From contig NZ_CP107567.1 of NCBI RefSeq assembly GCF_025854275.1, forward strand, positions 3,348,001 to 3,412,000: 64,000 nucleotides of DNA, written 5' to 3'. The stretch is from Streptomyces peucetius (GTDB lineage Bacteria > Actinomycetota > Actinomycetes > Streptomycetales > Streptomycetaceae). The position numbers were made by a program, and so were the translations under genes. Below the pieces are notes generated by a model. The model had not been told where the DNA came from, made no database searches, and worked only from the letters and a program-made list of their open reading frames with translations. The stretch's first letter is position 1. Each line of letters opens with the position of its first letter. Below, in pieces: positions 1-64,000 of this stretch.

Positions 1-487
1 CATCCATGGTGAATCGCTCGTCCCGCGCTGTGAGGGCAGGCGACAGGTCCTCGATCTCGATGAGATCGACCTCGCCGCCGAACAACACTGTCACGACGCG
101 TGCAGATTCGTATCCCTCCTCCGCGTCGCTACGCCCCGTGTAGATGAGGGATTCGGACTCGGACACCACGGCCACGGGGGCACCGGCCAGGGCGTCCTCG
201 ATGGCCGCAGGCACCTCGATGTCGAATCCCAAGATGGCTCCGCCGAGGTGTTCACAGTCCAGCCAATCTCCGTTGCTGTTCCGTACGGAGTGGTACAGCT
301 CCTCGGACACAAGCCCGTCACTACGGCGGTGGATAAGGAGCGCGAATCCAAGACTGTCGTCAATCCAGACATCGGCGACGACAGGCCCTTTGGTGAGGGG
401 AGCGGGCAGGGCATGCCGGGGTCCTTGTTCGGGCTGAAGCGGGCCTGCGTGCAAGGCATCCAGAGCGATATCAGCCATGCCTCTCAT
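1..487 (-). CDS. Hypothetical protein, partial (C-terminus beyond the left edge)
   Basis: An open frame of 162 codons runs leftward from an ATG at 487 to the window edge with no stop. A perfect AGGAGG lies at 492-497, five bases before the ATG, so the start is well supported. The product is acidic and mixed alpha/beta in character, with no signal peptide or membrane segment and no motif I recognise. It lies downstream of the RHS pseudogene on the same strand but behind a very strong hairpin, so it is probably transcribed separately. Its place next to an RHS tip would fit an immunity protein, but nothing in the sequence proves this. Confidence 0.7.
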   Translation of the reverse strand, partial: MRGMADIALDALHAGPLQPEQGPRHALPAPLTKGPVVADVWIDDSLGFALLIHRRSDGLVSEELYHSVRNSNGDWLDCEHLGGAILGFDIEVPAAIEDALAGAPVAVVSESESLIYTGRSDAEEGYESARVVTVLFGGEVDLIEIEDLSPALTARDERFTMD

Positions 488-562
488 TGCGCCTCCTGTT
501 CCTTACTTTGTTCTTCCGCGGGCTTCCATGCGTAGGCGTTGCCTCCGGGGTTTCCGCAGGCG

Positions 563-607
563 GTTGTGCAATGTGGCGCGCCGGGCGGGCGCGCCACATT
601 GCACAAC
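563..607. terminator. Perfect 20-bp stem-loop (bidirectional terminator candidate)
   Basis: Arms 563-582 and 588-607 are perfect reverse complements, with a 5-base loop (GGGCG). The stem contains GGCGCGCC. It lies 26 bp past the stop of the RHS pseudogene and upstream of the next leftward gene. There is no clear T-run, as is usual for Streptomyces terminators. Confidence 0.75.
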
Positions 608-633
608 ACGGTTATACGGTCAGCTAAGCCGGA

Positions 634-3600
634 TCATGTCTTGGCCATGCAGGAGTAGGACATGTCCGCTACATAGCCGTTCCATCCGAAGACTCCGACC
701 ATGCCGTACGTCCAGATCCTGGTACCGGGTTTCACCTGGACGGCCACGTGGACAGCCCAGCCGATCTTGACGGGGTTGTACCAGGAGCCCTTGGCCTGCA
801 TCTTCCGCAGCTTGCCGCTGCGGCCGGGCGGGCTGCCCCACACCTCGACGTACGAGACGTTCTTCGCCAAGTAGCGGTTCGTCCAGCCCATGACCTGGAC
901 GTTCACGTAGTAGCGGATGTATCGCCAGCCGTTCTTCGCGATACCGGCGCTGCTGCGGCTGACGATGATGCGCATCCCGTAGCCATTCTTGATCCGACGC
1001 TTCCCGCAGTTGGGGTACGTGCCGCTCGCGTCAGTGGAGTTGCACGGGTCTGCATTGGCGTAGTCATAGGCATTCGCCGAGCCGCCAGGTACGGGGTCAA
1101 CCTGCAGGAAGCGGCCCCGGGCCGGATCGTAGAGACGCACACCCATCAGGGTGAGGCCGGAAGGAGTTTCGGAGCTGCGCTGTTGCGAGCCCATCCATCC
1201 GTACCGGGTGGCCGCCTGTCCTGTGCGCGGGTTGCCGTACTCATCATTCTCGAGCGCGACAGGTGCGGTGCCCGAGTCCAGCGGAAGCTGGAGCGCGACG
1301 TCACCGTGGATGTTGGTGAACTGCAGCACTGTGCCGCCGGTCTTACCTGTGATGGCGCCGAGGCCACCGACAGCTGTCTCCACGTTGCGGGTCAGCTCGC
1401 CGGTCGAGACGTTCTCGACGATCCAGCGCGGTATGTCGGTGTCGCTGTCGTAGTGGTTGACCTTGGACGTCGTCTGCGTCCAGGTGCCGCCGCTGTTGGT
1501 CTCCGTCGTCCACGAGCGGACGCGCATGGCGGCATCCAGCTGCCATGTCTGCCTCTTGCCGCTGACAGTCTGCTGACGGACCAGGTCATTGGCATAGTAG
1601 CCAATGCTGCCGTGCCCGGGCGCTGCGGTGGTGCGACCGAAGGCGTCGTACGTGTAACCAGCGTCGACGGTACGGTCGGCGCTGTCGTACGCGAACGTCT
1701 TCGCTGTGCCTCCACTGGTCGGGCAGTCAGCACCCGGCGCAGCGGTCGCTGTGGTGAGCGAGAGACGGTTGCTGTGCTTGTCGAACCCGTACGCACGGCG
1801 GGTGCACACCGTGTTCGAGGTGTCCAAAACCGTGGTCAACCGGCCGAGCGCGTCGTACGTGTACGACTGGTCGGACCAGGCCGCGTGCGCGGTCACCTGG
1901 CCGTGAACGGACTCCTGAACCTGGTCGGAGAAGAGGGTGGTGCCGTCGCTGTCCCGGGTATACGTGCGGGACAAAGCCGACCGCGTGCTGTCCTTTCGCT
2001 GGGTCATGGTGTAGCCACCGGGCAGCTTCTCGCTGATGACACCGCCGTCGGCGTCGTAGTTGGCTTCGAAGCTGCCGGCAACGGAGTCGGTTGTCTTGGT
2101 GATCAGGCCGCGCGGCTCGGCCGTGTGATCATAGGTGAACGAGAGTGTAGACGGGACGGAGTCGCTGACCTTGACCGGTCGGTCGAGGGAGTCGAACTGC
2201 ATGGTCGTCACGCCGCCGTCGGCATCGGTGTAGGAGATCTGGCGTCCCAGCTTGTCGTAGGTCCGCGTGATGGTCCCGCCGGTGATGGAGGACGTCTTGG
2301 AAGACTGGCCGTTGGCCGGGTCGTACTCCGTGGTGACCTCCGGGATCGCGGTGCCCACGCCGCCGGTCATCACCGTCTTCGCCGGACGTCCGGCGTCATC
2401 GAAGGAAGTGGTGGTCGTGCGGGTGCTGCCGTTCGCGGTCTCAGTGATCTTCTGAACGCTGCCCCACCCGTCGTATTCGATGGTCGTCGTCGCCAGCTGC
2501 GACGGGTTCGACCCGCCGCCTGTGATCGCGCCGCCGGGACCGATGGAGCAGAGCTGGTCGGCCCACTCCGGCCGCCCCGCGCATAGGCCAGTGCCGGTAG
2601 CGGACCAGTAGGAGGTCACCCGAGTCGTGGCGTCCGTGGACGTGGAGCCCGGAAGGATCTCCTTGTAGATGCGCCCCTGGCTGTCGTACTCCATGGTCGT
2701 GGTCATCGCCACGCCGTCCGGGTCTTGGACGGTCTTGACCGGCAGACCCTTGACCCAGTCGTAGACGGTCTGCGTCACCCGGGTCTCACCCTGCACGGTG
2801 GGGTGCTCGCGCACCTGGGCGCCGACTGTCGTCCGGGTGATCTGGTCCTTGATCGTGGCCGTGCCGTCGGTGGGACGCCCTGCGTCGTACTCGAAGAGCG
2901 TCCACGAACGCGCCGTCACCGGCGTGCCCGCCGAGACCAGGGTCGTGGTGCCGGAGGCGAGGTCCGCTGTGAGGTCGACCCTGCGCAGCGGCCCGAGCTC
3001 CTCCACCTTGCGGGCGCCGTCAACGGTGTAGCCGTGCCGGGTCGAGAGCAACTCCGCGCGCTCCGCCGAGGAGAGCTGGGCGATGCCGAGCTCAGCCTGG
3101 GCGGCCCTGTCCGCAGCGGTGAGACCGAGCGCCAGGGAGCGGTTGGAAGCAGTCAGCTCACGGACGGTGTTGCCGAAACGGTCGGATTCCGTCGCGCCCA
3201 TATGGCCGCCCGGGTCGCCTCGACCACCACATCCGCACCCGGGACGGCGTTGACGTACTCGGCGCGCGTACCCTCCAGCTTCGGTGCGGGCAGCCGCCCT
3301 TCCACTGCAGGGTGATCTGCTCATCACCCTCGCCCAGCGTCACCAGATCCGTGGCCTTGGCCGCCTGCGCCGCCTTGAGCGAGGCCGCCGGGATACCTGC
3401 CTTGCCCGAAAGCCTCAACCCGCGAGGATGCGCCTTCGGCTCCACCGAGCCATCGGAAGCGACCAGGTCCAGATCGACATCACGCCAGTCACCGCTGACG
3501 CCGTCCCGGAAACGGACCGGACCCGCGGTCAACTCTGTAGTAAGCGAACCGTCCTTGTTCACCCACGTCGTCGATGTCTCCGTACGCTCGGAAAGCGCCT

Positions 3601-3805
3601 CGACACGCTTGCCCGACAGTCGAGCGGCGACCTTCGCCGAGGCGATGTCAGCCGCTGCAGTGACCGTCGGCCGGACCGGCTTGTCAGCCTTCACCGGCAA
3701 ATCCCTGGGGGACGCTGCCGCCGCCCCCTCCATCACGGTGACGGACATGAGCAGAGCCAAGCCGCTGGCTATCCAGCGCAGGCTCCTGCTCTTCTCATGC
3801 CACAT
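634..3805 (-). pseudogene. RHS-repeat cell-surface/toxin protein, disrupted
   Basis: The N-terminal piece starts at ATG 3805, behind a GAGAGAGGGCGG stretch. It encodes a signal peptide (basic MWHEKSRSLRW, then a hydrophobic stretch ending near AAAAS) and the usual RHS leader domain down to about 3290. There the frame shifts: GGCGGCTGCCCG reads on correctly only with one extra base, giving LPAPKLEGTRAEYVNAVPG. About 70 bases later, after DVVVEATR near 3205, the sequence jumps in another frame into SDRFGNTVRELTAS, typical of the middle of full-length RHS proteins. The remaining ~850 residues are intact: many YD repeats, the RHS core (residues GVRLYDPARGRFLQVDP) and a ~110-residue tip ending at 634. 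Full-length relatives are about 2000 residues, so I infer an internal deletion plus a 1-nt loss. The tip (W/Y/R-rich, ending YSCMAKT) is not recognised. Confidence 0.85.
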
Positions 3806-3937
3806 CCGCCCTCTCTCCTCTGGAGAGGGTGATTCCCAATTCACTCCCACAGTCCCGCCCTTGCCGTATGTGAAGAAAATGCGACCAACGCGAAACTTAT
3901 CCAGGGAGGGAAGATCAAATACTGGGGCAGTCCACAT

Positions 3938-3957
3938 AAAAAGGAGGCGGCGCCTCC
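3938..3957 (-). terminator. Rho-independent terminator
   Basis: On the minus strand GGAGGC-GCC-GCCTCC forms a 6-bp stem with a 3-base loop, followed directly by TTTTT. It lies just past the homologous part of the ATPase pseudogene and upstream of the RHS pseudogene. Confidence 0.7.
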
Positions 3958-3979
3958 GCTTCCTCATGTGAGCTACAAC

Positions 3980-4390
3980 ACATGCCGGGTCCTCCCTTCA
4001 GCTCGAACCGCACTGCCTTACCCCCGCGCCCATCCGGTCCGGCGCCCCAGACGTCGGTCACGGCGTCGATCAGTGCGAGGCCGCGCCCCGCCCTCGTCCC
4101 AGCGGTTCGCGTGCCGGGGTGCGGGCAGGACCGGGGAGTCGTCACGCACCTCGATCCCTACGCCCGCGTCCTGGTGGAGTACGAAGATGTCGCAGCGGCT
4201 GTCCGGGACGTGGGCGATCACGTTCGCAAGGAGCCCACTGAGGGCCAGTTCGGCGGCTTCCGTCAGGTCTGCATGTCCCAGAGGCCAGGTGGGCCCCGCA
4301 CGAAAAGTGACCGGACGGAGGGGGGAAACGGGCTAAGCGCACGAGACCCCTTCGGGATCGACGCCGTCAGTTCCTGCAGTTTCGAGTGAT
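3980..4390 (-). pseudogene. ATP-binding anti-sigma-type regulator (HATPase_c), frameshifted
   Basis: Pieces of an RsbW-like ATP-binding domain are readable in successive frames on the minus strand. One holds DLTEAAELALSGLLANV and IAHVPDSRCDIFVLHQD (N-box region), followed by GIEVRDDSPVLPAPRHANRW. After a shift near 4085 comes GRGLALIDAVTDVWG, the G-box, then GGKAVRFELKG at the end. Another shift near 4265 separates the N-terminal part. Streptomyces carries many stand-alone ATPases of this family that regulate sigma factors. This copy has at least two frame breaks and should be inactive. The terminator at 3938-3957 follows it. Confidence 0.65.
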
Positions 4391-4619
4391 CTTCGTCACG
4401 CTTCAGATGTGCCCTGAATTCAGCAGTCCGGTTGTTCAGCCCCCTCCTGGCCAAACCGCCTTCCTCACACCCCTGTTGAGACAGCGCAATCGAGCGTGGA
4501 CCCCAGCGAGAGCCCAGGCGCGGCGGCTGTACGGTCCTCTCTTACGGGCTGAGGCGCCGGACGCGCAGGCATACGCGTCCCCCAGCCCGCACATTTGTGT
4601 TGAAGAGGTGGGGATTGCC

Positions 4620-6890
4620 GTGAAACGGCGTCGTATCTGGGTGACGGCCGCCACCGTGGTGGCTGGGCTGTCCGGGGTGCTGGTGTTCCAGGGATTGACG
4701 GGCAGTTCGGACAGCGCGTCGCACGCGGATGCCCAGTCGGCCCCGGTCAGGTCGGAGACCCGTACCGCGGAGCTGAAGACCAGTGGCGACGCGCACAGTG
4801 CGGCACTGGAGAAGCGGGACACCAAGCCGTTCAGCATGCTGGGCATCACCTGGACCGACCCGTCGGCCAGGTTCGACGGCACGGTGGAAGTGCGTACGCG
4901 GGGTGTGCGGTCGGGGAAGTGGTCGCAGTGGCTGAGCCTGGACGGTGAGAGCGGCCAGGGCGAAGCCGGTGCGGTGCGCGGTGGTACCGAGCCGGCGTGG
5001 GTGGGGGCTTCCGACGCTGTGGAGGTACGCGCACGCGCCGGTGGCAGCACGTCGGCCGAGCTGCCCGCGGGGCTGCGGCTGGACATGGTCGATCCGGGCA
5101 CGGGAAGCGTGACGGCGATGGAGCCCGCAGCCTTCGCCGTTGACGAGACATCGGAGCCGCAGCCGTCGGCGTCCGAGTCCGCCCCCGCAGAGGAGTCTCC
5201 GACACCGGACGCCTCCGCGAGTGGTGAACCGACCACCGAGCCCTCGGGCAGCGCCTCCGCCGAGGAGTCGCCGTCGCCGGACAGCAGCAGTACGCCGACC
5301 GAATCCGCCTCCCCTTCGGCTTCCACCAGCCCGGAGCCCACGGCCACGCTCCCGCCCGCGCCGCCCTCGACGATGCCGCAGCCGCCGGTCACCTCCCGCA
5401 CGGAATGGGGTGCGGATGAGTCGATCAGCCCGGAGGAACCCGGCTACCTGCCCGACGGCAAGGTCAAGGCGGTCGTGGTCCACCACACCGCCGAGTCCAA
5501 CGACTACACCTGCGCCGACGGCCCGGCCCTGGTACGCGGCATCTACGCCTACCACGTCAAGCAGTTGGGCTGGAAGGACATCGGCTACAACTTCCTCGTC
5601 GACAAGTGCGGTGTGGCCTACGAGGGCCGAAAGGGCGGCATCGACCGCCCGGTGATGGGCGCCCACGCCTACGGCTTCAACTCGGAGACCACCGGCATCT
5701 CCGTCCTCGGCACCTACACCGACGCCGTCCCGCCGCAGGCCGCGATGGTCACAGCCACCCGAATAGCCGCATGGAAGCTCGGCCAGTACGGCGTCGACCC
5801 GAACGGCACCACCACCCTCACCGCGGGCGCCAACGGCACAAACTACTTCGGCAAGTCCTGGACCAAGGGCACCCAGATCGGGTTCCCCACGATCCACGGC
5901 CACCGCGACGGCTACAACACCCAGTGCCCGGGCAACGCCTTCTACGCCCAGCTGCCCACGCTGCGCACCTGGGCGGGCGGACCGGTCACCGGCCTGGCCA
6001 TCAAGTCCGTCAGCGCCCCGAAGTCCGGCACCACGCACTACACCAAGTCCGCGGTCACCGTGAGCTGGAGCGCGACCACGCCGTCCTCACTGATCAAGCA
6101 GTTCGAACTGCTCGTCGACGGCAAGCCGGTGGTCACCACCGCGTCCACGACCACCTCGACCTCCACGAACCTTGCCCTCGGCAGTCACTCCGTCGCCGTC
6201 CGTGCCACGCACCACTCCGGCAAGACGTCCACCAGCGCGGCCGCCACTGTCGTCGCCGAGACCACCGCCCCCACCTTCACCACCAAGCCCACCCTGTCAC
6301 TGCGTGCCGGCACGGTGAACACCACCGCCGTCCCGGTCACCCTCTCCTGGAAGGCCACCGACAACGCGGCCCTGAAGGAAGTGCGCCTCACGGCACCCGT
6401 GGCCAAGACCTACACCACCACGACCACCAGCGCCGCGCACACCGCCAAGTCCGGTGTGGCCACGGCCTGGAACGTGACCGCGTACGACTTCGCGGGCAAC
6501 GCCGGCTCCGCCTCGGGCAGCTTCACTCCGGTGATTCTCCAGGAGACCGCCGCGGTCAAGTCCGGCACCTGGACCACCAGGTCGTCGACGAGCTACCTGG
6601 GCGGCAAGTCCTACTCCAGCGGCGCCAAGAACGCCTCCCTGACGTGGACCTTCACCGGCCGGTCGGCGTCCTGGGTGGTCTCCCGGGCCTCCACCTCCGG
6701 ACAGGCGTACATCTACGTCGACGGCGTGAAAGTGGCCACGGTCGACCTCAAGTCGTCCACCACCATGTACCGTCACGCGATCTGGACCAAGAACTGGACC
6801 ACCAGCGCCAAGCACACGGTAAAGATCGTCGTGGTCGGCACCTCCGGCCGCCCGACCATCACCACCGACGGCCTCGTCTACCTCAAGTAG
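4620..6890 (+). CDS. Secreted N-acetylmuramoyl-L-alanine amidase (PGRP/amidase_2)
   Basis: 756 residues, expected to cleave the amide bond between MurNAc and the stem peptide of peptidoglycan outside the cell. The frame is open further upstream, but GTG 4620 is preferred: it follows GAGGTGGGG and begins a signal peptide (KRRRIW, then a hydrophobic stretch to about residue 30). After a ~160-residue domain comes a Ser/Pro/Glu linker (about 175-255) and the amidase domain from RTEWG (~260) to ~445. Zinc ligands are visible: H288 in VVHHT, H426 in IHGHRD and C436 in QCPG. The C-terminal ~300 residues are Thr/Ser-rich Ig-like domains, probably wall-binding or spacing modules. A strong hairpin follows, so it is likely monocistronic. 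Role in remodelling of own wall versus attack on others cannot be told from sequence. Confidence 0.9.
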   Translation: MKRRRIWVTAATVVAGLSGVLVFQGLTGSSDSASHADAQSAPVRSETRTAELKTSGDAHSAALEKRDTKPFSMLGITWTDPSARFDGTVEVRTRGVRSGKWSQWLSLDGESGQGEAGAVRGGTEPAWVGASDAVEVRARAGGSTSAELPAGLRLDMVDPGTGSVTAMEPAAFAVDETSEPQPSASESAPAEESPTPDASASGEPTTEPSGSASAEESPSPDSSSTPTESASPSASTSPEPTATLPPAPPSTMPQPPVTSRTEWGADESISPEEPGYLPDGKVKAVVVHHTAESNDYTCADGPALVRGIYAYHVKQLGWKDIGYNFLVDKCGVAYEGRKGGIDRPVMGAHAYGFNSETTGISVLGTYTDAVPPQAAMVTATRIAAWKLGQYGVDPNGTTTLTAGANGTNYFGKSWTKGTQIGFPTIHGHRDGYNTQCPGNAFYAQLPTLRTWAGGPVTGLAIKSVSAPKSGTTHYTKSAVTVSWSATTPSSLIKQFELLVDGKPVVTTASTTTSTSTNLALGSHSVAVRATHHSGKTSTSAAATVVAETTAPTFTTKPTLSLRAGTVNTTAVPVTLSWKATDNAALKEVRLTAPVAKTYTTTTTSAAHTAKSGVATAWNVTAYDFAGNAGSASGSFTPVILQETAAVKSGTWTTRSSTSYLGGKSYSSGAKNASLTWTFTGRSASWVVSRASTSGQAYIYVDGVKVATVDLKSSTTMYRHAIWTKNWTTSAKHTVKIVVVGTSGRPTITTDGLVYLK

Positions 6891-6919
6891 CCGCCGACCC
6901 GTAAGCAACGGCCACTGTG

Positions 6920-6962
6920 ACGGCCCCTCCGAGCAGGCACATCGCCTGGTCGGAGGGGCCGT
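6920..6962 (+). terminator. Terminator of the amidase gene
   Basis: Arms 6920-6932 and 6950-6962 (ACGGCCCCTCCGA and complement) pair over 13 bp, and the loop holds a second inner CAGGC/GCCTG pairing. It starts 30 bp after the amidase stop. Confidence 0.8.
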
Positions 6963-6974
6963 CTGGCTGTACGC

Positions 6975-7165
6975 CTCACCACCAGCGTCACCCGTGCGGC
7001 GAGCAGATGGTCCCGCAGCTCCAGGACTGCGTTCATGGTCGAGCCCCACGTCGTGGTCTCGGCCGTGAAGGACCCCCGCCACTTCGTACTCGAGGTGCGG
7101 ACACACACCTTGGCGTCCTTCTTGCTGATGTCGAGGCCGGCGCAGCGTTCGTGCAGCACGTCCAC
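6975..7165 (-). pseudogene. IS110-family transposase, N-terminal fragment
   Basis: About 63 codons from GTG 7165 carry the typical IS110 start: CAGLDISKKDAKVCVR (first D of the DEDD motif), then TTWGSTMNAVLELRDHL and AARVTLVV. Homology stops near 6975, where the amidase terminator begins, so everything after the first acidic motif is missing. It marks an old insertion junction. Confidence 0.8.
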
Positions 7166-7314
7166 GTCTTGCTCCCTCCCTCGCCGGACAGCCGGGGACG
7201 CCGTTCCTGGAGGGCCAGGGTGAATCAGGAATTCTGACGCACGTGCTTCACAGCAACACTCCACGGTTCCCGTGGACGGCCCCAGCACCACGCTGACCTG
7301 CGAGCTCACCGGCA

Positions 7315-9056
7315 TCACAGACGCTGGGCCCGGGTGATGAGTTGCGGATAGTAGCTGAGCTGGGTCAGGCAGGCGACCGGACGTGCTGTTTCACCCTCGC
7401 TTCGATGCCCACCGGCCCAGGTGACCTGGACCTTCACCTTCTCGCTGGTGCCGATCACCTCAATGTGGACCTTCTCGACCAGGTGCCGGATCAGCTGCTT
7501 GCGGTCCGCGTCGCTGGTCGTGGGAGCATGCCAGATGCCGGGGACATCAGCGGCCAGGGCGCGGATCTGCTCGCGCTCGGCGGCGCTGAGGGTGCGGGGC
7601 CGCACGGCCAGGAAACGGTCGTACTCCTCCTGCAGACGTTGCCGCTCGCCCATCGCGGTCTCCCAGTCTGTCTCCAGCTGTCGTACGACCAGGCGGTTTT
7701 CGGGTTCGGCGAGCTGGTACTGGCGCCGGGCCCGGTCCACGGCGAACTCGGCCCGCTCCAGACGCTGCCGCCAGATCTGGTCCACCTGAGCGCGCTGGGC
7801 CTAAACCTGCTCGGCGGCGGCGAGGGACACCTCGACGGCCGCCGGGGCCATCGCGGCCAGCAGCAACGCCGTGACGTGCTCGTCCACGCAGTCGCCGGCC
7901 AGCTGCTGGCACTGCCCGGTCGCGAAGGTCGTCTTGTCCGAGCCACAGACCTAGGCGGGTGCAGCTTCCCGCCCGCCCCGCGCTGGTAGCGCACCGACAT
8001 CTTCTTCCCGCAGCGCCCGCAGGCCACCAGCCCGGCCAGCAGGGCCGGCCCGTCGCACACCACGCCGATACTCTCGGCCCGGGCCCGGTTGGCGTCCATC
8101 CGCTGCATGTTCCGCTCGTACCGCTCGACGCTGATATAGGCGGGCAGCAGGCCCGGAAGGTAGACGTACCAGTCCTCACGCTCGGTACGCACCCGGCCGG
8201 TATACGGCCGCCCCGCCTGACGGCGCCGCGGATCGATCCTGCTGCGGCCGTAGGCGTAGATTCCAGCGTAGGCCGGATGACGGAGCATGTTCTGCACTCC
8301 GGCCCGGCTGGGACGACGCCACCGCAACTCCCCCCGCTCGGGCCCCTCGCGCAGCCGCACCCCCAACTGGATGCTGTTGTCGGCCAGATAACAGAGCACC
8401 GCGTTGACCGTCCCAAGCCGGTCGAACAGATCCAAGACGAGGCGGACCACGGCCTGGACCTGCTCATCGGGATCCAGGACCGCTTCGCCGGACGGGCGGC
8501 GTACATAACCGACCGGCAGCGCCACGACCAGCTCACCGCGCCGGGCCTTCGCCAGCCGCCCGGACCACATCCGCTGTTTGATCAGGTGCAGTTCCGCCTC
8601 ACTGATCGTCCCCTTCAGCCCCAGCAACAGCCGGTCATTGTGATCAACGGGGTCATAGACACCGTCCGGGTCCGCGAGCAGAGCCCCCGACAACGCACAC
8701 AACTCCAGGAGCTGGTGCCACTCGCGGCCCGTCCGCGCCAGCCGCGACATCTCGATCCCGAGCACGATGCCCACGTGGTCCAGGCCAACCTCGGAGACCA
8801 GACGCTGAAAGCCGGGCCGGACATCGACCCCGGACGCGGAGTGCCCCAGATCCTCATCAATCACCAGCACCCGCGAGGCCGGCCACCCCAGCGCGACCGC
8901 TCGCTCGACCAGCGCGTACTGCAGCCGCGTGGACTCCTGATGGTCCTTGACCTGGCCGGCGGTCGACTGCCGGACATACACGGCGGCAAGACGATCACGA
9001 TGCCACAGCTGGAACTTGCCCTCCAGCCGCTCCCACGGCCGCCTGATCGTCGTCAT
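7315..9056 (-). pseudogene. Large serine recombinase, frameshift plus amber codon
   Basis: ATG 9056 starts a resolvase domain: AAVYVRQST with the nucleophilic Ser, then SRLARTGREW and the recombinase domain. A zinc ribbon begins CGRCGKKM. Near 7955 the frame breaks; the natural continuation (VCGSDKTTFATGQCQQLAG, second zinc-ribbon half) is in another frame. That frame then meets a TAG at 7801-7803. Past it the coiled-coil and C-terminal part (VDQIWRQRLERAEF to the stop at 7315) is intact. Such proteins catalyse site-specific integration or excision. With two lesions this one should be inactive, leaving an immobile remnant of an integrative element. Confidence 0.85.
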
Positions 9057-9337
9057 CGCCCGCACCCCCGTCCCGGCTCCCGGGAGGTGTCGCTGTCGCC
9101 ATCCGTTCCACCAGCAGGCCCAGCAACCGCTGGACCACCACCCGGTTCACCTCCGGGAACGACTCCCAGCTCGGGGCGCCCGCTATCGCGGGCTTCGACT
9201 GGGGGGCACAGCCCCGTCTCCTCCTGCCACCGCGCCCCACCCCCCTCGCCTGTCTCGCTCTGCCGGTCCCGCAGCAGGCGGACCGTTCCGGCCAGCGCCA
9301 ACAGGGCATCAACCCCGATGACAGGGACATTCCCCAT
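9053..9337 (-). pseudogene. Accessory ORF of the serine-recombinase element, frameshifted
   Basis: The first half (ATG 9337; GVDALLALAGTVRLLRDRQS) and the second half (SWESFPEVNRVVVQRLLGLL) lie in different minus frames, with the break near 9195. Together they resemble the small protein usually encoded just upstream of, and overlapping, this recombinase class in actinomycetes. Its function is not established. Confidence 0.55.
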
Positions 9338-9360
9338 CGCGTCCTGGTCTATGTCAGCAC

Positions 9361-9513
9361 TGCGGCTTGCTCCTTGAGCGCCTGATCAACCGACTTAAGG
9401 ACTGGCGCGGCATCGCCACACGCTTCGACAAGACCCCCGAGAGCTACCTCGCCGGCCTCGAACTCCGTGCCTCGATGATCTGGCTCGAAGAACTGTTGCG
9501 AACAGCCGATTGA
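9361..9513 (+). pseudogene. IS5-family transposase, C-terminal fragment
   Basis: 50 codons to a TGA at 9511-9513 read LLERLINRLKDWRGIATRFD and KTPESYLAGLELRASMIWL, the standard C-terminal end of Streptomyces IS5-type DDE transposases, including the last catalytic-region Glu. The rest of the gene is missing upstream, where the recombinase remnant abuts. Confidence 0.8.
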
Positions 9514-9594
9514 TCACGACATCACACAGGCCCTAAGCCTTCCAAGAGAGCGACCTCTCAAATGCACTGCAGTGGTCATGGAGTCAGCACTTGT

Positions 9595-9640
9595 CGGACG
9601 GCACCCGTCCCCGGTCTTCTCGGGGAGGGGGTGCCGTCCG
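9595..9640 (-). terminator. Terminator of the toxin-immunity operon
   Basis: A 20-base arm (9595-9614, CGGACGGCACCCGTCCCCGG) pairs with 9621-9640 with one mismatch and a TCTTCT loop. It lies 21 bp beyond the stop at 9661 of the putative immunity gene. Confidence 0.75.
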
Positions 9641-9660
9641 GGCGCCTGCCGGGCGGGCAC

Positions 9661-10344
9661 TCAGCTGACGAGGTACTTGACCGCGTCGACCACGTGTGGG
9701 CCGTAGCCGAAGGCCGCGGCCAAATGCTCGAGTCGCTCGTACGCCGCCGGGGTCAGTGGTGTGCCGAAACTGTTGACAGCACAGAGCAGGAACCGGAAGG
9801 CCAGTTCGGCGCAGACAACTTCTGCGCACCGCGTCAGCGCGGAATGGGTGGCCGCTGACCGGGTGTCCTGGTCTCCGCCCTGGTCGAGCAGCCCGACCAT
9901 GGCGACCACCTCCGCCGTCCGCCGGCGATGCTCGACCGCCGCCGACGAGGCCCCGTCGGGCACACACACGGGATACGTCGTGCAGGCGTCCTCCGAAGCG
10001 CCGCGTGCTCTCGCGATCGGCACGATCAGCGACAGCAGGCGGTCCACGGACGCGCGCTCCTTGCCGCCGATCTCAGGCTGGCCATCCATCGGTGTGCCCG
10101 TGGCCCGCCAGAGAACGCTCAGCTCCTCGCCGGTGAGGTCCGAATCCCGCAGCCGCAGTACGTCCTCGATGAGGAGCAGGACGCGGCCGGGTTCGAGATC
10201 CGGGTTCCGGCCACCTAGGTAGGCCAGGGCATGATCCAGTGCCGTGTCGGCGTAGAGGATCCAGTCGCCGTGGAAGGACGTGCCGAGCTCGGTCACGCCG
10301 AAGTCGAAGGTCATGTCCTCGTGCTGTGCTGCGGGGTCGTGCAT
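9661..10344 (-). CDS. Putative immunity protein to the adjacent RNase toxin
   Basis: 227 residues from ATG 10344, which follows GGGGAG and lies 14 bp after the toxin stop. The frame stays open far upstream, but that part is antisense-like shadow of the toxin gene. The protein is acidic, cytosolic (no signal or membrane segment) and largely helical. I see no enzyme motif and cannot name the family. The inference of immunity rests on context: it is the last gene in an operon directly after a polymorphic toxin with an RNase A-like tip, the usual toxin-immunity order, and is closed by a strong terminator. Confidence 0.65.
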   Translation of the reverse strand: MHDPAAQHEDMTFDFGVTELGTSFHGDWILYADTALDHALAYLGGRNPDLEPGRVLLLIEDVLRLRDSDLTGEELSVLWRATGTPMDGQPEIGGKERASVDRLLSLIVPIARARGASEDACTTYPVCVPDGASSAAVEHRRRTAEVVAMVGLLDQGGDQDTRSAATHSALTRCAEVVCAELAFRFLLCAVNSFGTPLTPAAYERLEHLAAAFGYGPHVVDAVKYLVS

Positions 10345-10358
10345 GGTTCTGCTCCCCT

Positions 10359-12407
10359 TTACAGCGGGTAGGCGGTCAGGACGTAGAAGCCGCCGGGCTT
10401 GTGGCCCTTTTTCACGGCGATGATCACCTTGAAGCTGTTGCTCGTGGTCGGACTGTAGTTGCCGAGGTGGTCCATGCTGTCGCCGAGCGATCCGGTCCCG
10501 TACGTGCCCTGGAGCGTGAGCTGCTGCGCCTTGCCCGGCTTGCCCGCGTCCTGCACGAACTTCGTGATGCGGTCCTTGTTCTGGTCGACCAGCTGGTTGA
10601 CCGCCTTCTGGGCGAGGTCCGCGCTCTTCCAACGGGAGTTGGGCGTGGGCCTGCCCATCCGCCGGGTCTTGGCCTTCGCCAGGGCCTCCATCTTCTGCCG
10701 GTCGACGTTGACGTGCTCGTCCAGGGTGTGGGCGATGCCCGGGAACATCCGCTCGGCGCGCGCCAGGTCGGTGCAGTTGTGGACCAGGACGTCCTGGGCG
10801 CCGACTCGCACGTAGTAGCTGTCGATGCCGCTGACGTCGAGGTCGTAGGTGGCCTGCCGGGCGGCGGACCGTTCGGTCGCGGTGACGGTGGCCTCTGTGC
10901 CCTCGGCGGTGTGCAGGCGGTCGCCCGCGCGCAGCTCGCCCGCCGGGACCCACGCCTGCCGGTCCGGCAGCCAGTAGCGGTGCTGCTCGGTCGACGTGAG
11001 GTCGGAGACGTCGCCGTCCGCGCCGGCGACCGACAGTCGGACAAATGTCTTGTCGGTGTACTCGGAGGTATACGGCGTCGACATCACCGGGCGCGGCCGG
11101 GTCAGCTCGGCGAACTCGCCGCCCGGGTCGGTCGCGAGGACCTCGTCGCCCGGCCGGACGTCCTCGATCGGCTTGTGCGTGCCGTCCGCGAGGAGCACGG
11201 GGGTGCCGGCCGGGAAGCTGTTGCACTCGAAGACCACATCGGTCTTGCGTGCCTTCGCGATGTCATCCGGGATGAGCTTGCCGCCCAGCTTCAGCCAGCG
11301 CAGCACCGCGAGGGAACCCAGGGCCCGGTCGAAGCCGTCGACGTGCTCGCCGGTCATCATGTCCTTGCCGGTGATCGCCTCTACGATGCCCTTGCCGTCG
11401 CCGATGCCCGGCATCAGGCCGAGGATGATGGACATCCGGCGCTGCTGCTCCTCGCTGTCCAGGCCGGAGGAGCCGTCGTCCCAGGTCTTGCCGACGTTCG
11501 AGAAGTCGAACTCGAAAGCCGGAACCTCGCGGAGCTTCTCGGCGGCCTTCTTGATGCCGGGGACGACCTTGTTCATGTCGTCGACGGCCTTGTTGGCCTG
11601 GCCGATGCCCTCGTTGAGGGTGTCCATGCCCTTGTTGGCCTTGTTGATGGACTGGTTCAGCCCGCCCAGCGACTTGTTGATGTCGTCGACAGCATCATTC
11701 ATGTCGCCAAGGGCGCGGTTCATCTGCGCGAACCCGGCGTTCATCTGGTCGAGCGCCTTGCCGATCCCGTCGAGGTTGTCCTTGACGCCCTTGACCGCGG
11801 CCTGGAACTTCGGGTCACCGACCAGCTGCGCGAGTCCGAGCGTCAGCCGGATCAGCAGCAGGGTCATCTCGATTATCACGAGGATCGTCTCGATGGTCTC
11901 GAGGACGTCCTTGATCAGCTTGTCGATGTCCTTCTGCGCGCCGGCGGCCGTCGCGCGGATCCGGTCCTCGACCTGCTTGCGGTACTCAGGGTCCGCGATC
12001 TTGGTCGGGTCCTCCTTGAAGGCCTCCCTCAGCTTCTGGAGGCCGGCGGCTTCCTTCTTCACCGTGCCGAAGTGTTCGACGGTGTCCTTGTGGAGGTAGT
12101 GGACGCCGTACGCGAACATACCGACGCCGGCACCGACCTTGAGGGCCTTCTGCGCGAAGTCGCGATAGCAGGCCGGTTTCTCCAGCAGCGACAGCTTGTC
12201 GCAGCCGGAGATCCTGGCGGTGCCCTTGACGATGGCGGCCAGGCGGTCGGTGTCGAGCTTCGCCTCGGCGGCCTCGAGCTGCGCCTCGGCGTGCGTCAGC
12301 CTGACGCCCTGTGCGGCCAGCGCGCTGTCCTCGCCCATCCCGAACGTCAGGAAGACGCTGAGAATGGTCAGCAGTGCGGCGGTTTTCAGTTTGAGTTGGC
12401 GGTGCAT
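10359..12407 (-). CDS. Polymorphic toxin: export signal, coiled coil, Hint protease, RNase A-like tip
   Basis: 682 residues from ATG 12407; the frame extends 35 codons upstream but a signal-like segment (HRQLKLKTAALLTILSVFL) begins here. Then come a helical region, a hydrophobic stretch near 175-190 (ILVIIEMTLLLIRLTLGL) and heptad-like coiled coil (about 220-310, repeated DMN/GLNQSINKANKG patterns). A Hint domain runs from C395 (CNSFPAGTPVLLADG) to the H543-N544-C545 splice/cleavage site, so it can release the tip by autoproteolysis. The tip (546-682) resembles the bacterial CdiA-CT RNase A-like fold: early His (H565 in DEHVNVD), a middle TGSLG region and a conserved end, GGFYVLTAYPL. Target would be RNA of competing cells. 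The family assignment of the tip is by recall of motifs; the Hint call is firm. Confidence 0.8.
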   Translation of the reverse strand: MHRQLKLKTAALLTILSVFLTFGMGEDSALAAQGVRLTHAEAQLEAAEAKLDTDRLAAIVKGTARISGCDKLSLLEKPACYRDFAQKALKVGAGVGMFAYGVHYLHKDTVEHFGTVKKEAAGLQKLREAFKEDPTKIADPEYRKQVEDRIRATAAGAQKDIDKLIKDVLETIETILVIIEMTLLLIRLTLGLAQLVGDPKFQAAVKGVKDNLDGIGKALDQMNAGFAQMNRALGDMNDAVDDINKSLGGLNQSINKANKGMDTLNEGIGQANKAVDDMNKVVPGIKKAAEKLREVPAFEFDFSNVGKTWDDGSSGLDSEEQQRRMSIILGLMPGIGDGKGIVEAITGKDMMTGEHVDGFDRALGSLAVLRWLKLGGKLIPDDIAKARKTDVVFECNSFPAGTPVLLADGTHKPIEDVRPGDEVLATDPGGEFAELTRPRPVMSTPYTSEYTDKTFVRLSVAGADGDVSDLTSTEQHRYWLPDRQAWVPAGELRAGDRLHTAEGTEATVTATERSAARQATYDLDVSGIDSYYVRVGAQDVLVHNCTDLARAERMFPGIAHTLDEHVNVDRQKMEALAKAKTRRMGRPTPNSRWKSADLAQKAVNQLVDQNKDRITKFVQDAGKPGKAQQLTLQGTYGTGSLGDSMDHLGNYSPTTSNSFKVIIAVKKGHKPGGFYVLTAYPL

Positions 12408-12608
12408 ATACGTCCCGTGCCGGAGAGCAAGGCGCGCACGGATGGTCTCTCCGGCGCGGCCGGGCTCTGAATTCCCCCTGGTGGCCGTCCGCTTCAGGCA
12501 GCGACCCACCATTTACCGACCAGTAGCTTACGCGCAGCATCGATCCCCCGACGATCCGCCCCACCAGGGGCCAGTTGGTTTCATGATGATCTGCGGGTTC
12601 CGTCGGCG

Positions 12609-12875
12609 GTGGTTCGGCGTCGTGATGTCAATGCGGCAGGTAGCGGCTTCTGCTGGCCCGGCAGGGCAAGCGGAAAGCGGCCAGCGACCTGGTGCACCCT
12701 GCCCGCCACCCTCGGCGCGATCCGCCGGGCCCAGGTCATCAACTGGGCCTTCGACAAGGCGTGGTGCGACGAGTACGCCCCCTGGTCGCGGCACAACGCG
12801 CAGGAGGGCTACGACATGCTGTGGTCTTGCCTGCGTGAGGCGGACGCCCCGCTGGGGGTGATCTCAGGTGGCTGA
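12609..12875 (+). other. Unrecognised reading frame in a 468-bp intergenic stretch
   Basis: The 12,408-12,875 interval has no recognised gene. One plus-strand frame of 88 codons ends in a plausible protein-like part (RRAQVINWAFDKAWCDEYAP, then WSRHNAQEGYDML) and stops at TGA 12873-12875, exactly the copy of the IS target site. The first half looks non-coding. It may be the 3' remnant of a lost gene; I do not recognise the family. Confidence 0.25.
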
Positions 12876-12890
12876 GAGGGCGTTAAGTCC
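12876..12890. repeat. Left terminal inverted repeat of the IS
   Basis: GAGGGCGTTAAGTCC, perfect complement of 14220-14234; the flanking TGA 12873-12875 is the target duplication. Confidence 0.85.
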
Positions 12891-13281
12891 GTTTCTGGTA
12901 GCGGCCGCGTCCGGGCTGGGTGAGGAAGCCCTGACGAGTGAGTCGTCCCAGGCGGGAGCGGGTGACGTTGACCGAAGGCTCGTCGGTGGGTAGGCCGAGG
13001 TGTTCGTGCAGGTCGTGGACGCGGAATACCTTCGCGGGGTGCTCGTTGAAAGCAGTCACGATGCGCTGGTAGACGGTGTCGGTCTTCGCGGAAGCCGGTT
13101 CGTGGTCGGGTGGAGTGAGGCCGTCGATGACCTTTCGGGTGGCGACGAGCTCGGTCAGGCGGGCCTCGGTCTCGGCGAGGGCGGTGGTGAGCCGTTCGAT
13201 CTGCTCGCGCAGGCTGTTGGCTCGTGCGGCGGCCTCGTCGTGTTCGGTCTGCAGCAGCCGCAGGAGTTCGTGGACGTTCAC
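12883..13281 (-). CDS. IS passenger protein: coiled coil plus winged-helix-like domain
   Basis: 132 residues; its ATG (13281) overlaps the transposase stop (ATGA), so translation is coupled. Residues 1-50 are a clear coiled coil (LLRLLQTEHDEAAARANSL, EQIERLTTALAETEARLTEL). Residues 65-132 look like a winged helix: TVYQRIVTAFNEHPAKVFRV, HDLHEHLGL, then TRSRLGRLTRQGFLTQPGRG. The last codons run into the left terminal repeat, and the stop lies seven bases inside the element. I recall similar small proteins next to Streptomyces IS5 transposases. A DNA-binding helper or regulator of transposition is likely but unproven. Confidence 0.8.
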   Translation of the reverse strand: MNVHELLRLLQTEHDEAAARANSLREQIERLTTALAETEARLTELVATRKVIDGLTPPDHEPASAKTDTVYQRIVTAFNEHPAKVFRVHDLHEHLGLPTDEPSVNVTRSRLGRLTRQGFLTQPGRGRYQKRT

Positions 13282-14131
13282 GCGGCCAGCTCCACGTCGT
13301 CCCGCCAGGCGGCGGTCGGGGTGGTGAGGCGGCGGAGCATGCCGGCGGTGGAGGCCCAGTAGACGCGGGAGGCCGCGTTGTCGGGCCGGTGGTCGTAGTC
13401 ACGGGCGAGGCGCCGGTGCAGCATGAGGGTCCCGTTGACCTGCTCGACCACCCACCGCTTCGGCTGGGGGACGAAGCCCTTGCCTCTGTCGTCGGGGTTG
13501 CGCCGGACCACCTCGACAGTGATGTCCTTCACCGCCCCGTGGACGATCACGGCGTCCTTGAAACCCTGGTCGACCAGGACCTTTTCCAGGCGTATCCCGC
13601 ATCGTTCGGACGCCTGGTCCAGCAGGGCGATGCCGGCCTCGTTGTCATGCGCGCTCGCCGCCAGGACCACCACGCCGATGATCAGACCCATGACGTCCAC
13701 GGCGAGCCCTCGCTTCCTGCCGGGCGTCTTCTTGTTCACGTCCAGTCCCGTCGTCTCCTTCGGCACCCCGGCCGCCACGCGGACCGACTGAGTGTCGATG
13801 ATCACCAGGGACGGGTCCTCTAATCGTCTGGACCGCTCCCGCACCTGACAGCGAAGGATCTCCTGGATCCGCTGGTCGAGGCCGTCCTGGCGCCACAGGG
13901 TGAAGTAGTAGAACACCGCCGACCAGGCCGGCAGGTCGTGGGGCAGGAGCCGCCACTGACAGCCTGTCCGGTTCTGGTAGAGCAGCGCGTTCACGACCTC
14001 GCGCAGGTCGCAGGAGCCAGGTCCCCGGTGGCCGACCGCGCCACCCGCGCCTGCTTCCACCCGGTGACCAGCGGTTCGATCAGCGCCCACTGTCCGTCGG
14101 TCAAGTCGGTCGCGTACGGCATCCGTTCCAT
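13278..14131 (-). pseudogene. IS5-family DDE transposase, frame-disrupted near the N-terminus
   Basis: ATG 14131 starts the expected N-terminus (ERMPYATDLTDGQWALIEPL) but this frame ends at a TGA at 13991-13993 after 46 residues. The rest is in another frame from about 14025: DLREVVNALLYQNRTGCQWR, LPHDLPAWSAVFYYF, the DDE signatures IIDTQSV, VDVMGLIIGVVV and the C-terminal Y-(2)-R-(3)-E region, to a stop at 13278. IS427 elements can use programmed frameshifting, but that occurs nearer mid-gene, and no slippery heptamer is evident here. I favour a disabling indel; a programmed shift is not excluded. Confidence 0.75.
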
Positions 14132-14219
14132 GCCCGTGACTCCACCATGCACACGACAGGGTCAGAGCGTAGGACCGTCCAACCACCCACGAACGAGCGA
14201 CACCACATCATCATGAACG

Positions 14220-14234
14220 GGACTTAACGCCCTC
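14220..14234. repeat. Right terminal inverted repeat of the IS
   Basis: GGACTTAACGCCCTC, complement of 12876-12890, followed by the second TGA copy at 14235-14237. Confidence 0.85.
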
Positions 14235-14272
14235 TGAGAGTCGGCCGCAGCAGGCCCTGGTAGAACACGCGT

Positions 14273-14692
14273 GTGACCTACAGATTCATTGCGAACATCG
14301 CCTACGGGTGGCAGGAGAAGCGGCCGCCGGACATCTACGTCCCGACTGCCGGAGTTGCCGAGTCAGAAGACGAAGAGAGCTTCGCGCTCGAGTTTCAAGG
14401 TGGCTTCGAGGAACCAGACGAACAGGACATCCGCACCGGCTGCGACTCGTACTGCGTTGTCACTCCCGACCAGAACACCGCGTACGGATGCGTGCGCACG
14501 GTGGAGCTGGAAGCAAACGTCCTGCGGGTCACATTCGACCCCGCTTACCTGGAAGAACTGTACTTGGATGACCCCGTAGTTGAGGCAGTCCTGCACGCAC
14601 CAGTCGAGGACATAGCTCGCATGACAGAAGCACTCACGCGCATCCTCACCTATGGCCGACCCGACGCGCTCCCGATCGTGATCGGAGTCTGA
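14273..14692 (+). CDS. Imm10-type immunity protein
   Basis: 139 residues from GTG 14273, 36 bp to the right of the IS end. The family look is clear: TYRFIANIAYGW at the start, AESEDEESFALEFQ, EEPDEQDIRTGCDSYCVV, a YGCV segment, then DPVVEAVLHAPVEDIARM and ILTYGRPDALP. Imm10 proteins neutralise tips of polymorphic toxins in the cytosol. No toxin gene is adjacent, so it is an orphan. G+C is lower than in neighbours (many A/T third positions), as in many transferred immunity genes. The IS insertion just upstream may have removed its partner or its promoter. Confidence 0.7.
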   Translation: MTYRFIANIAYGWQEKRPPDIYVPTAGVAESEDEESFALEFQGGFEEPDEQDIRTGCDSYCVVTPDQNTAYGCVRTVELEANVLRVTFDPAYLEELYLDDPVVEAVLHAPVEDIARMTEALTRILTYGRPDALPIVIGV

Positions 14693-15489
14693 ATCCGCCG
14701 GCCCCACGTGGTCAGCATCTCGCCGGGCCTGTCGGTGAGGACCTCAAGCGTCGGGTGAGGAGCGGCAGGGATGGATGAGTGTCTAACTGCGTGACAACGC
14801 CGACGCACAGCAGCGAACGGGGGCGGACATCAACGGACCATCAGCGCAGGTGGCAAGCACAGCATCCCGAGTACAGGCACCGGCCCAAGTTGCTTCGGGA
14901 CGAAGAGGTCCCGCCGGCAAGGCGCGAAGGAGAAGATCGGCACTCCGGCGTGTACGGTGTGCCATGCCGATCGGGCGCTCGCGTTCCGCGGCACGGCTGC
15001 GTATCCGTGGGACGGCCACGTCCACAGAGCTGTGGACCAGCACGGCAAGGTCCGGCTTCGGCAACATGCCGACCGTCTGGCGGAACCAGCTCTCCGACTG
15101 CGGCTGTCGGCCGCCGTGATTCGCGTCCGAGTACAGGACAGTGCTGCGGATATGCGCGCGCACCGTCTTTTGCACGGTCCACATCGTGGGATCGGGCGGC
15201 TTCGAACCCTCCATCAAACAACGCGAGGACTAGGCTGCTGCATAGACGTCCCAGACCCCGGCGGCATGCTATTGCTGAACACAGATGGCTGCGGGGTGCG
15301 GACTCTTCGTCCGTAACCCGGCGCATCCCTGGAGGGAACCGGGTGGGTCCACTGTCCTGCTGCACAGGCTGTCGAACCGGCCGTTGCTCTGCCTCCGCCG
15401 AACATACGCCCCTGCCGGCAGCGCGCTCAGGGACCGGAACTCCGGCACCTCCGCGCCCGCTGCTGGATGGTCTTCCGAACCGAGGCGTC
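14693..15489 (+). other. 797-bp stretch without a recognised gene
   Basis: No frame shows sustained G/C third positions or family similarity. One plus-strand frame (about 14,930-15,200) has a TVCHADRALAFRGTAAYPWDG segment with a CxxC that could be a decayed gene, but codon bias is weak. The last ~150 bp should hold the promoter of the STAS operon. Confidence 0.4.
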
Positions 15490-15915
15490 ATGCCCCTGCC
15501 ACAACTCACCGTCAGCCGCCATGACCGAAGTACACGGGCGCTGATCACCCTGGCCGGTGAGATCGACCTCGAATCCGCGCCGTTGGTGCGCGTGTCCCTG
15601 GAGCGGTGCCTGCTGGACGGTATCCGCGCCATCGACGTCGACCTCACCCGCGTCACCTTCTGCGACTGCAGCGGACTCAACGCATTCCTCCGCGCTGCGC
15701 AAGAGACCACCGTGGCCGGCGGGACCCTGCGCCTGCACCATCCGCCGACAACGCTGGTTCGGATTCTCGACCTCACCGACTGCGGGTTCCTGCTCCTCGG
15801 CCTTCCGTTCGGCCACCTGCCACCTCCTCTCGGCGACACCCCGGCCCCGCCCCTTCCGGACCCGCCGCACCGGTCTGCCCCGCTTGCCCCTGTTCTCCCG
15901 GGTGATGTGCGATGA
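15490..15915 (+). CDS. Anti-sigma factor antagonist (STAS domain)
   Basis: 141 residues from ATG 15490 with GAGG four bases upstream. Residues 5-100 form a STAS domain: LTVSRHDRSTRALITLAGEI, DLESAPLV, and the phospho-switch loop TFCDCSGLNAFL with candidate phosphorylated S61. The last ~35 residues are a Pro-rich tail. STAS antagonists bind RsbW-like kinases and free a sigma factor, with serine phosphorylation as the switch. It opens a run of GAF/ANTAR genes and its stop overlaps the next start (ATGA at 15912), so the genes are likely co-translated. Its partner ATPase is not adjacent. Confidence 0.85.
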   Translation: MPLPQLTVSRHDRSTRALITLAGEIDLESAPLVRVSLERCLLDGIRAIDVDLTRVTFCDCSGLNAFLRAAQETTVAGGTLRLHHPPTTLVRILDLTDCGFLLLGLPFGHLPPPLGDTPAPPLPDPPHRSAPLAPVLPGDVR

Positions 15916-16139
15916 CGGCCGAACCCGGACGGGGACAGTTCGCCACCTTGGTGGGCCGGGCCGATCGTGCAACCCTCGCTGCGCTCCGCTCCTGGGGGTG
16001 GCTGGACATCGGAGTGTTCCGCAGGCCGGCCGGTCCCACCTCGTTCCGCGCGCTGGTGCTTCCCGTCGGGGAACGCACCACGGCGAGGTTGGAGGGCCTT
16101 GTCACAATGCCTGGAGGCGGTGGCCCGGGTGGGCCCTGA
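15912..16139 (+). CDS. Small coupled ORF of unknown function
   Basis: 75 codons starting in the ATGA overlap with the STAS gene and ending inside the start region of the GAF-ANTAR gene. Third positions are mostly G/C, which supports real coding. Text such as RADRATLAALRSWGWLDIGV and RRPAGPTSFRALVLPVGERT is not a family I know. It could be a genuine linker-sized protein, or the N-terminal part of the following GAF-ANTAR protein split off by a frame change near 16,120. Confidence 0.55.
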   Translation: MTAEPGRGQFATLVGRADRATLAALRSWGWLDIGVFRRPAGPTSFRALVLPVGERTTARLEGLVTMPGGGGPGGP

Positions 16140-16875
16140 CAGCCGGTCGGCCCGCATACAGATGCTGGTGGCGGAGCAGGCGGCCCGGCGAGCTGCCCGG
16201 GTCGGTGTTGTGGACGTGTGCACCGCGGCCGTGGCCGCGCTGCCGGTCAGCGGGGCCGGGCTGTCCGCGATGTCCCGGACCGGGCCGAGCCACCCGCTGT
16301 GCAGCACCGACGACATCAGCGAGCAACTGGAAGAGCTCCAGCTCACGCTGGGTGAAGGACCCTGTGTGGACGCCTTCCTGCATGGCTCGGCCGTCTTGAC
16401 ACCCGATCTGCTCACCCGTGACCTGCAGGACCGTTGGATGGTCTTCGCCGAGGCCGCCCTGGAAGCCGGGGCACGCGCGGTGTTCGCGCTCCCTCTGCAG
16501 ATGGGGGCGATCAGCCCGGGAGTTCTGGACCTGTACGCCCGCGTTCCGGTCCGGTTGAACGCAGAGGAACTGGCAGACGCGTTGGCGTTCGCCGATCTCG
16601 CGACTTTGGTGCTGCTCGACACGCGAAACGACGAGACGGGCGGGTCGCGCAGCGCCCCCGCGGAGGACCTGGGCGCGTACCGGGCGGAGATCGACCAAGC
16701 CAGCGGCATCCTGACCGTCCAGCTCGGCGTCGGCATCGAAGAAGCCTTCGTCCGGCTTCGTGCCTACGCCTATGCGCAGGGGCGCCGGCTCGCCGACGTG
16801 GCCGCGGACGTGGTGGCCCGTCGGCTCCGTTTCTCCCCGGACACGGAACCGGACCAGGCCGATGACGAAACCTGA
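16129..16875 (+). CDS. GAF and ANTAR domain regulator
   Basis: About 248 residues. The start is uncertain: GTG 16129 (GGAGG at 16113-16117, spacing 11) or GTG 16120; the frame is open back to 15967 but that part is out-of-frame shadow of the small ORF. A GAF domain (residues ~20-165; LPVSGAGLSAM, LTLGEGPCVDAF, ARAVFALPLQMG) precedes an ANTAR domain (~185-240; ASGILTVQLGVGIEEAFVRL, RRLADVAADVV). ANTAR domains bind paired RNA hairpins and act in antitermination, with the GAF domain sensing a ligand or partner. It is coupled to the STAS gene, which suggests a stress-signalling module. Confidence 0.82.
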   Translation: MGPDSRSARIQMLVAEQAARRAARVGVVDVCTAAVAALPVSGAGLSAMSRTGPSHPLCSTDDISEQLEELQLTLGEGPCVDAFLHGSAVLTPDLLTRDLQDRWMVFAEAALEAGARAVFALPLQMGAISPGVLDLYARVPVRLNAEELADALAFADLATLVLLDTRNDETGGSRSAPAEDLGAYRAEIDQASGILTVQLGVGIEEAFVRLRAYAYAQGRRLADVAADVVARRLRFSPDTEPDQADDET

Positions 16876-16954
16876 CGCATTGGTGCCGGCCGAGAAACGT
16901 GCCGTACTTCCCGCCGCTTCAGGCAGGGACTAGTCTCAATCGAGGGTGCCTACG

Positions 16955-17671
16955 ATGGATCAACAGCTTCTGGCCAAGACCTTCGTCGAGCTGGCCGACA
17001 ACCTGGTCGCCGACTTCGACCTCATCGACTTCCTGCGCCTGCTGACCGACCGCTGCGTCGGCATGCTCGACGCGAGCGCCGCCGGGGTGCTGCTCGCCGA
17101 CCGGGACGGCAAACTCCGCGTCATGGCCGCATCCGACGAACAGGTGCGCCTGCTGGAGCTCTTCCAGCTCCAGAACGACCAAGGCCCATGCCTCGATTGC
17201 TTCCGCACCGGCGCACCGGTGATCATCCACGACCTGACCCGGGAGGTCGATCGCTGGCCGCACTTCGTCACGGTGGCCCACCGCAGCGGATTCGGGGCCG
17301 TCCAGGCCCTGCCCATGCGCCTGCGGGACGAGACCGTGGGCGCCCTGAACCTTTTCCGCGCCGCGCCTGGCCCCTTCGATCCGGCCGCCACACTCGTCGC
17401 CCAGGCCCTGGCCGACGTCGCCACCATCAGCCTGCTGCAACAACGCACTACTCAGCGCAGCACGGTACTCAACGAACAACTGCAGACGGCGCTGAACAGC
17501 CGGGTACTGATCGAACAGGCCAAGGGGAAACTCGCCGAACGCCAGGGCATCGACATGGAGCAGGCGTTCACCGCGCTGCGCGGCTACGCCCGCGCCCACA
17601 ACCGGCGCCTGGCCGATGTGGCCCGCGCCCTCATCGACGACTCCGAACCCCTCGCAGACCTGGGGTCCTGA
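16955..17671 (+). CDS. GAF and ANTAR domain regulator
   Basis: 238 residues. ATG 16955 is chosen over an in-frame GTG at 16946 because GAGG at 16942-16945 is well spaced from it. It begins DQQLLAKTFVELADNLVADF, a standard family start. The GAF domain spans ~20-160 (ASAAGVLLADRDGKLRV, NDQGPCLDCFRTG) and ANTAR ~170-230 (LNSRVLIEQAKGKLAERQGI, AFTALRGYARAHNRRLADVA). Likely role: signal-dependent transcription antitermination. It follows the first GAF-ANTAR gene by 79 bp on the same strand. The pair are divergent in sequence, not a recent duplication. Confidence 0.88.
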   Translation: MDQQLLAKTFVELADNLVADFDLIDFLRLLTDRCVGMLDASAAGVLLADRDGKLRVMAASDEQVRLLELFQLQNDQGPCLDCFRTGAPVIIHDLTREVDRWPHFVTVAHRSGFGAVQALPMRLRDETVGALNLFRAAPGPFDPAATLVAQALADVATISLLQQRTTQRSTVLNEQLQTALNSRVLIEQAKGKLAERQGIDMEQAFTALRGYARAHNRRLADVARALIDDSEPLADLGS

Positions 17672-18196
17672 CCCACGGCCTGGCGGGGCCCGCCACTGCT
17701 CTGCGCCGTCCTCGATCAGTCGGCGGTGGGAAGGCCGCCTGCCGGTTCTGCAACCACGGGGCACTGCCGGCTTCTCCGCTGAGCGCCGAGCCCGGGCCCT
17801 GGCGGTCCGGTGCCCCCCGTGCACCCGGGACGCCGTCACACTCTCCGCCTCAGAGAGGATTCGCCGTTCGGCGTTCGGGTAGCGCCAGCAGCAGCGGGCG
17901 GAGAGCCTCACGGTTGACGATCAGGTCGCAGCAGGGCTCCAGGCCACCGAGCGTGTCGGCAGTGGATGGCTGTGCTCGGAGCGGCCGGGTACCGGCACGG
18001 AAGGTTCGCGACCGTAGAGCGAAGCACACTCATTCCCGGCGGAGCGGACCCGGCCGCGCAGCTCCTGCGTCAAGGCACTGCACGCCCCAGAGGCGGTCCC
18101 GGAAGTGCCCTTTCAGAGGCGCCCGACGGCCGTGGACGAAGGCACCGGAGAGTTGAACTCACAGCTTCCGGTACCGTCCGCTGGGCGCGTGCGCCG
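17672..18196. other. 525-bp stretch without a supported gene
   Basis: It separates the plus-strand GAF-ANTAR genes from the minus-strand ANTAR/PRC genes. A minus-strand frame ending near 17,865 reads TLGGLEPCCDLIVNREALRP and has fair codon bias, but no start or family was found; it may be a gene remnant. Confidence 0.4.
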
Positions 18197-18556
18197 TCAT
18201 CTCCGGTCCGCCGCATGGAGGCGCCTCAGTGCTCGGCGCAGTTCGCGCTGTATTGGTTCCGGGAGCGTCCGGTCCTTCGTCGTGGCGACCAGAGCCTCAG
18301 CCACGTCGCGGAGCTTGATGTTGCAGCGCTGCGACACGTCCACCAGGAGGTCCCAGGCCCGGTCACTGGGACACGGCGCCATGGCCATCATCATGCCGCA
18401 CGCCTGGTCGATCACCGCGCGGCTCGCCAGCGCTTGCCCCAACTGCTCGTTGTCAGCTCGTAGTTCGACGACCTCGGCGAGCAAAACCGCATCCTTCTCC
18501 GAAGGCGCGGTTCTCCATGACCGCTGTTCTTCACGGGGCGTGGTCACCTGGTGCAT
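18197..18556 (-). CDS. Stand-alone ANTAR-domain protein
   Basis: 119 residues from ATG 18556. After a short N-terminal tail and a coiled segment (LLAEVVELRADNEQLGQALA), an ANTAR domain covers ~43-100: SRAVIDQACGMMMAM, AWDLLVDVSQRCNIKLRDVA. It lacks any sensor domain, so it may work with a partner or compete for RNA targets. The end is a short basic helix (RELRRALRRLHAADRR). The gene lies downstream of the PRC-barrel gene on the same strand, 40 bp away, and could be co-transcribed with it. Confidence 0.85.
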   Translation of the reverse strand: MHQVTTPREEQRSWRTAPSEKDAVLLAEVVELRADNEQLGQALASRAVIDQACGMMMAMAPCPSDRAWDLLVDVSQRCNIKLRDVAEALVATTKDRTLPEPIQRELRRALRRLHAADRR

Positions 18557-18596
18557 GGTCCGTACCTCACAGGGCAGTCATCCCGTCCATAGGTGA

Positions 18597-18953
18597 TCAG
18601 CGACGCGCCAGTTGCCGTTCTCCGGCCGCACCGGGCTCGTAGGTCAGTCCGTAGTGCTTGAAGATCGCTTCCTCCTGCTCGGCGGGCAGAACGTCGTCGG
18701 TGCCGATCGAAGGGGCCTGTTTCACCAGCGTTCTGACATAGCCGACCTTGAGGTAGTCCGGCCCGGCGATCGCATCCTCAAGGGGGACGAAGACCAGACG
18801 GCGCCGGGTGGGCAGTCCGGTCCGTACCGTGGCCATGGCCGGCTCGTCGGTGGTGGTGTCCACATAGATCGCCTCGAGGACACCGATCTTGTGCGACTCG
18901 GTGTCGACGACATCGCGGTTGCGCCATTCTCGGACGTCGGCTGCGTAAATCAT
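18597..18953 (-). CDS. PRC-barrel domain protein
   Basis: 118 residues from ATG 18953 with GGGAGAGG upstream. The PRC-barrel pattern is clear: DVREWRNRDVVDTESHKIGV, LEAIYVDTTTDEPAMATVRT, RRRLVFVPLEDA. PRC-barrel proteins occur in RNA processing and in stress-related surface or cytosolic proteins. The exact role here is unknown, but in Streptomyces such genes commonly sit among stress regulators, as here. Confidence 0.85.
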   Translation of the reverse strand: MIYAADVREWRNRDVVDTESHKIGVLEAIYVDTTTDEPAMATVRTGLPTRRRLVFVPLEDAIAGPDYLKVGYVRTLVKQAPSIGTDDVLPAEQEEAIFKHYGLTYEPGAAGERQLARR

Positions 18954-19194
18954 GGCCTCTCCCTACCTGTACGACCCGCCAGGTCGTCGTGAGTCGCACT
19001 CCTGGTTTCCGCGTGAAATCGCCGGACCGCACGGCGCAGCGCCCGCTGCATCCGCTCCGGGCGCGGCCTGTCCTCCCCAGGCGGCGAACCAGGGACGCGG
19101 CCACCTCCGGAAGTCTGGCGTCGCACCGCCGTGAGACGTCCAACAGCGCCCCCAGTTCCCACCACTCCTGCGGGATCACGGTTGCGCGTTGCAT
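18950..19194 (-). pseudogene. ANTAR-domain protein, truncated and frameshifted
   Basis: ATG 19194 (GAGG upstream) opens QRATVIPQEWWELGALLDVS, then RRCDARLPEVAASLVRRLG, matching the second half of an ANTAR domain. Near 19,075 the frame changes; the expected basic C-terminal helix (MQRALRRAVRRFHAET) continues in another frame to a stop at 18950. The first half of the ANTAR domain is absent. It looks like a decayed paralogue of the 18,197 gene. Confidence 0.6.
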
Positions 19195-19277
19195 CACATG
19201 TACCTCTTGACGATCGCGATGCGTCCTGTCTGACTGGAGCCGTCCCGGAATCCGTGGCTGCCGGCCCACTCCACGGG

Positions 19278-19556
19278 TCACCTGCGGTGTTCGTGGTCCC
19301 GACGGTCCTCACGCCGCCAGCGTGCTCGGTTCTGGCGGCTGTAGCGGCGGTCCCAGCGTTCCTGACGATCCCGGCGCTCCTGATAGTCCCGGTAGTCCCC
19401 GAGGTCGGAGCTGCCGCTACGGTTCTGGCCCCCGCCGCGATCGCGGCCGTGGCGGGTGACGCCGTAGACCAGCACCGCCGCGGCCACCCACCAGATGGGA
19501 TTGAGGAAGCCGAAGCCGAACAGGACCACGATGAGGATGAGCAGCAGAACGAACAC
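19278..19556 (-). CDS. Small hydrophobic membrane protein with charged tail
   Basis: 92 residues from GTG 19556 after GGGGAGG. Residues 2-20 and 22-34 are hydrophobic (FVLLLILIVVLFGFGFLNPI, WWVAAAVLVYGV), probably a hairpin in the membrane. The rest is extremely Arg/Asp/Glu/Gln-rich and low in complexity (RDYQERRDRQERWDRRYSRQ). Similar short hydrophobic proteins are common in Streptomyces; the function is unknown. Confidence 0.7.
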   Translation of the reverse strand: MFVLLLILIVVLFGFGFLNPIWWVAAAVLVYGVTRHGRDRGGGQNRSGSSDLGDYRDYQERRDRQERWDRRYSRQNRARWRREDRRDHEHRR

Positions 19557-19941
19557 GGCGGGCCTCCCCGGGAACGGAACACAGCATCGAAACCGGGGAC
19601 TGGGGCCTCACCCCACAGCGTAGTCCCACCCAAGGGTTGCGGATACCGTGCGACGTCGACATGCCCGCATGAGGAATCCGGCAGCATGCCCAGGTCCGCA
19701 CCGGCCCGCTGGCACCAGGAGCCGCTCCAGCCCTCCCGGGGCTGCTGCATCCCCGCTCAGCCCCCCGCTGTCCGGCGAAGCACGAGTCCACAACGCCGGT
19801 TCCTCACTTGTCGTGGGCCCACTGGCCGGATGCCGGCCGACGGGGAGGGGCGTGAGCGGGATCAGCGTGCCGGGCGGACGGCAGACAGTACGCTGAATCC
19901 AGCGGGATCGGGCCCGCAGCACAGTGTCCGGGAGGTGCTTC
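19557..19941. other. 385-bp divergent intergenic region
   Basis: It lies between the minus-strand small membrane protein and the plus-strand Uma2 gene, and no gene was seen. It should carry both promoters. Confidence 0.4.
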
Positions 19942-20508
19942 ATGACGGCCGAGATGGTGGCCCCGGCGTGGATGCATGAGCAGATCACGGCGGAGGAGTA
20001 CGAGTCCTGGTCCGAGGAGCAGTGCGCCGGCATCGAGGTCGTGGACGGGATGGTCGTCGTGAGTCCGAGTCCATCCAAGCGGCACAACCGGCTGGCCCGG
20101 ATTCTGGCGAACGCCCTGGATGCTTCCGCAGGCCCGGAGTGGAACGCCGACACGGACTTCGACGTCCGGCTTCAGGACGTCCCGCTCACCAATCGCCGCC
20201 CCGACGTCGTCGTGTACCGCGCAGACGCGATCGACATCACCCCGACCCGCCCTGAGCACGTGCTGCTGGTCGCGGAGGTGGTGTCGCCGGGCTCGGAGAC
20301 CACCGATCGGATCGTGAAGGTCGACCAGTACGCCAAAGCGGGCATCGGCTTCTACTGGCGGATCGAGCAGGCCGCGACAGGCGTTCCTCTCGTGTACACC
20401 TACGTTCTCGACCCCGCGACGAAGACCTACCGGGACGGAGACGTGTTCACCGGCGTCCTCAAGGTAGCGGCCCCCTTCCCGGTGGAAATCGACCTCGGAC
20501 AGATCTGA
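19942..20508 (+). CDS. Uma2-family (PD-(D/E)xK-like) protein
   Basis: 188 residues from ATG 19942 with GGGAGG six bases upstream. It shows the Uma2 layout: EQITAEEYESW, IEVVDGMVVVSPSPSKRHNR, RRPDVVVYRAD, AEVVSPGSETTDRIVKVDQY, then AKAGIGFYWRIE. The D...ExK residues of the nuclease-like core are present (D in PDVVVY, E in AEVVSPGS). Uma2 proteins are abundant in Streptomyces and are annotated as endonucleases, but their cell role is not known. It appears monocistronic. Confidence 0.88.
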   Translation: MTAEMVAPAWMHEQITAEEYESWSEEQCAGIEVVDGMVVVSPSPSKRHNRLARILANALDASAGPEWNADTDFDVRLQDVPLTNRRPDVVVYRADAIDITPTRPEHVLLVAEVVSPGSETTDRIVKVDQYAKAGIGFYWRIEQAATGVPLVYTYVLDPATKTYRDGDVFTGVLKVAAPFPVEIDLGQI

Positions 20509-20755
20509 CCACGCGCTGCTCAGCAGCCGGCAGCGCGTGAGCGATGCGTGAGCGGACGGTCCGGTACAGAACAGTACGAGCCGGATCAAGTGGCTTGTCG
20601 TGCCGTTCCGACCAGGGGAAACAGCACCGCGCGGCGGGGCCATCGACCGTCCGGACCGGGAGGCGGGCCAGGACACGGCCGCTGTGCCCCGGTCGCGCAC
20701 GGCCTACTCGGCGGTGCGGTACCGCCGGTGCCTGACGGCAGCGCAGGGCGGGTCT

Positions 20756-21139
20756 TCAGTCCCGTTCTCGGGCAAGCCGCTCCCCCGTGCGGTACAGCTC
20801 GACGAGCAGCGGGCGCAGAGCGTGGCCCGCCGGCGTGAGTGTGTAGCGGGTGCGGGCCGGGAAGCCGGGGATGCGTTCCTGGGCGAGCAGGCCGCGTTCG
20901 CGGAGGGTGTGGAGCCGGTCGGCCAGCACCTTCGGGCTGATCGCGGGGAGCCGTTCCCGCAGGGTGCCGAAGGAGTGCGGCCCGTGCATCAGCTCGCGCA
21001 GGACCAATGTGGTCCAGCGGCCCGCGATCGCCGCCAACGCGATCTCCACCGGGCAGTCCGGCTGAGGCTGTGCGGTGCGCCCGGAAGGGGACGGCACCAA
21101 CTCGGGGTCCCAGCAGTGGGTTTCCGTTTGGTGAGCCAC
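20756..21139 (-). CDS. HxlR-family transcriptional regulator
   Basis: 127 residues from GTG 21139. The winged-helix HxlR domain is plain: CPVEIALAAIAGRWTTLVLR, ELMHGPHSFGTLRERLPAIS, KVLADRLHTLRERGLLAQER, then ARTRYTLTPAGHALRPLL. The first Cys, often redox-sensing in this family, is kept (PDCPVE). It is divergent to the SnoaL-like gene with only 24 bp between starts, so it probably regulates that gene and itself. The start is not fully certain because the frame is open further upstream. Confidence 0.85.
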   Translation of the reverse strand: MAHQTETHCWDPELVPSPSGRTAQPQPDCPVEIALAAIAGRWTTLVLRELMHGPHSFGTLRERLPAISPKVLADRLHTLRERGLLAQERIPGFPARTRYTLTPAGHALRPLLVELYRTGERLARERD

Positions 21140-21163
21140 GTCGTGACCGGCTTGGCTGCCGGC

Positions 21164-21586
21164 ATGAGCATCGATGGGAACCCCGCGAGCGATCACCACC
21201 CCACTGTCACCCTGACCTCCGACGCCGTGCAACATCCTCTCGTCTTCGCTGCCGCGTTCAACTCGGGCAGTCCCGATGCCCTGGAACGCGTCTATGACCA
21301 CGAAGCAGTGTTCGTGCCCCGCCCCGGCACAGGCGTCACGGGAGCGGAGCTCATGGCCGCCAATTCCGCGTTCCAGACGTTGGGACTGCCCATCACCGTC
21401 CGCCCCAGGCACACGTACGTCGCCGGCGACATCGCCCTGTTCATCGTCGACTGGTCGATCGAGGGCCACCGGCCGGACGGCGAGCACGTCCACCTGGAGG
21501 GAACCGCCACCGATGTGGCCCGCCGCGGACCGGACGGGCTGTGGCGGTACCTCATCGACAACCCGTTCGGCACGTCGGTGTCCTAG
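21164..21586 (+). CDS. SnoaL-like/NTF2-fold protein
   Basis: 140 residues from ATG 21164; no Shine-Dalgarno is visible, so it may be leaderless (an in-frame GTG at 21143 is an alternative). The NTF2-like pattern includes HPLVFAAAFNSGSPDALERV, YDHEAVFVPRPG, ALFIVDWSIEG and WRYLIDNPFG. Such proteins are small cone-shaped barrels acting as isomerases, hydrolases or ligand binders. The divergent HxlR regulator suggests it is induced by a small molecule or redox stress. Confidence 0.82.
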   Translation: MSIDGNPASDHHPTVTLTSDAVQHPLVFAAAFNSGSPDALERVYDHEAVFVPRPGTGVTGAELMAANSAFQTLGLPITVRPRHTYVAGDIALFIVDWSIEGHRPDGEHVHLEGTATDVARRGPDGLWRYLIDNPFGTSVS

Positions 21587-21606
21587 GCACCGCACTTGAG
21601 CCGGTG

Positions 21607-22170
21607 TCACCGGCAGTCGTCGCGGTCGGGGCGGCCGTTCCCGTTGCCGTTGTGGTCGTCGTCGTCCCACTCGTCGTCGCAGTGGTCGTCGCCGCGCCAG
21701 TCGTCGGGCGAAGTGGTGCTGGGACTCGGGGCCGGTGCCGACGGTGCCGGAGCGGTGGTTGCGGGCGAGGAGGAAGCAGAGGCCAAGGCCGGAGCCGAGG
21801 ACGAGGAGCGCACGGGCGATGGCGTGGCGGGCTTCGTGGGGGACGGCGCCGGGCGGGTGGTGGGGCGGGACGCGGGGGTCGGGGGCGCGGTGCTCGGATC
21901 GGACGCCGTGTCCGTCGCGGTGATCAGGTTGGGACGGCCGCCGACCTCGAGGTCGGCTCCGGGCACGGCGGGCTCGCCCACGGCGTCGCCGCTGTCGCCG
22001 CCGACCAGCAGCGCCGCGCCCGTGAACAGCGCGCCCACCGCGAGGGCGGCACCTGCGATCAGCAGTGCTTTCGGGCGTGCCGCTGCCCGACGACGGCCCG
22101 TTCTTCGGGTGGCGGTCACCACGCACGTCTCGCACGCACCTGACGTGCGTCTGCATCCCTCGCAAACCAT
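21607..22170 (-). CDS. Membrane protein with N-terminal Cys-rich zinc-knuckle-like motif
   Basis: 187 residues from ATG 22170 (GTG 22179 possible). It begins VCEGCRRTSGACETC, two CxxC pairs like a small zinc ribbon, then a basic stretch, a TM segment (~32-52: ALLIAGAALAVGALFTGAAL), a long Pro/Ser/Ala/Thr linker and an Asp-rich tail. The topology suggests a cytosolic knuckle and an extracellular linker and tail. It lacks a globular outer domain. It shares the architecture of the next gene upstream (22,228-23,142), so the two may be diverged paralogues. Function unknown. Confidence 0.7.
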   Translation of the reverse strand: MVCEGCRRTSGACETCVVTATRRTGRRRAAARPKALLIAGAALAVGALFTGAALLVGGDSGDAVGEPAVPGADLEVGGRPNLITATDTASDPSTAPPTPASRPTTRPAPSPTKPATPSPVRSSSSAPALASASSSPATTAPAPSAPAPSPSTTSPDDWRGDDHCDDEWDDDDHNGNGNGRPDRDDCR

Positions 22171-22227
22171 GACGGACACTATGCAGCAGGCCGGTTGCCA
22201 CCGGGATGGCAGGTGGTCGTCCGTGGC

Positions 22228-23142
22228 TCAGGCCCGGCACTCCGCCCGCATCTGGGCCGCCGCGTGGTGCGCGTCGCCGCCCTCGTTCGAGCCTCTGTCG
22301 ACGAGTTGGACGGTCAGCCGCTGGTCGTGGACGGGAACCTTCTCGACGACAAGGCCCCTGCCCCGCAGCCGCGTCTGGTCGATCTCGAAGACCTTGAGCG
22401 CGCTGTCCGGGTCGTCGGGGTCCGACAGGACGCGGTACGTCGTCGGCGCGCCCGCCACATCCCGGTCGCGGCCACTGTCCGGGACGAAGACGGCGACCGA
22501 GCAGGTGGGGTAGCCGCTGCCGACGTACCAGGACCAGGTGGCCGTGGAGCCGCGGTCCTCGGTACGGCTGCCGGACATCGGGACCGCCGTGAAGCTGCCG
22601 TCGCAGCCGTCGCCGAGGTGGCCGCCGGAGCCGACGGTGTACCAGCCGGCGGCGCCGTCGGTGAAGCGGCCGTTCTCGCGGTACAGACCGCCGCCCGCGC
22701 ACCCCGGGCCCGCCCACGCCGAGTACGCGGGGCTCCGGGCGTCGTTGGGCGGCGGGTCGGTCTTCGTCGGCGGCTTGGGGGTGGCGCGGCCCGGGGAGGC
22801 GGCGGGGGTGCTGGGCGGGTCGGTCGGGTCGCTCGGAGTGATGCGCTGGGGCGCGCCGCCCAGGTCACCGATGTCGTCGGCCGCGCCGCGACCGTCCGGC
22901 CTGCGGTCGGAGGCCCCGGACGGATCGGGCCCGCAGGCCGAGACGGCCGACGCGAGCGCCGCCACCGCAACCAGCCCTGCCAGCAGAAGCGTTCCTCGGT
23001 GGGGCAGGAAGAGCCGCGCCGCCGGCCGGCACTCCGGGCAGGCTGTGGAGGGCTGTATGCCGGTGTCGCCACGCCGGCGGTCGTTGCCACGCCGGCGGTC
23101 GTTGCCGCGTCGGCTCGTGTCGCCGCATTGTTCGCACGCCAT
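22228..23142 (-). CDS. Zinc-knuckle/TM protein with extracellular Cys-containing domain
   Basis: 304 residues from ATG 23142. Residues 1-40 hold MACEQCGD and ACPEC, a split CxxC...CxxC, around a short repeat (RRGNDRRRGNDRRRGD, encoded by tandem 15-bp units near 23,070-23,112). A TM segment follows (~49-69), ending VSAC, which resembles a lipobox but sits too deep for a normal lipoprotein. After a Pro/Thr linker (~95-135) comes an outer domain (~140-304) with four Cys (GPGCAGGG, GDGCDGSF, PTCSVAVF, AECRA) likely making disulphides. It is sometimes annotated as adhesin-like in Streptomyces; I cannot confirm that. Same strand as the similar gene downstream. Confidence 0.72.
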   Translation of the reverse strand: MACEQCGDTSRRGNDRRRGNDRRRGDTGIQPSTACPECRPAARLFLPHRGTLLLAGLVAVAALASAVSACGPDPSGASDRRPDGRGAADDIGDLGGAPQRITPSDPTDPPSTPAASPGRATPKPPTKTDPPPNDARSPAYSAWAGPGCAGGGLYRENGRFTDGAAGWYTVGSGGHLGDGCDGSFTAVPMSGSRTEDRGSTATWSWYVGSGYPTCSVAVFVPDSGRDRDVAGAPTTYRVLSDPDDPDSALKVFEIDQTRLRGRGLVVEKVPVHDQRLTVQLVDRGSNEGGDAHHAAAQMRAECRA

Positions 23143-23251
23143 GGAATCGCACCTGCATCAGTGGACCGACCGATCAGTATGCCGAGCGGGTCCACTATGC
23201 ACGAGCAGCACGGGACGAGACAGGTGTTAACCCCGGTAAGGGCAAAAGGAT

Positions 23252-25231
<1,980 letters not shown>

Positions 25232-25377
25232 TGCGGCTCTCCCCGTCCTGTTCCTGCCGTCGCCGTCGTCCCCCCGGCCCGGCCGCGCGCCTGCCTTGCC
25301 CCTGTTCCGTCCCTGTTTCGTTCCCGTTCCTGTTCAAGACGCGGTCCCGGCGCCCCGAGTTGCCCCGGGACGCTAGC

Positions 25378-25411
25378 ACGCGGGCGTCCCGGCCTCCCGG
25401 GACGCCCGCGT
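25378..25411 (-). terminator. Terminator of the D,D-carboxypeptidase gene
   Basis: Perfect 15-bp arms 25378-25392 and 25397-25411 with a 4-base loop (CCTC), starting 4 bp past the stop. Confidence 0.85.
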
Positions 25412-25415
25412 CCGG

Positions 25416-27812
25416 TCAGCCGAGACGGGTGATCTTGGCCCCGATGCCCGGCTCGGCGAGGTCGCGCTGCAGGGCGACAGGGGCACTGACCTTGCCCACG
25501 CCCTCACCCACGGACACCTGGCCGACGACCGTGCCGGCCTTCGCCGAGTGCGGGACCGCGTTGCCGTTCGGGGCGATCTCGATCTTCACGTCCAGCCCGG
25601 ACCAGCCGACGGCCTTCAGGTCCTTCGTGGCGACGACCGGGGTGCGGCCACCGAGGCCGTCGTCGACGTGGCCGACGACGTCGCCCTTCTTGACGACCGT
25701 CGCGGAAGTGACGGCCTGCTGGGCCGGCGGGATCAGGGCGATGCTGTAGTCGATCGCCTTCTCCAGCTTCTGCCAGAGCTGGGCAGCATCCTGAGCACCC
25801 ATCACTATCCCGATGATGCGGCGGATCTCGCCGTCCACGAGGGCGTTGGCGGACCAGAGCAGGTTGCCGCCGGCCGGGGTGGACGAGCCGGTCTTGATGC
25901 CGCCGACGCCCTCCATCAGAAGGGCACGGTCGTTGTTGTTACGGATCTTTCCGTCGATGCCAGGGATCTCGACGAGCGTCATGTTGACGATCTCCCGGAA
26001 CACGTCGTTCTCCATGACCGCCTTGCCCAGCTTGATCTGGTCCAGGGGCGTGGAGACCGTGCTCGACTTGAGACCGCTCGGGTCGGTGTAGGTGGTGTTC
26101 GTCATGCCGAGGTCCTTGGCGGCGTCGTTCATCTTCTTGACGAACGCCTCCTCCGACCCGGCGTCCCAGCGGGCCAGCAGACGGGCGGCGTTGTTCCCCG
26201 ACGGGATCATCAGCAGCTGGAGCATCTGCTTCTCGGTGAACCGCTGCCCCTCCTTGATCGGAGCCGTCGACTCGCTCTTCGCCTTGGACTCCTCCTCGGC
26301 CTGCTTGTCAACGGTGATCTTGGGGCCGACCTGCTCGCCCTTGAGCGGGTGGTCCCTGAGAATCACGTACGCCGTCATCGTCTTCGCGACGCTCGCGATC
26401 GGGGCGGGCTTCTGGGCCCCGTACGTGCCGAGGCTGCCGACGCCGACGACCTCCGCCGCGCCCTGGCCCTCCGAGGGCCACGGCAGCTCGAGCTTGCCGC
26501 CCTCGAACGTGTACGTCTCACGGGCGGTGAGGTCGAGCGTGGGGTCGGGCAGCGGGCGTACGAGCTGCACGACAGCAAAGATGATCAGCAGGAGCAGGAC
26601 CAGTGGCGTCCAGATCTTCACCCGCCGGACGGCCGTGCGGACCGGCGTCTCAGGGGGCGGCGGGGTGTTCGTCAGCTCGGCGAGCAGATCGAGCGGCGGC
26701 AGCGGGGGCATCGGCTGCTGCCGCGTCCGCTCGGCCTCGGCGAGGGACGCGGGTGCCTCCGCCGCGGCCGGGAGGGGCCTCGCGGTCGCGGCGGGGCCGG
26801 CCGATCCGGTCGGTGCGGCGGGCCGGGCCGGTGAGGGATGCACGTCGTCGCGGCGCAATGGCACGAAGGTGCTGGTGCGCTCGGCGTCGGCCTCCGGCTC
26901 GCGCCGCGGCTCCGGATCGGGCGCCGGCTTCGGCTCGGGCTGCGACGCCGTCTTGGGGAGCGAGGGCATCTTGAGCGCGGTGGTGGGCTGGTCCACGGGC
27001 GGCCGACGCAGTGCCTTGAACACCGTCGTCGGCTGATCGACACCGCCTTCGCTCTTTGCATCCGCACCGCTCGACGAGAAGGGAGCGGGGGCGAGGGCGG
27101 CGGCGGGGGTGCCGGCGTCAGTGGAAGCCTTCTGCGCGATGCGGTCCGAGGAGCCGGCCCCGTCGGCGGCGTCGGTCGCCGGGTGCCTCACGGGCGTGGG
27201 GGCGGCGTTCTCCGCCCCCTTTTCGGCGCCCGCCGGGGCGGGGCGGGAGGACGGCCCGTCGCCGTCCTTCGCGGGAGTGGCGGAGGACTGCTCCGCGTCG
27301 GCCTCGGCTGCCTTGGCTGCCTTGGCTGCCTTGGCTGCCTTGGCTGCCTTGGCTGCCTCGTCCGGCTCGCCCGCCGCGCGCGTGGCGGGCGCGGCATCGT
27401 CTGCGGCGTCGTCCACGGCATCGTTCTGGGCCGAGGCGTCGGCCGACGCGTCAGCCGGCCCGCCGGCGCCCCCGCGGGCCGGGCCCGCCGCTTCCGCCGC
27501 GTCCGTGTCCGTCTCGGCCGGGGCGTCGGCCTCCGCGCCGCCGGGCGGCGTGTCGTCGTCCGCCGTCGCCGCCCATGCGGCAACCGCCGCGCGCAGGCGC
27601 GCGTCATTGCCCGTAGGGGTGGCGCCGGCCGCCGGGGACGAGTCCTCGGGGGCGTCGTCCGTCATCGACGAGGACGCGGAGGGGGTGTCAAGGACAGGAC
27701 CGGGCTCCTGCGCGGTCTGGCGGAGCACTGCGAGACGCGGGTCGCGCTCTTGCCGAGTCGTCTCCCCCGACGACCTCCGCTGCTCCGACTTGTCGGGGGA
27801 CTCGCCCGCCAC
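25416..27812 (-). CDS. D-alanyl-D-alanine carboxypeptidase (peptidase S11) with long disordered N-terminus
   Basis: 798 residues from GTG 27812, preferred over an ATG 21 bases upstream because GGAGGAGG lies directly before the GTG. Residues 1-~395 are low-complexity Ala/Pro/Asp/Glu with an AAK repeat. One TM helix (~398-417, PLVLLLLIIFAVVQLV) anchors the protein. The catalytic domain has all three PBP motifs: S474-V-A-K477, S538-G-N540 and K640-T-G. A C-terminal beta domain ends at 798. It trims the terminal D-Ala of peptidoglycan stem peptides outside the membrane. The ~400-residue cytoplasmic part is unusual for DacA-type enzymes and may dock partners. Confidence 0.92.
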   Translation of the reverse strand: MAGESPDKSEQRRSSGETTRQERDPRLAVLRQTAQEPGPVLDTPSASSSMTDDAPEDSSPAAGATPTGNDARLRAAVAAWAATADDDTPPGGAEADAPAETDTDAAEAAGPARGGAGGPADASADASAQNDAVDDAADDAAPATRAAGEPDEAAKAAKAAKAAKAAKAAEADAEQSSATPAKDGDGPSSRPAPAGAEKGAENAAPTPVRHPATDAADGAGSSDRIAQKASTDAGTPAAALAPAPFSSSGADAKSEGGVDQPTTVFKALRRPPVDQPTTALKMPSLPKTASQPEPKPAPDPEPRREPEADAERTSTFVPLRRDDVHPSPARPAAPTGSAGPAATARPLPAAAEAPASLAEAERTRQQPMPPLPPLDLLAELTNTPPPPETPVRTAVRRVKIWTPLVLLLLIIFAVVQLVRPLPDPTLDLTARETYTFEGGKLELPWPSEGQGAAEVVGVGSLGTYGAQKPAPIASVAKTMTAYVILRDHPLKGEQVGPKITVDKQAEEESKAKSESTAPIKEGQRFTEKQMLQLLMIPSGNNAARLLARWDAGSEEAFVKKMNDAAKDLGMTNTTYTDPSGLKSSTVSTPLDQIKLGKAVMENDVFREIVNMTLVEIPGIDGKIRNNNDRALLMEGVGGIKTGSSTPAGGNLLWSANALVDGEIRRIIGIVMGAQDAAQLWQKLEKAIDYSIALIPPAQQAVTSATVVKKGDVVGHVDDGLGGRTPVVATKDLKAVGWSGLDVKIEIAPNGNAVPHSAKAGTVVGQVSVGEGVGKVSAPVALQRDLAEPGIGAKITRLG
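27306..27359. repeat. Six tandem copies of a 9-bp unit inside the carboxypeptidase gene
   Basis: GGCTGCCTT repeats six times (the last ends TTC-variant as GGCTGCCTC). On the coding strand it gives a run of Ala-Ala-Lys triplets in the disordered region. Copy number may vary between strains. Confidence 0.9.
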
Positions 27813-28054
27813 CGTGCCTCCTCCATGAGTCATGTGCCACGCGCCATGCGTATCTCTTCACGAACGCCGCGAACCGGCGGCACGCCGCCAGCCCATCGTG
27901 TCCGAACCATCTACCAGTGTCCTGTGTGAGCGCTTGGCTCCCGTGCTAGACGAGAACGACATACCTATCGGTTCCATGACAATGCACCCAGGCACTCTCG
28001 ACAGACCAATGTGAGAGGGGTCACCCTGTCATTCATCCACGCGGGGAGGCATGG

Positions 28055-28789
28055 ATGGGCAGGAGCCGCAGAACACTTCCGGAGGAGCTTCTGCTGCTCG
28101 CTCTGGACCCGGCAACGGGTACCACAGCGCAGCCGCAGTCGCTCGACCTCGGCCTGGCCGGGGCACAGCTAGTAGAGCTGGCTCTGGCAGGACGGATAGC
28201 CCCAGACGGGGATCGTATCGCCGTGGTGATGCCACGGCCGACAGGAGATCCGACCTTGGACTCCGCACTGGAGCTGCTGCGCAGACGCGGCAGTCCGGTC
28301 CGGGCCGTCCACTGGATCGGCGGGCCCCGCCTGGGGCTGCGCCAGATTTACCTCTCGCATCTGGAGCGGTGCGGCATGGTGCATGCCGTGGCGGGCCAGA
28401 TGTGCGGAGTGCTGCCGACGACTCGCTACCAGGCGACGGAGACGGCGATCAGCCGGGACATCAGGGCCCGGCTGGACAGTGCGATCCGCACCGGTGTACC
28501 GCCGGACCCGCGGACCGCGGCGCTCGCCGCGCTGGCCCACGCGGTCGGACTCGGCAAGCACCTGTACCCGGGCAACGAAGGGCGTTCCTCGCGGTCCCGT
28601 CTGCGGGACCTCATCAGGCACGACCCGATGGGCGGTCTCGTCGCGCACGCGGTGATGGACGTCCAGAACGGTGTGGCCGCCCAGCCGCGCCGTAACCAGC
28701 CGGCGGCCCCGAGCGGCCGTCAGCCGGGGCCGGTACCGATGCAGCCGCGACGCGGCAGCGGCATGGCCGCACGCGTCGCCGCACACTGA
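28055..28789 (+). CDS. GPP34-family (Golgi phosphoprotein 3-like) protein
   Basis: 244 residues from ATG 28055 with GGGGAGG upstream (the ATG at 28051 is in another frame). It shows the GPP34 start, RTLPEELLLLALDPATG, and the helical core: SLDLGLAGAQLVELALAGRI, DPTLDSALELLRRRG, WIGGPRLGLRQIYLSHLERC, AALAALAHAVGLGKHLYP. A short Gln/Pro/Arg tail ends the protein. GPP34 proteins bind membranes, in eukaryotes through PI4P; bacterial roles are unclear. It is divergent from the D,D-carboxypeptidase gene, sharing a 242-bp promoter region. Confidence 0.9.
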   Translation: MGRSRRTLPEELLLLALDPATGTTAQPQSLDLGLAGAQLVELALAGRIAPDGDRIAVVMPRPTGDPTLDSALELLRRRGSPVRAVHWIGGPRLGLRQIYLSHLERCGMVHAVAGQMCGVLPTTRYQATETAISRDIRARLDSAIRTGVPPDPRTAALAALAHAVGLGKHLYPGNEGRSSRSRLRDLIRHDPMGGLVAHAVMDVQNGVAAQPRRNQPAAPSGRQPGPVPMQPRRGSGMAARVAAH

Positions 28790-29309
28790 GCGCGGTACCG
28801 ACAGCAGCACAGACGAAGCACCGCACCACCGACCACCGCAACACTGCACGACTGCACGACTGCACGACGCACAGCCGACCACAGGTCCGCCGCACCTATC
28901 GTCCCCGGCGGCCGGCCCGGAAGCCGTAAGCGGAACGCGCGGGGCAGCCACACCGCTGCCTCGCGCGTTCGCATGTCAGGGCACAGCCCGCGCAGCCCCC
29001 GGCCGGGAGCCGTGCAGCCGGAAGCCGCACCTCCGCAGCCGCTCCGCCCTGCCCACTCCCGCCCGGTCGCCGAGACCGCAGCCGCGCAGCCCCGCTGCCG
29101 CGACCGCGACCACCGTCCGCCCGCCCGCCCGGGAGCCGGCAGCCGCCGCCCTGCCTCCTCCGGCCCGGCCGCCGACAACCGGGGGCCTGCCGCAGCTCGT
29201 AGCAGCCGTCGTTCGCGTGTGTGGCCATTTCGCAGCGCGACGACCACCATTGGTGGCAATCTGCTCAGCAGTAGATACGCACAGCTACCCAGCAGGAGGT
29301 GCAGTTTCC
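28790..29309 (+). other. 520-bp intergenic region
   Basis: No supported gene. It starts with short direct repeats (GACTGCAC units near 28,845-28,870) and is otherwise C-rich. The promoter of the HTH gene should lie at its right end. Confidence 0.4.
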
Positions 29310-30179
29310 GTGGCGTCCAACGTCAATCCCACCGTCAGGAGACGCCGATTGGGGCAGGAGCTGCGCCGGCTCCGGGAGATGAAAGGCATGACGGCCGAGG
29401 AGGTGGCGGAGCGCCTGCTGGTCTCGCAGTCGAAGATCAGCCGCCTCGAGAACGGACGCCGCTCCATCAGCCAGCGCGATGTGCGCGACCTGTGCGGGGT
29501 GTACGAGGTCGAGGACCACCGGATCGTCGATTCGCTGATGCAGATGGCGAAGGACTCGCGCCAGCAGGGCTGGTGGCACGCCTTCGGCGACATCCCGTAC
29601 AGCGTCTACATCGGTCTGGAGACCGATGCGGCCAGCCTGCGCGTGTACGAGCCGCAGGTGGTTCCCGGGCTGCTGCAGACGCGGCCGTACGCGGAGGCGC
29701 TGATCGCCGGCGCGCTGCCGGAGAGCGGGACGACCGACATCGAGAAGCGTGTCAGTGTCCGGCTGCGCCGCCAGGAGCGGATCAAGGACGCCGAGCAACC
29801 GCTGCGCCTGTGGGTGGTGATCGACGAGGCGGCCCTGCGCAGGCAGGTGGGCGACAAGCCGCTGATGCGTGAGCAGCTCGAGCATCTGGTGGAGCTGTCG
29901 CAGCAGCCCCATGTCACGGTGCAGGTGCTGCCGTTCGAGATGGGCGCACACCCGGGGATCAACGGGCAGTACGCGATCCTCGAGTTTCCCGACGCCTCCG
30001 ATTCGAGCGTCGTCTACATCGAGGGCGTGACCAGCGACCTGTATCTGGAGAAGGCCAACGACGTGCAGAAGTACAGCGTCATGTACGAGCATCTGCGCGC
30101 CCAGGCGCTGAACGTGGAGCAGACCCGGCAGTTCATTGCCGAGATCGCCAAGGAGTACGCCCAGGGGGGCCCGGCCTGA
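29310..30179 (+). CDS. XRE-family HTH regulator with DUF5753 domain
   Basis: 289 residues from GTG 29310 with AGGAGGT nine bases upstream. An HTH_31 domain (~10-70: RRLGQELRRLREMKGMTAEE, LLVSQSKISRLENGRRSISQ) is followed by DUF5753 (~95-275: YEPQVVPGLLQTRPYAEALI, WVVIDEAALRRQVGD, VTVQVLPFEMGAHPGINGQY). These regulators are paired with small DUF397 proteins in Streptomyces (WhiJ-like systems affecting development), and a DUF397 gene follows 171 bp downstream. Confidence 0.92.
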   Translation: MASNVNPTVRRRRLGQELRRLREMKGMTAEEVAERLLVSQSKISRLENGRRSISQRDVRDLCGVYEVEDHRIVDSLMQMAKDSRQQGWWHAFGDIPYSVYIGLETDAASLRVYEPQVVPGLLQTRPYAEALIAGALPESGTTDIEKRVSVRLRRQERIKDAEQPLRLWVVIDEAALRRQVGDKPLMREQLEHLVELSQQPHVTVQVLPFEMGAHPGINGQYAILEFPDASDSSVVYIEGVTSDLYLEKANDVQKYSVMYEHLRAQALNVEQTRQFIAEIAKEYAQGGPA

Positions 30180-30350
30180 CGTAGGCGGCGGAACCGTACA
30201 CCAGAGCCGCCGTGCGACGGAAGAGTCGCACGGAATATGCCATCCGGTCGAGTGAACGACCGACTCACGCCCGGCACTTGGCGAGTAGCGTCGATCACGC
30301 CAGCGAGAACGTTGGCTCGAATCACATCACTTGCCGGAAGCGGAGCGAAC

Positions 30351-30560
30351 ATGGCAATCCTTCAGGGCGCGACGGAGACCTGGACGAAGTCCTCGTACTC
30401 CACCGGAAACGGCGCGTGCGTCGAGGTCAGGTCCCCCATCGTCCAGGCGGTTTCCGTGCGGGACTCGAAAGTCCCCGCGGGGCCGACCATCACCTTCGTC
30501 CCCGACTCATGGAACGCGTTCGTGAACGAAGTGGGTGACGGCGCGTTCCACCTCGGCTGA
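30351..30560 (+). CDS. DUF397 protein
   Basis: 69 residues. ATG 30351 is chosen because it follows GGAG and starts the domain; the frame is open further upstream without family similarity. The DUF397 signature is complete: TWTKSSYSTGNGACVEVRSP, VRDSKVPAGPTITFVPDSWN, AFVNEVGDG. These small proteins are thought to act with the neighbouring DUF5753 HTH regulator as an antitoxin-like or modulating partner. Confidence 0.92.
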   Translation: MAILQGATETWTKSSYSTGNGACVEVRSPIVQAVSVRDSKVPAGPTITFVPDSWNAFVNEVGDGAFHLG

Positions 30561-30707
30561 GCGCGTCACTGCCCGCAGCGAGCGATCGACGATTACGGAT
30601 CGACGCCACCGGACACCACGAAAGTACCGAGGGCCCTCTCGACTGGTTCGCCGTCCCGGCCGAGGGGGCTCGGCCATGCCCCCCAGGGGCCGGGGCCACC
30701 GCCCCGT

Positions 30708-31562
30708 TCACCGCAGCCGGTCGACGTACCGGTCGGTCCCGGGCACGGTCGGCACGAAAGGCGCCACCAGCTCCACCCGTCCCAGCCCCGACTCCCCGAC
30801 GGCCGTGTCCAGCCCGGTGAAGGTGTCCTCCCAGCACTCCCTCGGGTCCTGCTCCAGGAACCACAGCAGCGTCAGCCGGGTGTCCACGCCCTCGACCTGC
30901 TTCACATACGTCATCCGGTCGCCCGGCAGCGGTGTCGGGCGGAAGACGGTCACCATCGCCGCGCACGAGCCCGCCAGCCTCCCCGGCAGGTGTTTCGCGC
31001 GCAGCCACTCCAGGAGCCGGTCCCGCTGCGCGGGCCCGTCGGCGTCGATGACCTGCACCACCAGGCCGGCGTAGGGGTGGTCCAGCGCGTGGTGGTCGCG
31101 CGGGCCGGCCGCGCCGTCGCGGTAGACGGTGGCCTCGTGGTCCTGGAAGGCCGTGAAGACATGGGTCCGCTGCTGGTGTACGCGTCCGTCGCGGCCCAGA
31201 CGCTTGTTGATGGCGACCGTCCACCTCATGTGGTCGTCGTAGCGGCCCTCGGTGATCCAGTAAACCGAGAGGTAGCACCCGGCGGTCACCGGCTGCGCCA
31301 CCGCCGACGTCTCCGGGTAGCGCAGCAGTTGGAGGTCCCTGGTGGCCACCCAGCGGCGTCCCGCGCAGATCCAGGGCATCGCCATCGCGCCCGCGTAGTA
31401 GTGGTCGTCCTCGTACCAGCGGTTGTACGCGTACTCATGGCCCGGATGCGGCTCCACCATCGTGATCAGGGCGTGGCCGGGACGCACCCCGTACGGGCCG
31501 ACGGCCGCCAGCTCCGCGTACACCTCACTGCGCGTGTCCTGGCCACCGGTGTCCTCGCTCAC
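30708..31562 (-). CDS. EthD/dimeric alpha-beta-barrel-like protein, unknown function
   Basis: 284 residues from GTG 31562 (AAGGGGAGC upstream; seven codons upstream is an alternative). The N-terminal half has an EthD/ferredoxin-like look: ALITMVEPHPGHEYAYNRWY, EDDHYYAGAMAMPWICAGRR, LQLLRYPE, YLSVYWITEG. The C-terminal half repeats the pattern weakly (GLVVQVIDADGPAQRDRLLE; ELVAPFVPTVPGTDRYVD), as in two-domain members. Such domains are small oxygenases, isomerases or degradation-pathway partners. It is divergent from the SDR at 31,708, and the 145-bp gap holds the palindrome at 31664-31680, so both are likely under one regulator. Confidence 0.65.
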   Translation of the reverse strand: MSEDTGGQDTRSEVYAELAAVGPYGVRPGHALITMVEPHPGHEYAYNRWYEDDHYYAGAMAMPWICAGRRWVATRDLQLLRYPETSAVAQPVTAGCYLSVYWITEGRYDDHMRWTVAINKRLGRDGRVHQQRTHVFTAFQDHEATVYRDGAAGPRDHHALDHPYAGLVVQVIDADGPAQRDRLLEWLRAKHLPGRLAGSCAAMVTVFRPTPLPGDRMTYVKQVEGVDTRLTLLWFLEQDPRECWEDTFTGLDTAVGESGLGRVELVAPFVPTVPGTDRYVDRLR

Positions 31563-31663
31563 AGCGCTCCCCTTCCCCGGCACGTCTTACGCCCCCCCGC
31601 GACGCCTTGCCTCCCGCGACGCCTTGCCTCCCGCGACTTCCCTCCTGCGCCGCCCGGACCTAC

Positions 31664-31680
31664 TCTGACGCTCCGTCAGA
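31664..31680. promoter_or_regulatory. Palindromic operator, shared consensus CTGACG-N3-CGTCAG
   Basis: TCTGACG-CTC-CGTCAGA is a perfect 7-3-7 palindrome in the divergent promoter region between the EthD-like gene and the SDR gene, 27 bp before the SDR start. It matches four more sites between 56 and 61 kb. Confidence 0.75.
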
Positions 31681-31707
31681 CAATCCGCCAGCCTGGGGAG
31701 GCGCCGG

Positions 31708-32490
31708 ATGCTGCTCCAGGGCAGGACCGTCATCGTGTCCGGCGTCGGCGCCGGGCTCGGCCACCAGGTCGCGGCAACGGTCGTCGGGAACGGCGGCAAC
31801 GCCGTCCTCGGCGCGCGTACGGAGGCGAGTCTGGCCGCGTCCGCCCGCGAGAGCGACCCCGGCGGCACCCGTACCGCGTACCGGGTCACCGACATCACCG
31901 ACGAGACGCAGTGCGAGGCTCTGGCTGCACTCGCACTGGAGCGCTTCGGACGTATCGACGCCGTGGTGCACGTCGCCGCGTGGGACAGCTGCTTCGGCGG
32001 CCTCCAGGACGCGGACTTCGCGACCTGGCAGGGCGTTCTGGACGTCAACCTGCTCGGCACACTGCGGATGACGCGCGCCTGCCTGCCGGGGCTCAAAAAG
32101 CGCGGCGGTGCAGTGGTGTTCATCGGCACCCAGTCGGCGGTGGCCGCGCCCTCGCAGGTGCGGCACGCGGCCTACGCCGCGTCCAAGGGGGCGCTCACCT
32201 CCGCGATGTACTCCCTGGCGCGAGAACTCGGCCCCGACCGGATCCGGGTGAACACGGTGCTGCCGGGCTGGATGTGGGGGCCGCCGGTACGGGCGTACGT
32301 CCGGTCCGCCGCCCGCGCCGAAGGGGTGCCGGAGGCCGAGGTGCTCGGGCGGCTCACGGGGCGGGTGGCGCTGCCCGACCTGGCCACGGACCGGGACGTC
32401 GCCGAGGCGGCCGTGTTCCTGGCCTCCGACCGCGCCCGCTCGATCACGGGCCAGTCGCTGCTCGTCAACGCGGGCGAACTGATGAGGTGA
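31708..32490 (+). CDS. Short-chain dehydrogenase/reductase
   Basis: 260 residues from ATG 31708 with GGGGAGG upstream. Classical SDR features: nucleotide-binding glycine motif SGVGAGLG (~11-18), a modified NNAG segment (HVAA), catalytic Ser in FIGTQSA, and Y156-x3-K160 in AAYAASKGA. The C-terminus has PGWMWGPPVR and SITGQSLLVNAGE. Substrate unknown; the oxidised alcohol or reduced ketone probably belongs to the pathway run by the regulon defined by the shared operator. A terminator follows. Confidence 0.9.
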   Translation: MLLQGRTVIVSGVGAGLGHQVAATVVGNGGNAVLGARTEASLAASARESDPGGTRTAYRVTDITDETQCEALAALALERFGRIDAVVHVAAWDSCFGGLQDADFATWQGVLDVNLLGTLRMTRACLPGLKKRGGAVVFIGTQSAVAAPSQVRHAAYAASKGALTSAMYSLARELGPDRIRVNTVLPGWMWGPPVRAYVRSAARAEGVPEAEVLGRLTGRVALPDLATDRDVAEAAVFLASDRARSITGQSLLVNAGELMR

Positions 32491-32511
32491 CAGACGCTCT
32501 CGACGCGGCGG

Positions 32512-32540
32512 GGCCGCACCGGCACACTTCCGGTGCGGCC
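32512..32540 (+). terminator. Terminator of the SDR gene
   Basis: GGCCGCACCGG (32512-32522) pairs perfectly with 32530-32540 around a 7-base loop and is followed by TCCTTTTC. Confidence 0.85.
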
Positions 32541-32652
32541 TCCTTTTCACCCTTCTATCGGTCAAGGATGTGAATCCAAGTCATCAAGAAGAACGATTTT
32601 ACTCGGCCTTGACCTGTAGATCCGTTGTTCTGACGCCCCGCCGGGTCCGACC

Positions 32653-32667
32653 ATGAACCGCGTTCAT
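32653..32667. promoter_or_regulatory. Palindrome before the symporter gene
   Basis: ATGAAC-CGC-GTTCAT is a perfect 6-3-6 palindrome 35 bp upstream of the symporter ATG, in an otherwise A/T-richer region. It differs from the CTGACG operator. Probable repressor site. Confidence 0.55.
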
Positions 32668-32702
32668 AAGACGGACCGGACCCCGGACCCCCTGGAGGGG
32701 AC

Positions 32703-34256
32703 ATGAACAGTCTCGACTGGGCCGTGCTCATCGGCTACTTCGGTGTGATGGTCGCGATCGGAGTCTGGTCCCACAAGCGGGTGGACGACGTCAGCGACTT
32801 CTTCACCGCCGGCGGCAAGATGCCGTGGTGGCTGTCCGGCATCTCGCACCACATGTCGGGCTACAGCGCGGTGATGTTCACCGGCTACGCGGCCATCGCC
32901 TACACCTATGGCGTCACGTCGTACGTCACCTGGTCCTTCCCCATCGCCATCGGCATCGCGATCGGCGCCAAGCTGTTCGCGCCCCGGCTCAACCGGGTGC
33001 GGTCGCGGCTGCACGTCGCCTCGCCGCTCGAATACCTCAAGAACCGCTACGACCTGCCCACCCAGCAGGCGCTCGCCTGGTCGGGCGTCCTGCTGAAGAT
33101 CGTCGACGTCGGCGCCAAATGGGCTGCCATCGCCACCCTCCTCTCCGTCTTCACCGGTGTCTCCCTCAACATGGGCATCCTGATCACCGGCGCCGTCACC
33201 GCCGTCTACTGCACCGTCGGCGGGCTGTGGGCCGACGCCCTCACCGAACTGGGCCAGTTCGTCATCCAGTTCGTCGCCGGTATCGCCATGCTCGTCGCCG
33301 TCATGGCCGAACTGGGCGGCTTCAGCAGCCTGTGGACCGTGTGGGACGAGCCCGAACTCGCGGGCCACGCGAAGCCGCTCGCCGGCCCGTACATGATGGT
33401 GTTCCTGATCGCGTACCTCTTCATCAAGACCTTCGAGTACAACGGCGGCATGTGGAACCAGGCCCAGCGCTACATGGCCACCGACTCCGCAAGGTCCGCA
33501 CAGCGCTCCGGCGTCCTGTCCGCCGTGCTGTGGCTGGTCTGGCCGGCCGTGCTCTTCTTCCCCATGTGGGTCGCCCCGCTGCTCATCGAGACCGACAAGC
33601 CCGCCGACAGCTACGCGCTGATGGCGGAACAGCTGCTGCCGCACGGCCTGCTGGGCCTGGTCATCGTCGGCTTCTTCTCCCACACGATGGCCATGTGCTC
33701 CTCCGACGCCAACGCCATCGCAGCGGTCGTCACCCGCGACATCATGCCCGCGCTGTCACGCAAGGCCCGCGAATGGGACACCCGCCTCGGGCTGCTCGCC
33801 GCCCGCTGGACCACGCTCCTCTTCCTCGGCCTGTCGATGGCCATCGCGACCCAGGTCAATTCGCCGTTCTTCGGCGACATCATCACCGTCGTCATCAAGT
33901 GGGTGGCGGGCCTCATGGGTCCGATCGCGATCCCGCTGATGCTGGGCCTGCTGCCGTGGTTCCGCAAGAGCGGGCCGACCGCGGCGCTGCTCAGCTGGGG
34001 CGTCGGACTGGTCACCTTCTGGCTGGTCAACTACCCGATCAGCTGGCAGGTCGAGGGCGGTGTGCCGCTCCAGTACCAGGTGTCCGTGCCGCTCGTGGTG
34101 TCGCTCGTCCTCTACGTCGTCGTCGGCTGGATCAAGCCGGAGGACACACCGGAGCGGGACGAGGTCCTGGCGAAGATCAACGACGACGACAGCGGCGACA
34201 CCGGAGCGGTGGCCCTGGTCCCCGCCCCGCCCGAGCGGGAGGCCACGGCCAGCTGA
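32703..34256 (+). CDS. Sodium:solute symporter (SSS family)
   Basis: 517 residues from ATG 32703 with GGAGGGG upstream. About 13 hydrophobic helices. It begins like SSS transporters (DWAVLIGYFGVMVAIGVWSH) with the family pattern FFTAGGKMPWWLSGISHHMS and GYSAVMFTGYAAIAYTYG. EYLKNRYDLPTQQ and FFSHTMAMCSSDANAIAAV are also family-typical. A hydrophilic acidic tail closes it. Substrate cannot be read from sequence; sugars, organic acids or nucleobases are usual. It sits alone between the SDR terminator and a convergent gene, with its own palindrome. Confidence 0.9.
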   Translation: MNSLDWAVLIGYFGVMVAIGVWSHKRVDDVSDFFTAGGKMPWWLSGISHHMSGYSAVMFTGYAAIAYTYGVTSYVTWSFPIAIGIAIGAKLFAPRLNRVRSRLHVASPLEYLKNRYDLPTQQALAWSGVLLKIVDVGAKWAAIATLLSVFTGVSLNMGILITGAVTAVYCTVGGLWADALTELGQFVIQFVAGIAMLVAVMAELGGFSSLWTVWDEPELAGHAKPLAGPYMMVFLIAYLFIKTFEYNGGMWNQAQRYMATDSARSAQRSGVLSAVLWLVWPAVLFFPMWVAPLLIETDKPADSYALMAEQLLPHGLLGLVIVGFFSHTMAMCSSDANAIAAVVTRDIMPALSRKAREWDTRLGLLAARWTTLLFLGLSMAIATQVNSPFFGDIITVVIKWVAGLMGPIAIPLMLGLLPWFRKSGPTAALLSWGVGLVTFWLVNYPISWQVEGGVPLQYQVSVPLVVSLVLYVVVGWIKPEDTPERDEVLAKINDDDSGDTGAVALVPAPPEREATAS

Positions 34257-34353
34257 CGCGCCCGGGGTGCGGGTGACCGTCCCGTCGGGGCGGTCTCCGG
34301 CACCGCGGCGATCCACGACGGTCTCGCCGCAGCGACGCCGTCGGACGACCTCG

Positions 34354-34905
34354 TCAGACGACTTCGTAGGTCAGGTGGGTCGCCGTCGACGTCGGGAGCA
34401 CAGTCCGCTGCACCAGCGTGCGCGGCGCTCCGCCGGTGAACAGCGGCGTCCCGGCGCCCAGCACGACGGGCGCGAGGTGCAGCGACAGCGCGTCGACCAG
34501 CCCGGCGACGACCGCCGAGCCGACGGTGGCGCCGCCGCCCATGAGGACGGCGTCGGACAGACCGGTGGTGACGAACGTCCAGTCGAGGTCGGTGAGCCTC
34601 ACCGACTCCGGCGGCGAACTCGTCACGACGACGAACGGGGGCTTCCCGACCTCGTCGGCGCCGTAGCCGATCTCGTCGTTCCAGCCGTTCGGACCGTCGA
34701 CCACGTCGAAGAGCCGGCGCCCGAGGACGACGGCGCCCGAACGGGCGGTCGCCTCGCGCAGGACCCGGCGGTCGTCCGGGTCGCCGGAGAACACCCAGGT
34801 GTGCAGGGCCTCGCCTCCGGTGCCCAGACCGTTGTCCGGGCCGGGGTCGGGCCCGGTGACGAAGCCGTCGAGGGAGACCGAGATGTCCGCGATGATTCGA
34901 GTCAT
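34354..34905 (-). CDS. Dihydrofolate reductase/RibD C-terminal-like protein
   Basis: 183 residues from ATG 34905. The family pattern is RIIADISVSLDGFVTGPDPG, AVVLGRRLFDVVDGPNGWND, TSSPPESVRL, VLMGGGATVGSAVVAGLVD and LAPVVLGAGTPLF. These DHFR-fold proteins bind NADPH; most members outside riboflavin and folate synthesis have no known substrate. It converges with the symporter gene. Confidence 0.88.
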   Translation of the reverse strand: MTRIIADISVSLDGFVTGPDPGPDNGLGTGGEALHTWVFSGDPDDRRVLREATARSGAVVLGRRLFDVVDGPNGWNDEIGYGADEVGKPPFVVVTSSPPESVRLTDLDWTFVTTGLSDAVLMGGGATVGSAVVAGLVDALSLHLAPVVLGAGTPLFTGGAPRTLVQRTVLPTSTATHLTYEVV

Positions 34906-35061
34906 ACCAGGGCAGACCGGGTCCGCCGCCAGAACTCATCGCTCAAACGAAGCGGGTTCGAGACGCAGGCGAAGGCCTCGGCGAAAGCGGCCGGCCTCCG
35001 CACTGCGATGCGATGCGGCTGCGCGGTCATCGCCCGGCGACGCACACGCGAGAGACCGGGA

Positions 35062-36189
35062 CTAGGTCAGTTCGGCCGCGCCCCGCGGGTACCGCTGCAA
35101 CCAGCCCGGGGCCGTCGCCGTCGGACTGTGCAGCGCCGGGCCCTGGGTCATCTCCATCGCGAAGTCGTCCGCGATCTCCAGCAGCGTCGGACGCCCCTCC
35201 AGCTCGCACAGCCACGCCGGCGGCAGCGCGGTCTCCCCGTGCAGCGCCCCCAGCAGCGCGCCGCAGACCGCGCCGGTCACCTCGGAGGGGCCGTCGTGGT
35301 TGACGGCGAGCCGCAGCCCGTGCCGGACGTCCTCGCCGACGAGGGCGCAGTAGACGGCGATCGCGAGGCCGTTCTCCGCGAGGTGCGCCTCACCGAGGGA
35401 GGCGACCCGGGCCGGGCTCGGAATGCCTTGCCGTACGGCTCCGAGCGCCTCCTTGAGCGCGTCCGTGACCGGCTGGTGCCCCGGCCGGGACGCCAGCTCC
35501 GCCAACGCCCGCTGCACCGAGCCGTCCAGCGTCTCGCCACGGGCCAGCCCGTGCACGACGACGGCGAACGCGCCGGCCGACAGGTACCCGGTCGGATGCC
35601 CGTGCGTCTGCGCCGCGCACTCGACGGCGAGCTGGCACACCAGCTGCGGCTCCCAGCCCACCAGCAGACCGAACGGCGCCGACCGCACCAGCGCCCCCGC
35701 GTCCCGCGCGGTCGGGTTCTTGGGGGCCTGCAAGGTGCCCATGCTCTCGTCAGCGAGACCGGTGACGGTGTCGCGGGACGGGTTGCGCCGACTGTAGAGC
35801 CACTCCTCGTGGGCGAGCCAGCCGTTGTCCTTGCGGCGCTCGTCGGGACCCCAGTCGCGCTGGGTCGCGGCCCACCGCAGATACGCGCGGTGCACATCGG
35901 TCGGCGGGTGCCAGGCGCCCGTGTCACGCCGCACCTGCGCCCGTATCAGCCCGTCGACGGTGAAGAGCGTGAGCTGCGTGGCGGCCGTGACCGCGCCCCG
36001 GCGGCCGTTGACGGGGGTGAGGTCGGTCAGGCCCTCCGGCCCGTGGACGGCGCGGATCTCGTCGAGGGTGAGTCCGCCGACACCGGCGCCCAGCGCGTCG
36101 CCGACGGCGCCTCCGAGCAGCGCTCCGCGCACCCTCGCGCGGAAGTCCTGCTGCTCGGCACGGCCCCACACTGCTGTGGCTGCGCTCAC
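35062..36189 (-). CDS. ADP-ribosylglycohydrolase-family protein with altered metal site
   Basis: 375 residues from GTG 36189 (GGGAGGAGAGCG directly upstream; 36 codons further upstream lack similarity). The first motif is normal: VRGALLGGAVGDALGAGVGG. Middle helices match the fold (LTLFTVDGLIRAQVR, YLRWAATQRDWG). The second acidic motif, usually GDSDS or GGDTDT before TGA, here reads NHDGPSEVTGAVCGALLGAL, so at least two metal-binding acids are missing. The family removes ADP-ribose from proteins or small molecules using two Mg ions. This copy may be inactive or have changed chemistry. Confidence 0.85.
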   Translation of the reverse strand: MSAATAVWGRAEQQDFRARVRGALLGGAVGDALGAGVGGLTLDEIRAVHGPEGLTDLTPVNGRRGAVTAATQLTLFTVDGLIRAQVRRDTGAWHPPTDVHRAYLRWAATQRDWGPDERRKDNGWLAHEEWLYSRRNPSRDTVTGLADESMGTLQAPKNPTARDAGALVRSAPFGLLVGWEPQLVCQLAVECAAQTHGHPTGYLSAGAFAVVVHGLARGETLDGSVQRALAELASRPGHQPVTDALKEALGAVRQGIPSPARVASLGEAHLAENGLAIAVYCALVGEDVRHGLRLAVNHDGPSEVTGAVCGALLGALHGETALPPAWLCELEGRPTLLEIADDFAMEMTQGPALHSPTATAPGWLQRYPRGAAELT

Positions 36190-36408
36190 CGCTCTCCTCC
36201 CCCACGTCGTCCGGACGAACCCTGCCCGGCCCAGCACTGTAATCGAACGGTAAAGGGCGTCTCGGGGCGCACGGAAGGACCCCCGTGGGGATCGCACGGG
36301 TATGTCGCGTGACGCCGACAGGCGCCGCTTACCGCCTGATTCGTCCGCGAACGGCCAGGAGCGCGCGGGCGGGCGGGCCGGGTTCGTTCCCGACGTGATC
36401 CCGGCCCG

Positions 36409-36436
36409 GCCGCCCGTGGTGCAGGAGCCGGGCGGC
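36409..36436 (-). terminator. Terminator candidate of fbiC
   Basis: GCCGCCCG (36409-36416) pairs with 36429-36436 around a 12-base loop, 17 bp past the fbiC stop. No T-run. Confidence 0.45.
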
Positions 36437-36453
36437 GAGGCGGGGCGGGGCGT

Positions 36454-39051
36454 TCACTCCGGCAGCAGCGGCAGCAGCTCCGGGAGGTGCCCGTCGGACG
36501 CGCGCGCCGTGTCCTGCCGCTCGGCCGGGACCTCGCCGTACAGGGTCGTACGCGGCTTCGCCGGACGGCCGGCGGCCTCCGCGATGGCGGTGAGGTCGCG
36601 GACGGAGCGGTACGAGCCGTAGCCGGAGCCGGCCATCCGGGAGATGGTCTCCTCCATCAGGGTGCCGCCGAGGTCGTTGGCCCCGGAGCGGAGCATCTCC
36701 GCCGCGCCCTTGGTGCCGAGCTTCACCCAGCTGGTCTGGATGTTGGTGATGTGCGGGTGGAGGAGGAGGCGGGCCATCGCGGTGACCGCCCTGTTGTCGC
36801 GGGTGGTCGGGCCCGGCCGGGCGATGCCGGCCAGATACACGGGCGCGTTGGTGTGGATGAAGGGCAGCGTCACGAACTCGGTGAAGCCGCCGGTCTCCTG
36901 CTGGATCCCGGCGAGCGTACGGAAATGGCCGAGCCAGTGCCGGGGCTGGTCCACATGGCCGTACATCATCGTGGACGAGGACCGGATGCCCAGTTCGTGC
37001 GCGGTCCTCACCACCTCGATCCACGTGGCGGTGGGCAGCTTGCCCTTGGTGAGCACCCAGCGGACCTCGTCGTCGAGGATCTCCGCGGCCGTGCCCGGGA
37101 TCGAGTCGAGGCCCGCCTCCTTCGCCGCCGTCAGCCACTCGCGGATCGACATCCCGGTACGCGAGGCGCCGTTGACGACCTCCATGGGCGAGAAGGCGTG
37201 CACATGCATGCCCGGCACGCGTTCCTTGACGGCGCGCGCGATGTCGAAGTACGCGGTGCCGGGCAGGTCGGGGTGGATGCCGCCCTGCATGCACACCTCG
37301 ACGGCGCCGACGTCCCACGCCTGCTCGGCCCGGTCCGCGACCTGGCCGAGCGAGAGCGAATAGGCGTCGGCGTCGCTGCGCCGCTGGGCGAAGGCGCAGA
37401 AACGGCAGCCGGTGTAGCAGACGTTGGTGAAGTTGATGTTCCGCGTGACGATGTAGGTGACGTCGTCGCCGACGACGTCACGTCGCAGCTCGTCGGCGAT
37501 GCGGGTCAGCGCGTCGAGGGCGGGGCCGTCGGCGTGCAGGAGTGCGAGGGCCTCGTCGTCCGTGAGCCGGGTGGGATCGTCGGCGGCGGTGCCGAGGGCA
37601 GCCTTCAGGTCCGTGTCGATGCGCTGCGGCACCATGCCGGGCGCGGCGGCCTCGCGGAGCGCGTCCCAGTCGCCGTAGACGTGGTCGAAGTCGTCACGGC
37701 GGTCGTGGGTGCGGCCGTCGGTGTCGATGGTCCGGTGCAGGTCCGTGCGGCCGGTGGCGGTGAAGCCCTCGTCGGGCTCCTGCCACGGCAGGCCGGCCGG
37801 GAACGCGTCCGTCTTCGCGAGACCGGTCTCCGCGTCGGCCAGTGCCCGTACGTGCGGCAGCACCCGCGGGTCGAGCCACGGCTCGCCGCGCCGCACGAAC
37901 TCCGGGTACACGCAGAGACGTTCGCGCAGCTCGAACCCCTCGGCGGCGGACCGCGCCGCGAGCTCGTCGATCTGCGGCCAGGGCCGTTCGGGGTTGACGT
38001 GGTCGGGGGTCAGCGGGGACACGCCGCCCCAGTCGTCGATCCCGGCGCGGATGAGCCGTCCGTACTCGGCGTCCACCAGGTTCGGCGGGGCCTGGAGACA
38101 GGCGGAGGGCCCCATGATGTGCCGGGCCACGGCCACGGTGGCGACGAGTTCGTCGAGCTCGGCGTCCGGCATGCCCCGCATGACCGTGTCCGGCTTGGCA
38201 CGGAAGTTCTGCAGGATCAGCTCCTGGATCGCGTGGTACGCGCGGGAGACGCGGCGCAGCGCGAACAGCGACTCGGCCCGCTCCTCGTACGTCTCGCCGA
38301 TCCCGATGAGCAGCCCGCTCGTGAACGGCACCGAGCTGCGTCCCGCGTCCTCCAGCACCCGCAGCCGCACAGCCGGCTCCTTGTCGGGCGAGCCGTGGTG
38401 CGGGCCGCCCGGCTCGGACCACAGCCGGGTCGCGGTCGTCTCCAGCATCATGCCCATGGACGGCGCGACGGGCTTCAGCCGCTGGAAGTCGGTCCAGGAC
38501 AGCACCCCGGGGTTGAGGTGGGGCAGCAGCCCGGTCTCCTCCAGGATCCGGATCGACATGGCCCGTACGTACGCGATCGTGTCGTCGTACCCGTGCGAGT
38601 CGAGCCATTCGCGGGCCTCGGGCCAGCGGTCCTCGGGCTTGTCCCCGAGCGTGATCAGCGCTTCCTTGCAGCCGGCCGCCGCTCCGCGCCGGGCGATCTC
38701 CAGCACCTCGTCCGGCGACATGAACGCCCCGTGGCCCGCGCGCCGGAGCTTGCCGGGGACGGTCGCGAAGGTGCAGTAGTGGCACTTGTCCCGGCACAGG
38801 CGGGTGAGCGGGACGAACACGCTCTTCGAGTACGTGATGACCCCGGCGCGCCCGGCGGCCTCCAGCCCCGCGTCCCGCACGCGCGCGGCGGACGCCGCCA
38901 GGTCCTCCAGGTCGGCCCCCCGCGCCTGCAACAGCACGGCGGCCTCGGCCACATCGAGCGCGACCCCGTCCCTGGCCCGCTTCAGCGCGCGGCGCATCGC
39001 ATTCTCTGTGGGCCGTACTGAAGAACTTGGTCCGCCCTGGTGATCGGTCAT
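36454..39051 (-). CDS. fbiC: FO synthase, fused CofG-CofH (7,8-didemethyl-8-hydroxy-5-deazariboflavin synthase)
   Basis: 865 residues from ATG 39051. Two radical-SAM halves: the CofG-like half has C86-x3-C90-x2-C93 in [11 protein letters not shown], and the CofH-like half C545-x3-C549-x2-C552 in [11 protein letters not shown]. Each binds a 4Fe-4S cluster and SAM. Together they join tyrosine with the riboflavin precursor 5-amino-6-ribitylamino-uracil to make FO, the chromophore of cofactor F420. Both halves keep the barrel features ([41 protein letters not shown]). Full length for the actinobacterial fusion. LLM-class oxidoreductases in this window are possible F420 users. Confidence 0.96.
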
Positions 39052-39266
39052 GCGTCGAGCATACGAGCGGCCGCCGACGCCCCGGCCGGGACCGTACGGA
39101 GTCGGCCGGGTACCGGCGTCGCGTCCAGGCCGTTCCGGCCGTTCACCCTAACCAGCGTATTCACGCCCCGGCCCGTGGCGAAAGCCGCAGGTGAGGAAAC
39201 CATCTGGCTGGCCCGTCCGACCCGGGGGGCCACCACTGTGTTTCTCTCCGCCGAAAGGTTCACAGC

Positions 39267-39689
39267 ATGCCGCTCACCGCCCGCAAGGCTCTCTAGACCA
39301 CGGTCGTTCCTGTCGCCGCTCTCGCCCTCACGCTCGGCGCGTCCTCCACCGCCCTGGCCGCGGCCGTCTCGTCGCCCGCGACGGCTTCGGCCGGGCAGCA
39401 GGCCGTCACACCGCTCGAGGCGGCCATCACGGCCGACGTGGAGGCCGTTCTCGAGGCGCGCCTCGACGTGGACGTCACGGTCGCCGCCGACGCGCGGGTC
39501 GACCTGCGGGGCATCGCCATCCGGCTGGCCGTTGCCTCCGACGCTGACGTGGAGGCCGACGCCGAAGTGGAGGCCGTCGTCGAGGCCGAGATCAAGGCCA
39601 CGCTCAAGGCCCGCGCCGGCCTCGACGTGGACCTCGACGTCGACGTCAGCATCAAGGGGGACATCAGGGCGGCGGTCGTCGTCCTCTGA
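39267..39689 (+). pseudogene. Small exported acidic protein with an amber codon in its signal peptide
   Basis: ATG 39267 (GAAAGG upstream) begins MPLTARKAL, then TAG at 39294-39296, then in the same frame TTVVPVAALALTLGASSTAL, AAAVSSPATASA and a mature part of ~95 residues to the stop at 39689. Without the amber codon this is a textbook signal peptide (basic start, hydrophobic core, Ala-rich cleavage). The mature part alternates acidic and small hydrophobic residues (ADVEADAEVEAVVEAEIKA, LDVDLDVDVSIKGD), suggesting a beta-rich surface protein. Downstream GTG 39438 could start a signal-less product. Codon bias stays coding-like on both sides, so the stop is recent, a sequencing error, or read through. 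Confidence 0.6.
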
Positions 39690-39765
39690 CGCCTCCGCGC
39701 TCCTGACGTCCATTCGCCTCCGTGAGAGCCCCTTGCTCCTCCACGGAGGCGGAGGCTGAAACCGG

Positions 39766-39824
39766 CGGCCCGAGTGCCGCTTCGGCTGCGCCCAGACGGG
39801 CGCGAAGCGGAAGCACTCGGGCCG
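39766..39824. terminator. Long imperfect hairpin after the acidic-protein gene
   Basis: CGGCCCGAGTGC...CGCTTCG (39766-39784) pairs with 39802-39824 with a 3-base bulge; the loop contains a further CGCCC/GGGCG pairing. Placed 76 bp past the stop at 39689. Confidence 0.55.
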
Positions 39825-39953
39825 CTCGGCGTCGCAGCCACCGCTTCGTACTCGTCCGGGCTCGTCGCTTGCCGGTGACGGGTACGTCACACTCCCCGCT
39901 TTGCCCGATTTTCTCGTTGCTGGTGCCAAACCCGACGTGACAGCTTCTGTTGC

Positions 39954-40469
39954 ATGCGTGGCAACGGGGATGACACATCGAGGCCTGACCGCCTCTCCAG
40001 GCTTTCGGAGTTGGCCGACTGGCCTGCTCCGGGAGTGCCGGAGGTGCCGCTCGAGGAGCAGCAGCCTGTGGACGACACGGCGAATGACACGGCACCGGTC
40101 CACGATGAAGTGTCCGCCGGACGACGTTGGTTTGCCCGGTTGCTGGGTGAGTTCCGGCGTGCGGCGGTGCTGGTGCCGTTCGATGGGCAGGGGAGTTTGT
40201 GGACGGCGGATTTCAACGGGGTGCGGTGGATCTGTGCGTTCTCCGACGAGGAGGCGCTGTCGCGGTTCGCTCGTGCTCGGGGGGATGCGGGGCGTGAGTG
40301 GGAGTACCGGACGGTGTTGGGTGCCCGGCTGTTGGATGTGATGGTGCCGATGCTGCCGGGTCCGGCGGGTGTTGCGTTGGATGCGGGCGGTGAGGAGGGC
40401 ATGTTGTTCCCGCCGGTGGCGGGGGTCGTGCCGGATGCGGTGGCGGTGGATCTCGGGGGGACGCGGTGA
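39954..40469 (+). CDS. SseB-like protein
   Basis: 171 residues from ATG 39954. After a ~50-residue acidic tail, the SseB-like domain shows LLGEFRRAAVLVPFDGQGSL, WTADFNGVRWICAFSDEEAL and VALDAGGEEGMLFPPVAGVV. SseB-like proteins in actinomycetes accompany ESX/type VII and RHS gene clusters, possibly as chaperones or adaptors. The stop overlaps the next start (GTGA at 40466), so it is translated together with the ESX-like gene and the RHS effector. Confidence 0.8.
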   Translation: MRGNGDDTSRPDRLSRLSELADWPAPGVPEVPLEEQQPVDDTANDTAPVHDEVSAGRRWFARLLGEFRRAAVLVPFDGQGSLWTADFNGVRWICAFSDEEALSRFARARGDAGREWEYRTVLGARLLDVMVPMLPGPAGVALDAGGEEGMLFPPVAGVVPDAVAVDLGGTR

Positions 40470-41113
40470 GTGGGGAGAACGCTGATCTGGTGGCGCCGCC
40501 GTCGGTGCTGGAGGAGATCGCGGCGGGTATCGAACTGGCGCACACCGAGCTGAAGGATCTCGGGATGATCGGGGAGGCGTCGGTCGGGCGTGGGTTCTCG
40601 GATCTGGCCTTGTCGGGGCTGGAGTTGGGGCACGGTGGTTTGACGTCGCAGTTCGAGACGTTCTGCGAGCGGTGGGAGTGGGGGGTTCGGGCCCTGACGC
40701 TGAAGGGCAATCTGGTGGCTCAGGCGCTGGGGTTGTCGGTCGGCTCATTCGCCGAGCAGGAGCAGTACGTCAAGGACGCGATCAAAATCGGCGTGAATTC
40801 CGTCAACGGCAATCCGCATCTGTCGGAGAACGAGGTCAAGCAGATGCGCTGGGACACCATCCGTGACCAGCACATGTGGGACAACCCGGACTGGAGCCCC
40901 GAGTCGATGGCCGAGGCGCATGCCGAGGTCGAGCAGACCTGGCGGGACACGACGTACGACGTCGAGGACGCGCTGCTCGATTCGATGGAGCGTTCCGGTG
41001 CGCTGGATCCGACGATGCGTGAGGCCATCGACGGGGAGATGAAGGACATGCTCGATCCGTCCCAGGAGACGGTGGACCTGGCCGAGCAGCCGCGGTGGGG
41101 GGAGAGGGGCTGA
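40466..41113 (+). CDS. ESX/WXG100-like partner protein of the RHS effector
   Basis: 215 residues from GTG 40466. The first ~100 residues are a helical hairpin like WXG100 proteins: VLEEIAAGIELAHTELKDLG, a turn with WEWG (residues ~70-73), and LTLKGNLVAQALGLSVGSF. The second half is hydrophilic and helical (KQMRWDTIRDQHMWDNPDW). It probably forms the secretion partner or loading factor for the RHS protein through a type VII-like route. Its stop (TGA) overlaps the ATG of the RHS gene. Confidence 0.72.
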   Translation: MSGENADLVAPPSVLEEIAAGIELAHTELKDLGMIGEASVGRGFSDLALSGLELGHGGLTSQFETFCERWEWGVRALTLKGNLVAQALGLSVGSFAEQEQYVKDAIKIGVNSVNGNPHLSENEVKQMRWDTIRDQHMWDNPDWSPESMAEAHAEVEQTWRDTTYDVEDALLDSMERSGALDPTMREAIDGEMKDMLDPSQETVDLAEQPRWGERG

Positions 41114-44100
41114 TGGCGGACTTCGGGATCATCGGCGATCTGGCGGGCAAGGCCACCGACAGGGTCGTCGACACGGTCGACGCCGGGATCGACAAGGGCA
41201 AGGAAGCCCTCGGTGAGGGTGTCGACTGGGGCACGGACAAGATCGGCGCCGGGCTGGAGAAGGTCGGGGCGGACGACTGGGCCGACTCGGTCGAGGACTG
41301 GGGTGACGAGACCGCGTCCTCAATGGGCGCGGAGGTGGGTGAGCAGCAGCTCGGTCAGAGTGAGGAGGCCGATGAGCTGATCCACGGCCGGCCGGAGAAG
41401 ATAGCCGAGTCGGTGAAGAACCTGCGGGACTTCCAGAAGGCGTTCGACCTCGTCGGCGGAGGACTGAAGAAGCTTGACGCCGGTCACTGGAAGGGTGAGG
41501 CCGCCAACGCGTTCCGGGAGAAGTTCCAGCCTCTGCCCACGGACTGGTTGCGGGCGGCCGATGCCTGCGAGGACGCCGCGAAGGCGCTGGAGACCTACTC
41601 GAAGGCGGTCACCGGCGCGCAGGGCAAGGCCCGGGAGGCGATCGCCCTCTACAAGGAGGGCGAGGCCGACTCCAAGACGGCGGTCGACGCGTACAACAAG
41701 AAGGTCGACGCCTACAACGCCGCCCGCAACGGGGACAGTCCGCTCCCGCACCCCGGTCAGTTCTCCGACCCGGGCAAGGCCAAGCGCGCCCGAGCCCGGG
41801 AGATCCTCGCCGATGCGCGCAAGGCTCGGAACGAGGCGGGGGAAACCGCGAAGAGTGCGGTCACGGCGGCCATGGCGCATGCCCCGCAGGAGCCCACCGG
41901 GCGGGAGAAGCTCAAACTCGAGTTCCTGGATCACCAACTGGCTCAGAGTGTGGAGGTCATGCACCTGGCCGGCGGCGTGGTCAAGGGCGCAGCGGGCATC
42001 GTGAACTTCGTCCGCTCCATCGCCCCGATCGACCCGTACAACCTGACCCACCCGGCCGAGTACTACAAGGGCGTCAACATGACGCTCGCCGGCATCGCCT
42101 CCACCCTCGCCAACCCCGACCGCGCCCTGAAGAACGCCTGGGACGCCGCCAAGGGCGACCCGTCCGAATTCATCGGCCGCCTCATCCCCGAACTCCTCGG
42201 AACCAAAGGCGCCGGAGCCTTGAAGACGGTGGCTCGTGCCGGGATGAAGGACGCGGCCAGCACGGGCGCGAGAACTGCTGCTCGCGAAGGCGTGGATGAC
42301 GCGGCCGCCGCCTCTCGACCGCCGGAAGCGGTCCACAGCAACGGTACCGATCCGATCGATCTCGCCACCGGCGTCATGTATCTCCCGCAGACGGACATCG
42401 TTCTGCCGGGCACCCTGCCGCTGGTTTTCCGGCGCCGTGTCGCCTCGGACTACCGGGCCGGCCGGTGGTTCGGACCGTCCTGGTCGTCCACGGCCGACCA
42501 GCGCCTGGAGATCGACTCGGAGGGCGTCGTCTTCGTCTGCGAGGACGGACTCCTCCTTGCCTACCCCCACCCGGCCCCCGGCGTTCCGGTCATGCCCAGT
42601 CACGGGCCGCGCTGGCCACTGGACCGCGACCCGGACGGCGACTACACGGTCACCGACCCGGGCACCGGCCGTACCTGGCGCTTCGCCACCCTCCAGGACG
42701 ACCAGGCGCTCCTCACTCAGATCGACGACCGCAACGGCAACTGGATCACCTTCGAGTACGACGAGACCGGCGCACCGATCTCGATCGTCCACGGTGGCGG
42801 CTACCACCTGAAGCTCACCACCGCGGACGGGCGGGTCACGGCCCTGCACCTGGCCGGGGCCACAGCCGACGGCTCGGACCAGGTGCTCCTGCGCTACGGC
42901 TACACGGACGGCCACCTCACCGACGTCGTCAACTCCTCGGGTCTGCCACTCAAGTTCGCCTACGACGACCGCGCCCGCGTCACCTCGTGGACAGACACCA
43001 ACGGCAGCCGCTACGACTACGCCTACGACGACCAGGACCGTTGCGTCGCCGAGTCCGGCGCCGCAGGCCACATGAGCCTGCGCCTCGACTACGACGGGAT
43101 CGACCCCGAGACGGGCCTGCGCACCACGACCACCACGACCGCGGCCGGTGCCGTGAGCCGGTTCGTCATCAACGACACCCACCAGGTCGTCAAGGAGATC
43201 GACGCGCTCGGCGCCGTCACCCGCTACGAGCGCGACCGTTACAACCGTCTCCTGTCCCTGACAGACCCGCTCGGCCGCACGACACGCTTCACATACGACG
43301 CCTTGGGGAACCCCACCACCGTCGCCCGCCCCGACGGCCGTGAGGCAACCGCCGAGTACAACGCCTTCGGGCTGACCGTGCGCCTGACCAACCACGACCG
43401 TACGACGGTCCGCCAGGACTACGACGAGCGCGGCAACCGCACCACCGTGACCGCCCCGAACGGGGCCGTCACCCGCTACACCTACAACGAAGCCGGCCAC
43501 CTCACCTCTGTCACCGATGCCCTCGGCAACGCCACACACATCCGCACCAACCCGGCCGGTCTCCCGGCCGAGATCACCAATCCGCTCGGCGCGACAACCC
43601 GCGTCGAGCGCGACGCGTTCGGCCGCCCCATCGCTCTCACCGACCCACTCGGCGCGACAACCCGCCTCCAGTGGACACCCGAAGGCAGACTCGCCCGCCG
43701 TACCGAGGCCGACGGCACCCAGCAGTCCTGGACGTACGACGGCGAAGGCAACTGTGTCGCCCACACCGACGCCCTCGGCCAGGTGTCCCGCTTCGAGTAC
43801 ACACACTTTGACCTGCTCTGCGCCCGCACCGGCCCCGACGGCGTGCGCTACGAGTTCACCCACGACCACGAGCTGCGCCTCACCCAGGTCCTCAACCCCC
43901 AAGGCCTGACCTGGAACTACGCGTACGACGCGGCCGGCCACCTCATATCCGAGACCGACTTCGACAACCGCACCCTCACCTACGACCGGGACGCCGCGGG
44001 TCGCCTCGTCGCACGCACCGACGCCCTGGGCCAGACGATCCGCTACGAGCGTGACGAGCTCGACCGCCTCGTACGCAAGGACGCCGCCGGGAAGGTCACC

Positions 44101-45867
44101 ACCTTCGCCTACGACTTCACGGGCCAGCTCGCCGAAGCGGTCAACGACGACGCGACGGTCACCTGGCTGCGCGACCGCCACGGCCGCCTCGTCTCCGAGA
44201 CGGTCGACGGCCGCACCATGTCGTACACCTACGACGTCCTCGGCCGCCGCACGGGACGCACCACCCCGACCGGCGCGGTCAGCACCTGGACCTACGACGC
44301 AGCCGGCCGCCGCACCTCCCTGACCACCTCCGGCCGCACCATCACCTTCGAACACGACGCCGCAGGCCAGGAGACCGCCCGCCACATCGGCGACACCGTC
44401 TCCTTCACCAACCAGTACGACCCGCTCGGCCGCCTCACCAGCCAGCACGTCACCGGACCCGCAGGCCGCAGCATCCAGCGCCGCGACTACACCTACCGCG
44501 CCGACGACAACCTCGTCGCGCTCACGGACCAGCTCTCCGGCACCCGGACGTTCGACCTCGACCCCGTCGGCCGCGTCACCGCCGTCCACGCGGTGGCCTG
44601 GACCGAGCGCTACGCCTACGACGCCGCAGGCAACCAGACCGAGGCCTCCTGGCCCGCGAGCCACCCCGGCCAGGAAGCGGTCGGCACCCGCGAATACACC
44701 GGCACCACCATCACCCGCGCCGGCACCATCCGCTACGAACACGACGCCCTCGGCCGCATCACCCTCCGCCAGAAGACCCGCCTGTCGCGCAAGCCGGACA
44801 CCTGGCGCTACGAGTGGGACGCCGAAGACCGCATGCGCTCCGTCACCACACCGGATGGGACGGTCTGGCGCTACGCATACGACGCCCTCGGCCGCCGCAC
44901 GGCGAAGCAGCGCCTTGCCGACGACGGCGCAACGGTCCTCGAACAGACCACCTTCACCTGGGACGGCATCACCCTCTGCGAGGAAACGGCGGAGAACAAG
45001 GCCATGCCTCACAGGGTGGCATTGACCTGGGAGCATGCAGGGCTGCGTCCATTGACGCAGACTGAACGCATTCTTGCGTCGGATGTCCTAGATACTTTCG
45101 ACGAACGCTTCTTCTCCATCACCACGGACCTTATCGGTACGCCCTGCGAGCTCCTGGATGAGGCCGGGGACCTCGCCTGGCGAACGCGAGCAACAATTTG
45201 GGGACCCACTGCGTGGGAAAAGACCGGCACCACATACAGCCCTCTTCGCTTCCCTGGCCAGTACTTCGACCCAGAAACTTCCCTCCATTACAATCACTTC
45301 CGACACTATGACCCTCACACAGCCCGCTACGTAACCCCGGACCCGCTGGGGCTTACCCCCGGCCCCAACCCTGAATGTTACGTATCAAAACCGACCATAG
45401 AAGCAGATCCACTCGGCCTGTCACCATGCACGCCAGGAACTAAAACAAGGAGTCCCGACGGAACGGCGCCAAGCTTCATAAGCGACGCACAAGGAGAAAT
45501 GCAGGACCTTCGTAGGATGGGACGACCTGACAATCAATTCGTTTACAGCGGTCACGGTGGAATCCACGCAGGAGACAGCACCCCACTCAGGGTCCCAGAA
45601 GGCACCTCGGTCGCGATGTACTCACGCCACGGCGAGACAATTTCTGACTCCTTGGGGAATAGGATCGAAACCGGGAAGGGAGCCAATCCCGTCGAGGTCT
45701 ACGGCCCCGGGGAACTACTTCCCGACTACACACTCTACCCCGGCAACGATCTAAACATCCAAGGAGTGCCTCGCAATCTGACGGTCGACAATCCATACTA
45801 CCTTTCGCAACTAATAGGACCCAATATGGGGCTAGTACACTGGGCAGCTTGCAGATCGGTAATCTAG
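41113..45867 (+). CDS. RHS-repeat effector with ESX-like N-terminus and Stv-type C-terminal tip
   Basis: 1584 residues from ATG 41113 (GGGGAGAGGGG upstream; overlaps the previous stop). Residues ~85-200 are a WXG-like helical domain with W-K-G near 126 and PTDWLRAADACEDAAKALE. DUF6531 follows at ~414 (DPIDLATGVMYLPQTDIVLP), then YD/RHS repeats (~530-1300) and the RHS core (GQYFDPETSLHYNHFRHYDP to TPDPLGL, ~1383-1413). The RHS shell encloses the tip until delivery. The tip (~1414-1584) has FVYSGHGGIHAGDSTPL, VAMYSRHGETISDSLGNRIE, NLNIQGVP-like DLNIQGVPRNLTV and the end GLVHWAACRSVI, the pattern of the putative adhesin/Stv domain, whose activity is not known to me. G+C and codon bias drop from about 45,000 on. 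Confidence 0.88.
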   Translation: MADFGIIGDLAGKATDRVVDTVDAGIDKGKEALGEGVDWGTDKIGAGLEKVGADDWADSVEDWGDETASSMGAEVGEQQLGQSEEADELIHGRPEKIAESVKNLRDFQKAFDLVGGGLKKLDAGHWKGEAANAFREKFQPLPTDWLRAADACEDAAKALETYSKAVTGAQGKAREAIALYKEGEADSKTAVDAYNKKVDAYNAARNGDSPLPHPGQFSDPGKAKRARAREILADARKARNEAGETAKSAVTAAMAHAPQEPTGREKLKLEFLDHQLAQSVEVMHLAGGVVKGAAGIVNFVRSIAPIDPYNLTHPAEYYKGVNMTLAGIASTLANPDRALKNAWDAAKGDPSEFIGRLIPELLGTKGAGALKTVARAGMKDAASTGARTAAREGVDDAAAASRPPEAVHSNGTDPIDLATGVMYLPQTDIVLPGTLPLVFRRRVASDYRAGRWFGPSWSSTADQRLEIDSEGVVFVCEDGLLLAYPHPAPGVPVMPSHGPRWPLDRDPDGDYTVTDPGTGRTWRFATLQDDQALLTQIDDRNGNWITFEYDETGAPISIVHGGGYHLKLTTADGRVTALHLAGATADGSDQVLLRYGYTDGHLTDVVNSSGLPLKFAYDDRARVTSWTDTNGSRYDYAYDDQDRCVAESGAAGHMSLRLDYDGIDPETGLRTTTTTTAAGAVSRFVINDTHQVVKEIDALGAVTRYERDRYNRLLSLTDPLGRTTRFTYDALGNPTTVARPDGREATAEYNAFGLTVRLTNHDRTTVRQDYDERGNRTTVTAPNGAVTRYTYNEAGHLTSVTDALGNATHIRTNPAGLPAEITNPLGATTRVERDAFGRPIALTDPLGATTRLQWTPEGRLARRTEADGTQQSWTYDGEGNCVAHTDALGQVSRFEYTHFDLLCARTGPDGVRYEFTHDHELRLTQVLNPQGLTWNYAYDAAGHLISETDFDNRTLTYDRDAAGRLVARTDALGQTIRYERDELDRLVRKDAAGKVTTFAYDFTGQLAEAVNDDATVTWLRDRHGRLVSETVDGRTMSYTYDVLGRRTGRTTPTGAVSTWTYDAAGRRTSLTTSGRTITFEHDAAGQETARHIGDTVSFTNQYDPLGRLTSQHVTGPAGRSIQRRDYTYRADDNLVALTDQLSGTRTFDLDPVGRVTAVHAVAWTERYAYDAAGNQTEASWPASHPGQEAVGTREYTGTTITRAGTIRYEHDALGRITLRQKTRLSRKPDTWRYEWDAEDRMRSVTTPDGTVWRYAYDALGRRTAKQRLADDGATVLEQTTFTWDGITLCEETAENKAMPHRVALTWEHAGLRPLTQTERILASDVLDTFDERFFSITTDLIGTPCELLDEAGDLAWRTRATIWGPTAWEKTGTTYSPLRFPGQYFDPETSLHYNHFRHYDPHTARYVTPDPLGLTPGPNPECYVSKPTIEADPLGLSPCTPGTKTRSPDGTAPSFISDAQGEMQDLRRMGRPDNQFVYSGHGGIHAGDSTPLRVPEGTSVAMYSRHGETISDSLGNRIETGKGANPVEVYGPGELLPDYTLYPGNDLNIQGVPRNLTVDNPYYLSQLIGPNMGLVHWAACRSVI

Positions 45868-45879
45868 GAAACGAATAGA

Positions 45880-46290
45880 ATGACATACTACGCGGACCTG
45901 ACTCTTTACTCATACCTCCAGGATTCGATCGATCAATCCTCTCGTATCCTCAATGTCGGTTGGCTTGAGCGGGAATATGACTACCCAAGCGGGGCGACAT
46001 CAGGTGAGTTTCGAGAGAAGTTGCTCGAGATCATCTGCGATCACTCCACAGCCAGAACACGCGGTTGGCATGCATGCTCCCTGCCGCACCCCGGAGGTGA
46101 CCTCCACTACCCATTTACGGTCGAAGTGAACGACCGAACCATCCGGCTGGGATCTGCAGAGGTACGCGTAACGACCGAGGGCGGATCGACTCTCGCGGCC
46201 CCAGACCTGATCTACCACTACGTGACGGATCACAATTACCTTCCGCCCGATCCATTCATCGAAGCAGTACTTGAAATGCGAGTAGCTTAG
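45880..46290 (+). CDS. Small putative immunity protein (DUF7919-like) of the RHS tip
   Basis: 136 residues from ATG 45880, 12 bp after the RHS stop. Pattern: MTYYADLTLYSYLQDS, ILNVGWLEREYDYPSG, TRGWHACSLPHPGGDLHYPF, IRLGSAEVRVTTEGG, LAAPDLIYHYVTDHNYLPPD. I recall this as a conserved actinobacterial small family. Position after an RHS tip and a low G+C content like that of the tip argue for a cognate immunity protein. No signal peptide, so cytosolic. Confidence 0.7.
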   Translation: MTYYADLTLYSYLQDSIDQSSRILNVGWLEREYDYPSGATSGEFREKLLEIICDHSTARTRGWHACSLPHPGGDLHYPFTVEVNDRTIRLGSAEVRVTTEGGSTLAAPDLIYHYVTDHNYLPPDPFIEAVLEMRVA

Positions 46291-46600
46291 AGTCTTCAGC
46301 GTTGCGTGGGTGCCCGCCGGCCGCTGCACCACCCGGCCGGGCTGCTCCGTCACCGGTCGGCGGAGTTGCTGCCGCCGCCGCTCCCGGCCGCGCCTCCCGC
46401 CGCCCCACGCCCGCACCCGGTCCAGACGTGCGACGCATGGGACCTCGCGTTCCGCTCAACAGGCCGGGGCTGTGCGGTGGCTGCACCGAGGCGTGCGCCG
46501 CCCCGGTCGCAGCCTGATGGCGTCCGGAGCAGGAGAGACCCGCTGCCGCTTCACGAGCGGAGGGACAAGGCGCCGCAGACCCTCCGGGACCGGGTGGCCG
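46291..46600. other. 310-bp convergent intergenic region
   Basis: No supported gene. G+C returns to the chromosomal level. A frame with CDAWDLAF and CGGCTEAC-like Cys pairs was noted, but it lacks codon bias and a start. Confidence 0.4.
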
Positions 46601-47428
46601 TCACAGGTACTGCGCGTACTCGTCCAGCGCGCGCAGGACCTCCGCCTCCTCCCCCGGTGGGAGTTGCAGGACGACCTCCGGCACGCCCAGTTCCGCGTAG
46701 TGGGCCAGTTTGCCCGCAGACGGGCGGACCGCGTACGGGACCACCTGGAGGGTCTTCGGGTCGCGGCCGGCCGCCTCCCAGGCGGCACGCAGTTGCGGCA
46801 TCGTCTCCGTGAGGCCGCGGCCGCCGATCGGCATCCAGCCGTCCGCGTACTCCGTGATGTGGGCGAACAGCTTCGGGCCCGCCGCGCCGCCGACCAGGGT
46901 GCGCGGGGTGCCGCCCGTCGGCTTGGGGAAGGCGGCGGACGGGCGGACCGAGCAGAACTCGCCCTTGTAGGGGGTGGGTTCGGCCGCCCACAGGGCGCGC
47001 ATCAGGCGCATCCGGTCCCGTACGAGCTCACGGCGGGCCGACCACTCGACGCCGTGGTCCGCGGCCTCCTCCTTGTTCCAGCCGAAGCCGACGCCCAGCG
47101 TGAAGCGGCCGCCGGAGACATGGTCCAGGGAGGCGATCTGCTTCGCCAGGGCGATCGGGTCGTGCTGGGCGACCAGGGTGATGCCCGTGCCGAGGGTGAG
47201 CGTCGAGGTCACCGCCGCCGCCTGGGCGAGGGCGACGAACGGGTCGAGGGTGCGGCCGTATTCGCGGGCGAGTTCGCCGCCCGCCGGGTGGCCCGTGGTG
47301 CGCTCCACCGGGATGTGGGTGTGCTCGGGGACGTACAGGCCGGCGAAGCCGCGCTGCTCCAGCTCGCGGGCCAGTCGCACCGGGCTGATCGTCTCGTCGG
47401 TGAGGAAGATCGTGGTCGAGATCCGCAT
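46601..47428 (-). CDS. LLM-class F420-dependent oxidoreductase
   Basis: 275 residues. ATG 47428 starts RISTTIFLTDETISPVRLAR; 14 upstream codons lack similarity. It is a luciferase-like TIM barrel: LARELEQRGFAGLYVPEHTH, VALAQAAAVTSTLTLGTGIT, LVAQHDPIALAKQIASLDHV, SGGRFTLGVGFGWNKEE. This subgroup (TIGR03619-like) is expected to use F420. Substrate unknown. It is divergent from the PHP hydrolase gene. Confidence 0.88.
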   Translation of the reverse strand: MRISTTIFLTDETISPVRLARELEQRGFAGLYVPEHTHIPVERTTGHPAGGELAREYGRTLDPFVALAQAAAVTSTLTLGTGITLVAQHDPIALAKQIASLDHVSGGRFTLGVGFGWNKEEAADHGVEWSARRELVRDRMRLMRALWAAEPTPYKGEFCSVRPSAAFPKPTGGTPRTLVGGAAGPKLFAHITEYADGWMPIGGRGLTETMPQLRAAWEAAGRDPKTLQVVPYAVRPSAGKLAHYAELGVPEVVLQLPPGEEAEVLRALDEYAQYL

Positions 47429-47577
47429 GCGTCCAACGTATTCCGTCGGAGGCGGTCCGTCTCCGGTCATGACCGCGTCGTCGGTCGAACCCCTTCCCTT
47501 GGCCGTGTGTTCACGGCTGAATACCAGGGTTCCGACTGCGTCACTGCAGCCTTCTCGACACCCTGGGGAGCCCCGGC

Positions 47578-49095
47578 ATGTGCAACGAGGAAGAACACGC
47601 GGGACACACGATGGCGCGGCGCGGGCTGCTCGTCACCGGCGCGGCCGCCGCCCTGACGCTCGGCACCGTGAGCTTCGCGAGCGCCGCGCCGCGCGACGGC
47701 GAGCGGCGGACCGAGGTCGTGCGCGGCACGCTGCCGCCCGGCTCGCCCGACTACGTCTATCTGCCCGTCGAAGTGCCGCGCGGGGTGCGGGAGATCCGCG
47801 TCTCCTACACGTACGAGAAACCGGCCGTCCCCGGCGGCACGCAGGGCAACGCCCTCGACATCGGCGTCTTCGACGAGCGGGGCACCGCGCTCGGCGGTGA
47901 CGGGTTCCGGGGCTGGTCGGGCGGCGCCCGCAGCGAATTCTTCATCCGCGCGGACGACGCGACCCCCGGCTACCTCCCCGGTCCCGTCCGCCCCGGCACG
48001 TGGCACATCGCGCTGGGCCCGTACACAGTGGCGCCGCAGGGGCTGGCCTACGAGGTCACGGTCACGCTCACCTACGGGTCCGCTCCGGAGCCTGCGACGC
48101 AGGTTTACCCGCCGGAGCGCGCCAAGGGGCGCGGGCGTGCCTGGTACCGGGGCGACTGCCACATCCACTCCTGGTACTCGGACGGCAGGCGCACCCCGGC
48201 GGAGATCGCCGCCCTCGCCCGCGCCGCCGGTCTCGACTTCATCAACTCCGCCGAGCACAACACCCATGCGTCGCACGCCCACTGGGCGGACGAGGTCGGT
48301 GACGACCTGTTGGTCCTGCTCGGCGAGGAGGTCACGACACGCAACGGGCACGTGGTGGCGCTCGGCACCGACCCCGGCACGTTCGTCGACTGGCGCTACC
48401 GCGCCCGTGACAACCGCTTCGGGCACTACGCCCGCGTGATCCGCCGGGCGGGCGGTCTCGTGGTCCCCGCGCATCCGCACGCCACCTGCATCGGCTGCAA
48501 CTGGAAGTTCGGCTTCGGCGAGGCCGACGCGGTGGAGGTCTGGAACGGGCCGTACACCCCCGACGACGAGGTGTCGCTCGCCGACTGGGACAGCGCGCTC
48601 GCGCTCGCCGTCCGCACCGGGAGGCGCTGGGTCCCCGCCATGGGCAGCAGCGACGCGCACCGCGACCCGGACCCGATCGGCACGCCGCAGACCGTGGTCC
48701 TCGCCGACGACCTGACCCGTGAGGCGGTTCTCGACGGCATTCGGGCCGGCCGGAGTTACGTCGCCGAGTCCAAGGACGTCTCCCTCGTGTTCTCCGCGAC
48801 GGGCGGACGCGGCCGGCACGCCGGCATCGGTGAGCGGCTGCGCGTGGACGACGCCGACCCGGTGACGGTGCGTCTGGAGATCACGGGCGCTCCGGGCTGC
48901 ACGGTCCGGTTCGTGACCGACCAGGGCGTGCTGCACACGGCCGCACTGCCCGCCTCGGGGACGGGCACGGTGGAGTGGCGTACGACCGCGCAGTACGCGG
49001 GCTATGTACGGGCCGAGGTGCGGCACGCACCCGTCGTGCCACCGCTGCCGGGTCCGCTCGCCGCGTTCACCAACCCGGTGTTCCTGGGGGGTTGA
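47578..49095 (+). CDS. Secreted CehA/McbA-type metallohydrolase (PHP domain)
   Basis: 505 residues from ATG 47578. A twin-arginine-like signal (TMARRGLLVTGAAAALTLGT) starts near residue 12; cleavage is expected after ASA (~35). A beta-sandwich domain (~45-180) precedes the PHP domain with D193-C-H195-I-H197-S, NSAEHNTH and the final SSDAHRDP metal ligands. CehA/McbA relatives hydrolyse carbamate or phosphoester substrates with three metal ions. It probably acts outside the membrane. The C-terminal ~110 residues are another beta domain. Confidence 0.85.
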   Translation: MCNEEEHAGHTMARRGLLVTGAAAALTLGTVSFASAAPRDGERRTEVVRGTLPPGSPDYVYLPVEVPRGVREIRVSYTYEKPAVPGGTQGNALDIGVFDERGTALGGDGFRGWSGGARSEFFIRADDATPGYLPGPVRPGTWHIALGPYTVAPQGLAYEVTVTLTYGSAPEPATQVYPPERAKGRGRAWYRGDCHIHSWYSDGRRTPAEIAALARAAGLDFINSAEHNTHASHAHWADEVGDDLLVLLGEEVTTRNGHVVALGTDPGTFVDWRYRARDNRFGHYARVIRRAGGLVVPAHPHATCIGCNWKFGFGEADAVEVWNGPYTPDDEVSLADWDSALALAVRTGRRWVPAMGSSDAHRDPDPIGTPQTVVLADDLTREAVLDGIRAGRSYVAESKDVSLVFSATGGRGRHAGIGERLRVDDADPVTVRLEITGAPGCTVRFVTDQGVLHTAALPASGTGTVEWRTTAQYAGYVRAEVRHAPVVPPLPGPLAAFTNPVFLGG

Positions 49096-49189
49096 CGAGG
49101 ACGGTGACGCTGGGGGAACACCGGCCGGCCGACGCCGCCGCCGGGAAAAGCCGGTGCGGCCGGCGCCCGTCGATCCCTAGGCTCCGGCC

Positions 49190-49564
49190 ATGGGATCCCT
49201 TGTGCGCCACATCACCATCGACTGCGCCGACGCCTACCGCCTGGCCACTTTCTGGGCCGCCGTGCTGGACGCCGAGGTCTCCGACGAGGACGCACCCGGT
49301 GACCCGGAGGCCCTGGTCGAGTCGAAGGGCGGGGCGCTGCTGTTCGTCACCGTCCCGGAGCCGAAGACGCTGAAGAACCGGGTCCACCTGGACATCGTGC
49401 CGACGGACCGCACCCGCGACGAGGAGGTGGACCGTCTGCTGGAGCTGGGAGCGACCCTGGTCGCCGACCACCGGGTCCCCGACGGCAGGGGCTGGGTGAC
49501 GCTCGCGGACCTGGAGGGCAACGAGTTCTGCGTGGAACGGGGCGAGGCGGAACGCGCGTCCTGA
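49190..49564 (+). CDS. VOC-family (glyoxalase-like) protein
   Basis: 124 residues from ATG 49190. Typical glyoxalase-like 'hydroxylase' repeat: VRHITIDCADAYRLATFWAA, VLDAEVSDED, NRVHLDIVPTDRTRDEEVDR, ELGATLVADHRVPDGRGWVT, LADLEGNEFCVER. Metal ligands are H8-like and the final E. Function not predictable. Its stop lies in the loop of the terminator that follows. Confidence 0.9.
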   Translation: MGSLVRHITIDCADAYRLATFWAAVLDAEVSDEDAPGDPEALVESKGGALLFVTVPEPKTLKNRVHLDIVPTDRTRDEEVDRLLELGATLVADHRVPDGRGWVTLADLEGNEFCVERGEAERAS

Positions 49565-49583
49565 GTCCCGGGACGCGCGTTCC
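49549..49583. terminator. Bidirectional terminator between convergent genes
   Basis: Perfect 13-bp arms 49549-49561 and 49571-49583 (GGAACGCGCGTCC and complement) with a 9-base loop that contains the VOC stop codon; a T/C-rich stretch follows. It serves the VOC gene and possibly the convergent permease gene. Confidence 0.8.
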
Positions 49584-49636
49584 GTCTCTTCACCGCCGGT
49601 GTGCGGCCCGCCGTGCGGGCTGCGCGAGGCGGCCCC

Positions 49637-51190
49637 TCAGCCGGCCAGTTCCAGCGCCGGTGTCTCCTTCGTCAGGACCTCGCCGCGGAAGAACGCCGGG
49701 CTGCGGCGCTGCATGAGGACCATGAGGACGACTCCGAGCAGGAGCAGGCCGACGCCGATGACGAAGACGGAGCCCATGCCGAGGACCGACGAGCCGGAGC
49801 CGTAGGCCGGGTCCCACATGTCGTAGAGGGTCTTGCCGAAGACGGCGGTGAGCATCAGGCCGCCGACGCCGGGCAGGACGCCCTTGACGAACAGGTTGGA
49901 GGTCGACCGGGTGAGCTCCTTGCGGAAGAACCAGACGCAGGCGAAGGCCGTGATCGAGTAGTAGAAGCAGATCATCAGGCCGAGGGCGTAGATGGTGTCG
50001 ACGAGGACGTTCTCGCTGACGAGGCTCATCACCGTGTAGAAGACGCCGGTGGCGACGCCCGCGGCCACGGTCGCGAGGCCGGGGGTCTTGAAGCGCGGGT
50101 GGACCTTGGCGAAGGCCTTGGGCATGGCGTCGTAGGCGCTCATCGCTAGGGCGGTACGGGCGACGGGGATGAAGGTGGTCTGCAGGCTCGCCGCGGCGGA
50201 TGCGAGGACCGCGACGAAGAGCAGGATGCCGAGGCCGGAGCCCATGATCGGGTCGGCCAGGACCGCGAACACGTTGTCGGAGGTGTCCGGGTTGCCGAGG
50301 CCGGTGCCCTCCTCGCCGATGCCGGCGTACATCTGCACGGCGATGGCGACCATCAGGTACGAGGCGACGATGACGACCATGGCGAGCATGGCGGAGCGGC
50401 CGGGGGTGCGGGAGCTGCCGACGCTCTCCTCGTTGATGGACAGGCAGGCGTCCCAGCCCCAGTAGATGAAGATCGAGAGGGAGAGCCCGGCGGTGAAGGC
50501 GGAGAAGGACTCGATGCCGAAGGGGTTCATCCAGGTCAGCGAGAAGTCCAGGGAGCCCGCCACCTCGTCGGACTTCATGACCGCCATGGCGGCGAAGATG
50601 ACGATGACGGTGAGCTGGAGCCCGACCAGGGCGTACTGGACCCACTTGGTCGCGGTGATGCCCCGGTAGCTGATAGCCGTGGCGACGGCGATGAAGGCGA
50701 GGGTGGTGAGGATGTGGACGGCCTTGTTGCCGTCGAGGGCGGCGACGCTGCCGCTGCCCGTGATCTCCCCGGCGGTGAGCCAGAAGAACGATGTGGCCAC
50801 GCCGGCGAGGTTGGAGAGGACCACGACGGTGGCGACCAGCAGGCCCCAGCCGCACATCCAGCCGATCCTGGGGCCGAAGGCTTTCACCGACCAGGTGAAC
50901 GAGGTGCCGCAGTCCGGCACCGCCTTGTTGAGCTCGCGGTACGCGAACGCCACGAGCAGCATCGGCAGAAAGCCCGCAAGGAAGATCGCGGGCATCTGGA
51001 GCCCGACTTCCGAGACGGTCGGGCCCAGGGTGGAGGTCAGGCAGTAAACGGGGGCGACGGTCGAGACGCCGATGACGGCTCCGCCCATCAGGCCGACGGA
51101 GTTCCCGCCGAGGCCCTTGGTGCGGACACCCCCGTCGGGGGCGCTCCGTACCGTGTCTCCTGCCTGTGGCCGCGCATCGAGCTGAGTCAT
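49637..51190 (-). CDS. APC-family amino-acid permease
   Basis: 517 residues. ATG 51190 is chosen (TQLDARPQ start); no Shine-Dalgarno is visible, so it may be leaderless. About 12 TM helices. APC patterns: GLMGGAVIGVSTVAPVYCLT, FAYRELNKAVPDCGTSFTWS, FIYWGWDACLSINEESVGSS and TTFIPVARTALAMSAYDAMP. Import of an amino acid or amine is likely. It lies downstream of the aldehyde dehydrogenase and deacylase genes on the same strand, so together they may take up and degrade an amino-acid-derived substrate. Confidence 0.9.
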   Translation of the reverse strand: MTQLDARPQAGDTVRSAPDGGVRTKGLGGNSVGLMGGAVIGVSTVAPVYCLTSTLGPTVSEVGLQMPAIFLAGFLPMLLVAFAYRELNKAVPDCGTSFTWSVKAFGPRIGWMCGWGLLVATVVVLSNLAGVATSFFWLTAGEITGSGSVAALDGNKAVHILTTLAFIAVATAISYRGITATKWVQYALVGLQLTVIVIFAAMAVMKSDEVAGSLDFSLTWMNPFGIESFSAFTAGLSLSIFIYWGWDACLSINEESVGSSRTPGRSAMLAMVVIVASYLMVAIAVQMYAGIGEEGTGLGNPDTSDNVFAVLADPIMGSGLGILLFVAVLASAAASLQTTFIPVARTALAMSAYDAMPKAFAKVHPRFKTPGLATVAAGVATGVFYTVMSLVSENVLVDTIYALGLMICFYYSITAFACVWFFRKELTRSTSNLFVKGVLPGVGGLMLTAVFGKTLYDMWDPAYGSGSSVLGMGSVFVIGVGLLLLGVVLMVLMQRRSPAFFRGEVLTKETPALELAG

Positions 51191-51452
51191 GAAGAGGACG
51201 TTAAGCGCTGCGGTTTCCACATCCGGAAGATCGAGATCCGGACGCGGGACGAGGGCTTCGGTTACGATTCGAAGGATGGATCGGACACATGATGAATGAT
51301 TGAAAGATGAACGGGCGTCACCGGCAGTACATCACGAGGTCACTCGCCTCCCTGTCCGGAATGCGAAAACCGCAGCGACACCCGTTTTGACCGGTTTCAA
51401 ATTTTCCCGCCTCTTTTTTCGGCCCCGACGGCACAAGGGCCGTGGCCCCTTC

Positions 51453-52904
51453 TCAGCCGGGCCAGACCAGCGCCTGGAGCTCGCTGTACGCATGCATGGC
51501 GTACGAGCCGACGTCCCGGCCCACGCCGCTGCGCCGGAAGCCGCCGAACGGCGCCTCCATGTTCCTGCCGACCGTGTTCACCCCGACGCCGCCCGACCGC
51601 AGCCGCCCGGCGATACGGAAGGCGCGGGCCACGTCGCCGGAGAAGACGTAGTCGATCAGGCCGTAGTCGCTGTCCCCGGCGAGCGCGACGCCCTCCTCCT
51701 CGTCGTCGAACGGAACGACGACCACCACCGGCCCGAAGATCTCCTCCCTTACGACCCGCATGTCCTTCGTGCAGTCGGCGAAGAGGGCCGGAGCCACGTA
51801 GAAGCCCCTGTCGTGCGCGGGGCGCCCGCCGCCGGTCACCGGACGCGCCCCCTCCTTGCGGCCCAGCTCGATGTACGCCTCCACCCGGTCGCGGTGCGCC
51901 GCCGAGATGACCGGGCCGACGACCGTCGCCGGGTCGGCCGGGTCGCCGATCCGCAGGGCGCGGGCGTAGGCGGCGAGGCCCTCGACCAGCCGGTCGTACA
52001 CCCCGCGCTGAGCGATCACGCGCGTCGGGGCCGTACAGATCTGGCCGCTGTAGAACGAGAACGTCGTGCCGATCCCGCGCACCGCCGCGCCGAGGTCCGC
52101 GTCGTCGAGGACCAGCGCCGCGCCCTTGCCGCCGAGCTCCATCAGCTGGCGCTTCATCCCACGGCCGCAGACCTCGGCGATCCGCTGCCCCACCGCCGTC
52201 GAACCGGTGAAGCTGACCATGTCGACGTCCGGCGACTCCACGGCCGCCTCCCCGACGGCCGCCGCGGAGCCCGTGACCACATTGACCGTGCCGGGCGGGG
52301 CGCCGGCCTCCTGAAGGGCCTCGGCCATCCGGTACACGGACAGCGGGTCCTGCGGGGCCGGCTTCACGACGACCGTGTTCCCCGCCGCCAGCGCGGGTGC
52401 GACCTTGCCCGCCGGGTTGGCCCACGGATTGTTGTACGAGGTGATGCAGGTGACCACGCCCACCGGGCGGCGTACGGCGACCGCGCCGAGGACGCCCGCC
52501 CTGCCCATCGGGCCCGCGGCGCTGATCTGCGGCGGCAGGGCCTGCTCGACCGGCTCCAGCGCGCCCCTGGCGTAGCGGCGGAACCGCGCCGCGGCGACCG
52601 CGACCTGCATACCGCGCGCGGTCGCCGTCGTCGCGCCGCTCTCCGCGCGGGCCAGCTCCGTGTGCGCCTCCAGATCACGCTGCACGACGGACGCGGCCCG
52701 GTCCAGGATCGCGGCGCGCTCCTCGGGTCTCATACGGGACCAGGCGGTGAACGCCTCGCGGGCGGCGGCCACCGCGTCGTCGACCTGGGCACGGCTCGCC
52801 TCGGGGGCGAGACCCACGACCTCCTCGGTGGCCGGGTCGATCACCTCGTAGTGGCCCTCGTCCGGTTCGACCCACTCACCGCCGATGAACAGCCGCTCCC
52901 TCAC
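51453..52904 (-). CDS. NAD(P)-dependent aldehyde dehydrogenase
   Basis: 483 residues from GTG 52904, overlapping the stop of the upstream deacylase gene (GTGA). It begins RERLFIGGEWVEPDEGHYEV. Catalytic residues are present: N in SYNNPWANP, E256 in MELGGKGAA and C290 in SGQICTAPTR. Oxidises an aldehyde to the acid in the cytosol. Translational coupling to the N-acyl-D-amino-acid deacylase indicates consecutive or linked steps of one pathway. The reading frame continues upstream but only as shadow of the deacylase gene. Confidence 0.92.
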   Translation of the reverse strand: MRERLFIGGEWVEPDEGHYEVIDPATEEVVGLAPEASRAQVDDAVAAAREAFTAWSRMRPEERAAILDRAASVVQRDLEAHTELARAESGATTATARGMQVAVAAARFRRYARGALEPVEQALPPQISAAGPMGRAGVLGAVAVRRPVGVVTCITSYNNPWANPAGKVAPALAAGNTVVVKPAPQDPLSVYRMAEALQEAGAPPGTVNVVTGSAAAVGEAAVESPDVDMVSFTGSTAVGQRIAEVCGRGMKRQLMELGGKGAALVLDDADLGAAVRGIGTTFSFYSGQICTAPTRVIAQRGVYDRLVEGLAAYARALRIGDPADPATVVGPVISAAHRDRVEAYIELGRKEGARPVTGGGRPAHDRGFYVAPALFADCTKDMRVVREEIFGPVVVVVPFDDEEEGVALAGDSDYGLIDYVFSGDVARAFRIAGRLRSGGVGVNTVGRNMEAPFGGFRRSGVGRDVGSYAMHAYSELQALVWPG

Positions 52905-54640
52905 CTGGTCGACACCGTCCTCGTGTCCCGGCCGGAGCGGAGCACCGTGCCCGGCACCGCCCCGGTGACCACGTCGTTCCGTATGGTCTCCACCCCGTTG
53001 ACGCGGACCGACACGATGCCGACCGCCTTCGCGTCCAGCCGCGGGCTGTCGCCCGGCAGATCGTGCACCAGCGTCGCCGGGCCCGCGTCGATGCGCTCCG
53101 GATCGAAGAGGACGAGATCCGCGTAGTGGCCCTTGACGACCCGGCCCCGGTCGCGCAGGCCGAAAAGGCGCGCCGGGTCGTCGGTGAGCATCTTCACCGC
53201 CGCCTCGAGCCCGACCAGTCTCCGGCCGCGCAGACAGTCGCCGAGGAACCGCGTCGTGTACGGGGCGCCGCACATCCGGTCCAGATGCGCGCCGGCGTCC
53301 GACCCGCCGAGCAGCACGTCCTCGTGCTGCCAGGTCTCGGCACGCAGGGCCCACGAGTCGGGGTCGTTGTCGGTGGGCATGGGCCACAGGACCGTGCGCA
53401 GATCGTCGGCGGCGCAGATCTCGACCAGGCACTCGAACGGGTCCTGGCCGCGCTCCGCGGCGATCTCACCGACGACCCGGCCGGTCAGGCCCGCGTTCCG
53501 CGGGGTGTACGTGTCCCCGATGACGTAACGGCCGAAGTGCGCGAGGCGGCGGAAGACGCCGGCCTCCCTGGAGTCGGCCCGCCGCAGCATCTCGGCCCGC
53601 ACGGCCGGATCACTCAGCTTTTCGATCCGCCGCGGCACGGGCAGCGACAGGATCTCGCCCCAGCCGGGGATCAGATTGAGAGCGCAGAACGTGCCCAGCG
53701 ACATGTTCATCGGCGTCAGGATCGGCATGGTGAGCGCGACGATCCGCCCACCGGCCTTACGGGCCCGCTCGGACGGGACCAGCTGGCGGGGCACGCGCTC
53801 GGGTACGGCGGCGTCGACGGTGAGCACGTTCCAGTTGAGCGGCCGTCCCGCGGCGGCGCTCATCTCGACGAGCAGATCGATCTCGTCGTCCTCGAACCGG
53901 TCGAGACAGCCGGCGACGATCGCCTCCAGCTGCGTCCCCTCGTGCTCGCCGACGGCCCTCGACAGGGCGAGCAGCTCCTCCGGGAGGGCGTGCCGGGAGG
54001 CGACGGGCCGGCCGTCACCGTCGGAGTGGGTCGAGGACTGGGTCGTCGACAGTCCCCACGCGCCGGCGTCCATGGCGTCGTGCAGCAGCGCCACCATCTC
54101 CTGGAGCTGCGCGGGGCTCGGCCGCCCGCCGATCGCGTCCGGGCCCATCACATGCCGGCGCAGCGCGCAGTGCCCCACCATGAATCCCGCGTTGACGGCT
54201 GTGCGGCCGTCGAGGGCGTCCAGGTACTCGCCGAAGGTGTGCCAGTTCCACGGGGCGCCCTGTTCGAGCGCCACGAGGGACATGCCCTCCACCTTCGACA
54301 TCATCCGGCGCGTGTAGTCGGCGTCACCGGGCCGGTTCGGGTTGAGGGGGGCGAGGGTGAAGCCGCAGTTGCCCCCGGCGACGGTCGTGACGCCGTGGTT
54401 CAGGGACGGGGTGGCGTACGGGTCCCAGAACAGCTGGGCGTCGTAGTGGGTGTGCGGATCGACGAACCCGGGGGCGAGGACGAGCCCGGTGGCGTCCTCG
54501 TCGGTCGCCGCCGCGGGAGCGTGTCCGGGCTCCGCGATGACGGCGATGCGGCCGTCGCCGCCGATGCCGACGTCCGCGGCGCGGGCGGGGGCGCCGGTGC
54601 CGTCGACGACGGTCGCGTTACGGATGAGGTGGGCGAGCAT
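52901..54640 (-). CDS. N-acyl-D-amino-acid deacylase/D-aminoacylase-family amidohydrolase
   Basis: 579 residues from ATG 54640. Amidohydrolase_3 features: LIRNATVVDGTGAPARAADV, APGFVDPHTHYDAQLFWDP (HxH metal site), GVTTVAGGNCGFTLAP, GHCALRRHVMG, LGGSDAGAHLDRMCGAPY (metal Asp) and KGHYADLVLFDPERI. Hydrolyses an N-acyl bond, releasing an amino acid or amine; stereochemistry cannot be read. The start of a unit with the aldehyde dehydrogenase and perhaps the permease. Confidence 0.9.
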   Translation of the reverse strand: MLAHLIRNATVVDGTGAPARAADVGIGGDGRIAVIAEPGHAPAAATDEDATGLVLAPGFVDPHTHYDAQLFWDPYATPSLNHGVTTVAGGNCGFTLAPLNPNRPGDADYTRRMMSKVEGMSLVALEQGAPWNWHTFGEYLDALDGRTAVNAGFMVGHCALRRHVMGPDAIGGRPSPAQLQEMVALLHDAMDAGAWGLSTTQSSTHSDGDGRPVASRHALPEELLALSRAVGEHEGTQLEAIVAGCLDRFEDDEIDLLVEMSAAAGRPLNWNVLTVDAAVPERVPRQLVPSERARKAGGRIVALTMPILTPMNMSLGTFCALNLIPGWGEILSLPVPRRIEKLSDPAVRAEMLRRADSREAGVFRRLAHFGRYVIGDTYTPRNAGLTGRVVGEIAAERGQDPFECLVEICAADDLRTVLWPMPTDNDPDSWALRAETWQHEDVLLGGSDAGAHLDRMCGAPYTTRFLGDCLRGRRLVGLEAAVKMLTDDPARLFGLRDRGRVVKGHYADLVLFDPERIDAGPATLVHDLPGDSPRLDAKAVGIVSVRVNGVETIRNDVVTGAVPGTVLRSGRDTRTVSTR

Positions 54641-55167
54641 GGCGTCCCCTTCTGCGCGTGCTGGGTGGGGCGGGCGGTGCGGGCGCCGTCGGCGCGGGCG
54701 GGCCGGTACGGGCGGCGGTCCGGGAAGACGCCGTCCGCGTGGTGGGGGCGGGGGTGGGCCGCTGCGCGGGGCCTTGCCCCCTCCCCGCCCCTTCCCGAAA
54801 CCGGGGGGCTCCGCCCCCCGGACCCCGGTGCCGCCCTGCGGGCGGTGTTCGGGCTCCGCCCTGAGACCCGGTCCACCCTGCGGGCGGCGTACCGCGCTTC
54901 GCGCGGTGGCCTCAATCTCCCCCTACGGCCTGGCGGCCGTGGGAGGTACCCCAGCCGGGCTGGATATGCCGCTGCGCGGCACCAGCCCGCCGGGCGGGGC
55001 ACATCCAGCCCCGCCGCCGATTGAGGCGCGGGGCTCGGGGCGGAGCCCCGACAAGACCGGCAAGTTCCAGCCCCTCCGGCGTTTGAGGCGCGGGGGCCCG
55101 GGGGCGGAGCCACGGGGAACGGGTCCGGGCGGAGCCCGGTTTCGGGAAGGGGCAGGCAGGGGAAAGG
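54641..55167. repeat. Intergenic repeat block, bounded by a 19-bp inverted repeat
   Basis: No gene. 54787-54805 and 55135-55153 are perfect inverted copies (GCCCCTTCCCGAAACCGGG). Inside are GGGGCGGAGCCCC-type hairpins, a pair of direct repeats containing TTGAGGCGCGGGG (about 55,020 and 55,082), and CATCCAGCCCCGCCG. These are the kind of dispersed intergenic repeats scattered in Streptomyces chromosomes. Confidence 0.75.
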
Positions 55168-56292
55168 TCACGCTCCCGCAGACTCGCGGAACCTCGTCGT
55201 CCGGTGGACCGGGTCCGTGTCGATCTGCGGGATCACGTGCTCGCCGATCAGCCGGATCGTCGTCATCGTGTCCTCGTACGACACCCCGATCGGCAGGCCG
55301 AACGACAACTGGTCCGCTCCCGCCTGCTCCCACCGTTTGCACTGCTGCAACACCTCCCCCGGGTCGCCGCAGATCATCAGTTCCTCGGATATCAGCAGCT
55401 CGATGATCTCCGCCGTGTACTCCGGCAGCAGCTCCGGCCATTCCGGGACGCCCTCCGGACGCGGGAAGGTGTCGTGGTAGCGGAACAGCAGCGACTGGAG
55501 GTAGTTGAGGCCGCCGGAGACCGCGATCCCGACGGCCTTGTCGTGTGTCTCCGCGCAGATCGCCGTCGACGTCACCATCACGTTGTCGTTGACGAACGCG
55601 CCGACCGCCTTCGCGTCCTTGACAGCCGTCTTGTACGACTCGAGGACCCACTCCATGTCGGAGACCTTCTGGACGCTGAAGCCCAGCACCCCGAGGCCCT
55701 TCTTGCCGGCCATGGCGTACGAAGACGGCGACCCGGCGGCGTACCACATCGGCGGGTGGGCGGGCCCGTACGGTTTCGGGAGGACCTTCCGCGGCGGCAG
55801 CGACCAGTGCTTGCCCCGGAACCCGGCGTACTCGTCCTGGAGCCACATCTTGGGGAACTCGGCGATCGTCTCTTCCCAGATCTCCTTGGTGTGGTTCATG
55901 TCGGTGATGCCCGGCATGAATCCGAGGATCTCGTGCGACCCGGCGCCCCGCCCCGAGCCGAACTCGAAGCGGCCCTCCGACAGATGGTCGAGCATCGCGA
56001 CCTTCTCGGCGACCTTGACCGGGTGGTTGACGGGCGCGAGGGGGTTGAAGATCCCTGATCCCAGGTGGATCCGATCCGTGGCATGCGCGAGGTAGCCGAG
56101 GAAGACGTCGTTGGCCGACAGATGGGAGTACTCCTCCAGGAAGTGGTGCTCGGAGGCCCAGGCGTACTTGAACCCGGACCTGTCCGCCTGGATGACGTAC
56201 TCGGTCTCCTCCATCAGCGCCTTGTGCTCGGCGAGCGGGTCGGTCTCGGCGCGCTTGCCGAGGTAGCCCTGAACAAAGAGCCCGAATTCCAC
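55168..56292 (-). CDS. LLM-class flavin-dependent oxidoreductase
   Basis: 374 residues from GTG 56292 with AAGGCGG upstream. Bacterial luciferase-like barrel: EFGLFVQGYLGKRAETDPLA, YVIQADRSGFKYAWASEHHF, LSANDVFLGYLAHATDRIHL, HLSEGRFEFGSGRGAGSHEI, GVLGFSVQKV. It may use FMNH2 or F420; substrate unknown. Two palindromes of the shared type lie upstream (56341-56355 and 56403-56417), the nearer 49 bp before the start, so repression by the common regulator is likely. Confidence 0.9.
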   Translation of the reverse strand: MEFGLFVQGYLGKRAETDPLAEHKALMEETEYVIQADRSGFKYAWASEHHFLEEYSHLSANDVFLGYLAHATDRIHLGSGIFNPLAPVNHPVKVAEKVAMLDHLSEGRFEFGSGRGAGSHEILGFMPGITDMNHTKEIWEETIAEFPKMWLQDEYAGFRGKHWSLPPRKVLPKPYGPAHPPMWYAAGSPSSYAMAGKKGLGVLGFSVQKVSDMEWVLESYKTAVKDAKAVGAFVNDNVMVTSTAICAETHDKAVGIAVSGGLNYLQSLLFRYHDTFPRPEGVPEWPELLPEYTAEIIELLISEELMICGDPGEVLQQCKRWEQAGADQLSFGLPIGVSYEDTMTTIRLIGEHVIPQIDTDPVHRTTRFRESAGA

Positions 56293-56340
56293 AGGGATTC
56301 ACCGCCTTGTCGGTTCCGTCTGTTCCACTCACCGCAATAG

Positions 56341-56355
56341 ATGACGATCCGTCAG
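56341..56355. promoter_or_regulatory. Operator site of the shared type
   Basis: ATGACG-ATC-CGTCAG; inner TGACG/CGTCA arms are perfect. In the 121-bp gap upstream of the LLM gene. Confidence 0.7.
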
Positions 56356-56402
56356 TTTCGGATGCGGTCGACTGTTCCACCGGGCATCCGCACAGTCAAT
56401 AG

Positions 56403-56417
56403 CTGACGAGCCGTCAG
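56403..56417. promoter_or_regulatory. Operator site of the shared type
   Basis: CTGACG-AGC-CGTCAG, perfect 6-3-6. It overlaps the stop codon (56414-56416) of the upstream SDR gene; a further half site GCTGACG lies at 56423-56429. Confidence 0.75.
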
Positions 56418-57166
56418 AAAATGCTGACGCCCGCCAGCCAGCCGCCGTCGATCACGAACGGCTGGCCGGTGATGTACGAGGAGTCCTCGCCGGTCAGGAA
56501 GAGCGCGAGCTTCGCGACCTCCTCCGCCCGCCCGACCCTGCCGAGCGGCACCAGCGTGCGGTACAGGCCCTCGATCGCGTCCGGGTCCGTGCCCTCCGGG
56601 TTGCTCATCGGCGTGTCCACGGCCCCGGGGCACACGGCGTTGACCCGGATCCGCTTCGCCGCGAGCTCCAGCGCCGCGACTCTCGTCAGGCCGAGGATCG
56701 CGTGCTTGGACGCGGCGTAGGCACCGACGCCCGCCATGCCGGTGAGTGCCGTGTACGACGCGGTGTTGACGATCGTGCCACCGCCCGCGGCCTCGATCTC
56801 GGGGGCGACGCTGCGGATGCCGAGGAAGGTGCCGATCTGGTTGACCTGCGTGATCAGCTGGAACTCCTCCAGCGGCGTGGAGACCAGTTCGTTGAAGCGC
56901 AGGATGCCCGCGTTGTTGACGAGACCGTCGATCTTGCCGAAGGCGTCCTTCGCGGCGGCGACGGCAGCGGCCCAGTCGGCCTCCCGCCCCACGTCGAGGT
57001 GGACGTAGCGCCCGCCGACCTCCTTCGCGAGCGGTTCGCCCAGCTCGTCGAGCACGTCCGCGAGGACGACCTTCGCGCCTTCCGCCGCGAACAGCCTGGC
57101 CTCCTGCTCCCCCTGCCCGCGCGCCGCGCCCGTGACGAGGACGACGCGTCCGTCCAGCTTGCCCAT
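56414..57166 (-). CDS. Short-chain dehydrogenase/reductase
   Basis: 250 residues from ATG 57166. Classical SDR: VTGAARGQGEQEARLFAAEG (nucleotide motif TGxxxGxG-type), NNAGI, catalytic Ser in NTASYTALTG, Y150-x3-K154 in GAYAASKHA, and C-terminal PGAVDTPM and ITGQPFVIDGGW. The gene starts 15 bp after the LLM gene at 57,182, so the two form an operon led by the operator at 58133-58147. Likely oxidises an alcohol intermediate. Confidence 0.92.
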   Translation of the reverse strand: MGKLDGRVVLVTGAARGQGEQEARLFAAEGAKVVLADVLDELGEPLAKEVGGRYVHLDVGREADWAAAVAAAKDAFGKIDGLVNNAGILRFNELVSTPLEEFQLITQVNQIGTFLGIRSVAPEIEAAGGGTIVNTASYTALTGMAGVGAYAASKHAILGLTRVAALELAAKRIRVNAVCPGAVDTPMSNPEGTDPDAIEGLYRTLVPLGRVGRAEEVAKLALFLTGEDSSYITGQPFVIDGGWLAGVSIF

Positions 57167-57181
57167 GCCTGCTCTCCCTGG

Positions 57182-58102
57182 TCAGTCGAGGTGCGGGGCC
57201 ACGCCGGCGGCGAACGCCGCCATCTGGTCGGTGAGTTCGGTGACGCTCCGGCTGCGGAAGCGGACCTGGATCTGGTGCACGCCCATCACCGCGTAGGCGC
57301 GCAGCGACTCGGCGAGCGCCGCCGGCTCGCCGGTGAGCGTCCGGCGGCCGACGGACCACGCCGGTTCGCCGACGTACAGGGGCTCGGTGATGGCGCCGAT
57401 CGTGAGGGGCGCCTCGATCCCGGCCGCCTCCCGCAGGGCGCGCACCTTCGCGATCTGCGCGGGGAGCCTGTCGCGGGGGTCACCCTGCGGCAGCCAGCCG
57501 TCCCCCTTGAGCGCCGCCCGGCGCACGGCGGCGGGCGAGGACCCGCCGACCCAGACCGGGACGCGGGGCTGGACGGGACGCGGCCGCTGCCCCAGGTCCT
57601 TGAAGGCGAACCGCTCCCCGCTGAACTCCGGGTACTCCTCCGGTCCCAGCGCTGCCCGCAGCGCGTCGATGCTCTCGTCGAGTACGGCCCCACGCGCGTC
57701 GAAGTCGGCCCCCAGGGCCTCGAACTCCTCGCGCACGTGCCCGGCACCGACCCCCAGGACCAGCCGCCCGCCGGAGAGGTGGTCGAGGGTCGCGTACTGC
57801 TTGGCAATCAGCAGGGGGTGGCGCAGCCCGACGACCGCGACATGGCTCAGCAGCCGCACCCGTTCGGTCACGCCGGCGAGGAAGGCCAGTGTGGCCACCG
57901 GGTCGTACCAGACGGTGGACATGGCGTCCGCGAGACGCCGCGGAATGGCGACGTGGTCGCAGACGGCGACGTACGAGAAACCGGTCCGGTCCGCGGTCCC
58001 GGCTATCCCGGCGAGGTCCTCCGGACCGGCCTCGACCTCCCAGGGTTCCGCGTAGAGGGTGCTCTGCGACTGGACCGGAAGCTGCATCCCGTAGGCGACC
58101 AT
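57182..58102 (-). CDS. LLM-class F420-dependent oxidoreductase
   Basis: 306 residues. ATG 58102 is chosen because GAGAGG lies upstream and VAYGMQLPVQSQS fits the family start. Barrel signatures: RTGFSYVAVCDHVAIPRRLA, LAFLAGVTERVRLLSHVAVV, HPLLIAKQYATLDHLSGGRL, LGVGAGHVREEF, VWVGGSSPAAVRRAA. This subgroup is expected to bind F420. The operator CTGACG-GTG-CGTCAC lies 30 bp upstream. Operon with the SDR that follows. Confidence 0.9.
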   Translation of the reverse strand: MVAYGMQLPVQSQSTLYAEPWEVEAGPEDLAGIAGTADRTGFSYVAVCDHVAIPRRLADAMSTVWYDPVATLAFLAGVTERVRLLSHVAVVGLRHPLLIAKQYATLDHLSGGRLVLGVGAGHVREEFEALGADFDARGAVLDESIDALRAALGPEEYPEFSGERFAFKDLGQRPRPVQPRVPVWVGGSSPAAVRRAALKGDGWLPQGDPRDRLPAQIAKVRALREAAGIEAPLTIGAITEPLYVGEPAWSVGRRTLTGEPAALAESLRAYAVMGVHQIQVRFRSRSVTELTDQMAAFAAGVAPHLD

Positions 58103-58132
58103 GGGGGACCTCTCGCATCTGACGGCCATATC

Positions 58133-58147
58133 TGACGGTGCGTCACG
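58133..58147. promoter_or_regulatory. Operator site of the shared type
   Basis: CTGACG-GTG-CGTCAC, one mismatch from the consensus. Lies between the thioesterase stop and the LLM start; another half site (CTGACGG) is at 58120-58126. Confidence 0.7.
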
Positions 58148-58201
58148 TCGGGGTCATCGTCGACGCTTCCGCCGCATCAGGCAAGAGGCCCGGCCCCGAC
58201 C

Positions 58202-58615
58202 TCACCCCATCAGCGCGTACACCGTCGACGCCCGGGCCGCCGGTTCCGGCGCCCCCTCGGCGGTCATCGTGATCTCGGCGAACGCCATGCGCTTGCCGAG
58301 CTTGGTGATCCGCGCGTCCACCAGCACGTCGGCGCCGACGACCGCACGCTGGAAGGTGGTGGACTGCTGGACGGTCGTCATGGGCACGAAGGAGCCGCGC
58401 GCCGACGCGACGGCGATCACGGTCGCGGTGTCGGCGGCGGCCATCAGCGCCTGTCCGCTCAGCCCCCCACCCTCGCGGGCCAGCCGGTCGGACCAGGGCA
58501 GCCGCAGCACGGCATGCAGGTCGCCCGCCTCCTGGACGGACAGCCCGAGTTCCAGCACCCAGGGGGCGAAGTTGTCGGCGAGGATCTTGTCTGCTTCAAC
58601 GAGGGAGAGCGTCAT
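58202..58615 (-). CDS. PaaI-type hotdog-fold thioesterase
   Basis: 137 residues from ATG 58615. Hotdog pattern: LGLSVQEAGDLHAVLRLPWS, EGGGLSGQALMAAADTATVI, AVASARGSFVPMTTVQQSTT, FQRAVVGADVLVDARITKLG, MAFAEITMTAEG. Members hydrolyse acyl-CoA thioesters; a canonical catalytic HxxxG-type residue set is replaced by GGGLSG, so the exact chemistry is open. It is the gene upstream of the operator and LLM/SDR operon and may feed the same pathway. Confidence 0.82.
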   Translation of the reverse strand: MTLSLVEADKILADNFAPWVLELGLSVQEAGDLHAVLRLPWSDRLAREGGGLSGQALMAAADTATVIAVASARGSFVPMTTVQQSTTFQRAVVGADVLVDARITKLGKRMAFAEITMTAEGAPEPAARASTVYALMG

Positions 58616-58757
58616 GCCCCGATGGTGCCGGGCCGCAGTGCGCCGCGGTAGCGGCCCGGCTCACACGGAGGCGCCTCCCTGGGGGATTCCGCCACTCGTG
58701 TCGAGACGGACCACTCCGCTGAGTATCGACCGGCCCGCAACGCGAGGGAGGCGCATC

Positions 58758-59357
58758 ATGACGGTGATGCGGGAACGCCCGACGACAGACGGCACCGACC
58801 CCCGCCGCTTCGAGGAGCTGTGCGAAGCCCTCGACGAGCTGAACGTGCCCGCCGGATTCAGCGCCGAGATCATCAGAGGGAACATCGTCGTGTCACCACG
58901 ATCGAAGGCGTATTACCTCGACGTCATGGACCTGCTCTGCGACCAGCCGCGTCCCCGCCTTCCGGAGGGTCACCGGATCAGCTCCGCTCACGCGCTGTAT
59001 CTGTTCCCCGGCGTGGAGCGGGCATACGGGCCCGACATCCACGCGGCTCATCGCCGGACCCGCCGGACGACGAGCCGCCACCTGGACGGGGAAGGGCTTT
59101 CCTTCGTTGCCGAGTTGACCTCTCCCTCGACGCGCGACGACGACCTCACCGACAAGGCCGAGCGCTACGGCAAGGCCGGTGTTCCTGTCTACCTTCTGCT
59201 CGACATGCAGGAGGACAGCGCCACCGTCTTCTGGTCGCCGACCGAGAAGGGCTACGCCTCTCACCTCACCGTGCCCTTCGGCGAGAAAATCCACATTCCC
59301 GCTCCGTTCGACTGCCACGTCGACACGACCGGATTCCAGGCGCCCACCGCGAGCTGA
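58758..59357 (+). CDS. Uma2-family (PD-(D/E)xK-like) protein
   Basis: 199 residues from ATG 58758 with GGGAGG six bases upstream. Features: RFEELCEALDELNVPAGFSA, EIIRGNIVVSPRSKAYYLDV, AYGPDIHAAHRR, FVAELTSPSTRDDDLTDKAE, RYGKAGVPVYLLLDMQ. The nuclease-like D...ExT core is only partly kept (the ExK Lys is replaced). It is distinct from the Uma2 protein at 19,942. Role unknown; it interrupts the run of catabolic genes on the opposite strand. Confidence 0.87.
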   Translation: MTVMRERPTTDGTDPRRFEELCEALDELNVPAGFSAEIIRGNIVVSPRSKAYYLDVMDLLCDQPRPRLPEGHRISSAHALYLFPGVERAYGPDIHAAHRRTRRTTSRHLDGEGLSFVAELTSPSTRDDDLTDKAERYGKAGVPVYLLLDMQEDSATVFWSPTEKGYASHLTVPFGEKIHIPAPFDCHVDTTGFQAPTAS

Positions 59358-59390
59358 CGCAGGTCTGCACCGGACCCTCAACGCGGTCGG

Positions 59391-60611
59391 CTACGGCCCC
59401 GGCCACAGGCCGTCGTCCGTGAGGCCCAGCAGGTCGATCGCGTTGCCGCGGACGATCCGTTCGACCACGTCCTGCGGCAGGTGCCCCATCTGGGACTCGC
59501 CGACCTCCCTCGACTTCGGCCAGGTCGAGTCCGAGTGCGGGTAGTCCGTCTCGTACAGGACGTTGCCGACGCCGATCGCGTCAAGGTTCCGCAGGCCGAA
59601 CGGGTCGTCGAAGAAGCAGCCGTAGACGTGCTCCGCGAAGAGCTCGGACGGCGGCCGGGTGACCTTGTCCGCGACGCCGCCCCAGGCCCGGTTCTCCTCC
59701 CAGACGACGTCCGCGCGTTCGAGGATGTACGGGATCCAGCCGATCTGGCCCTCCGCGTACATGACCCGCAGGCCGGGGAAGCGTTCGAACTTGCCGCTCA
59801 TCAGCCAGTCGACCATCGAGAAGCAACAGTTGGCGAAGGTGATCGTCGAGCCCACGGCCGGCGGGGCGTCCGCCGAGGTGGAGGGCATCCGGCTGGAGGA
59901 GCCGATGTGCATGGCGACGACCGTGCCGGTCTCGGCGCACGCAGCGAGGAACGGGTCCCAGTCGTCGGCGTGGATCGAGGGGAGCCCCAGGTGCGGGGGT
60001 ATCTCGGAGAAGGCGACGGCGCGGACGCCGCGCGCCGCGTTGCGGCGGACCTCGGCGGCGGCCAGCTCCGCGTCCCACAGCGGGACGAGGGTCAGCGGGA
60101 CGAGCCGGCCCTGCGCCTCGGGGCCGCACCACTCCTCGACCATCCAGTCGTTGTACGCGCGCACGCCGAGCAGCCCGAGCTCGCGGTCGGCGGCCTCGGT
60201 GAAGGTCTGGCCGCAGAAGCGCGGGAACGTCGGGAAGCAGAGCGCGGACGTGACGTGGTTGAGGTCCATGTCGGCGAGGCGGTCGGGGACGCTGTACGAG
60301 CCGGGGCGCATCTGCTCATAGGTGATGATCTCCAGTCTGATCTCGTCGCGGTCGTGGCCGACGGCGGTGTCGAGCCGGGTGAGCGGCCGGTGCAGGTCCT
60401 CGTACACCCACCAGTCGCCGACCGGCCCTTCGTCGCCGGGTGCTCCCATCACGGGGGCGAACCTGCCGCCCAGGAAGGTCATTTCCTTCAGGGGCGCGCG
60501 GACGATGCGGGGCCCGGTGTCGGCGTATTTCGACGGGAGCCGGTCCCGCCAGACGCCGGGCGGTTCCACCGTGTGGTCGTCCACCGAAATGATCTTGGGG
60601 AAGGTCTCCAT
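59391..60611 (-). CDS. Amidohydrolase-family metal-dependent hydrolase/decarboxylase
   Basis: 406 residues. ATG 60611 starts ETFPKIISVDDHTVEPPGVW; the open frame upstream lacks similarity. Amidohydrolase_2 features: SVDDH (metal site at the first strand), CFPTFPRFCGQTF, VPLTLVPLWDAELAAAEVRR, TVVAMHIGSSSRMPS (His ligand) and NVLYETDYPHSDSTWP (final Asp and His). Related proteins are ring-opening hydrolases or non-oxidative decarboxylases. Operator CTGACG-GTT-CGTCAG lies 20 bp upstream of the start. Confidence 0.9.
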   Translation of the reverse strand: METFPKIISVDDHTVEPPGVWRDRLPSKYADTGPRIVRAPLKEMTFLGGRFAPVMGAPGDEGPVGDWWVYEDLHRPLTRLDTAVGHDRDEIRLEIITYEQMRPGSYSVPDRLADMDLNHVTSALCFPTFPRFCGQTFTEAADRELGLLGVRAYNDWMVEEWCGPEAQGRLVPLTLVPLWDAELAAAEVRRNAARGVRAVAFSEIPPHLGLPSIHADDWDPFLAACAETGTVVAMHIGSSSRMPSTSADAPPAVGSTITFANCCFSMVDWLMSGKFERFPGLRVMYAEGQIGWIPYILERADVVWEENRAWGGVADKVTRPPSELFAEHVYGCFFDDPFGLRNLDAIGVGNVLYETDYPHSDSTWPKSREVGESQMGHLPQDVVERIVRGNAIDLLGLTDDGLWPGP

Positions 60612-60631
60612 GGTTTCAAGGTAGCGCTGAT

Positions 60632-60646
60632 CTGACGGTTCGTCAG
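60632..60646. promoter_or_regulatory. Operator site of the shared type
   Basis: CTGACG-GTT-CGTCAG, perfect 6-3-6, directly upstream of the amidohydrolase start. Confidence 0.78.
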
Positions 60647-60696
60647 CTACGGGAAGGCCGTCGGCGCCGGGGGCTCGGCCCACTATGAACCTTGCG

Positions 60697-60713
60697 TATA
60701 CACGGTGTGTATA
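60697..60713. promoter_or_regulatory. Palindrome TATACAC-GGT-GTGTATA
   Basis: A perfect 7-3-7 palindrome, A/T-rich in a G/C-rich genome, in the divergent region between the amidohydrolase and the polysaccharide deacetylase (107 bp before the latter). TetR- or GntR-type repressor sites look like this; it differs from the CTGACG operator. Confidence 0.65.
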
Positions 60714-60820
60714 GTCAGCGCTCGCGTACGGACGACCGCCGGCACCACGCCGCGTTCCGTGCGCCCGGCACACGACCACGCCACCGCGCCACCGCGCCAT
60801 GACAAACGGGGAGACTCACC

Positions 60821-61627
60821 ATGCCTTCAAGGACGTACGGAAGCCGGGTCCGGGTTGTCCCGGCCCTCGCCGCTGCGGCCGTGCTCACACTCGCGCTCGC
60901 CGGCTGCTCCGTCGACAGCACGTCCCCCGCGGACGCCCGTGCCGCCGCCGCCTCCGACTCCGACGGCAAGCCGCTCGCGAGCGGCAAGGGCGGCGGTGCG
61001 GGCCCGACGCAGGCCGTCGACTGCGAGAAGGCCAAGTGCATCGCGCTGACCTTCGACGCCGGGCCCGGCAAGGACACCCCGGAACTGCTCGACATCCTCA
61101 AGAAGGAGAAGGTGCACGCCACCTTCTTCCTGCTCGGCAAGAACCATGTGCTCAAGTACCCCGACGTGGTGCGCCGTCTCGCCGCCGAGGGCCACGAGGT
61201 GGCCAACCACACCTGGACCCACGAGCGCCTCGACAAGCTCGACAAGGGCGGGATACGCGAGGAACTCGGCCGCACCCAGGACGCCATAGCGGAGATAACC
61301 GGCGAGAAGCCGCGGCTGATGCGCCCGCCCCAGGGCCGTACCGACGACGAGGTGAAGGCGGTCAGCAAGGAGCTCGGTCTCTCCCAGGTCCTGTGGAGCG
61401 CCACCGCCAAGGACTACTCGACCACCGACAGCGCGCTCATCGAGAAGCGCATCCTCGACCAGGCCGGACGTGACGGCATCATCCTGCTGCACGACATCTA
61501 CGACGGAACCGTCCCCGCCGTGCCGGGGATCATCTCCGAACTGAAGAACCGCGGTTACACCTTCGTCACGGTCCCCGAGCTTCTCTCCCCGGCCGCACCC
61601 GAGCCCGGAACCGTCTATCGCCCCTGA
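60821..61627 (+). CDS. Lipoprotein polysaccharide deacetylase (NodB domain)
   Basis: 268 residues from ATG 60821 with GGGGAG upstream. A lipoprotein signal ends in the lipobox LALAGC (Cys ~28). The NodB domain has motif 1 as LTFD79-A80-GPG (canonical TFDDG), motif 2 NH130-TWTH134, motif 3 MRPPQGR and a C-terminal LLHDIYDGT. The catalytic base D79 and both His ligands are kept, while the usual second Asp is Ala. It should remove acetyl groups from a cell-wall or exopolysaccharide amino sugar outside the membrane. Divergent from the amidohydrolase. Confidence 0.9.
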   Translation: MPSRTYGSRVRVVPALAAAAVLTLALAGCSVDSTSPADARAAAASDSDGKPLASGKGGGAGPTQAVDCEKAKCIALTFDAGPGKDTPELLDILKKEKVHATFFLLGKNHVLKYPDVVRRLAAEGHEVANHTWTHERLDKLDKGGIREELGRTQDAIAEITGEKPRLMRPPQGRTDDEVKAVSKELGLSQVLWSATAKDYSTTDSALIEKRILDQAGRDGIILLHDIYDGTVPAVPGIISELKNRGYTFVTVPELLSPAAPEPGTVYRP

Positions 61628-61749
61628 TCACAGCGGGCCCGGCGGTCGAACGGCCGGGTGGCAGAGGGAGCCGCCCCGCTGCTGACGCGGCCACCCCCAA
61701 CAAGGCAGACTGTCGAGGGCGATTCCGGCAGTACCGGCAGGGGGCAGCT

Positions 61750-64000
61750 ATGGACCGTGACAGCGGGCCACGCGTACCGACTCAGCGCGCTCCGCTCGCG
61801 AGCGAAGAGGCCGAGCTCCACTTCAGCGTGCTCGGTCCGGTACGGGTGCGGCGGGGCGGAGAGACCCTGCCGCCCGGCTCGCCGCAGCAGCGTGCCCTGC
61901 TGGTCGCGCTGCTGCTCCGCGACGGCCGCACCGCCACGGCCAGTGAACTGATCGACGCGATCTGGGGCGAGGAGCCGCCGTCGCAGGCCCTCGCCGCCGT
62001 CCGTACGTACGCCTCCCGGCTGCGCAAGGCGCTCTCCTCGGACACGCTGGTCAGCGAGTCGGGCGGGTACGCGCTGCGCATTGGGCGGGAGGCCCTCGAC
62101 CTCGCGGTCGCCCAGGAGCTGGCCGCGGAGGCGTACAAGGCGAACGCCGCGGGCGACCGCGCCCAGGCGCGTGCCCTGCTGAACAAGGTGCTGAACCTGT
62201 GGGACGGCGAACCGCTCGCCAACGTGCCCGGCCCTTACGCGGAGAACCAGCGCACCCGGCTCGTGGAGTGGGGCCTGCAACTGCTGGAGACCCGGCTCGA
62301 CATCGACCTCGAGGTGGGCCGCCACGCGGAGGCCGTCTCCGAACTGACGGCGCTCACCGCGACGCACCCGCTGCGGGAGCGGCTGCGTGAGCTGCTGATG
62401 CTCGCGCTGTACCGCAGCGGCCGGCAGGCGGAGGCGCTCGCCGTCTATGCCGACACCCGCCGGCTGCTCGCCGAGGAACTGGGTGTCGACCCGCGGCCCG
62501 AGCTGTCCAGCCTCCAGCAGCGCATCCTTCAGGCCGACGCGGACCTGGCCCGCCCCAGCGAGGATCCCGGCCCCGCGCCGCAGACGACCCGGCCCGCCCA
62601 GCTGCCCGCGACCGTCCCCGACTTCACCGGGCGGCTGCCGTTCGTGGCGGAGCTGGGCGGCCGGCTCGCCACGGCGGAGGGTTCCGTGATGGCGGTGTCC
62701 GCGCTCGCCGGCATCGGCGGCGTCGGCAAGACGACGCTGGCCGTGCATGTGGCGCACCAGGCCCGCAAGCACTTCCGCGACGGCCAGCTGTACGTGGACC
62801 TCCAGGGCACCGGCAACCGGGCGGCGGAACCGGAGACCGTTCTCGGCGCGTTCCTGCGCGCGCTCGGCACGCCCGACTCCGCGATCCCGGACACGCTGGA
62901 CGAGCGGGCGGCTCTGTACCGATCGGCGCTGGACGGGCGGCGGATCCTGGTCCTGCTCGACAACGCCCGCGACGCGGCCCAGGTCCGGCCCCTGCTGCCG
63001 GGCACCGCGGGGTGCGCCGCACTGATCACCAGCCGGGTGCGGATGGTCGACCTGGCGGGCGCGCACCTGGTGGACCTGGACGTGATGTCCCCCGAGGAGG
63101 CGCTGCAGCTCTTCACCCGGATCGTCGGCGCCGAACGGGTCGGCGCCGAGCGGAAGGCGGCGCTGGACGTGGTCGCGGCGTGCGGTTTCCTGCCGCTGGC
63201 GATCCGTATCGCCGCCTCGCGGCTGGCGGCCCGCCGCACCTGGACCGTGTCGGTCCTCGCGGCCAAGCTCGCGGACGAACGGCGCAGGCTGGACGAGCTC
63301 CAGGCGGGCGACCTGGCGGTGAAGGCCACGTTCGAGCTCGGCTACGGGCAGCTGGAGCCGGCCCAGGCCCGCGCGTTCCGTCTGCTGGGTCTGGCCGACG
63401 GCCCCGACATCTCGCTCGCCGCGGCCGCGGCCGTGCTGAACCTGTCTCTGCACGCGACGGAGGACCTGCTGGAGGCCCTGGTCGACACGTCCCTGCTGGA
63501 GTCGGCGGCCCCGGGGAGGTACCGCTACCACGACCTGGTGCGGCTGTTCGCGCGCGCCTGCGCAGGGGTCACCCATGGCGAGGGCAAGGGGCCGGACGAG
63601 CAGCCGCCCGCGGGGGCCGAGGGCCCCGAGGAGAGGGAGGCGGCGCTCTCGCGGCTGCTGGACTTCTATCTCGCGACGGCGGCGCGGGTCTTCGCCATGG
63701 AACGACCGGGTGACCGACTCGTCGAACACCTGGAGCCGACGGGCGACGCGGGGCTGACGTTCTCGCGCCTCGAGGACGCGCAGGACTGGCTGTACGCGGA
63801 GGCGCACTGTCTGCTGGCCTGTGCCCGGCAGGCGCAGCCGGGCCCGCAGCTGCGCAGGGCGGTCGACCTGCTCTGGGCGGCGCAGAACCTGGCCGAGTCC
63901 GGTGCGAACTCGAAGGTCTACGAATCGGTGGCGCGCGCGGCGGTCGAGGCGTCGCGCACCGCCGGTGACCCGCGGACCGAGGCCCGGGCACGAACGTCCA
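61750..64000 (+). CDS. AfsR/SARP-family transcriptional regulator, partial (C-terminus beyond the right edge)
   Basis: 750 codons from ATG 61750 (GGGGGC upstream) without a stop. Order: winged-helix OmpR-like domain (~25-100: LHFSVLGPVRVRRGGETLPP, ELIDAIWGEEPP, VRTYASRLRKAL), bacterial transcriptional activation domain (~105-250), NB-ARC ATPase with Walker A GIGGVGKTTL (K327) and LVLLDNARDAAQV (Walker B), then the helical domain and the start of a TPR-like region. AfsR-type proteins activate secondary metabolism or development genes by binding direct repeats near -35. Other frames here are shadows. Confidence 0.9.
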   Translation, partial: MDRDSGPRVPTQRAPLASEEAELHFSVLGPVRVRRGGETLPPGSPQQRALLVALLLRDGRTATASELIDAIWGEEPPSQALAAVRTYASRLRKALSSDTLVSESGGYALRIGREALDLAVAQELAAEAYKANAAGDRAQARALLNKVLNLWDGEPLANVPGPYAENQRTRLVEWGLQLLETRLDIDLEVGRHAEAVSELTALTATHPLRERLRELLMLALYRSGRQAEALAVYADTRRLLAEELGVDPRPELSSLQQRILQADADLARPSEDPGPAPQTTRPAQLPATVPDFTGRLPFVAELGGRLATAEGSVMAVSALAGIGGVGKTTLAVHVAHQARKHFRDGQLYVDLQGTGNRAAEPETVLGAFLRALGTPDSAIPDTLDERAALYRSALDGRRILVLLDNARDAAQVRPLLPGTAGCAALITSRVRMVDLAGAHLVDLDVMSPEEALQLFTRIVGAERVGAERKAALDVVAACGFLPLAIRIAASRLAARRTWTVSVLAAKLADERRRLDELQAGDLAVKATFELGYGQLEPAQARAFRLLGLADGPDISLAAAAAVLNLSLHATEDLLEALVDTSLLESAAPGRYRYHDLVRLFARACAGVTHGEGKGPDEQPPAGAEGPEEREAALSRLLDFYLATAARVFAMERPGDRLVEHLEPTGDAGLTFSRLEDAQDWLYAEAHCLLACARQAQPGPQLRRAVDLLWAAQNLAESGANSKVYESVARAAVEASRTAGDPRTEARARTS

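Follow-up and report, generated by a model that had tools for sequence, protein, structure and literature searches.

Of the regulons that have been described, the one closest to the gene set reported here is that of KstR2 in Mycobacterium and Rhodococcus, in which, as proposed here, a TetR repressor stands over acyl-CoA ring-degradation genes that include a FadD3-type ligase. We take the operator of the present set, CTGACG-N3-CGTCAG, to differ from the KstR2 motif. Term searches of the open-access PMC literature showed, among the papers listed, nothing on a regulon of such content, and no paper giving the spellings of the motif was found in the same literature, a scope that does not exclude subscription papers. 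A term search of the main text of PMC13176608 found no mention of TetR_C_38 or PF19352.

Palindromic sites and their conservation

The window analysed here is a stretch of 64,000 nucleotides of the Streptomyces peucetius genome, for which an initial annotation had proposed five palindromes sharing one consensus. All five were located (Table 1), three of them exact and two with one mismatch at an outer base, and they are enriched beyond chance; the fourth (site C) had been placed one position off. As had been claimed, the sites lie shortly before the starts of SDR, EthD-like, LLM, LLM-SDR and amidohydrolase genes, with the 13-base cores 21-111 bp away from the nearest start that a home-made gene caller gave. 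The distances are 29 bp (SDR260) and 103 bp (the divergent "EthD-like" gene) for site A, 49 and 111 bp for sites B1 and B2 (LLM374), 30 bp for site C (LLM306) and 21 bp for site D (amidohydrolase). The overlap of one site with a stop codon is also real, as site B2 (56403) covers that of SDR250 (56414-56416).

Table 1. Sites, genes and promoter element of the proposed regulon (window positions unless marked otherwise).
Feature	Position	Strand	Remarks
Operator site A, CTGACGCTCCGTCAG	31665-31679		exact 15-mer, between divergent "EthD-like" and SDR genes
Operator site B1, ATGACGATCCGTCAG	56341-56355		1 mismatch, outer base
Operator site B2, CTGACGAGCCGTCAG	56403-56417		exact; overlaps SDR250 stop codon
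Operator site C, CTGACGGTGCGTCAC	58132-58146		1 mismatch, outer base
Operator site D, CTGACGGTTCGTCAG	60632-60646		exact
"EthD-like" protein, 284 aa, family not recognised	30708..31562	-	regulon member
SDR260, SDR oxidoreductase (PRK07890 subfamily)	31708..32490	+	regulon member; 326 bits, cut-off 258
LLM374, LLM-class (luciferase-like) oxidoreductase, 374 aa	55168..56292	-	PF00296
SDR250, SDR oxidoreductase, 250 aa	56414..57166	-	second gene of LLM-SDR operon; Pfam and NCBIfam searches
LLM306, F420-dependent LLM oxidoreductase (TIGR03619/Rv2161c family), 306 aa	57182..58102	-	238.8 bits, cut-off 166.9
PF04909 protein, predicted amidohydrolase-fold dinuclear monooxygenase (DitZ/PtmU3-like)	59391..60611	-	PF04909, metal-ligand pattern
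-10-like element TACCTT	60618..60623	-	17 bp after operator half-site CTGACG (minus strand), the would-be -35
TetR-family protein, TetR_C_38 domain	genome 3423507-3424154 (window scale 75507-76154)		11.5 kb right of window

A search of the whole 8.05-Mb genome gave 10 copies of the exact 15-mer and none of the reversed pattern; six of the 10 fall within a 70-kb span (binomial P 9e-11, for an interval picked once the data were known). Copies of the core TGACGN3CGTCA number 37, versus 2 for the reversed pattern, and nine of the 37 fall in that span (P 3e-11). Looser matches carry no meaning, since the window holds fewer of them (57 with up to three mismatches) than do its shuffles (mean 73.9). 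All nine clustered core sites stand between genes or where a gene ends, lead into degradative-type genes and face a start codon 19-111 bp away, so that the genome-wide consensus scan, which had been proposed as a test, did not turn against the regulon. Among the 28 core copies outside the cluster, the apparent members are those at 2222935 (an LLM gene), 4088582 (an acyl-CoA dehydrogenase) and 5948060 (an SDR); the remaining 25 were rejected as regulon sites, since by eye they lie inside genes or at a distance from starts, or resemble hairpins. Because many of the 37 copies resemble, by eye, chance occurrences or hairpins, membership of the regulon cannot be read from the motif alone.

The idea of a single degradative regulon is borne out by clustering, gene content and conservation, but the regulon extends past the window and some of its members had to be corrected. 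Four further sites in three promoter regions lie past the window's edge, and the regulon beyond it takes in FadD3/Ltp2, FadE/thiolase and amidohydrolase-FadE-FadE/FadD genes plus a distant LLM gene. Four genes that had been put forward as members, encoding a thioesterase, a deacylase-like protein, an aldehyde dehydrogenase and a permease, have no exact upstream site in the 8, 44, 33 and 17 orthologues examined, respectively, and one aldehyde dehydrogenase orthologue has a site with one mismatch; these genes may be reached by read-through from the LLM374 promoter.

Phylogenetic footprinting, also suggested at the outset, found the sites kept upstream of orthologues, with an exact core 21-107 bp before the amidohydrolase start in 80 of 80 orthologous loci. 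When 53 loci were aligned on this site, the half-sites carried 2.00 bits, the spacer 0.5-1.0 and the far upstream flank mostly 0.1-0.5, and N3 was the only half-site spacing enriched (167 versus 0-1 for the others). Neighbouring control genes in related loci mostly lack the core palindrome. For the LLM374 orthologues found in the 80 loci, an exact core lies upstream in 41 of 49 and a core with at most one mismatch in all 49; for LLM306 the counts are 31 and 40 of 54. In f3, a family of the same order, the one "EthD-like" orthologue passing the start filter has an exact core site, and all three SDR260 orthologues have a site with one mismatch. In most relatives the core at the FadD3/Ltp2 promoter is not exact but has one mismatch.

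At the amidohydrolase promoter, TAC..T is invariant at the -10 position in the 53 site-aligned loci. More generally, of 334 oriented sites 82 have TANNNT at offset 23, and no other offset (the control) has it more than nine times; most of the -10 count comes from one promoter's orthologues. Since the palindrome overlaps a -35-like element at two promoters, repression by occlusion is likely.

A candidate TetR-family regulator

None of the genes called within the window was recognised as a regulator of the palindrome, in agreement with the initial annotation, and its suggestion of a TetR-family regulator is supported by a TetR with domain PF19352 (TetR_C_38) that co-occurs with the motif. This protein, encoded outside the window, scores over cut-off for PF00440 (TetR_N, E 5e-6) as well as for PF19352 (E 1e-72), with PF19352 present as a single copy in its own genome. 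One orthologue each is present in 39 of 41 relatives, and a relative without the TetR has no sites either; within the genus, the TetR was found in 25 of 25 and 22 of 22 genomes (two genome sets). Across 241 genomes of the class outside Sporichthyaceae, PF19352 is over cut-off in 27 of 29 genomes with at least five sites versus 19 of 212 with fewer, a difference whose Fisher P of 3e-21 is overstated because related genomes are not independent. Two genomes, one of them 68% complete, have many sites yet no TetR match, and in eleven others the TetR is near full length but the sites number fewer than five, two of these genomes having none.

The TetR_C_38 protein is the sole called protein in 204 kb around the window that matches (E 1e-25) the loci of all four other families, doing so in nine of 12 loci, which were partly chosen around the TetR. 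Since the TetR served to select the loci of families f14, f16 and f20, they were bound to contain it, and the evidence lies in the adjoining sites. The recognition helix is near-identical across families: among the TetRs examined, AGTSPATFYQYF is shared by the Streptomyces protein, by four from f3, by five from f16 and by three of the four from f20. Whether the TetR gene itself carries the motif, one of the checks proposed at the outset, depends on the family. Four of five f16 loci have an exact core palindrome at the 5' end of the gene, 16 bp upstream of the ATG in one; the other three have it inside the longest plausible frame, where it covers codons 4-8, and copies with two mismatches (the fifth f16 locus) and one mismatch (an f14 locus) occupy the same place. 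In contrast, none of the 29 Streptomyces and f3 loci has a full upstream palindrome (the best have 3-5 mismatches); a half-site lies at the TetR ATG in 28 of them. In two f3 genomes the TetR lies inside one 41-46-kb cluster that has six sites and a large part of the enzyme set; in the f3 clusters examined there is no homologue of either amidohydrolase, and the LLM306 match is only 34% identical. Taken as a whole, the sequence evidence makes the TetR_C_38 protein the likely controller of the palindrome regulon.

Enzymes and proposed mechanism

The label "EthD-like" did not hold for the 284-aa protein, which has no Pfam or NCBIfam match at E 0.001, EthD included. It has 1654 homologues, the 120 matches listed being unnamed, "hypothetical" or "uncharacterized", and its low-confidence structure model (pLDDT 50) was not used for a fold search. 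LLM306 heads the LLM-SDR operon, with an alternative upstream ATG possible at 58129. "Amidohydrolase" also appears to be a misnomer, the protein more likely being a dinuclear monooxygenase, as its nearest solved structures are DitZ (E 3e-57) and PtmU3 (E 7e-36). PMC7782822 lists the ARO metal ligands, with the extra acid of dinuclear members; we located their counterparts through the motif and through a PtmU3 alignment. The 406-aa protein has the set D11, H13, H235, E287, D356, H359 and D361, and the pattern D-x-H, H, E, D-x-x-H-x-D is present in it, in its 398-aa paralogue and in 80 of 80 loci. Both PF04909 proteins of the regulon are thus predicted to be amidohydrolase-fold dinuclear monooxygenases (AROs). 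The Ltp2-like protein matches 6ok1 ("Lipid-transfer protein") at E 3e-100, its gene is followed by those for a crotonase and for a protein that has the two domains of ChsH2, and a ligase of the regulon falls in the FadD3 family (817 bits). The combination of ligases, acyl-CoA dehydrogenases, Ltp2-ChsH2-like aldolase, LLMs, SDRs and predicted AROs suggests that polycyclic isoprenoid acids are broken down by a CoA-dependent route.

We consider it probable that the TetR_C_38 protein represses a CoA-dependent ring-acid pathway via CTGACG-N3-CGTCAG. The palindrome would be its operator, and a bound dimer would cover the -35-like element and spacer at two promoters and block RNA polymerase. A pathway intermediate, by analogy with KstR2 probably the CoA thioester of a ring acid, would release the repressor, and the derepressed set would comprise two acyl-CoA ligases, acyl-CoA dehydrogenases, a crotonase, SDRs, LLM/F420 oxidoreductases and two AROs, with the Ltp2-like thiolase fold and its ChsH2-type partner performing a retro-aldol cleavage. 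The most likely substrate class would be polycyclic isoprenoid (diterpenoid- or steroid-like) carboxylic acids. We infer binding, repression and the enzyme activities, as well as the ligand and substrate, from sequence.

More tentatively, and at somewhat less than even confidence, this TetR and its operator could be an undescribed ancient actinobacterial pair that governs a core ARO-using, O2- and CoA-dependent pathway for polycyclic isoprenoid acids in nearly every Streptomyces and captured the ipd (steroid C/D-ring) cluster of other families in place of KstR2, its operator sequence having multiplied to >100 copies per genome in Sporichthyaceae. Should the regulon hold as proposed, a catabolic gene set lacking an assigned substrate would gain a regulator, an operator and a list of targets, which makes the substrate question directly testable; predicted amidohydrolase-fold dinuclear monooxygenases would be placed in a catabolic setting, and a regulator exchange on the ipd cluster would be shown.

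Rival readings and comparison with known systems

The regulon might instead serve steroid degradation proper, with the TetR as functional counterpart of KstR2 and hydrindane (HIP-like) acids as the compounds degraded. This would fit the f16 and f14 loci, where the TetR gene lies beside SDR, EchA20-like, IpdA/IpdB-like CoA transferase and IpdC-like genes and palindromes stand at the TetR 5' end or beside FadE genes, as well as the FadD3-family ligase and Ltp2/ChsH2-type genes among the members and a two-mismatch copy (431215) about 10 bp before the IpdA start in the ipd locus of S. peucetius itself. Yet that locus (428-441 kb) encodes a KstR2 of its own (E 8e-58 to PDB 4w1u) and every palindrome copy in it has at least two mismatches, so that control of ipd genes by TetR_C_38 was not seen there; the steroid pathway is reported missing in 55 of 57 Streptomyces genomes in the part of PMC4810484 covered; and the covered portions of the KstR2 gene table of PMC5380842 contain neither AROs nor LLM enzymes. 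We regard the steroid reading as rather doubtful. KstR2 itself as regulator of the palindrome is ruled out by the true KstR2 in the separate ipd locus; TetR_C_38 has no significant similarity to it (19% over 121 residues, E 0.28), and KstR2 is absent among the 10 PDB matches of TetR_C_38 at E 0.001.

A different transcription factor could bind the palindrome with the TetR as a linked passenger, given that TetR binding is deduced from sequence, that the Streptomyces TetR gene lacks a full palindrome and that in one f3 genus (two loci) the TetR lies away from any site. The recurrence of this one protein across the families' loci, its co-occurrence with the sites and the f16 palindromes at its 5' end make such a passenger improbable. 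Another alternative is that the palindrome is no operator but a structural element, terminator-like or genome-wide, a view encouraged by the 109-218 copies per Sporichthyaceae genome, by their position inside genes or mostly at convergent ends in the examined parts of one such genome, and by a few copies in S. peucetius that resemble terminator hairpins by eye. However, the nine clustered sites with the starts that they face, and the core kept before the amidohydrolase start in all 80 loci with a free spacer, render this very improbable indeed.

TetR_C_38 bears some likeness to SlmA, the TetR-family nucleoid occlusion factor, with a weak NCBIfam SlmA match (E 7e-7) and, among the matches listed for it, one named SlmA and one "division inhibitor". 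It scores 29 bits versus a cut-off of 120, however, and the Streptomyces sites are promoter-proximal. SlmA-like nucleoid occlusion by the 135 scattered copies of one Sporichthya genome was unsupported, with no clear site depletion opposite dnaA (1.79 Mb): by subtraction, 35 of the 135 fall in the stretch from 3.81 Mb to the end at 5.50 Mb, the region around that point if the chromosome is circular, and sampled GC skew revealed no clear origin or terminus.

The KstR2 regulon resembles the present one in that ipd-type genes adjoin the TetR_C_38 gene in f16 and f14, whereas the Streptomyces set differs from it by including predicted AROs and LLM enzymes. As in the Ltp2-ChsH2 aldolase of steroid side-chain degradation, a thiolase-fold protein is followed by a ChsH2-domain protein, but the partner here is a stand-alone 140-aa protein. 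Finally, like the AROs PtmU3, AibH2, SfbO and DitZ (the last known by its PDB name and presumably one of them), both PF04909 proteins of the regulon keep the three His, the three carboxylates and the extra acid.

Palindromic sites in the window and the chromosome

All five copies of the CTGACG-N3-CGTCAG palindrome that the initial annotation had claimed for the window were found, three of them exact; the other two each deviate at a single outer base. The window (G000:C1:3348001-3412000) belongs to an 8.05-Mb chromosome, which carries ten copies of the exact 15-mer versus none of a reversed control, and 37 copies of the 13-base core, TGACGN3CGTCA, versus two of the control. Six of the ten exact copies (P 9e-11) and nine of the 37 core copies (P 3e-11) fall within 3379665-3449558, an interval picked after the data had been seen. 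Three core copies outside this interval are listed below as putative sites; the other 25 were rejected as regulon sites, being in-gene, remote or hairpin-like when judged by eye. Because genes were called with a home-made GC-frame script, gene starts are approximate. The motif spellings retrieved no match in a literature search, and the available portions of PMC3388012, PMC4810484, PMC5380842, PMC10401708 and PMC13176608 do not describe the operator.

Coordinates of the putative regulon sites and associated features
Genome	Window	Feature	Target or remark
3379666	31665-31679	site	EthD-like gene; SDR
3404342	56341-56355	site	LLM374
3404404	56403-56417	site	LLM374
3406133	58132-58146	site	LLM306-SDR250
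3408633	60632-60646	site	amidohydrolase
3420444		site	FadD3-family ligase; Ltp2-like thiolase-DUF35-crotonase
3430915		site	acyl-CoA dehydrogenase and F420H2-quinone reductase-like gene; thiolase-like gene
3449472, 3449545		two sites	amidohydrolase-FadE-FadE; AMP ligase
2222935		site, exact	LLM336
4088582		site, 1 mismatch in 15-mer	acyl-CoA dehydrogenase (L228)
5948060		site, 1 mismatch in 15-mer	SDR
3423507-3424154		TetR with TetR_C_38	sole PF19352 protein of this genome at E 0.001
3413477-3418807		operon	L006:1477-6807
428457-441315		separate ipd/HIP-type locus	L248, L249
	30708-31562	conserved protein family	no Pfam or NCBIfam model

The family of the protein at 30708-31562 has 1654 homologues and is present in this genome and in the regulon loci of f3, a family of the same order, and of f20, another family. 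Between regulon sites lies a conservon-like operon of a histidine-kinase-like ATPase, roadblock, DUF742, a small GTP/ATP-binding protein and two P450-like genes; no core site stands in front of it. The acyl-CoA dehydrogenase of L228 adjoins, by eye, a phenylacetate (paa)-like operon.

Conservation of the sites in relatives

The expectation that the palindrome is kept upstream of orthologues was borne out: among the best 80 of 591 confirmed loci (79 titled Streptomyces, one Actinobacteria bacterium; amidohydrolase identity 89-93%), the exact core lies 21-107 bp before the amidohydrolase in 80/80, and because of this sampling the footprint covers close relatives only. These 80 loci contain 193 core copies in 1.5 Mb versus none of the reversed pattern. 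The half-site spacing is fixed, with 167 copies at N3 and 0-1 at every other spacing from 0 to 8. An alignment of 53 loci anchored on the site gives 2.00 bits at all twelve half-site positions, 0.5-1.0 in the spacer and mostly 0.1-0.6 in the flank more than 9 bases upstream.

Sites within 200 bp upstream of orthologues (best 80 of 591 loci; matches below 60% identity, with truncated starts or with short upstream stretches dropped)
Gene	Exact	At most 1 mismatch	n
LLM374	41	49	49
LLM306	31	40	54
FadD3	1	48	51
Ltp2	1	48	48
SDR250 (second gene of operon)	6	9	48
BTAD regulator (comparison)	1	7	73
DUF35 (comparison)	0	0	42

In the same scan of these best 80 loci, no copy, exact or with one mismatch, was found upstream of the deacylase-like gene (n=44), the permease (n=17) or the thioesterase (n=8), and the aldehyde dehydrogenase (n=33) had none exact and one within one mismatch. 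Four f3 clusters were compared at a 35% identity cut, of which three gave matches; exact sites were present in 3/3 at FadD3, Ltp2, FadE377, FadD498 and a 36%-identical thiolase, and in 1/1 at the EthD-like gene. SDR260 there had no exact site and one mismatch in 3/3, as did the control cyclase. The 62% orthologue of LLM374 carried a site in 0/3, and a 47% paralogue there carries one.

A TetR-family candidate regulator

The TetR with the TetR_C_38 domain has one orthologue each in 39/41 relatives, 25/25 within the genus and 14/14 within f3; none was found in G013, which has no motif sites, or in G040. Across 246 genomes of the class, minus five Sporichthyaceae, PF19352 exceeded its cut-off in 27/29 genomes with at least five sites versus 19/212 with fewer (Fisher 3e-21, phylogeny uncorrected). 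Within family f16 it occurs in 7/8 genomes with at least five sites, the eighth being 68% complete, and in 0/4 with 0-1 sites (P 0.01).

TetRs examined from Streptomyces, f3, f16, f20 and f14 share 47-64% overall identity with that of S. peucetius. Among these, the TetRs of Streptomyces, f3 and f16 and all but one of the four from f20 have AGTSPATFYQYF as recognition helix; the remaining f20 protein has AGTSAATFYQYF, and f14 has AGTSSATFYQYF. The Sporichthyaceae TetR (39-43% identity) has VGTSPATFYQYF. All five Sporichthyaceae genomes (G051, G073, G091, G107, G123) hold 109-218 exact palindromes, control 0-1. In the parts of G051 examined (L189-L203, L214, L251-L264, L285-L298), N3 alone is enriched, 24 versus 0-1, and of 44 copies 23 lie in genes, 13 between convergent genes and none between divergent genes, by home-made gene calls.

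The palindrome is absent upstream of the TetR gene itself in 29/29 loci examined (24 Streptomyces, five f3), and the half-site CTGACG abuts its ATG in 28/29. Among the f16 loci, L218 has an exact core upstream of the TetR gene, 16 bp from the ATG, and L211, L212 and L213 have one across codons 4-8 when the likely frame is read; the equivalent place holds a 2-mismatch copy in L219 (f16) and a 1-mismatch copy in L204 (f14). In G014 and G019, one 41-46 kb cluster encloses the TetR together with six sites and a large part of this enzyme set, with homologues of both amidohydrolases missing; in f20 loci, sites adjoin an amidohydrolase that shares 73-74% identity with the 398-aa paralogue.

Promoters, enzymes and comparison with KstR2

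In aligned amidohydrolase promoters, the palindrome is followed by a conserved ATCgGCGCTACCGT directly before the ATG. Counted from the start of the site, TANNNT falls at offset 23 in 82/334 oriented sites and at any other offset in at most nine; since most of these counts come from one promoter family, the promoter reading is firm for one promoter only. In S. peucetius it is seen at this offset as TACCTT (amidohydrolase) and TACGCT (Ltp2), and the 16 further site orientations lack it. If CTGACG were the -35 element, the spacer to the -10 would be 17 bp, with the start codon 6 bases past the -10; the mRNA is probably leaderless at these promoters, and an operator overlying the promoter would repress by occlusion.

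Nearest to both amidohydrolases were DitZ (8uyr), Dit denoting diterpenoid degradation, and PtmU3 (6omp). The regulon thiolase matches 6ok1 (E 3e-100), which we take to be Ltp2, its partner protein has both ChsH2 domains, and the ligase is of the FadD3 family. The available part of PMC7782822 describes PtmU3 as a beta-hydroxylase of diterpenoid biosynthesis taking CoA-ligated substrates, gives the AibH2 ligands as Asp25, His27, His211, Glu265, Asp337 and His340, and finds position 342 acidic solely in members with binuclear centres; the amidohydrolase-related dinuclear oxygenase family is defined in PMC10811679 (part available). Counterparts of these ligands and the acid are present (D11, H13, H235, E287, D356, H359, D361), and the ligand signature is kept in 80/80 of the best 80 of 591 loci. 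Taken together, the DitZ/PtmU3-like amidohydrolases, Ltp2-like thiolase, ChsH2-type partner and FadD3 ligase make polycyclic isoprenoid acids the likely substrate class, judging from sequence relationships.

In f16 and f14, the TetR gene adjoins SDR, EchA20-like, IpdA/B-like and FabK-like IpdC genes, and the IpdA-like protein matches the PDB entries 6co6 and 6con, presumably IpdAB. The separate S. peucetius locus contains IpdC, IpdB, IpdA, EchA20-like, FadA6-like, KstR2 and acyl-CoA dehydrogenase genes, named by eye except IpdA and KstR2; its IpdA, at 430 kb, is 62% identical to the IpdA-like protein beside the TetR. The nearest palindrome copy there, some 10 bp ahead of the IpdA start, has two mismatches and may represent a weak link to this locus. 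Steroid pathways were reported lacking in 55/57 Streptomyces genomes in the portion of PMC4810484 available. The ipd locus of this Streptomyces contains a KstR2 and similar genes in f16 and f14 adjoin the TetR_C_38 TetR, so that such gene sets have different neighbouring regulators in different lineages.
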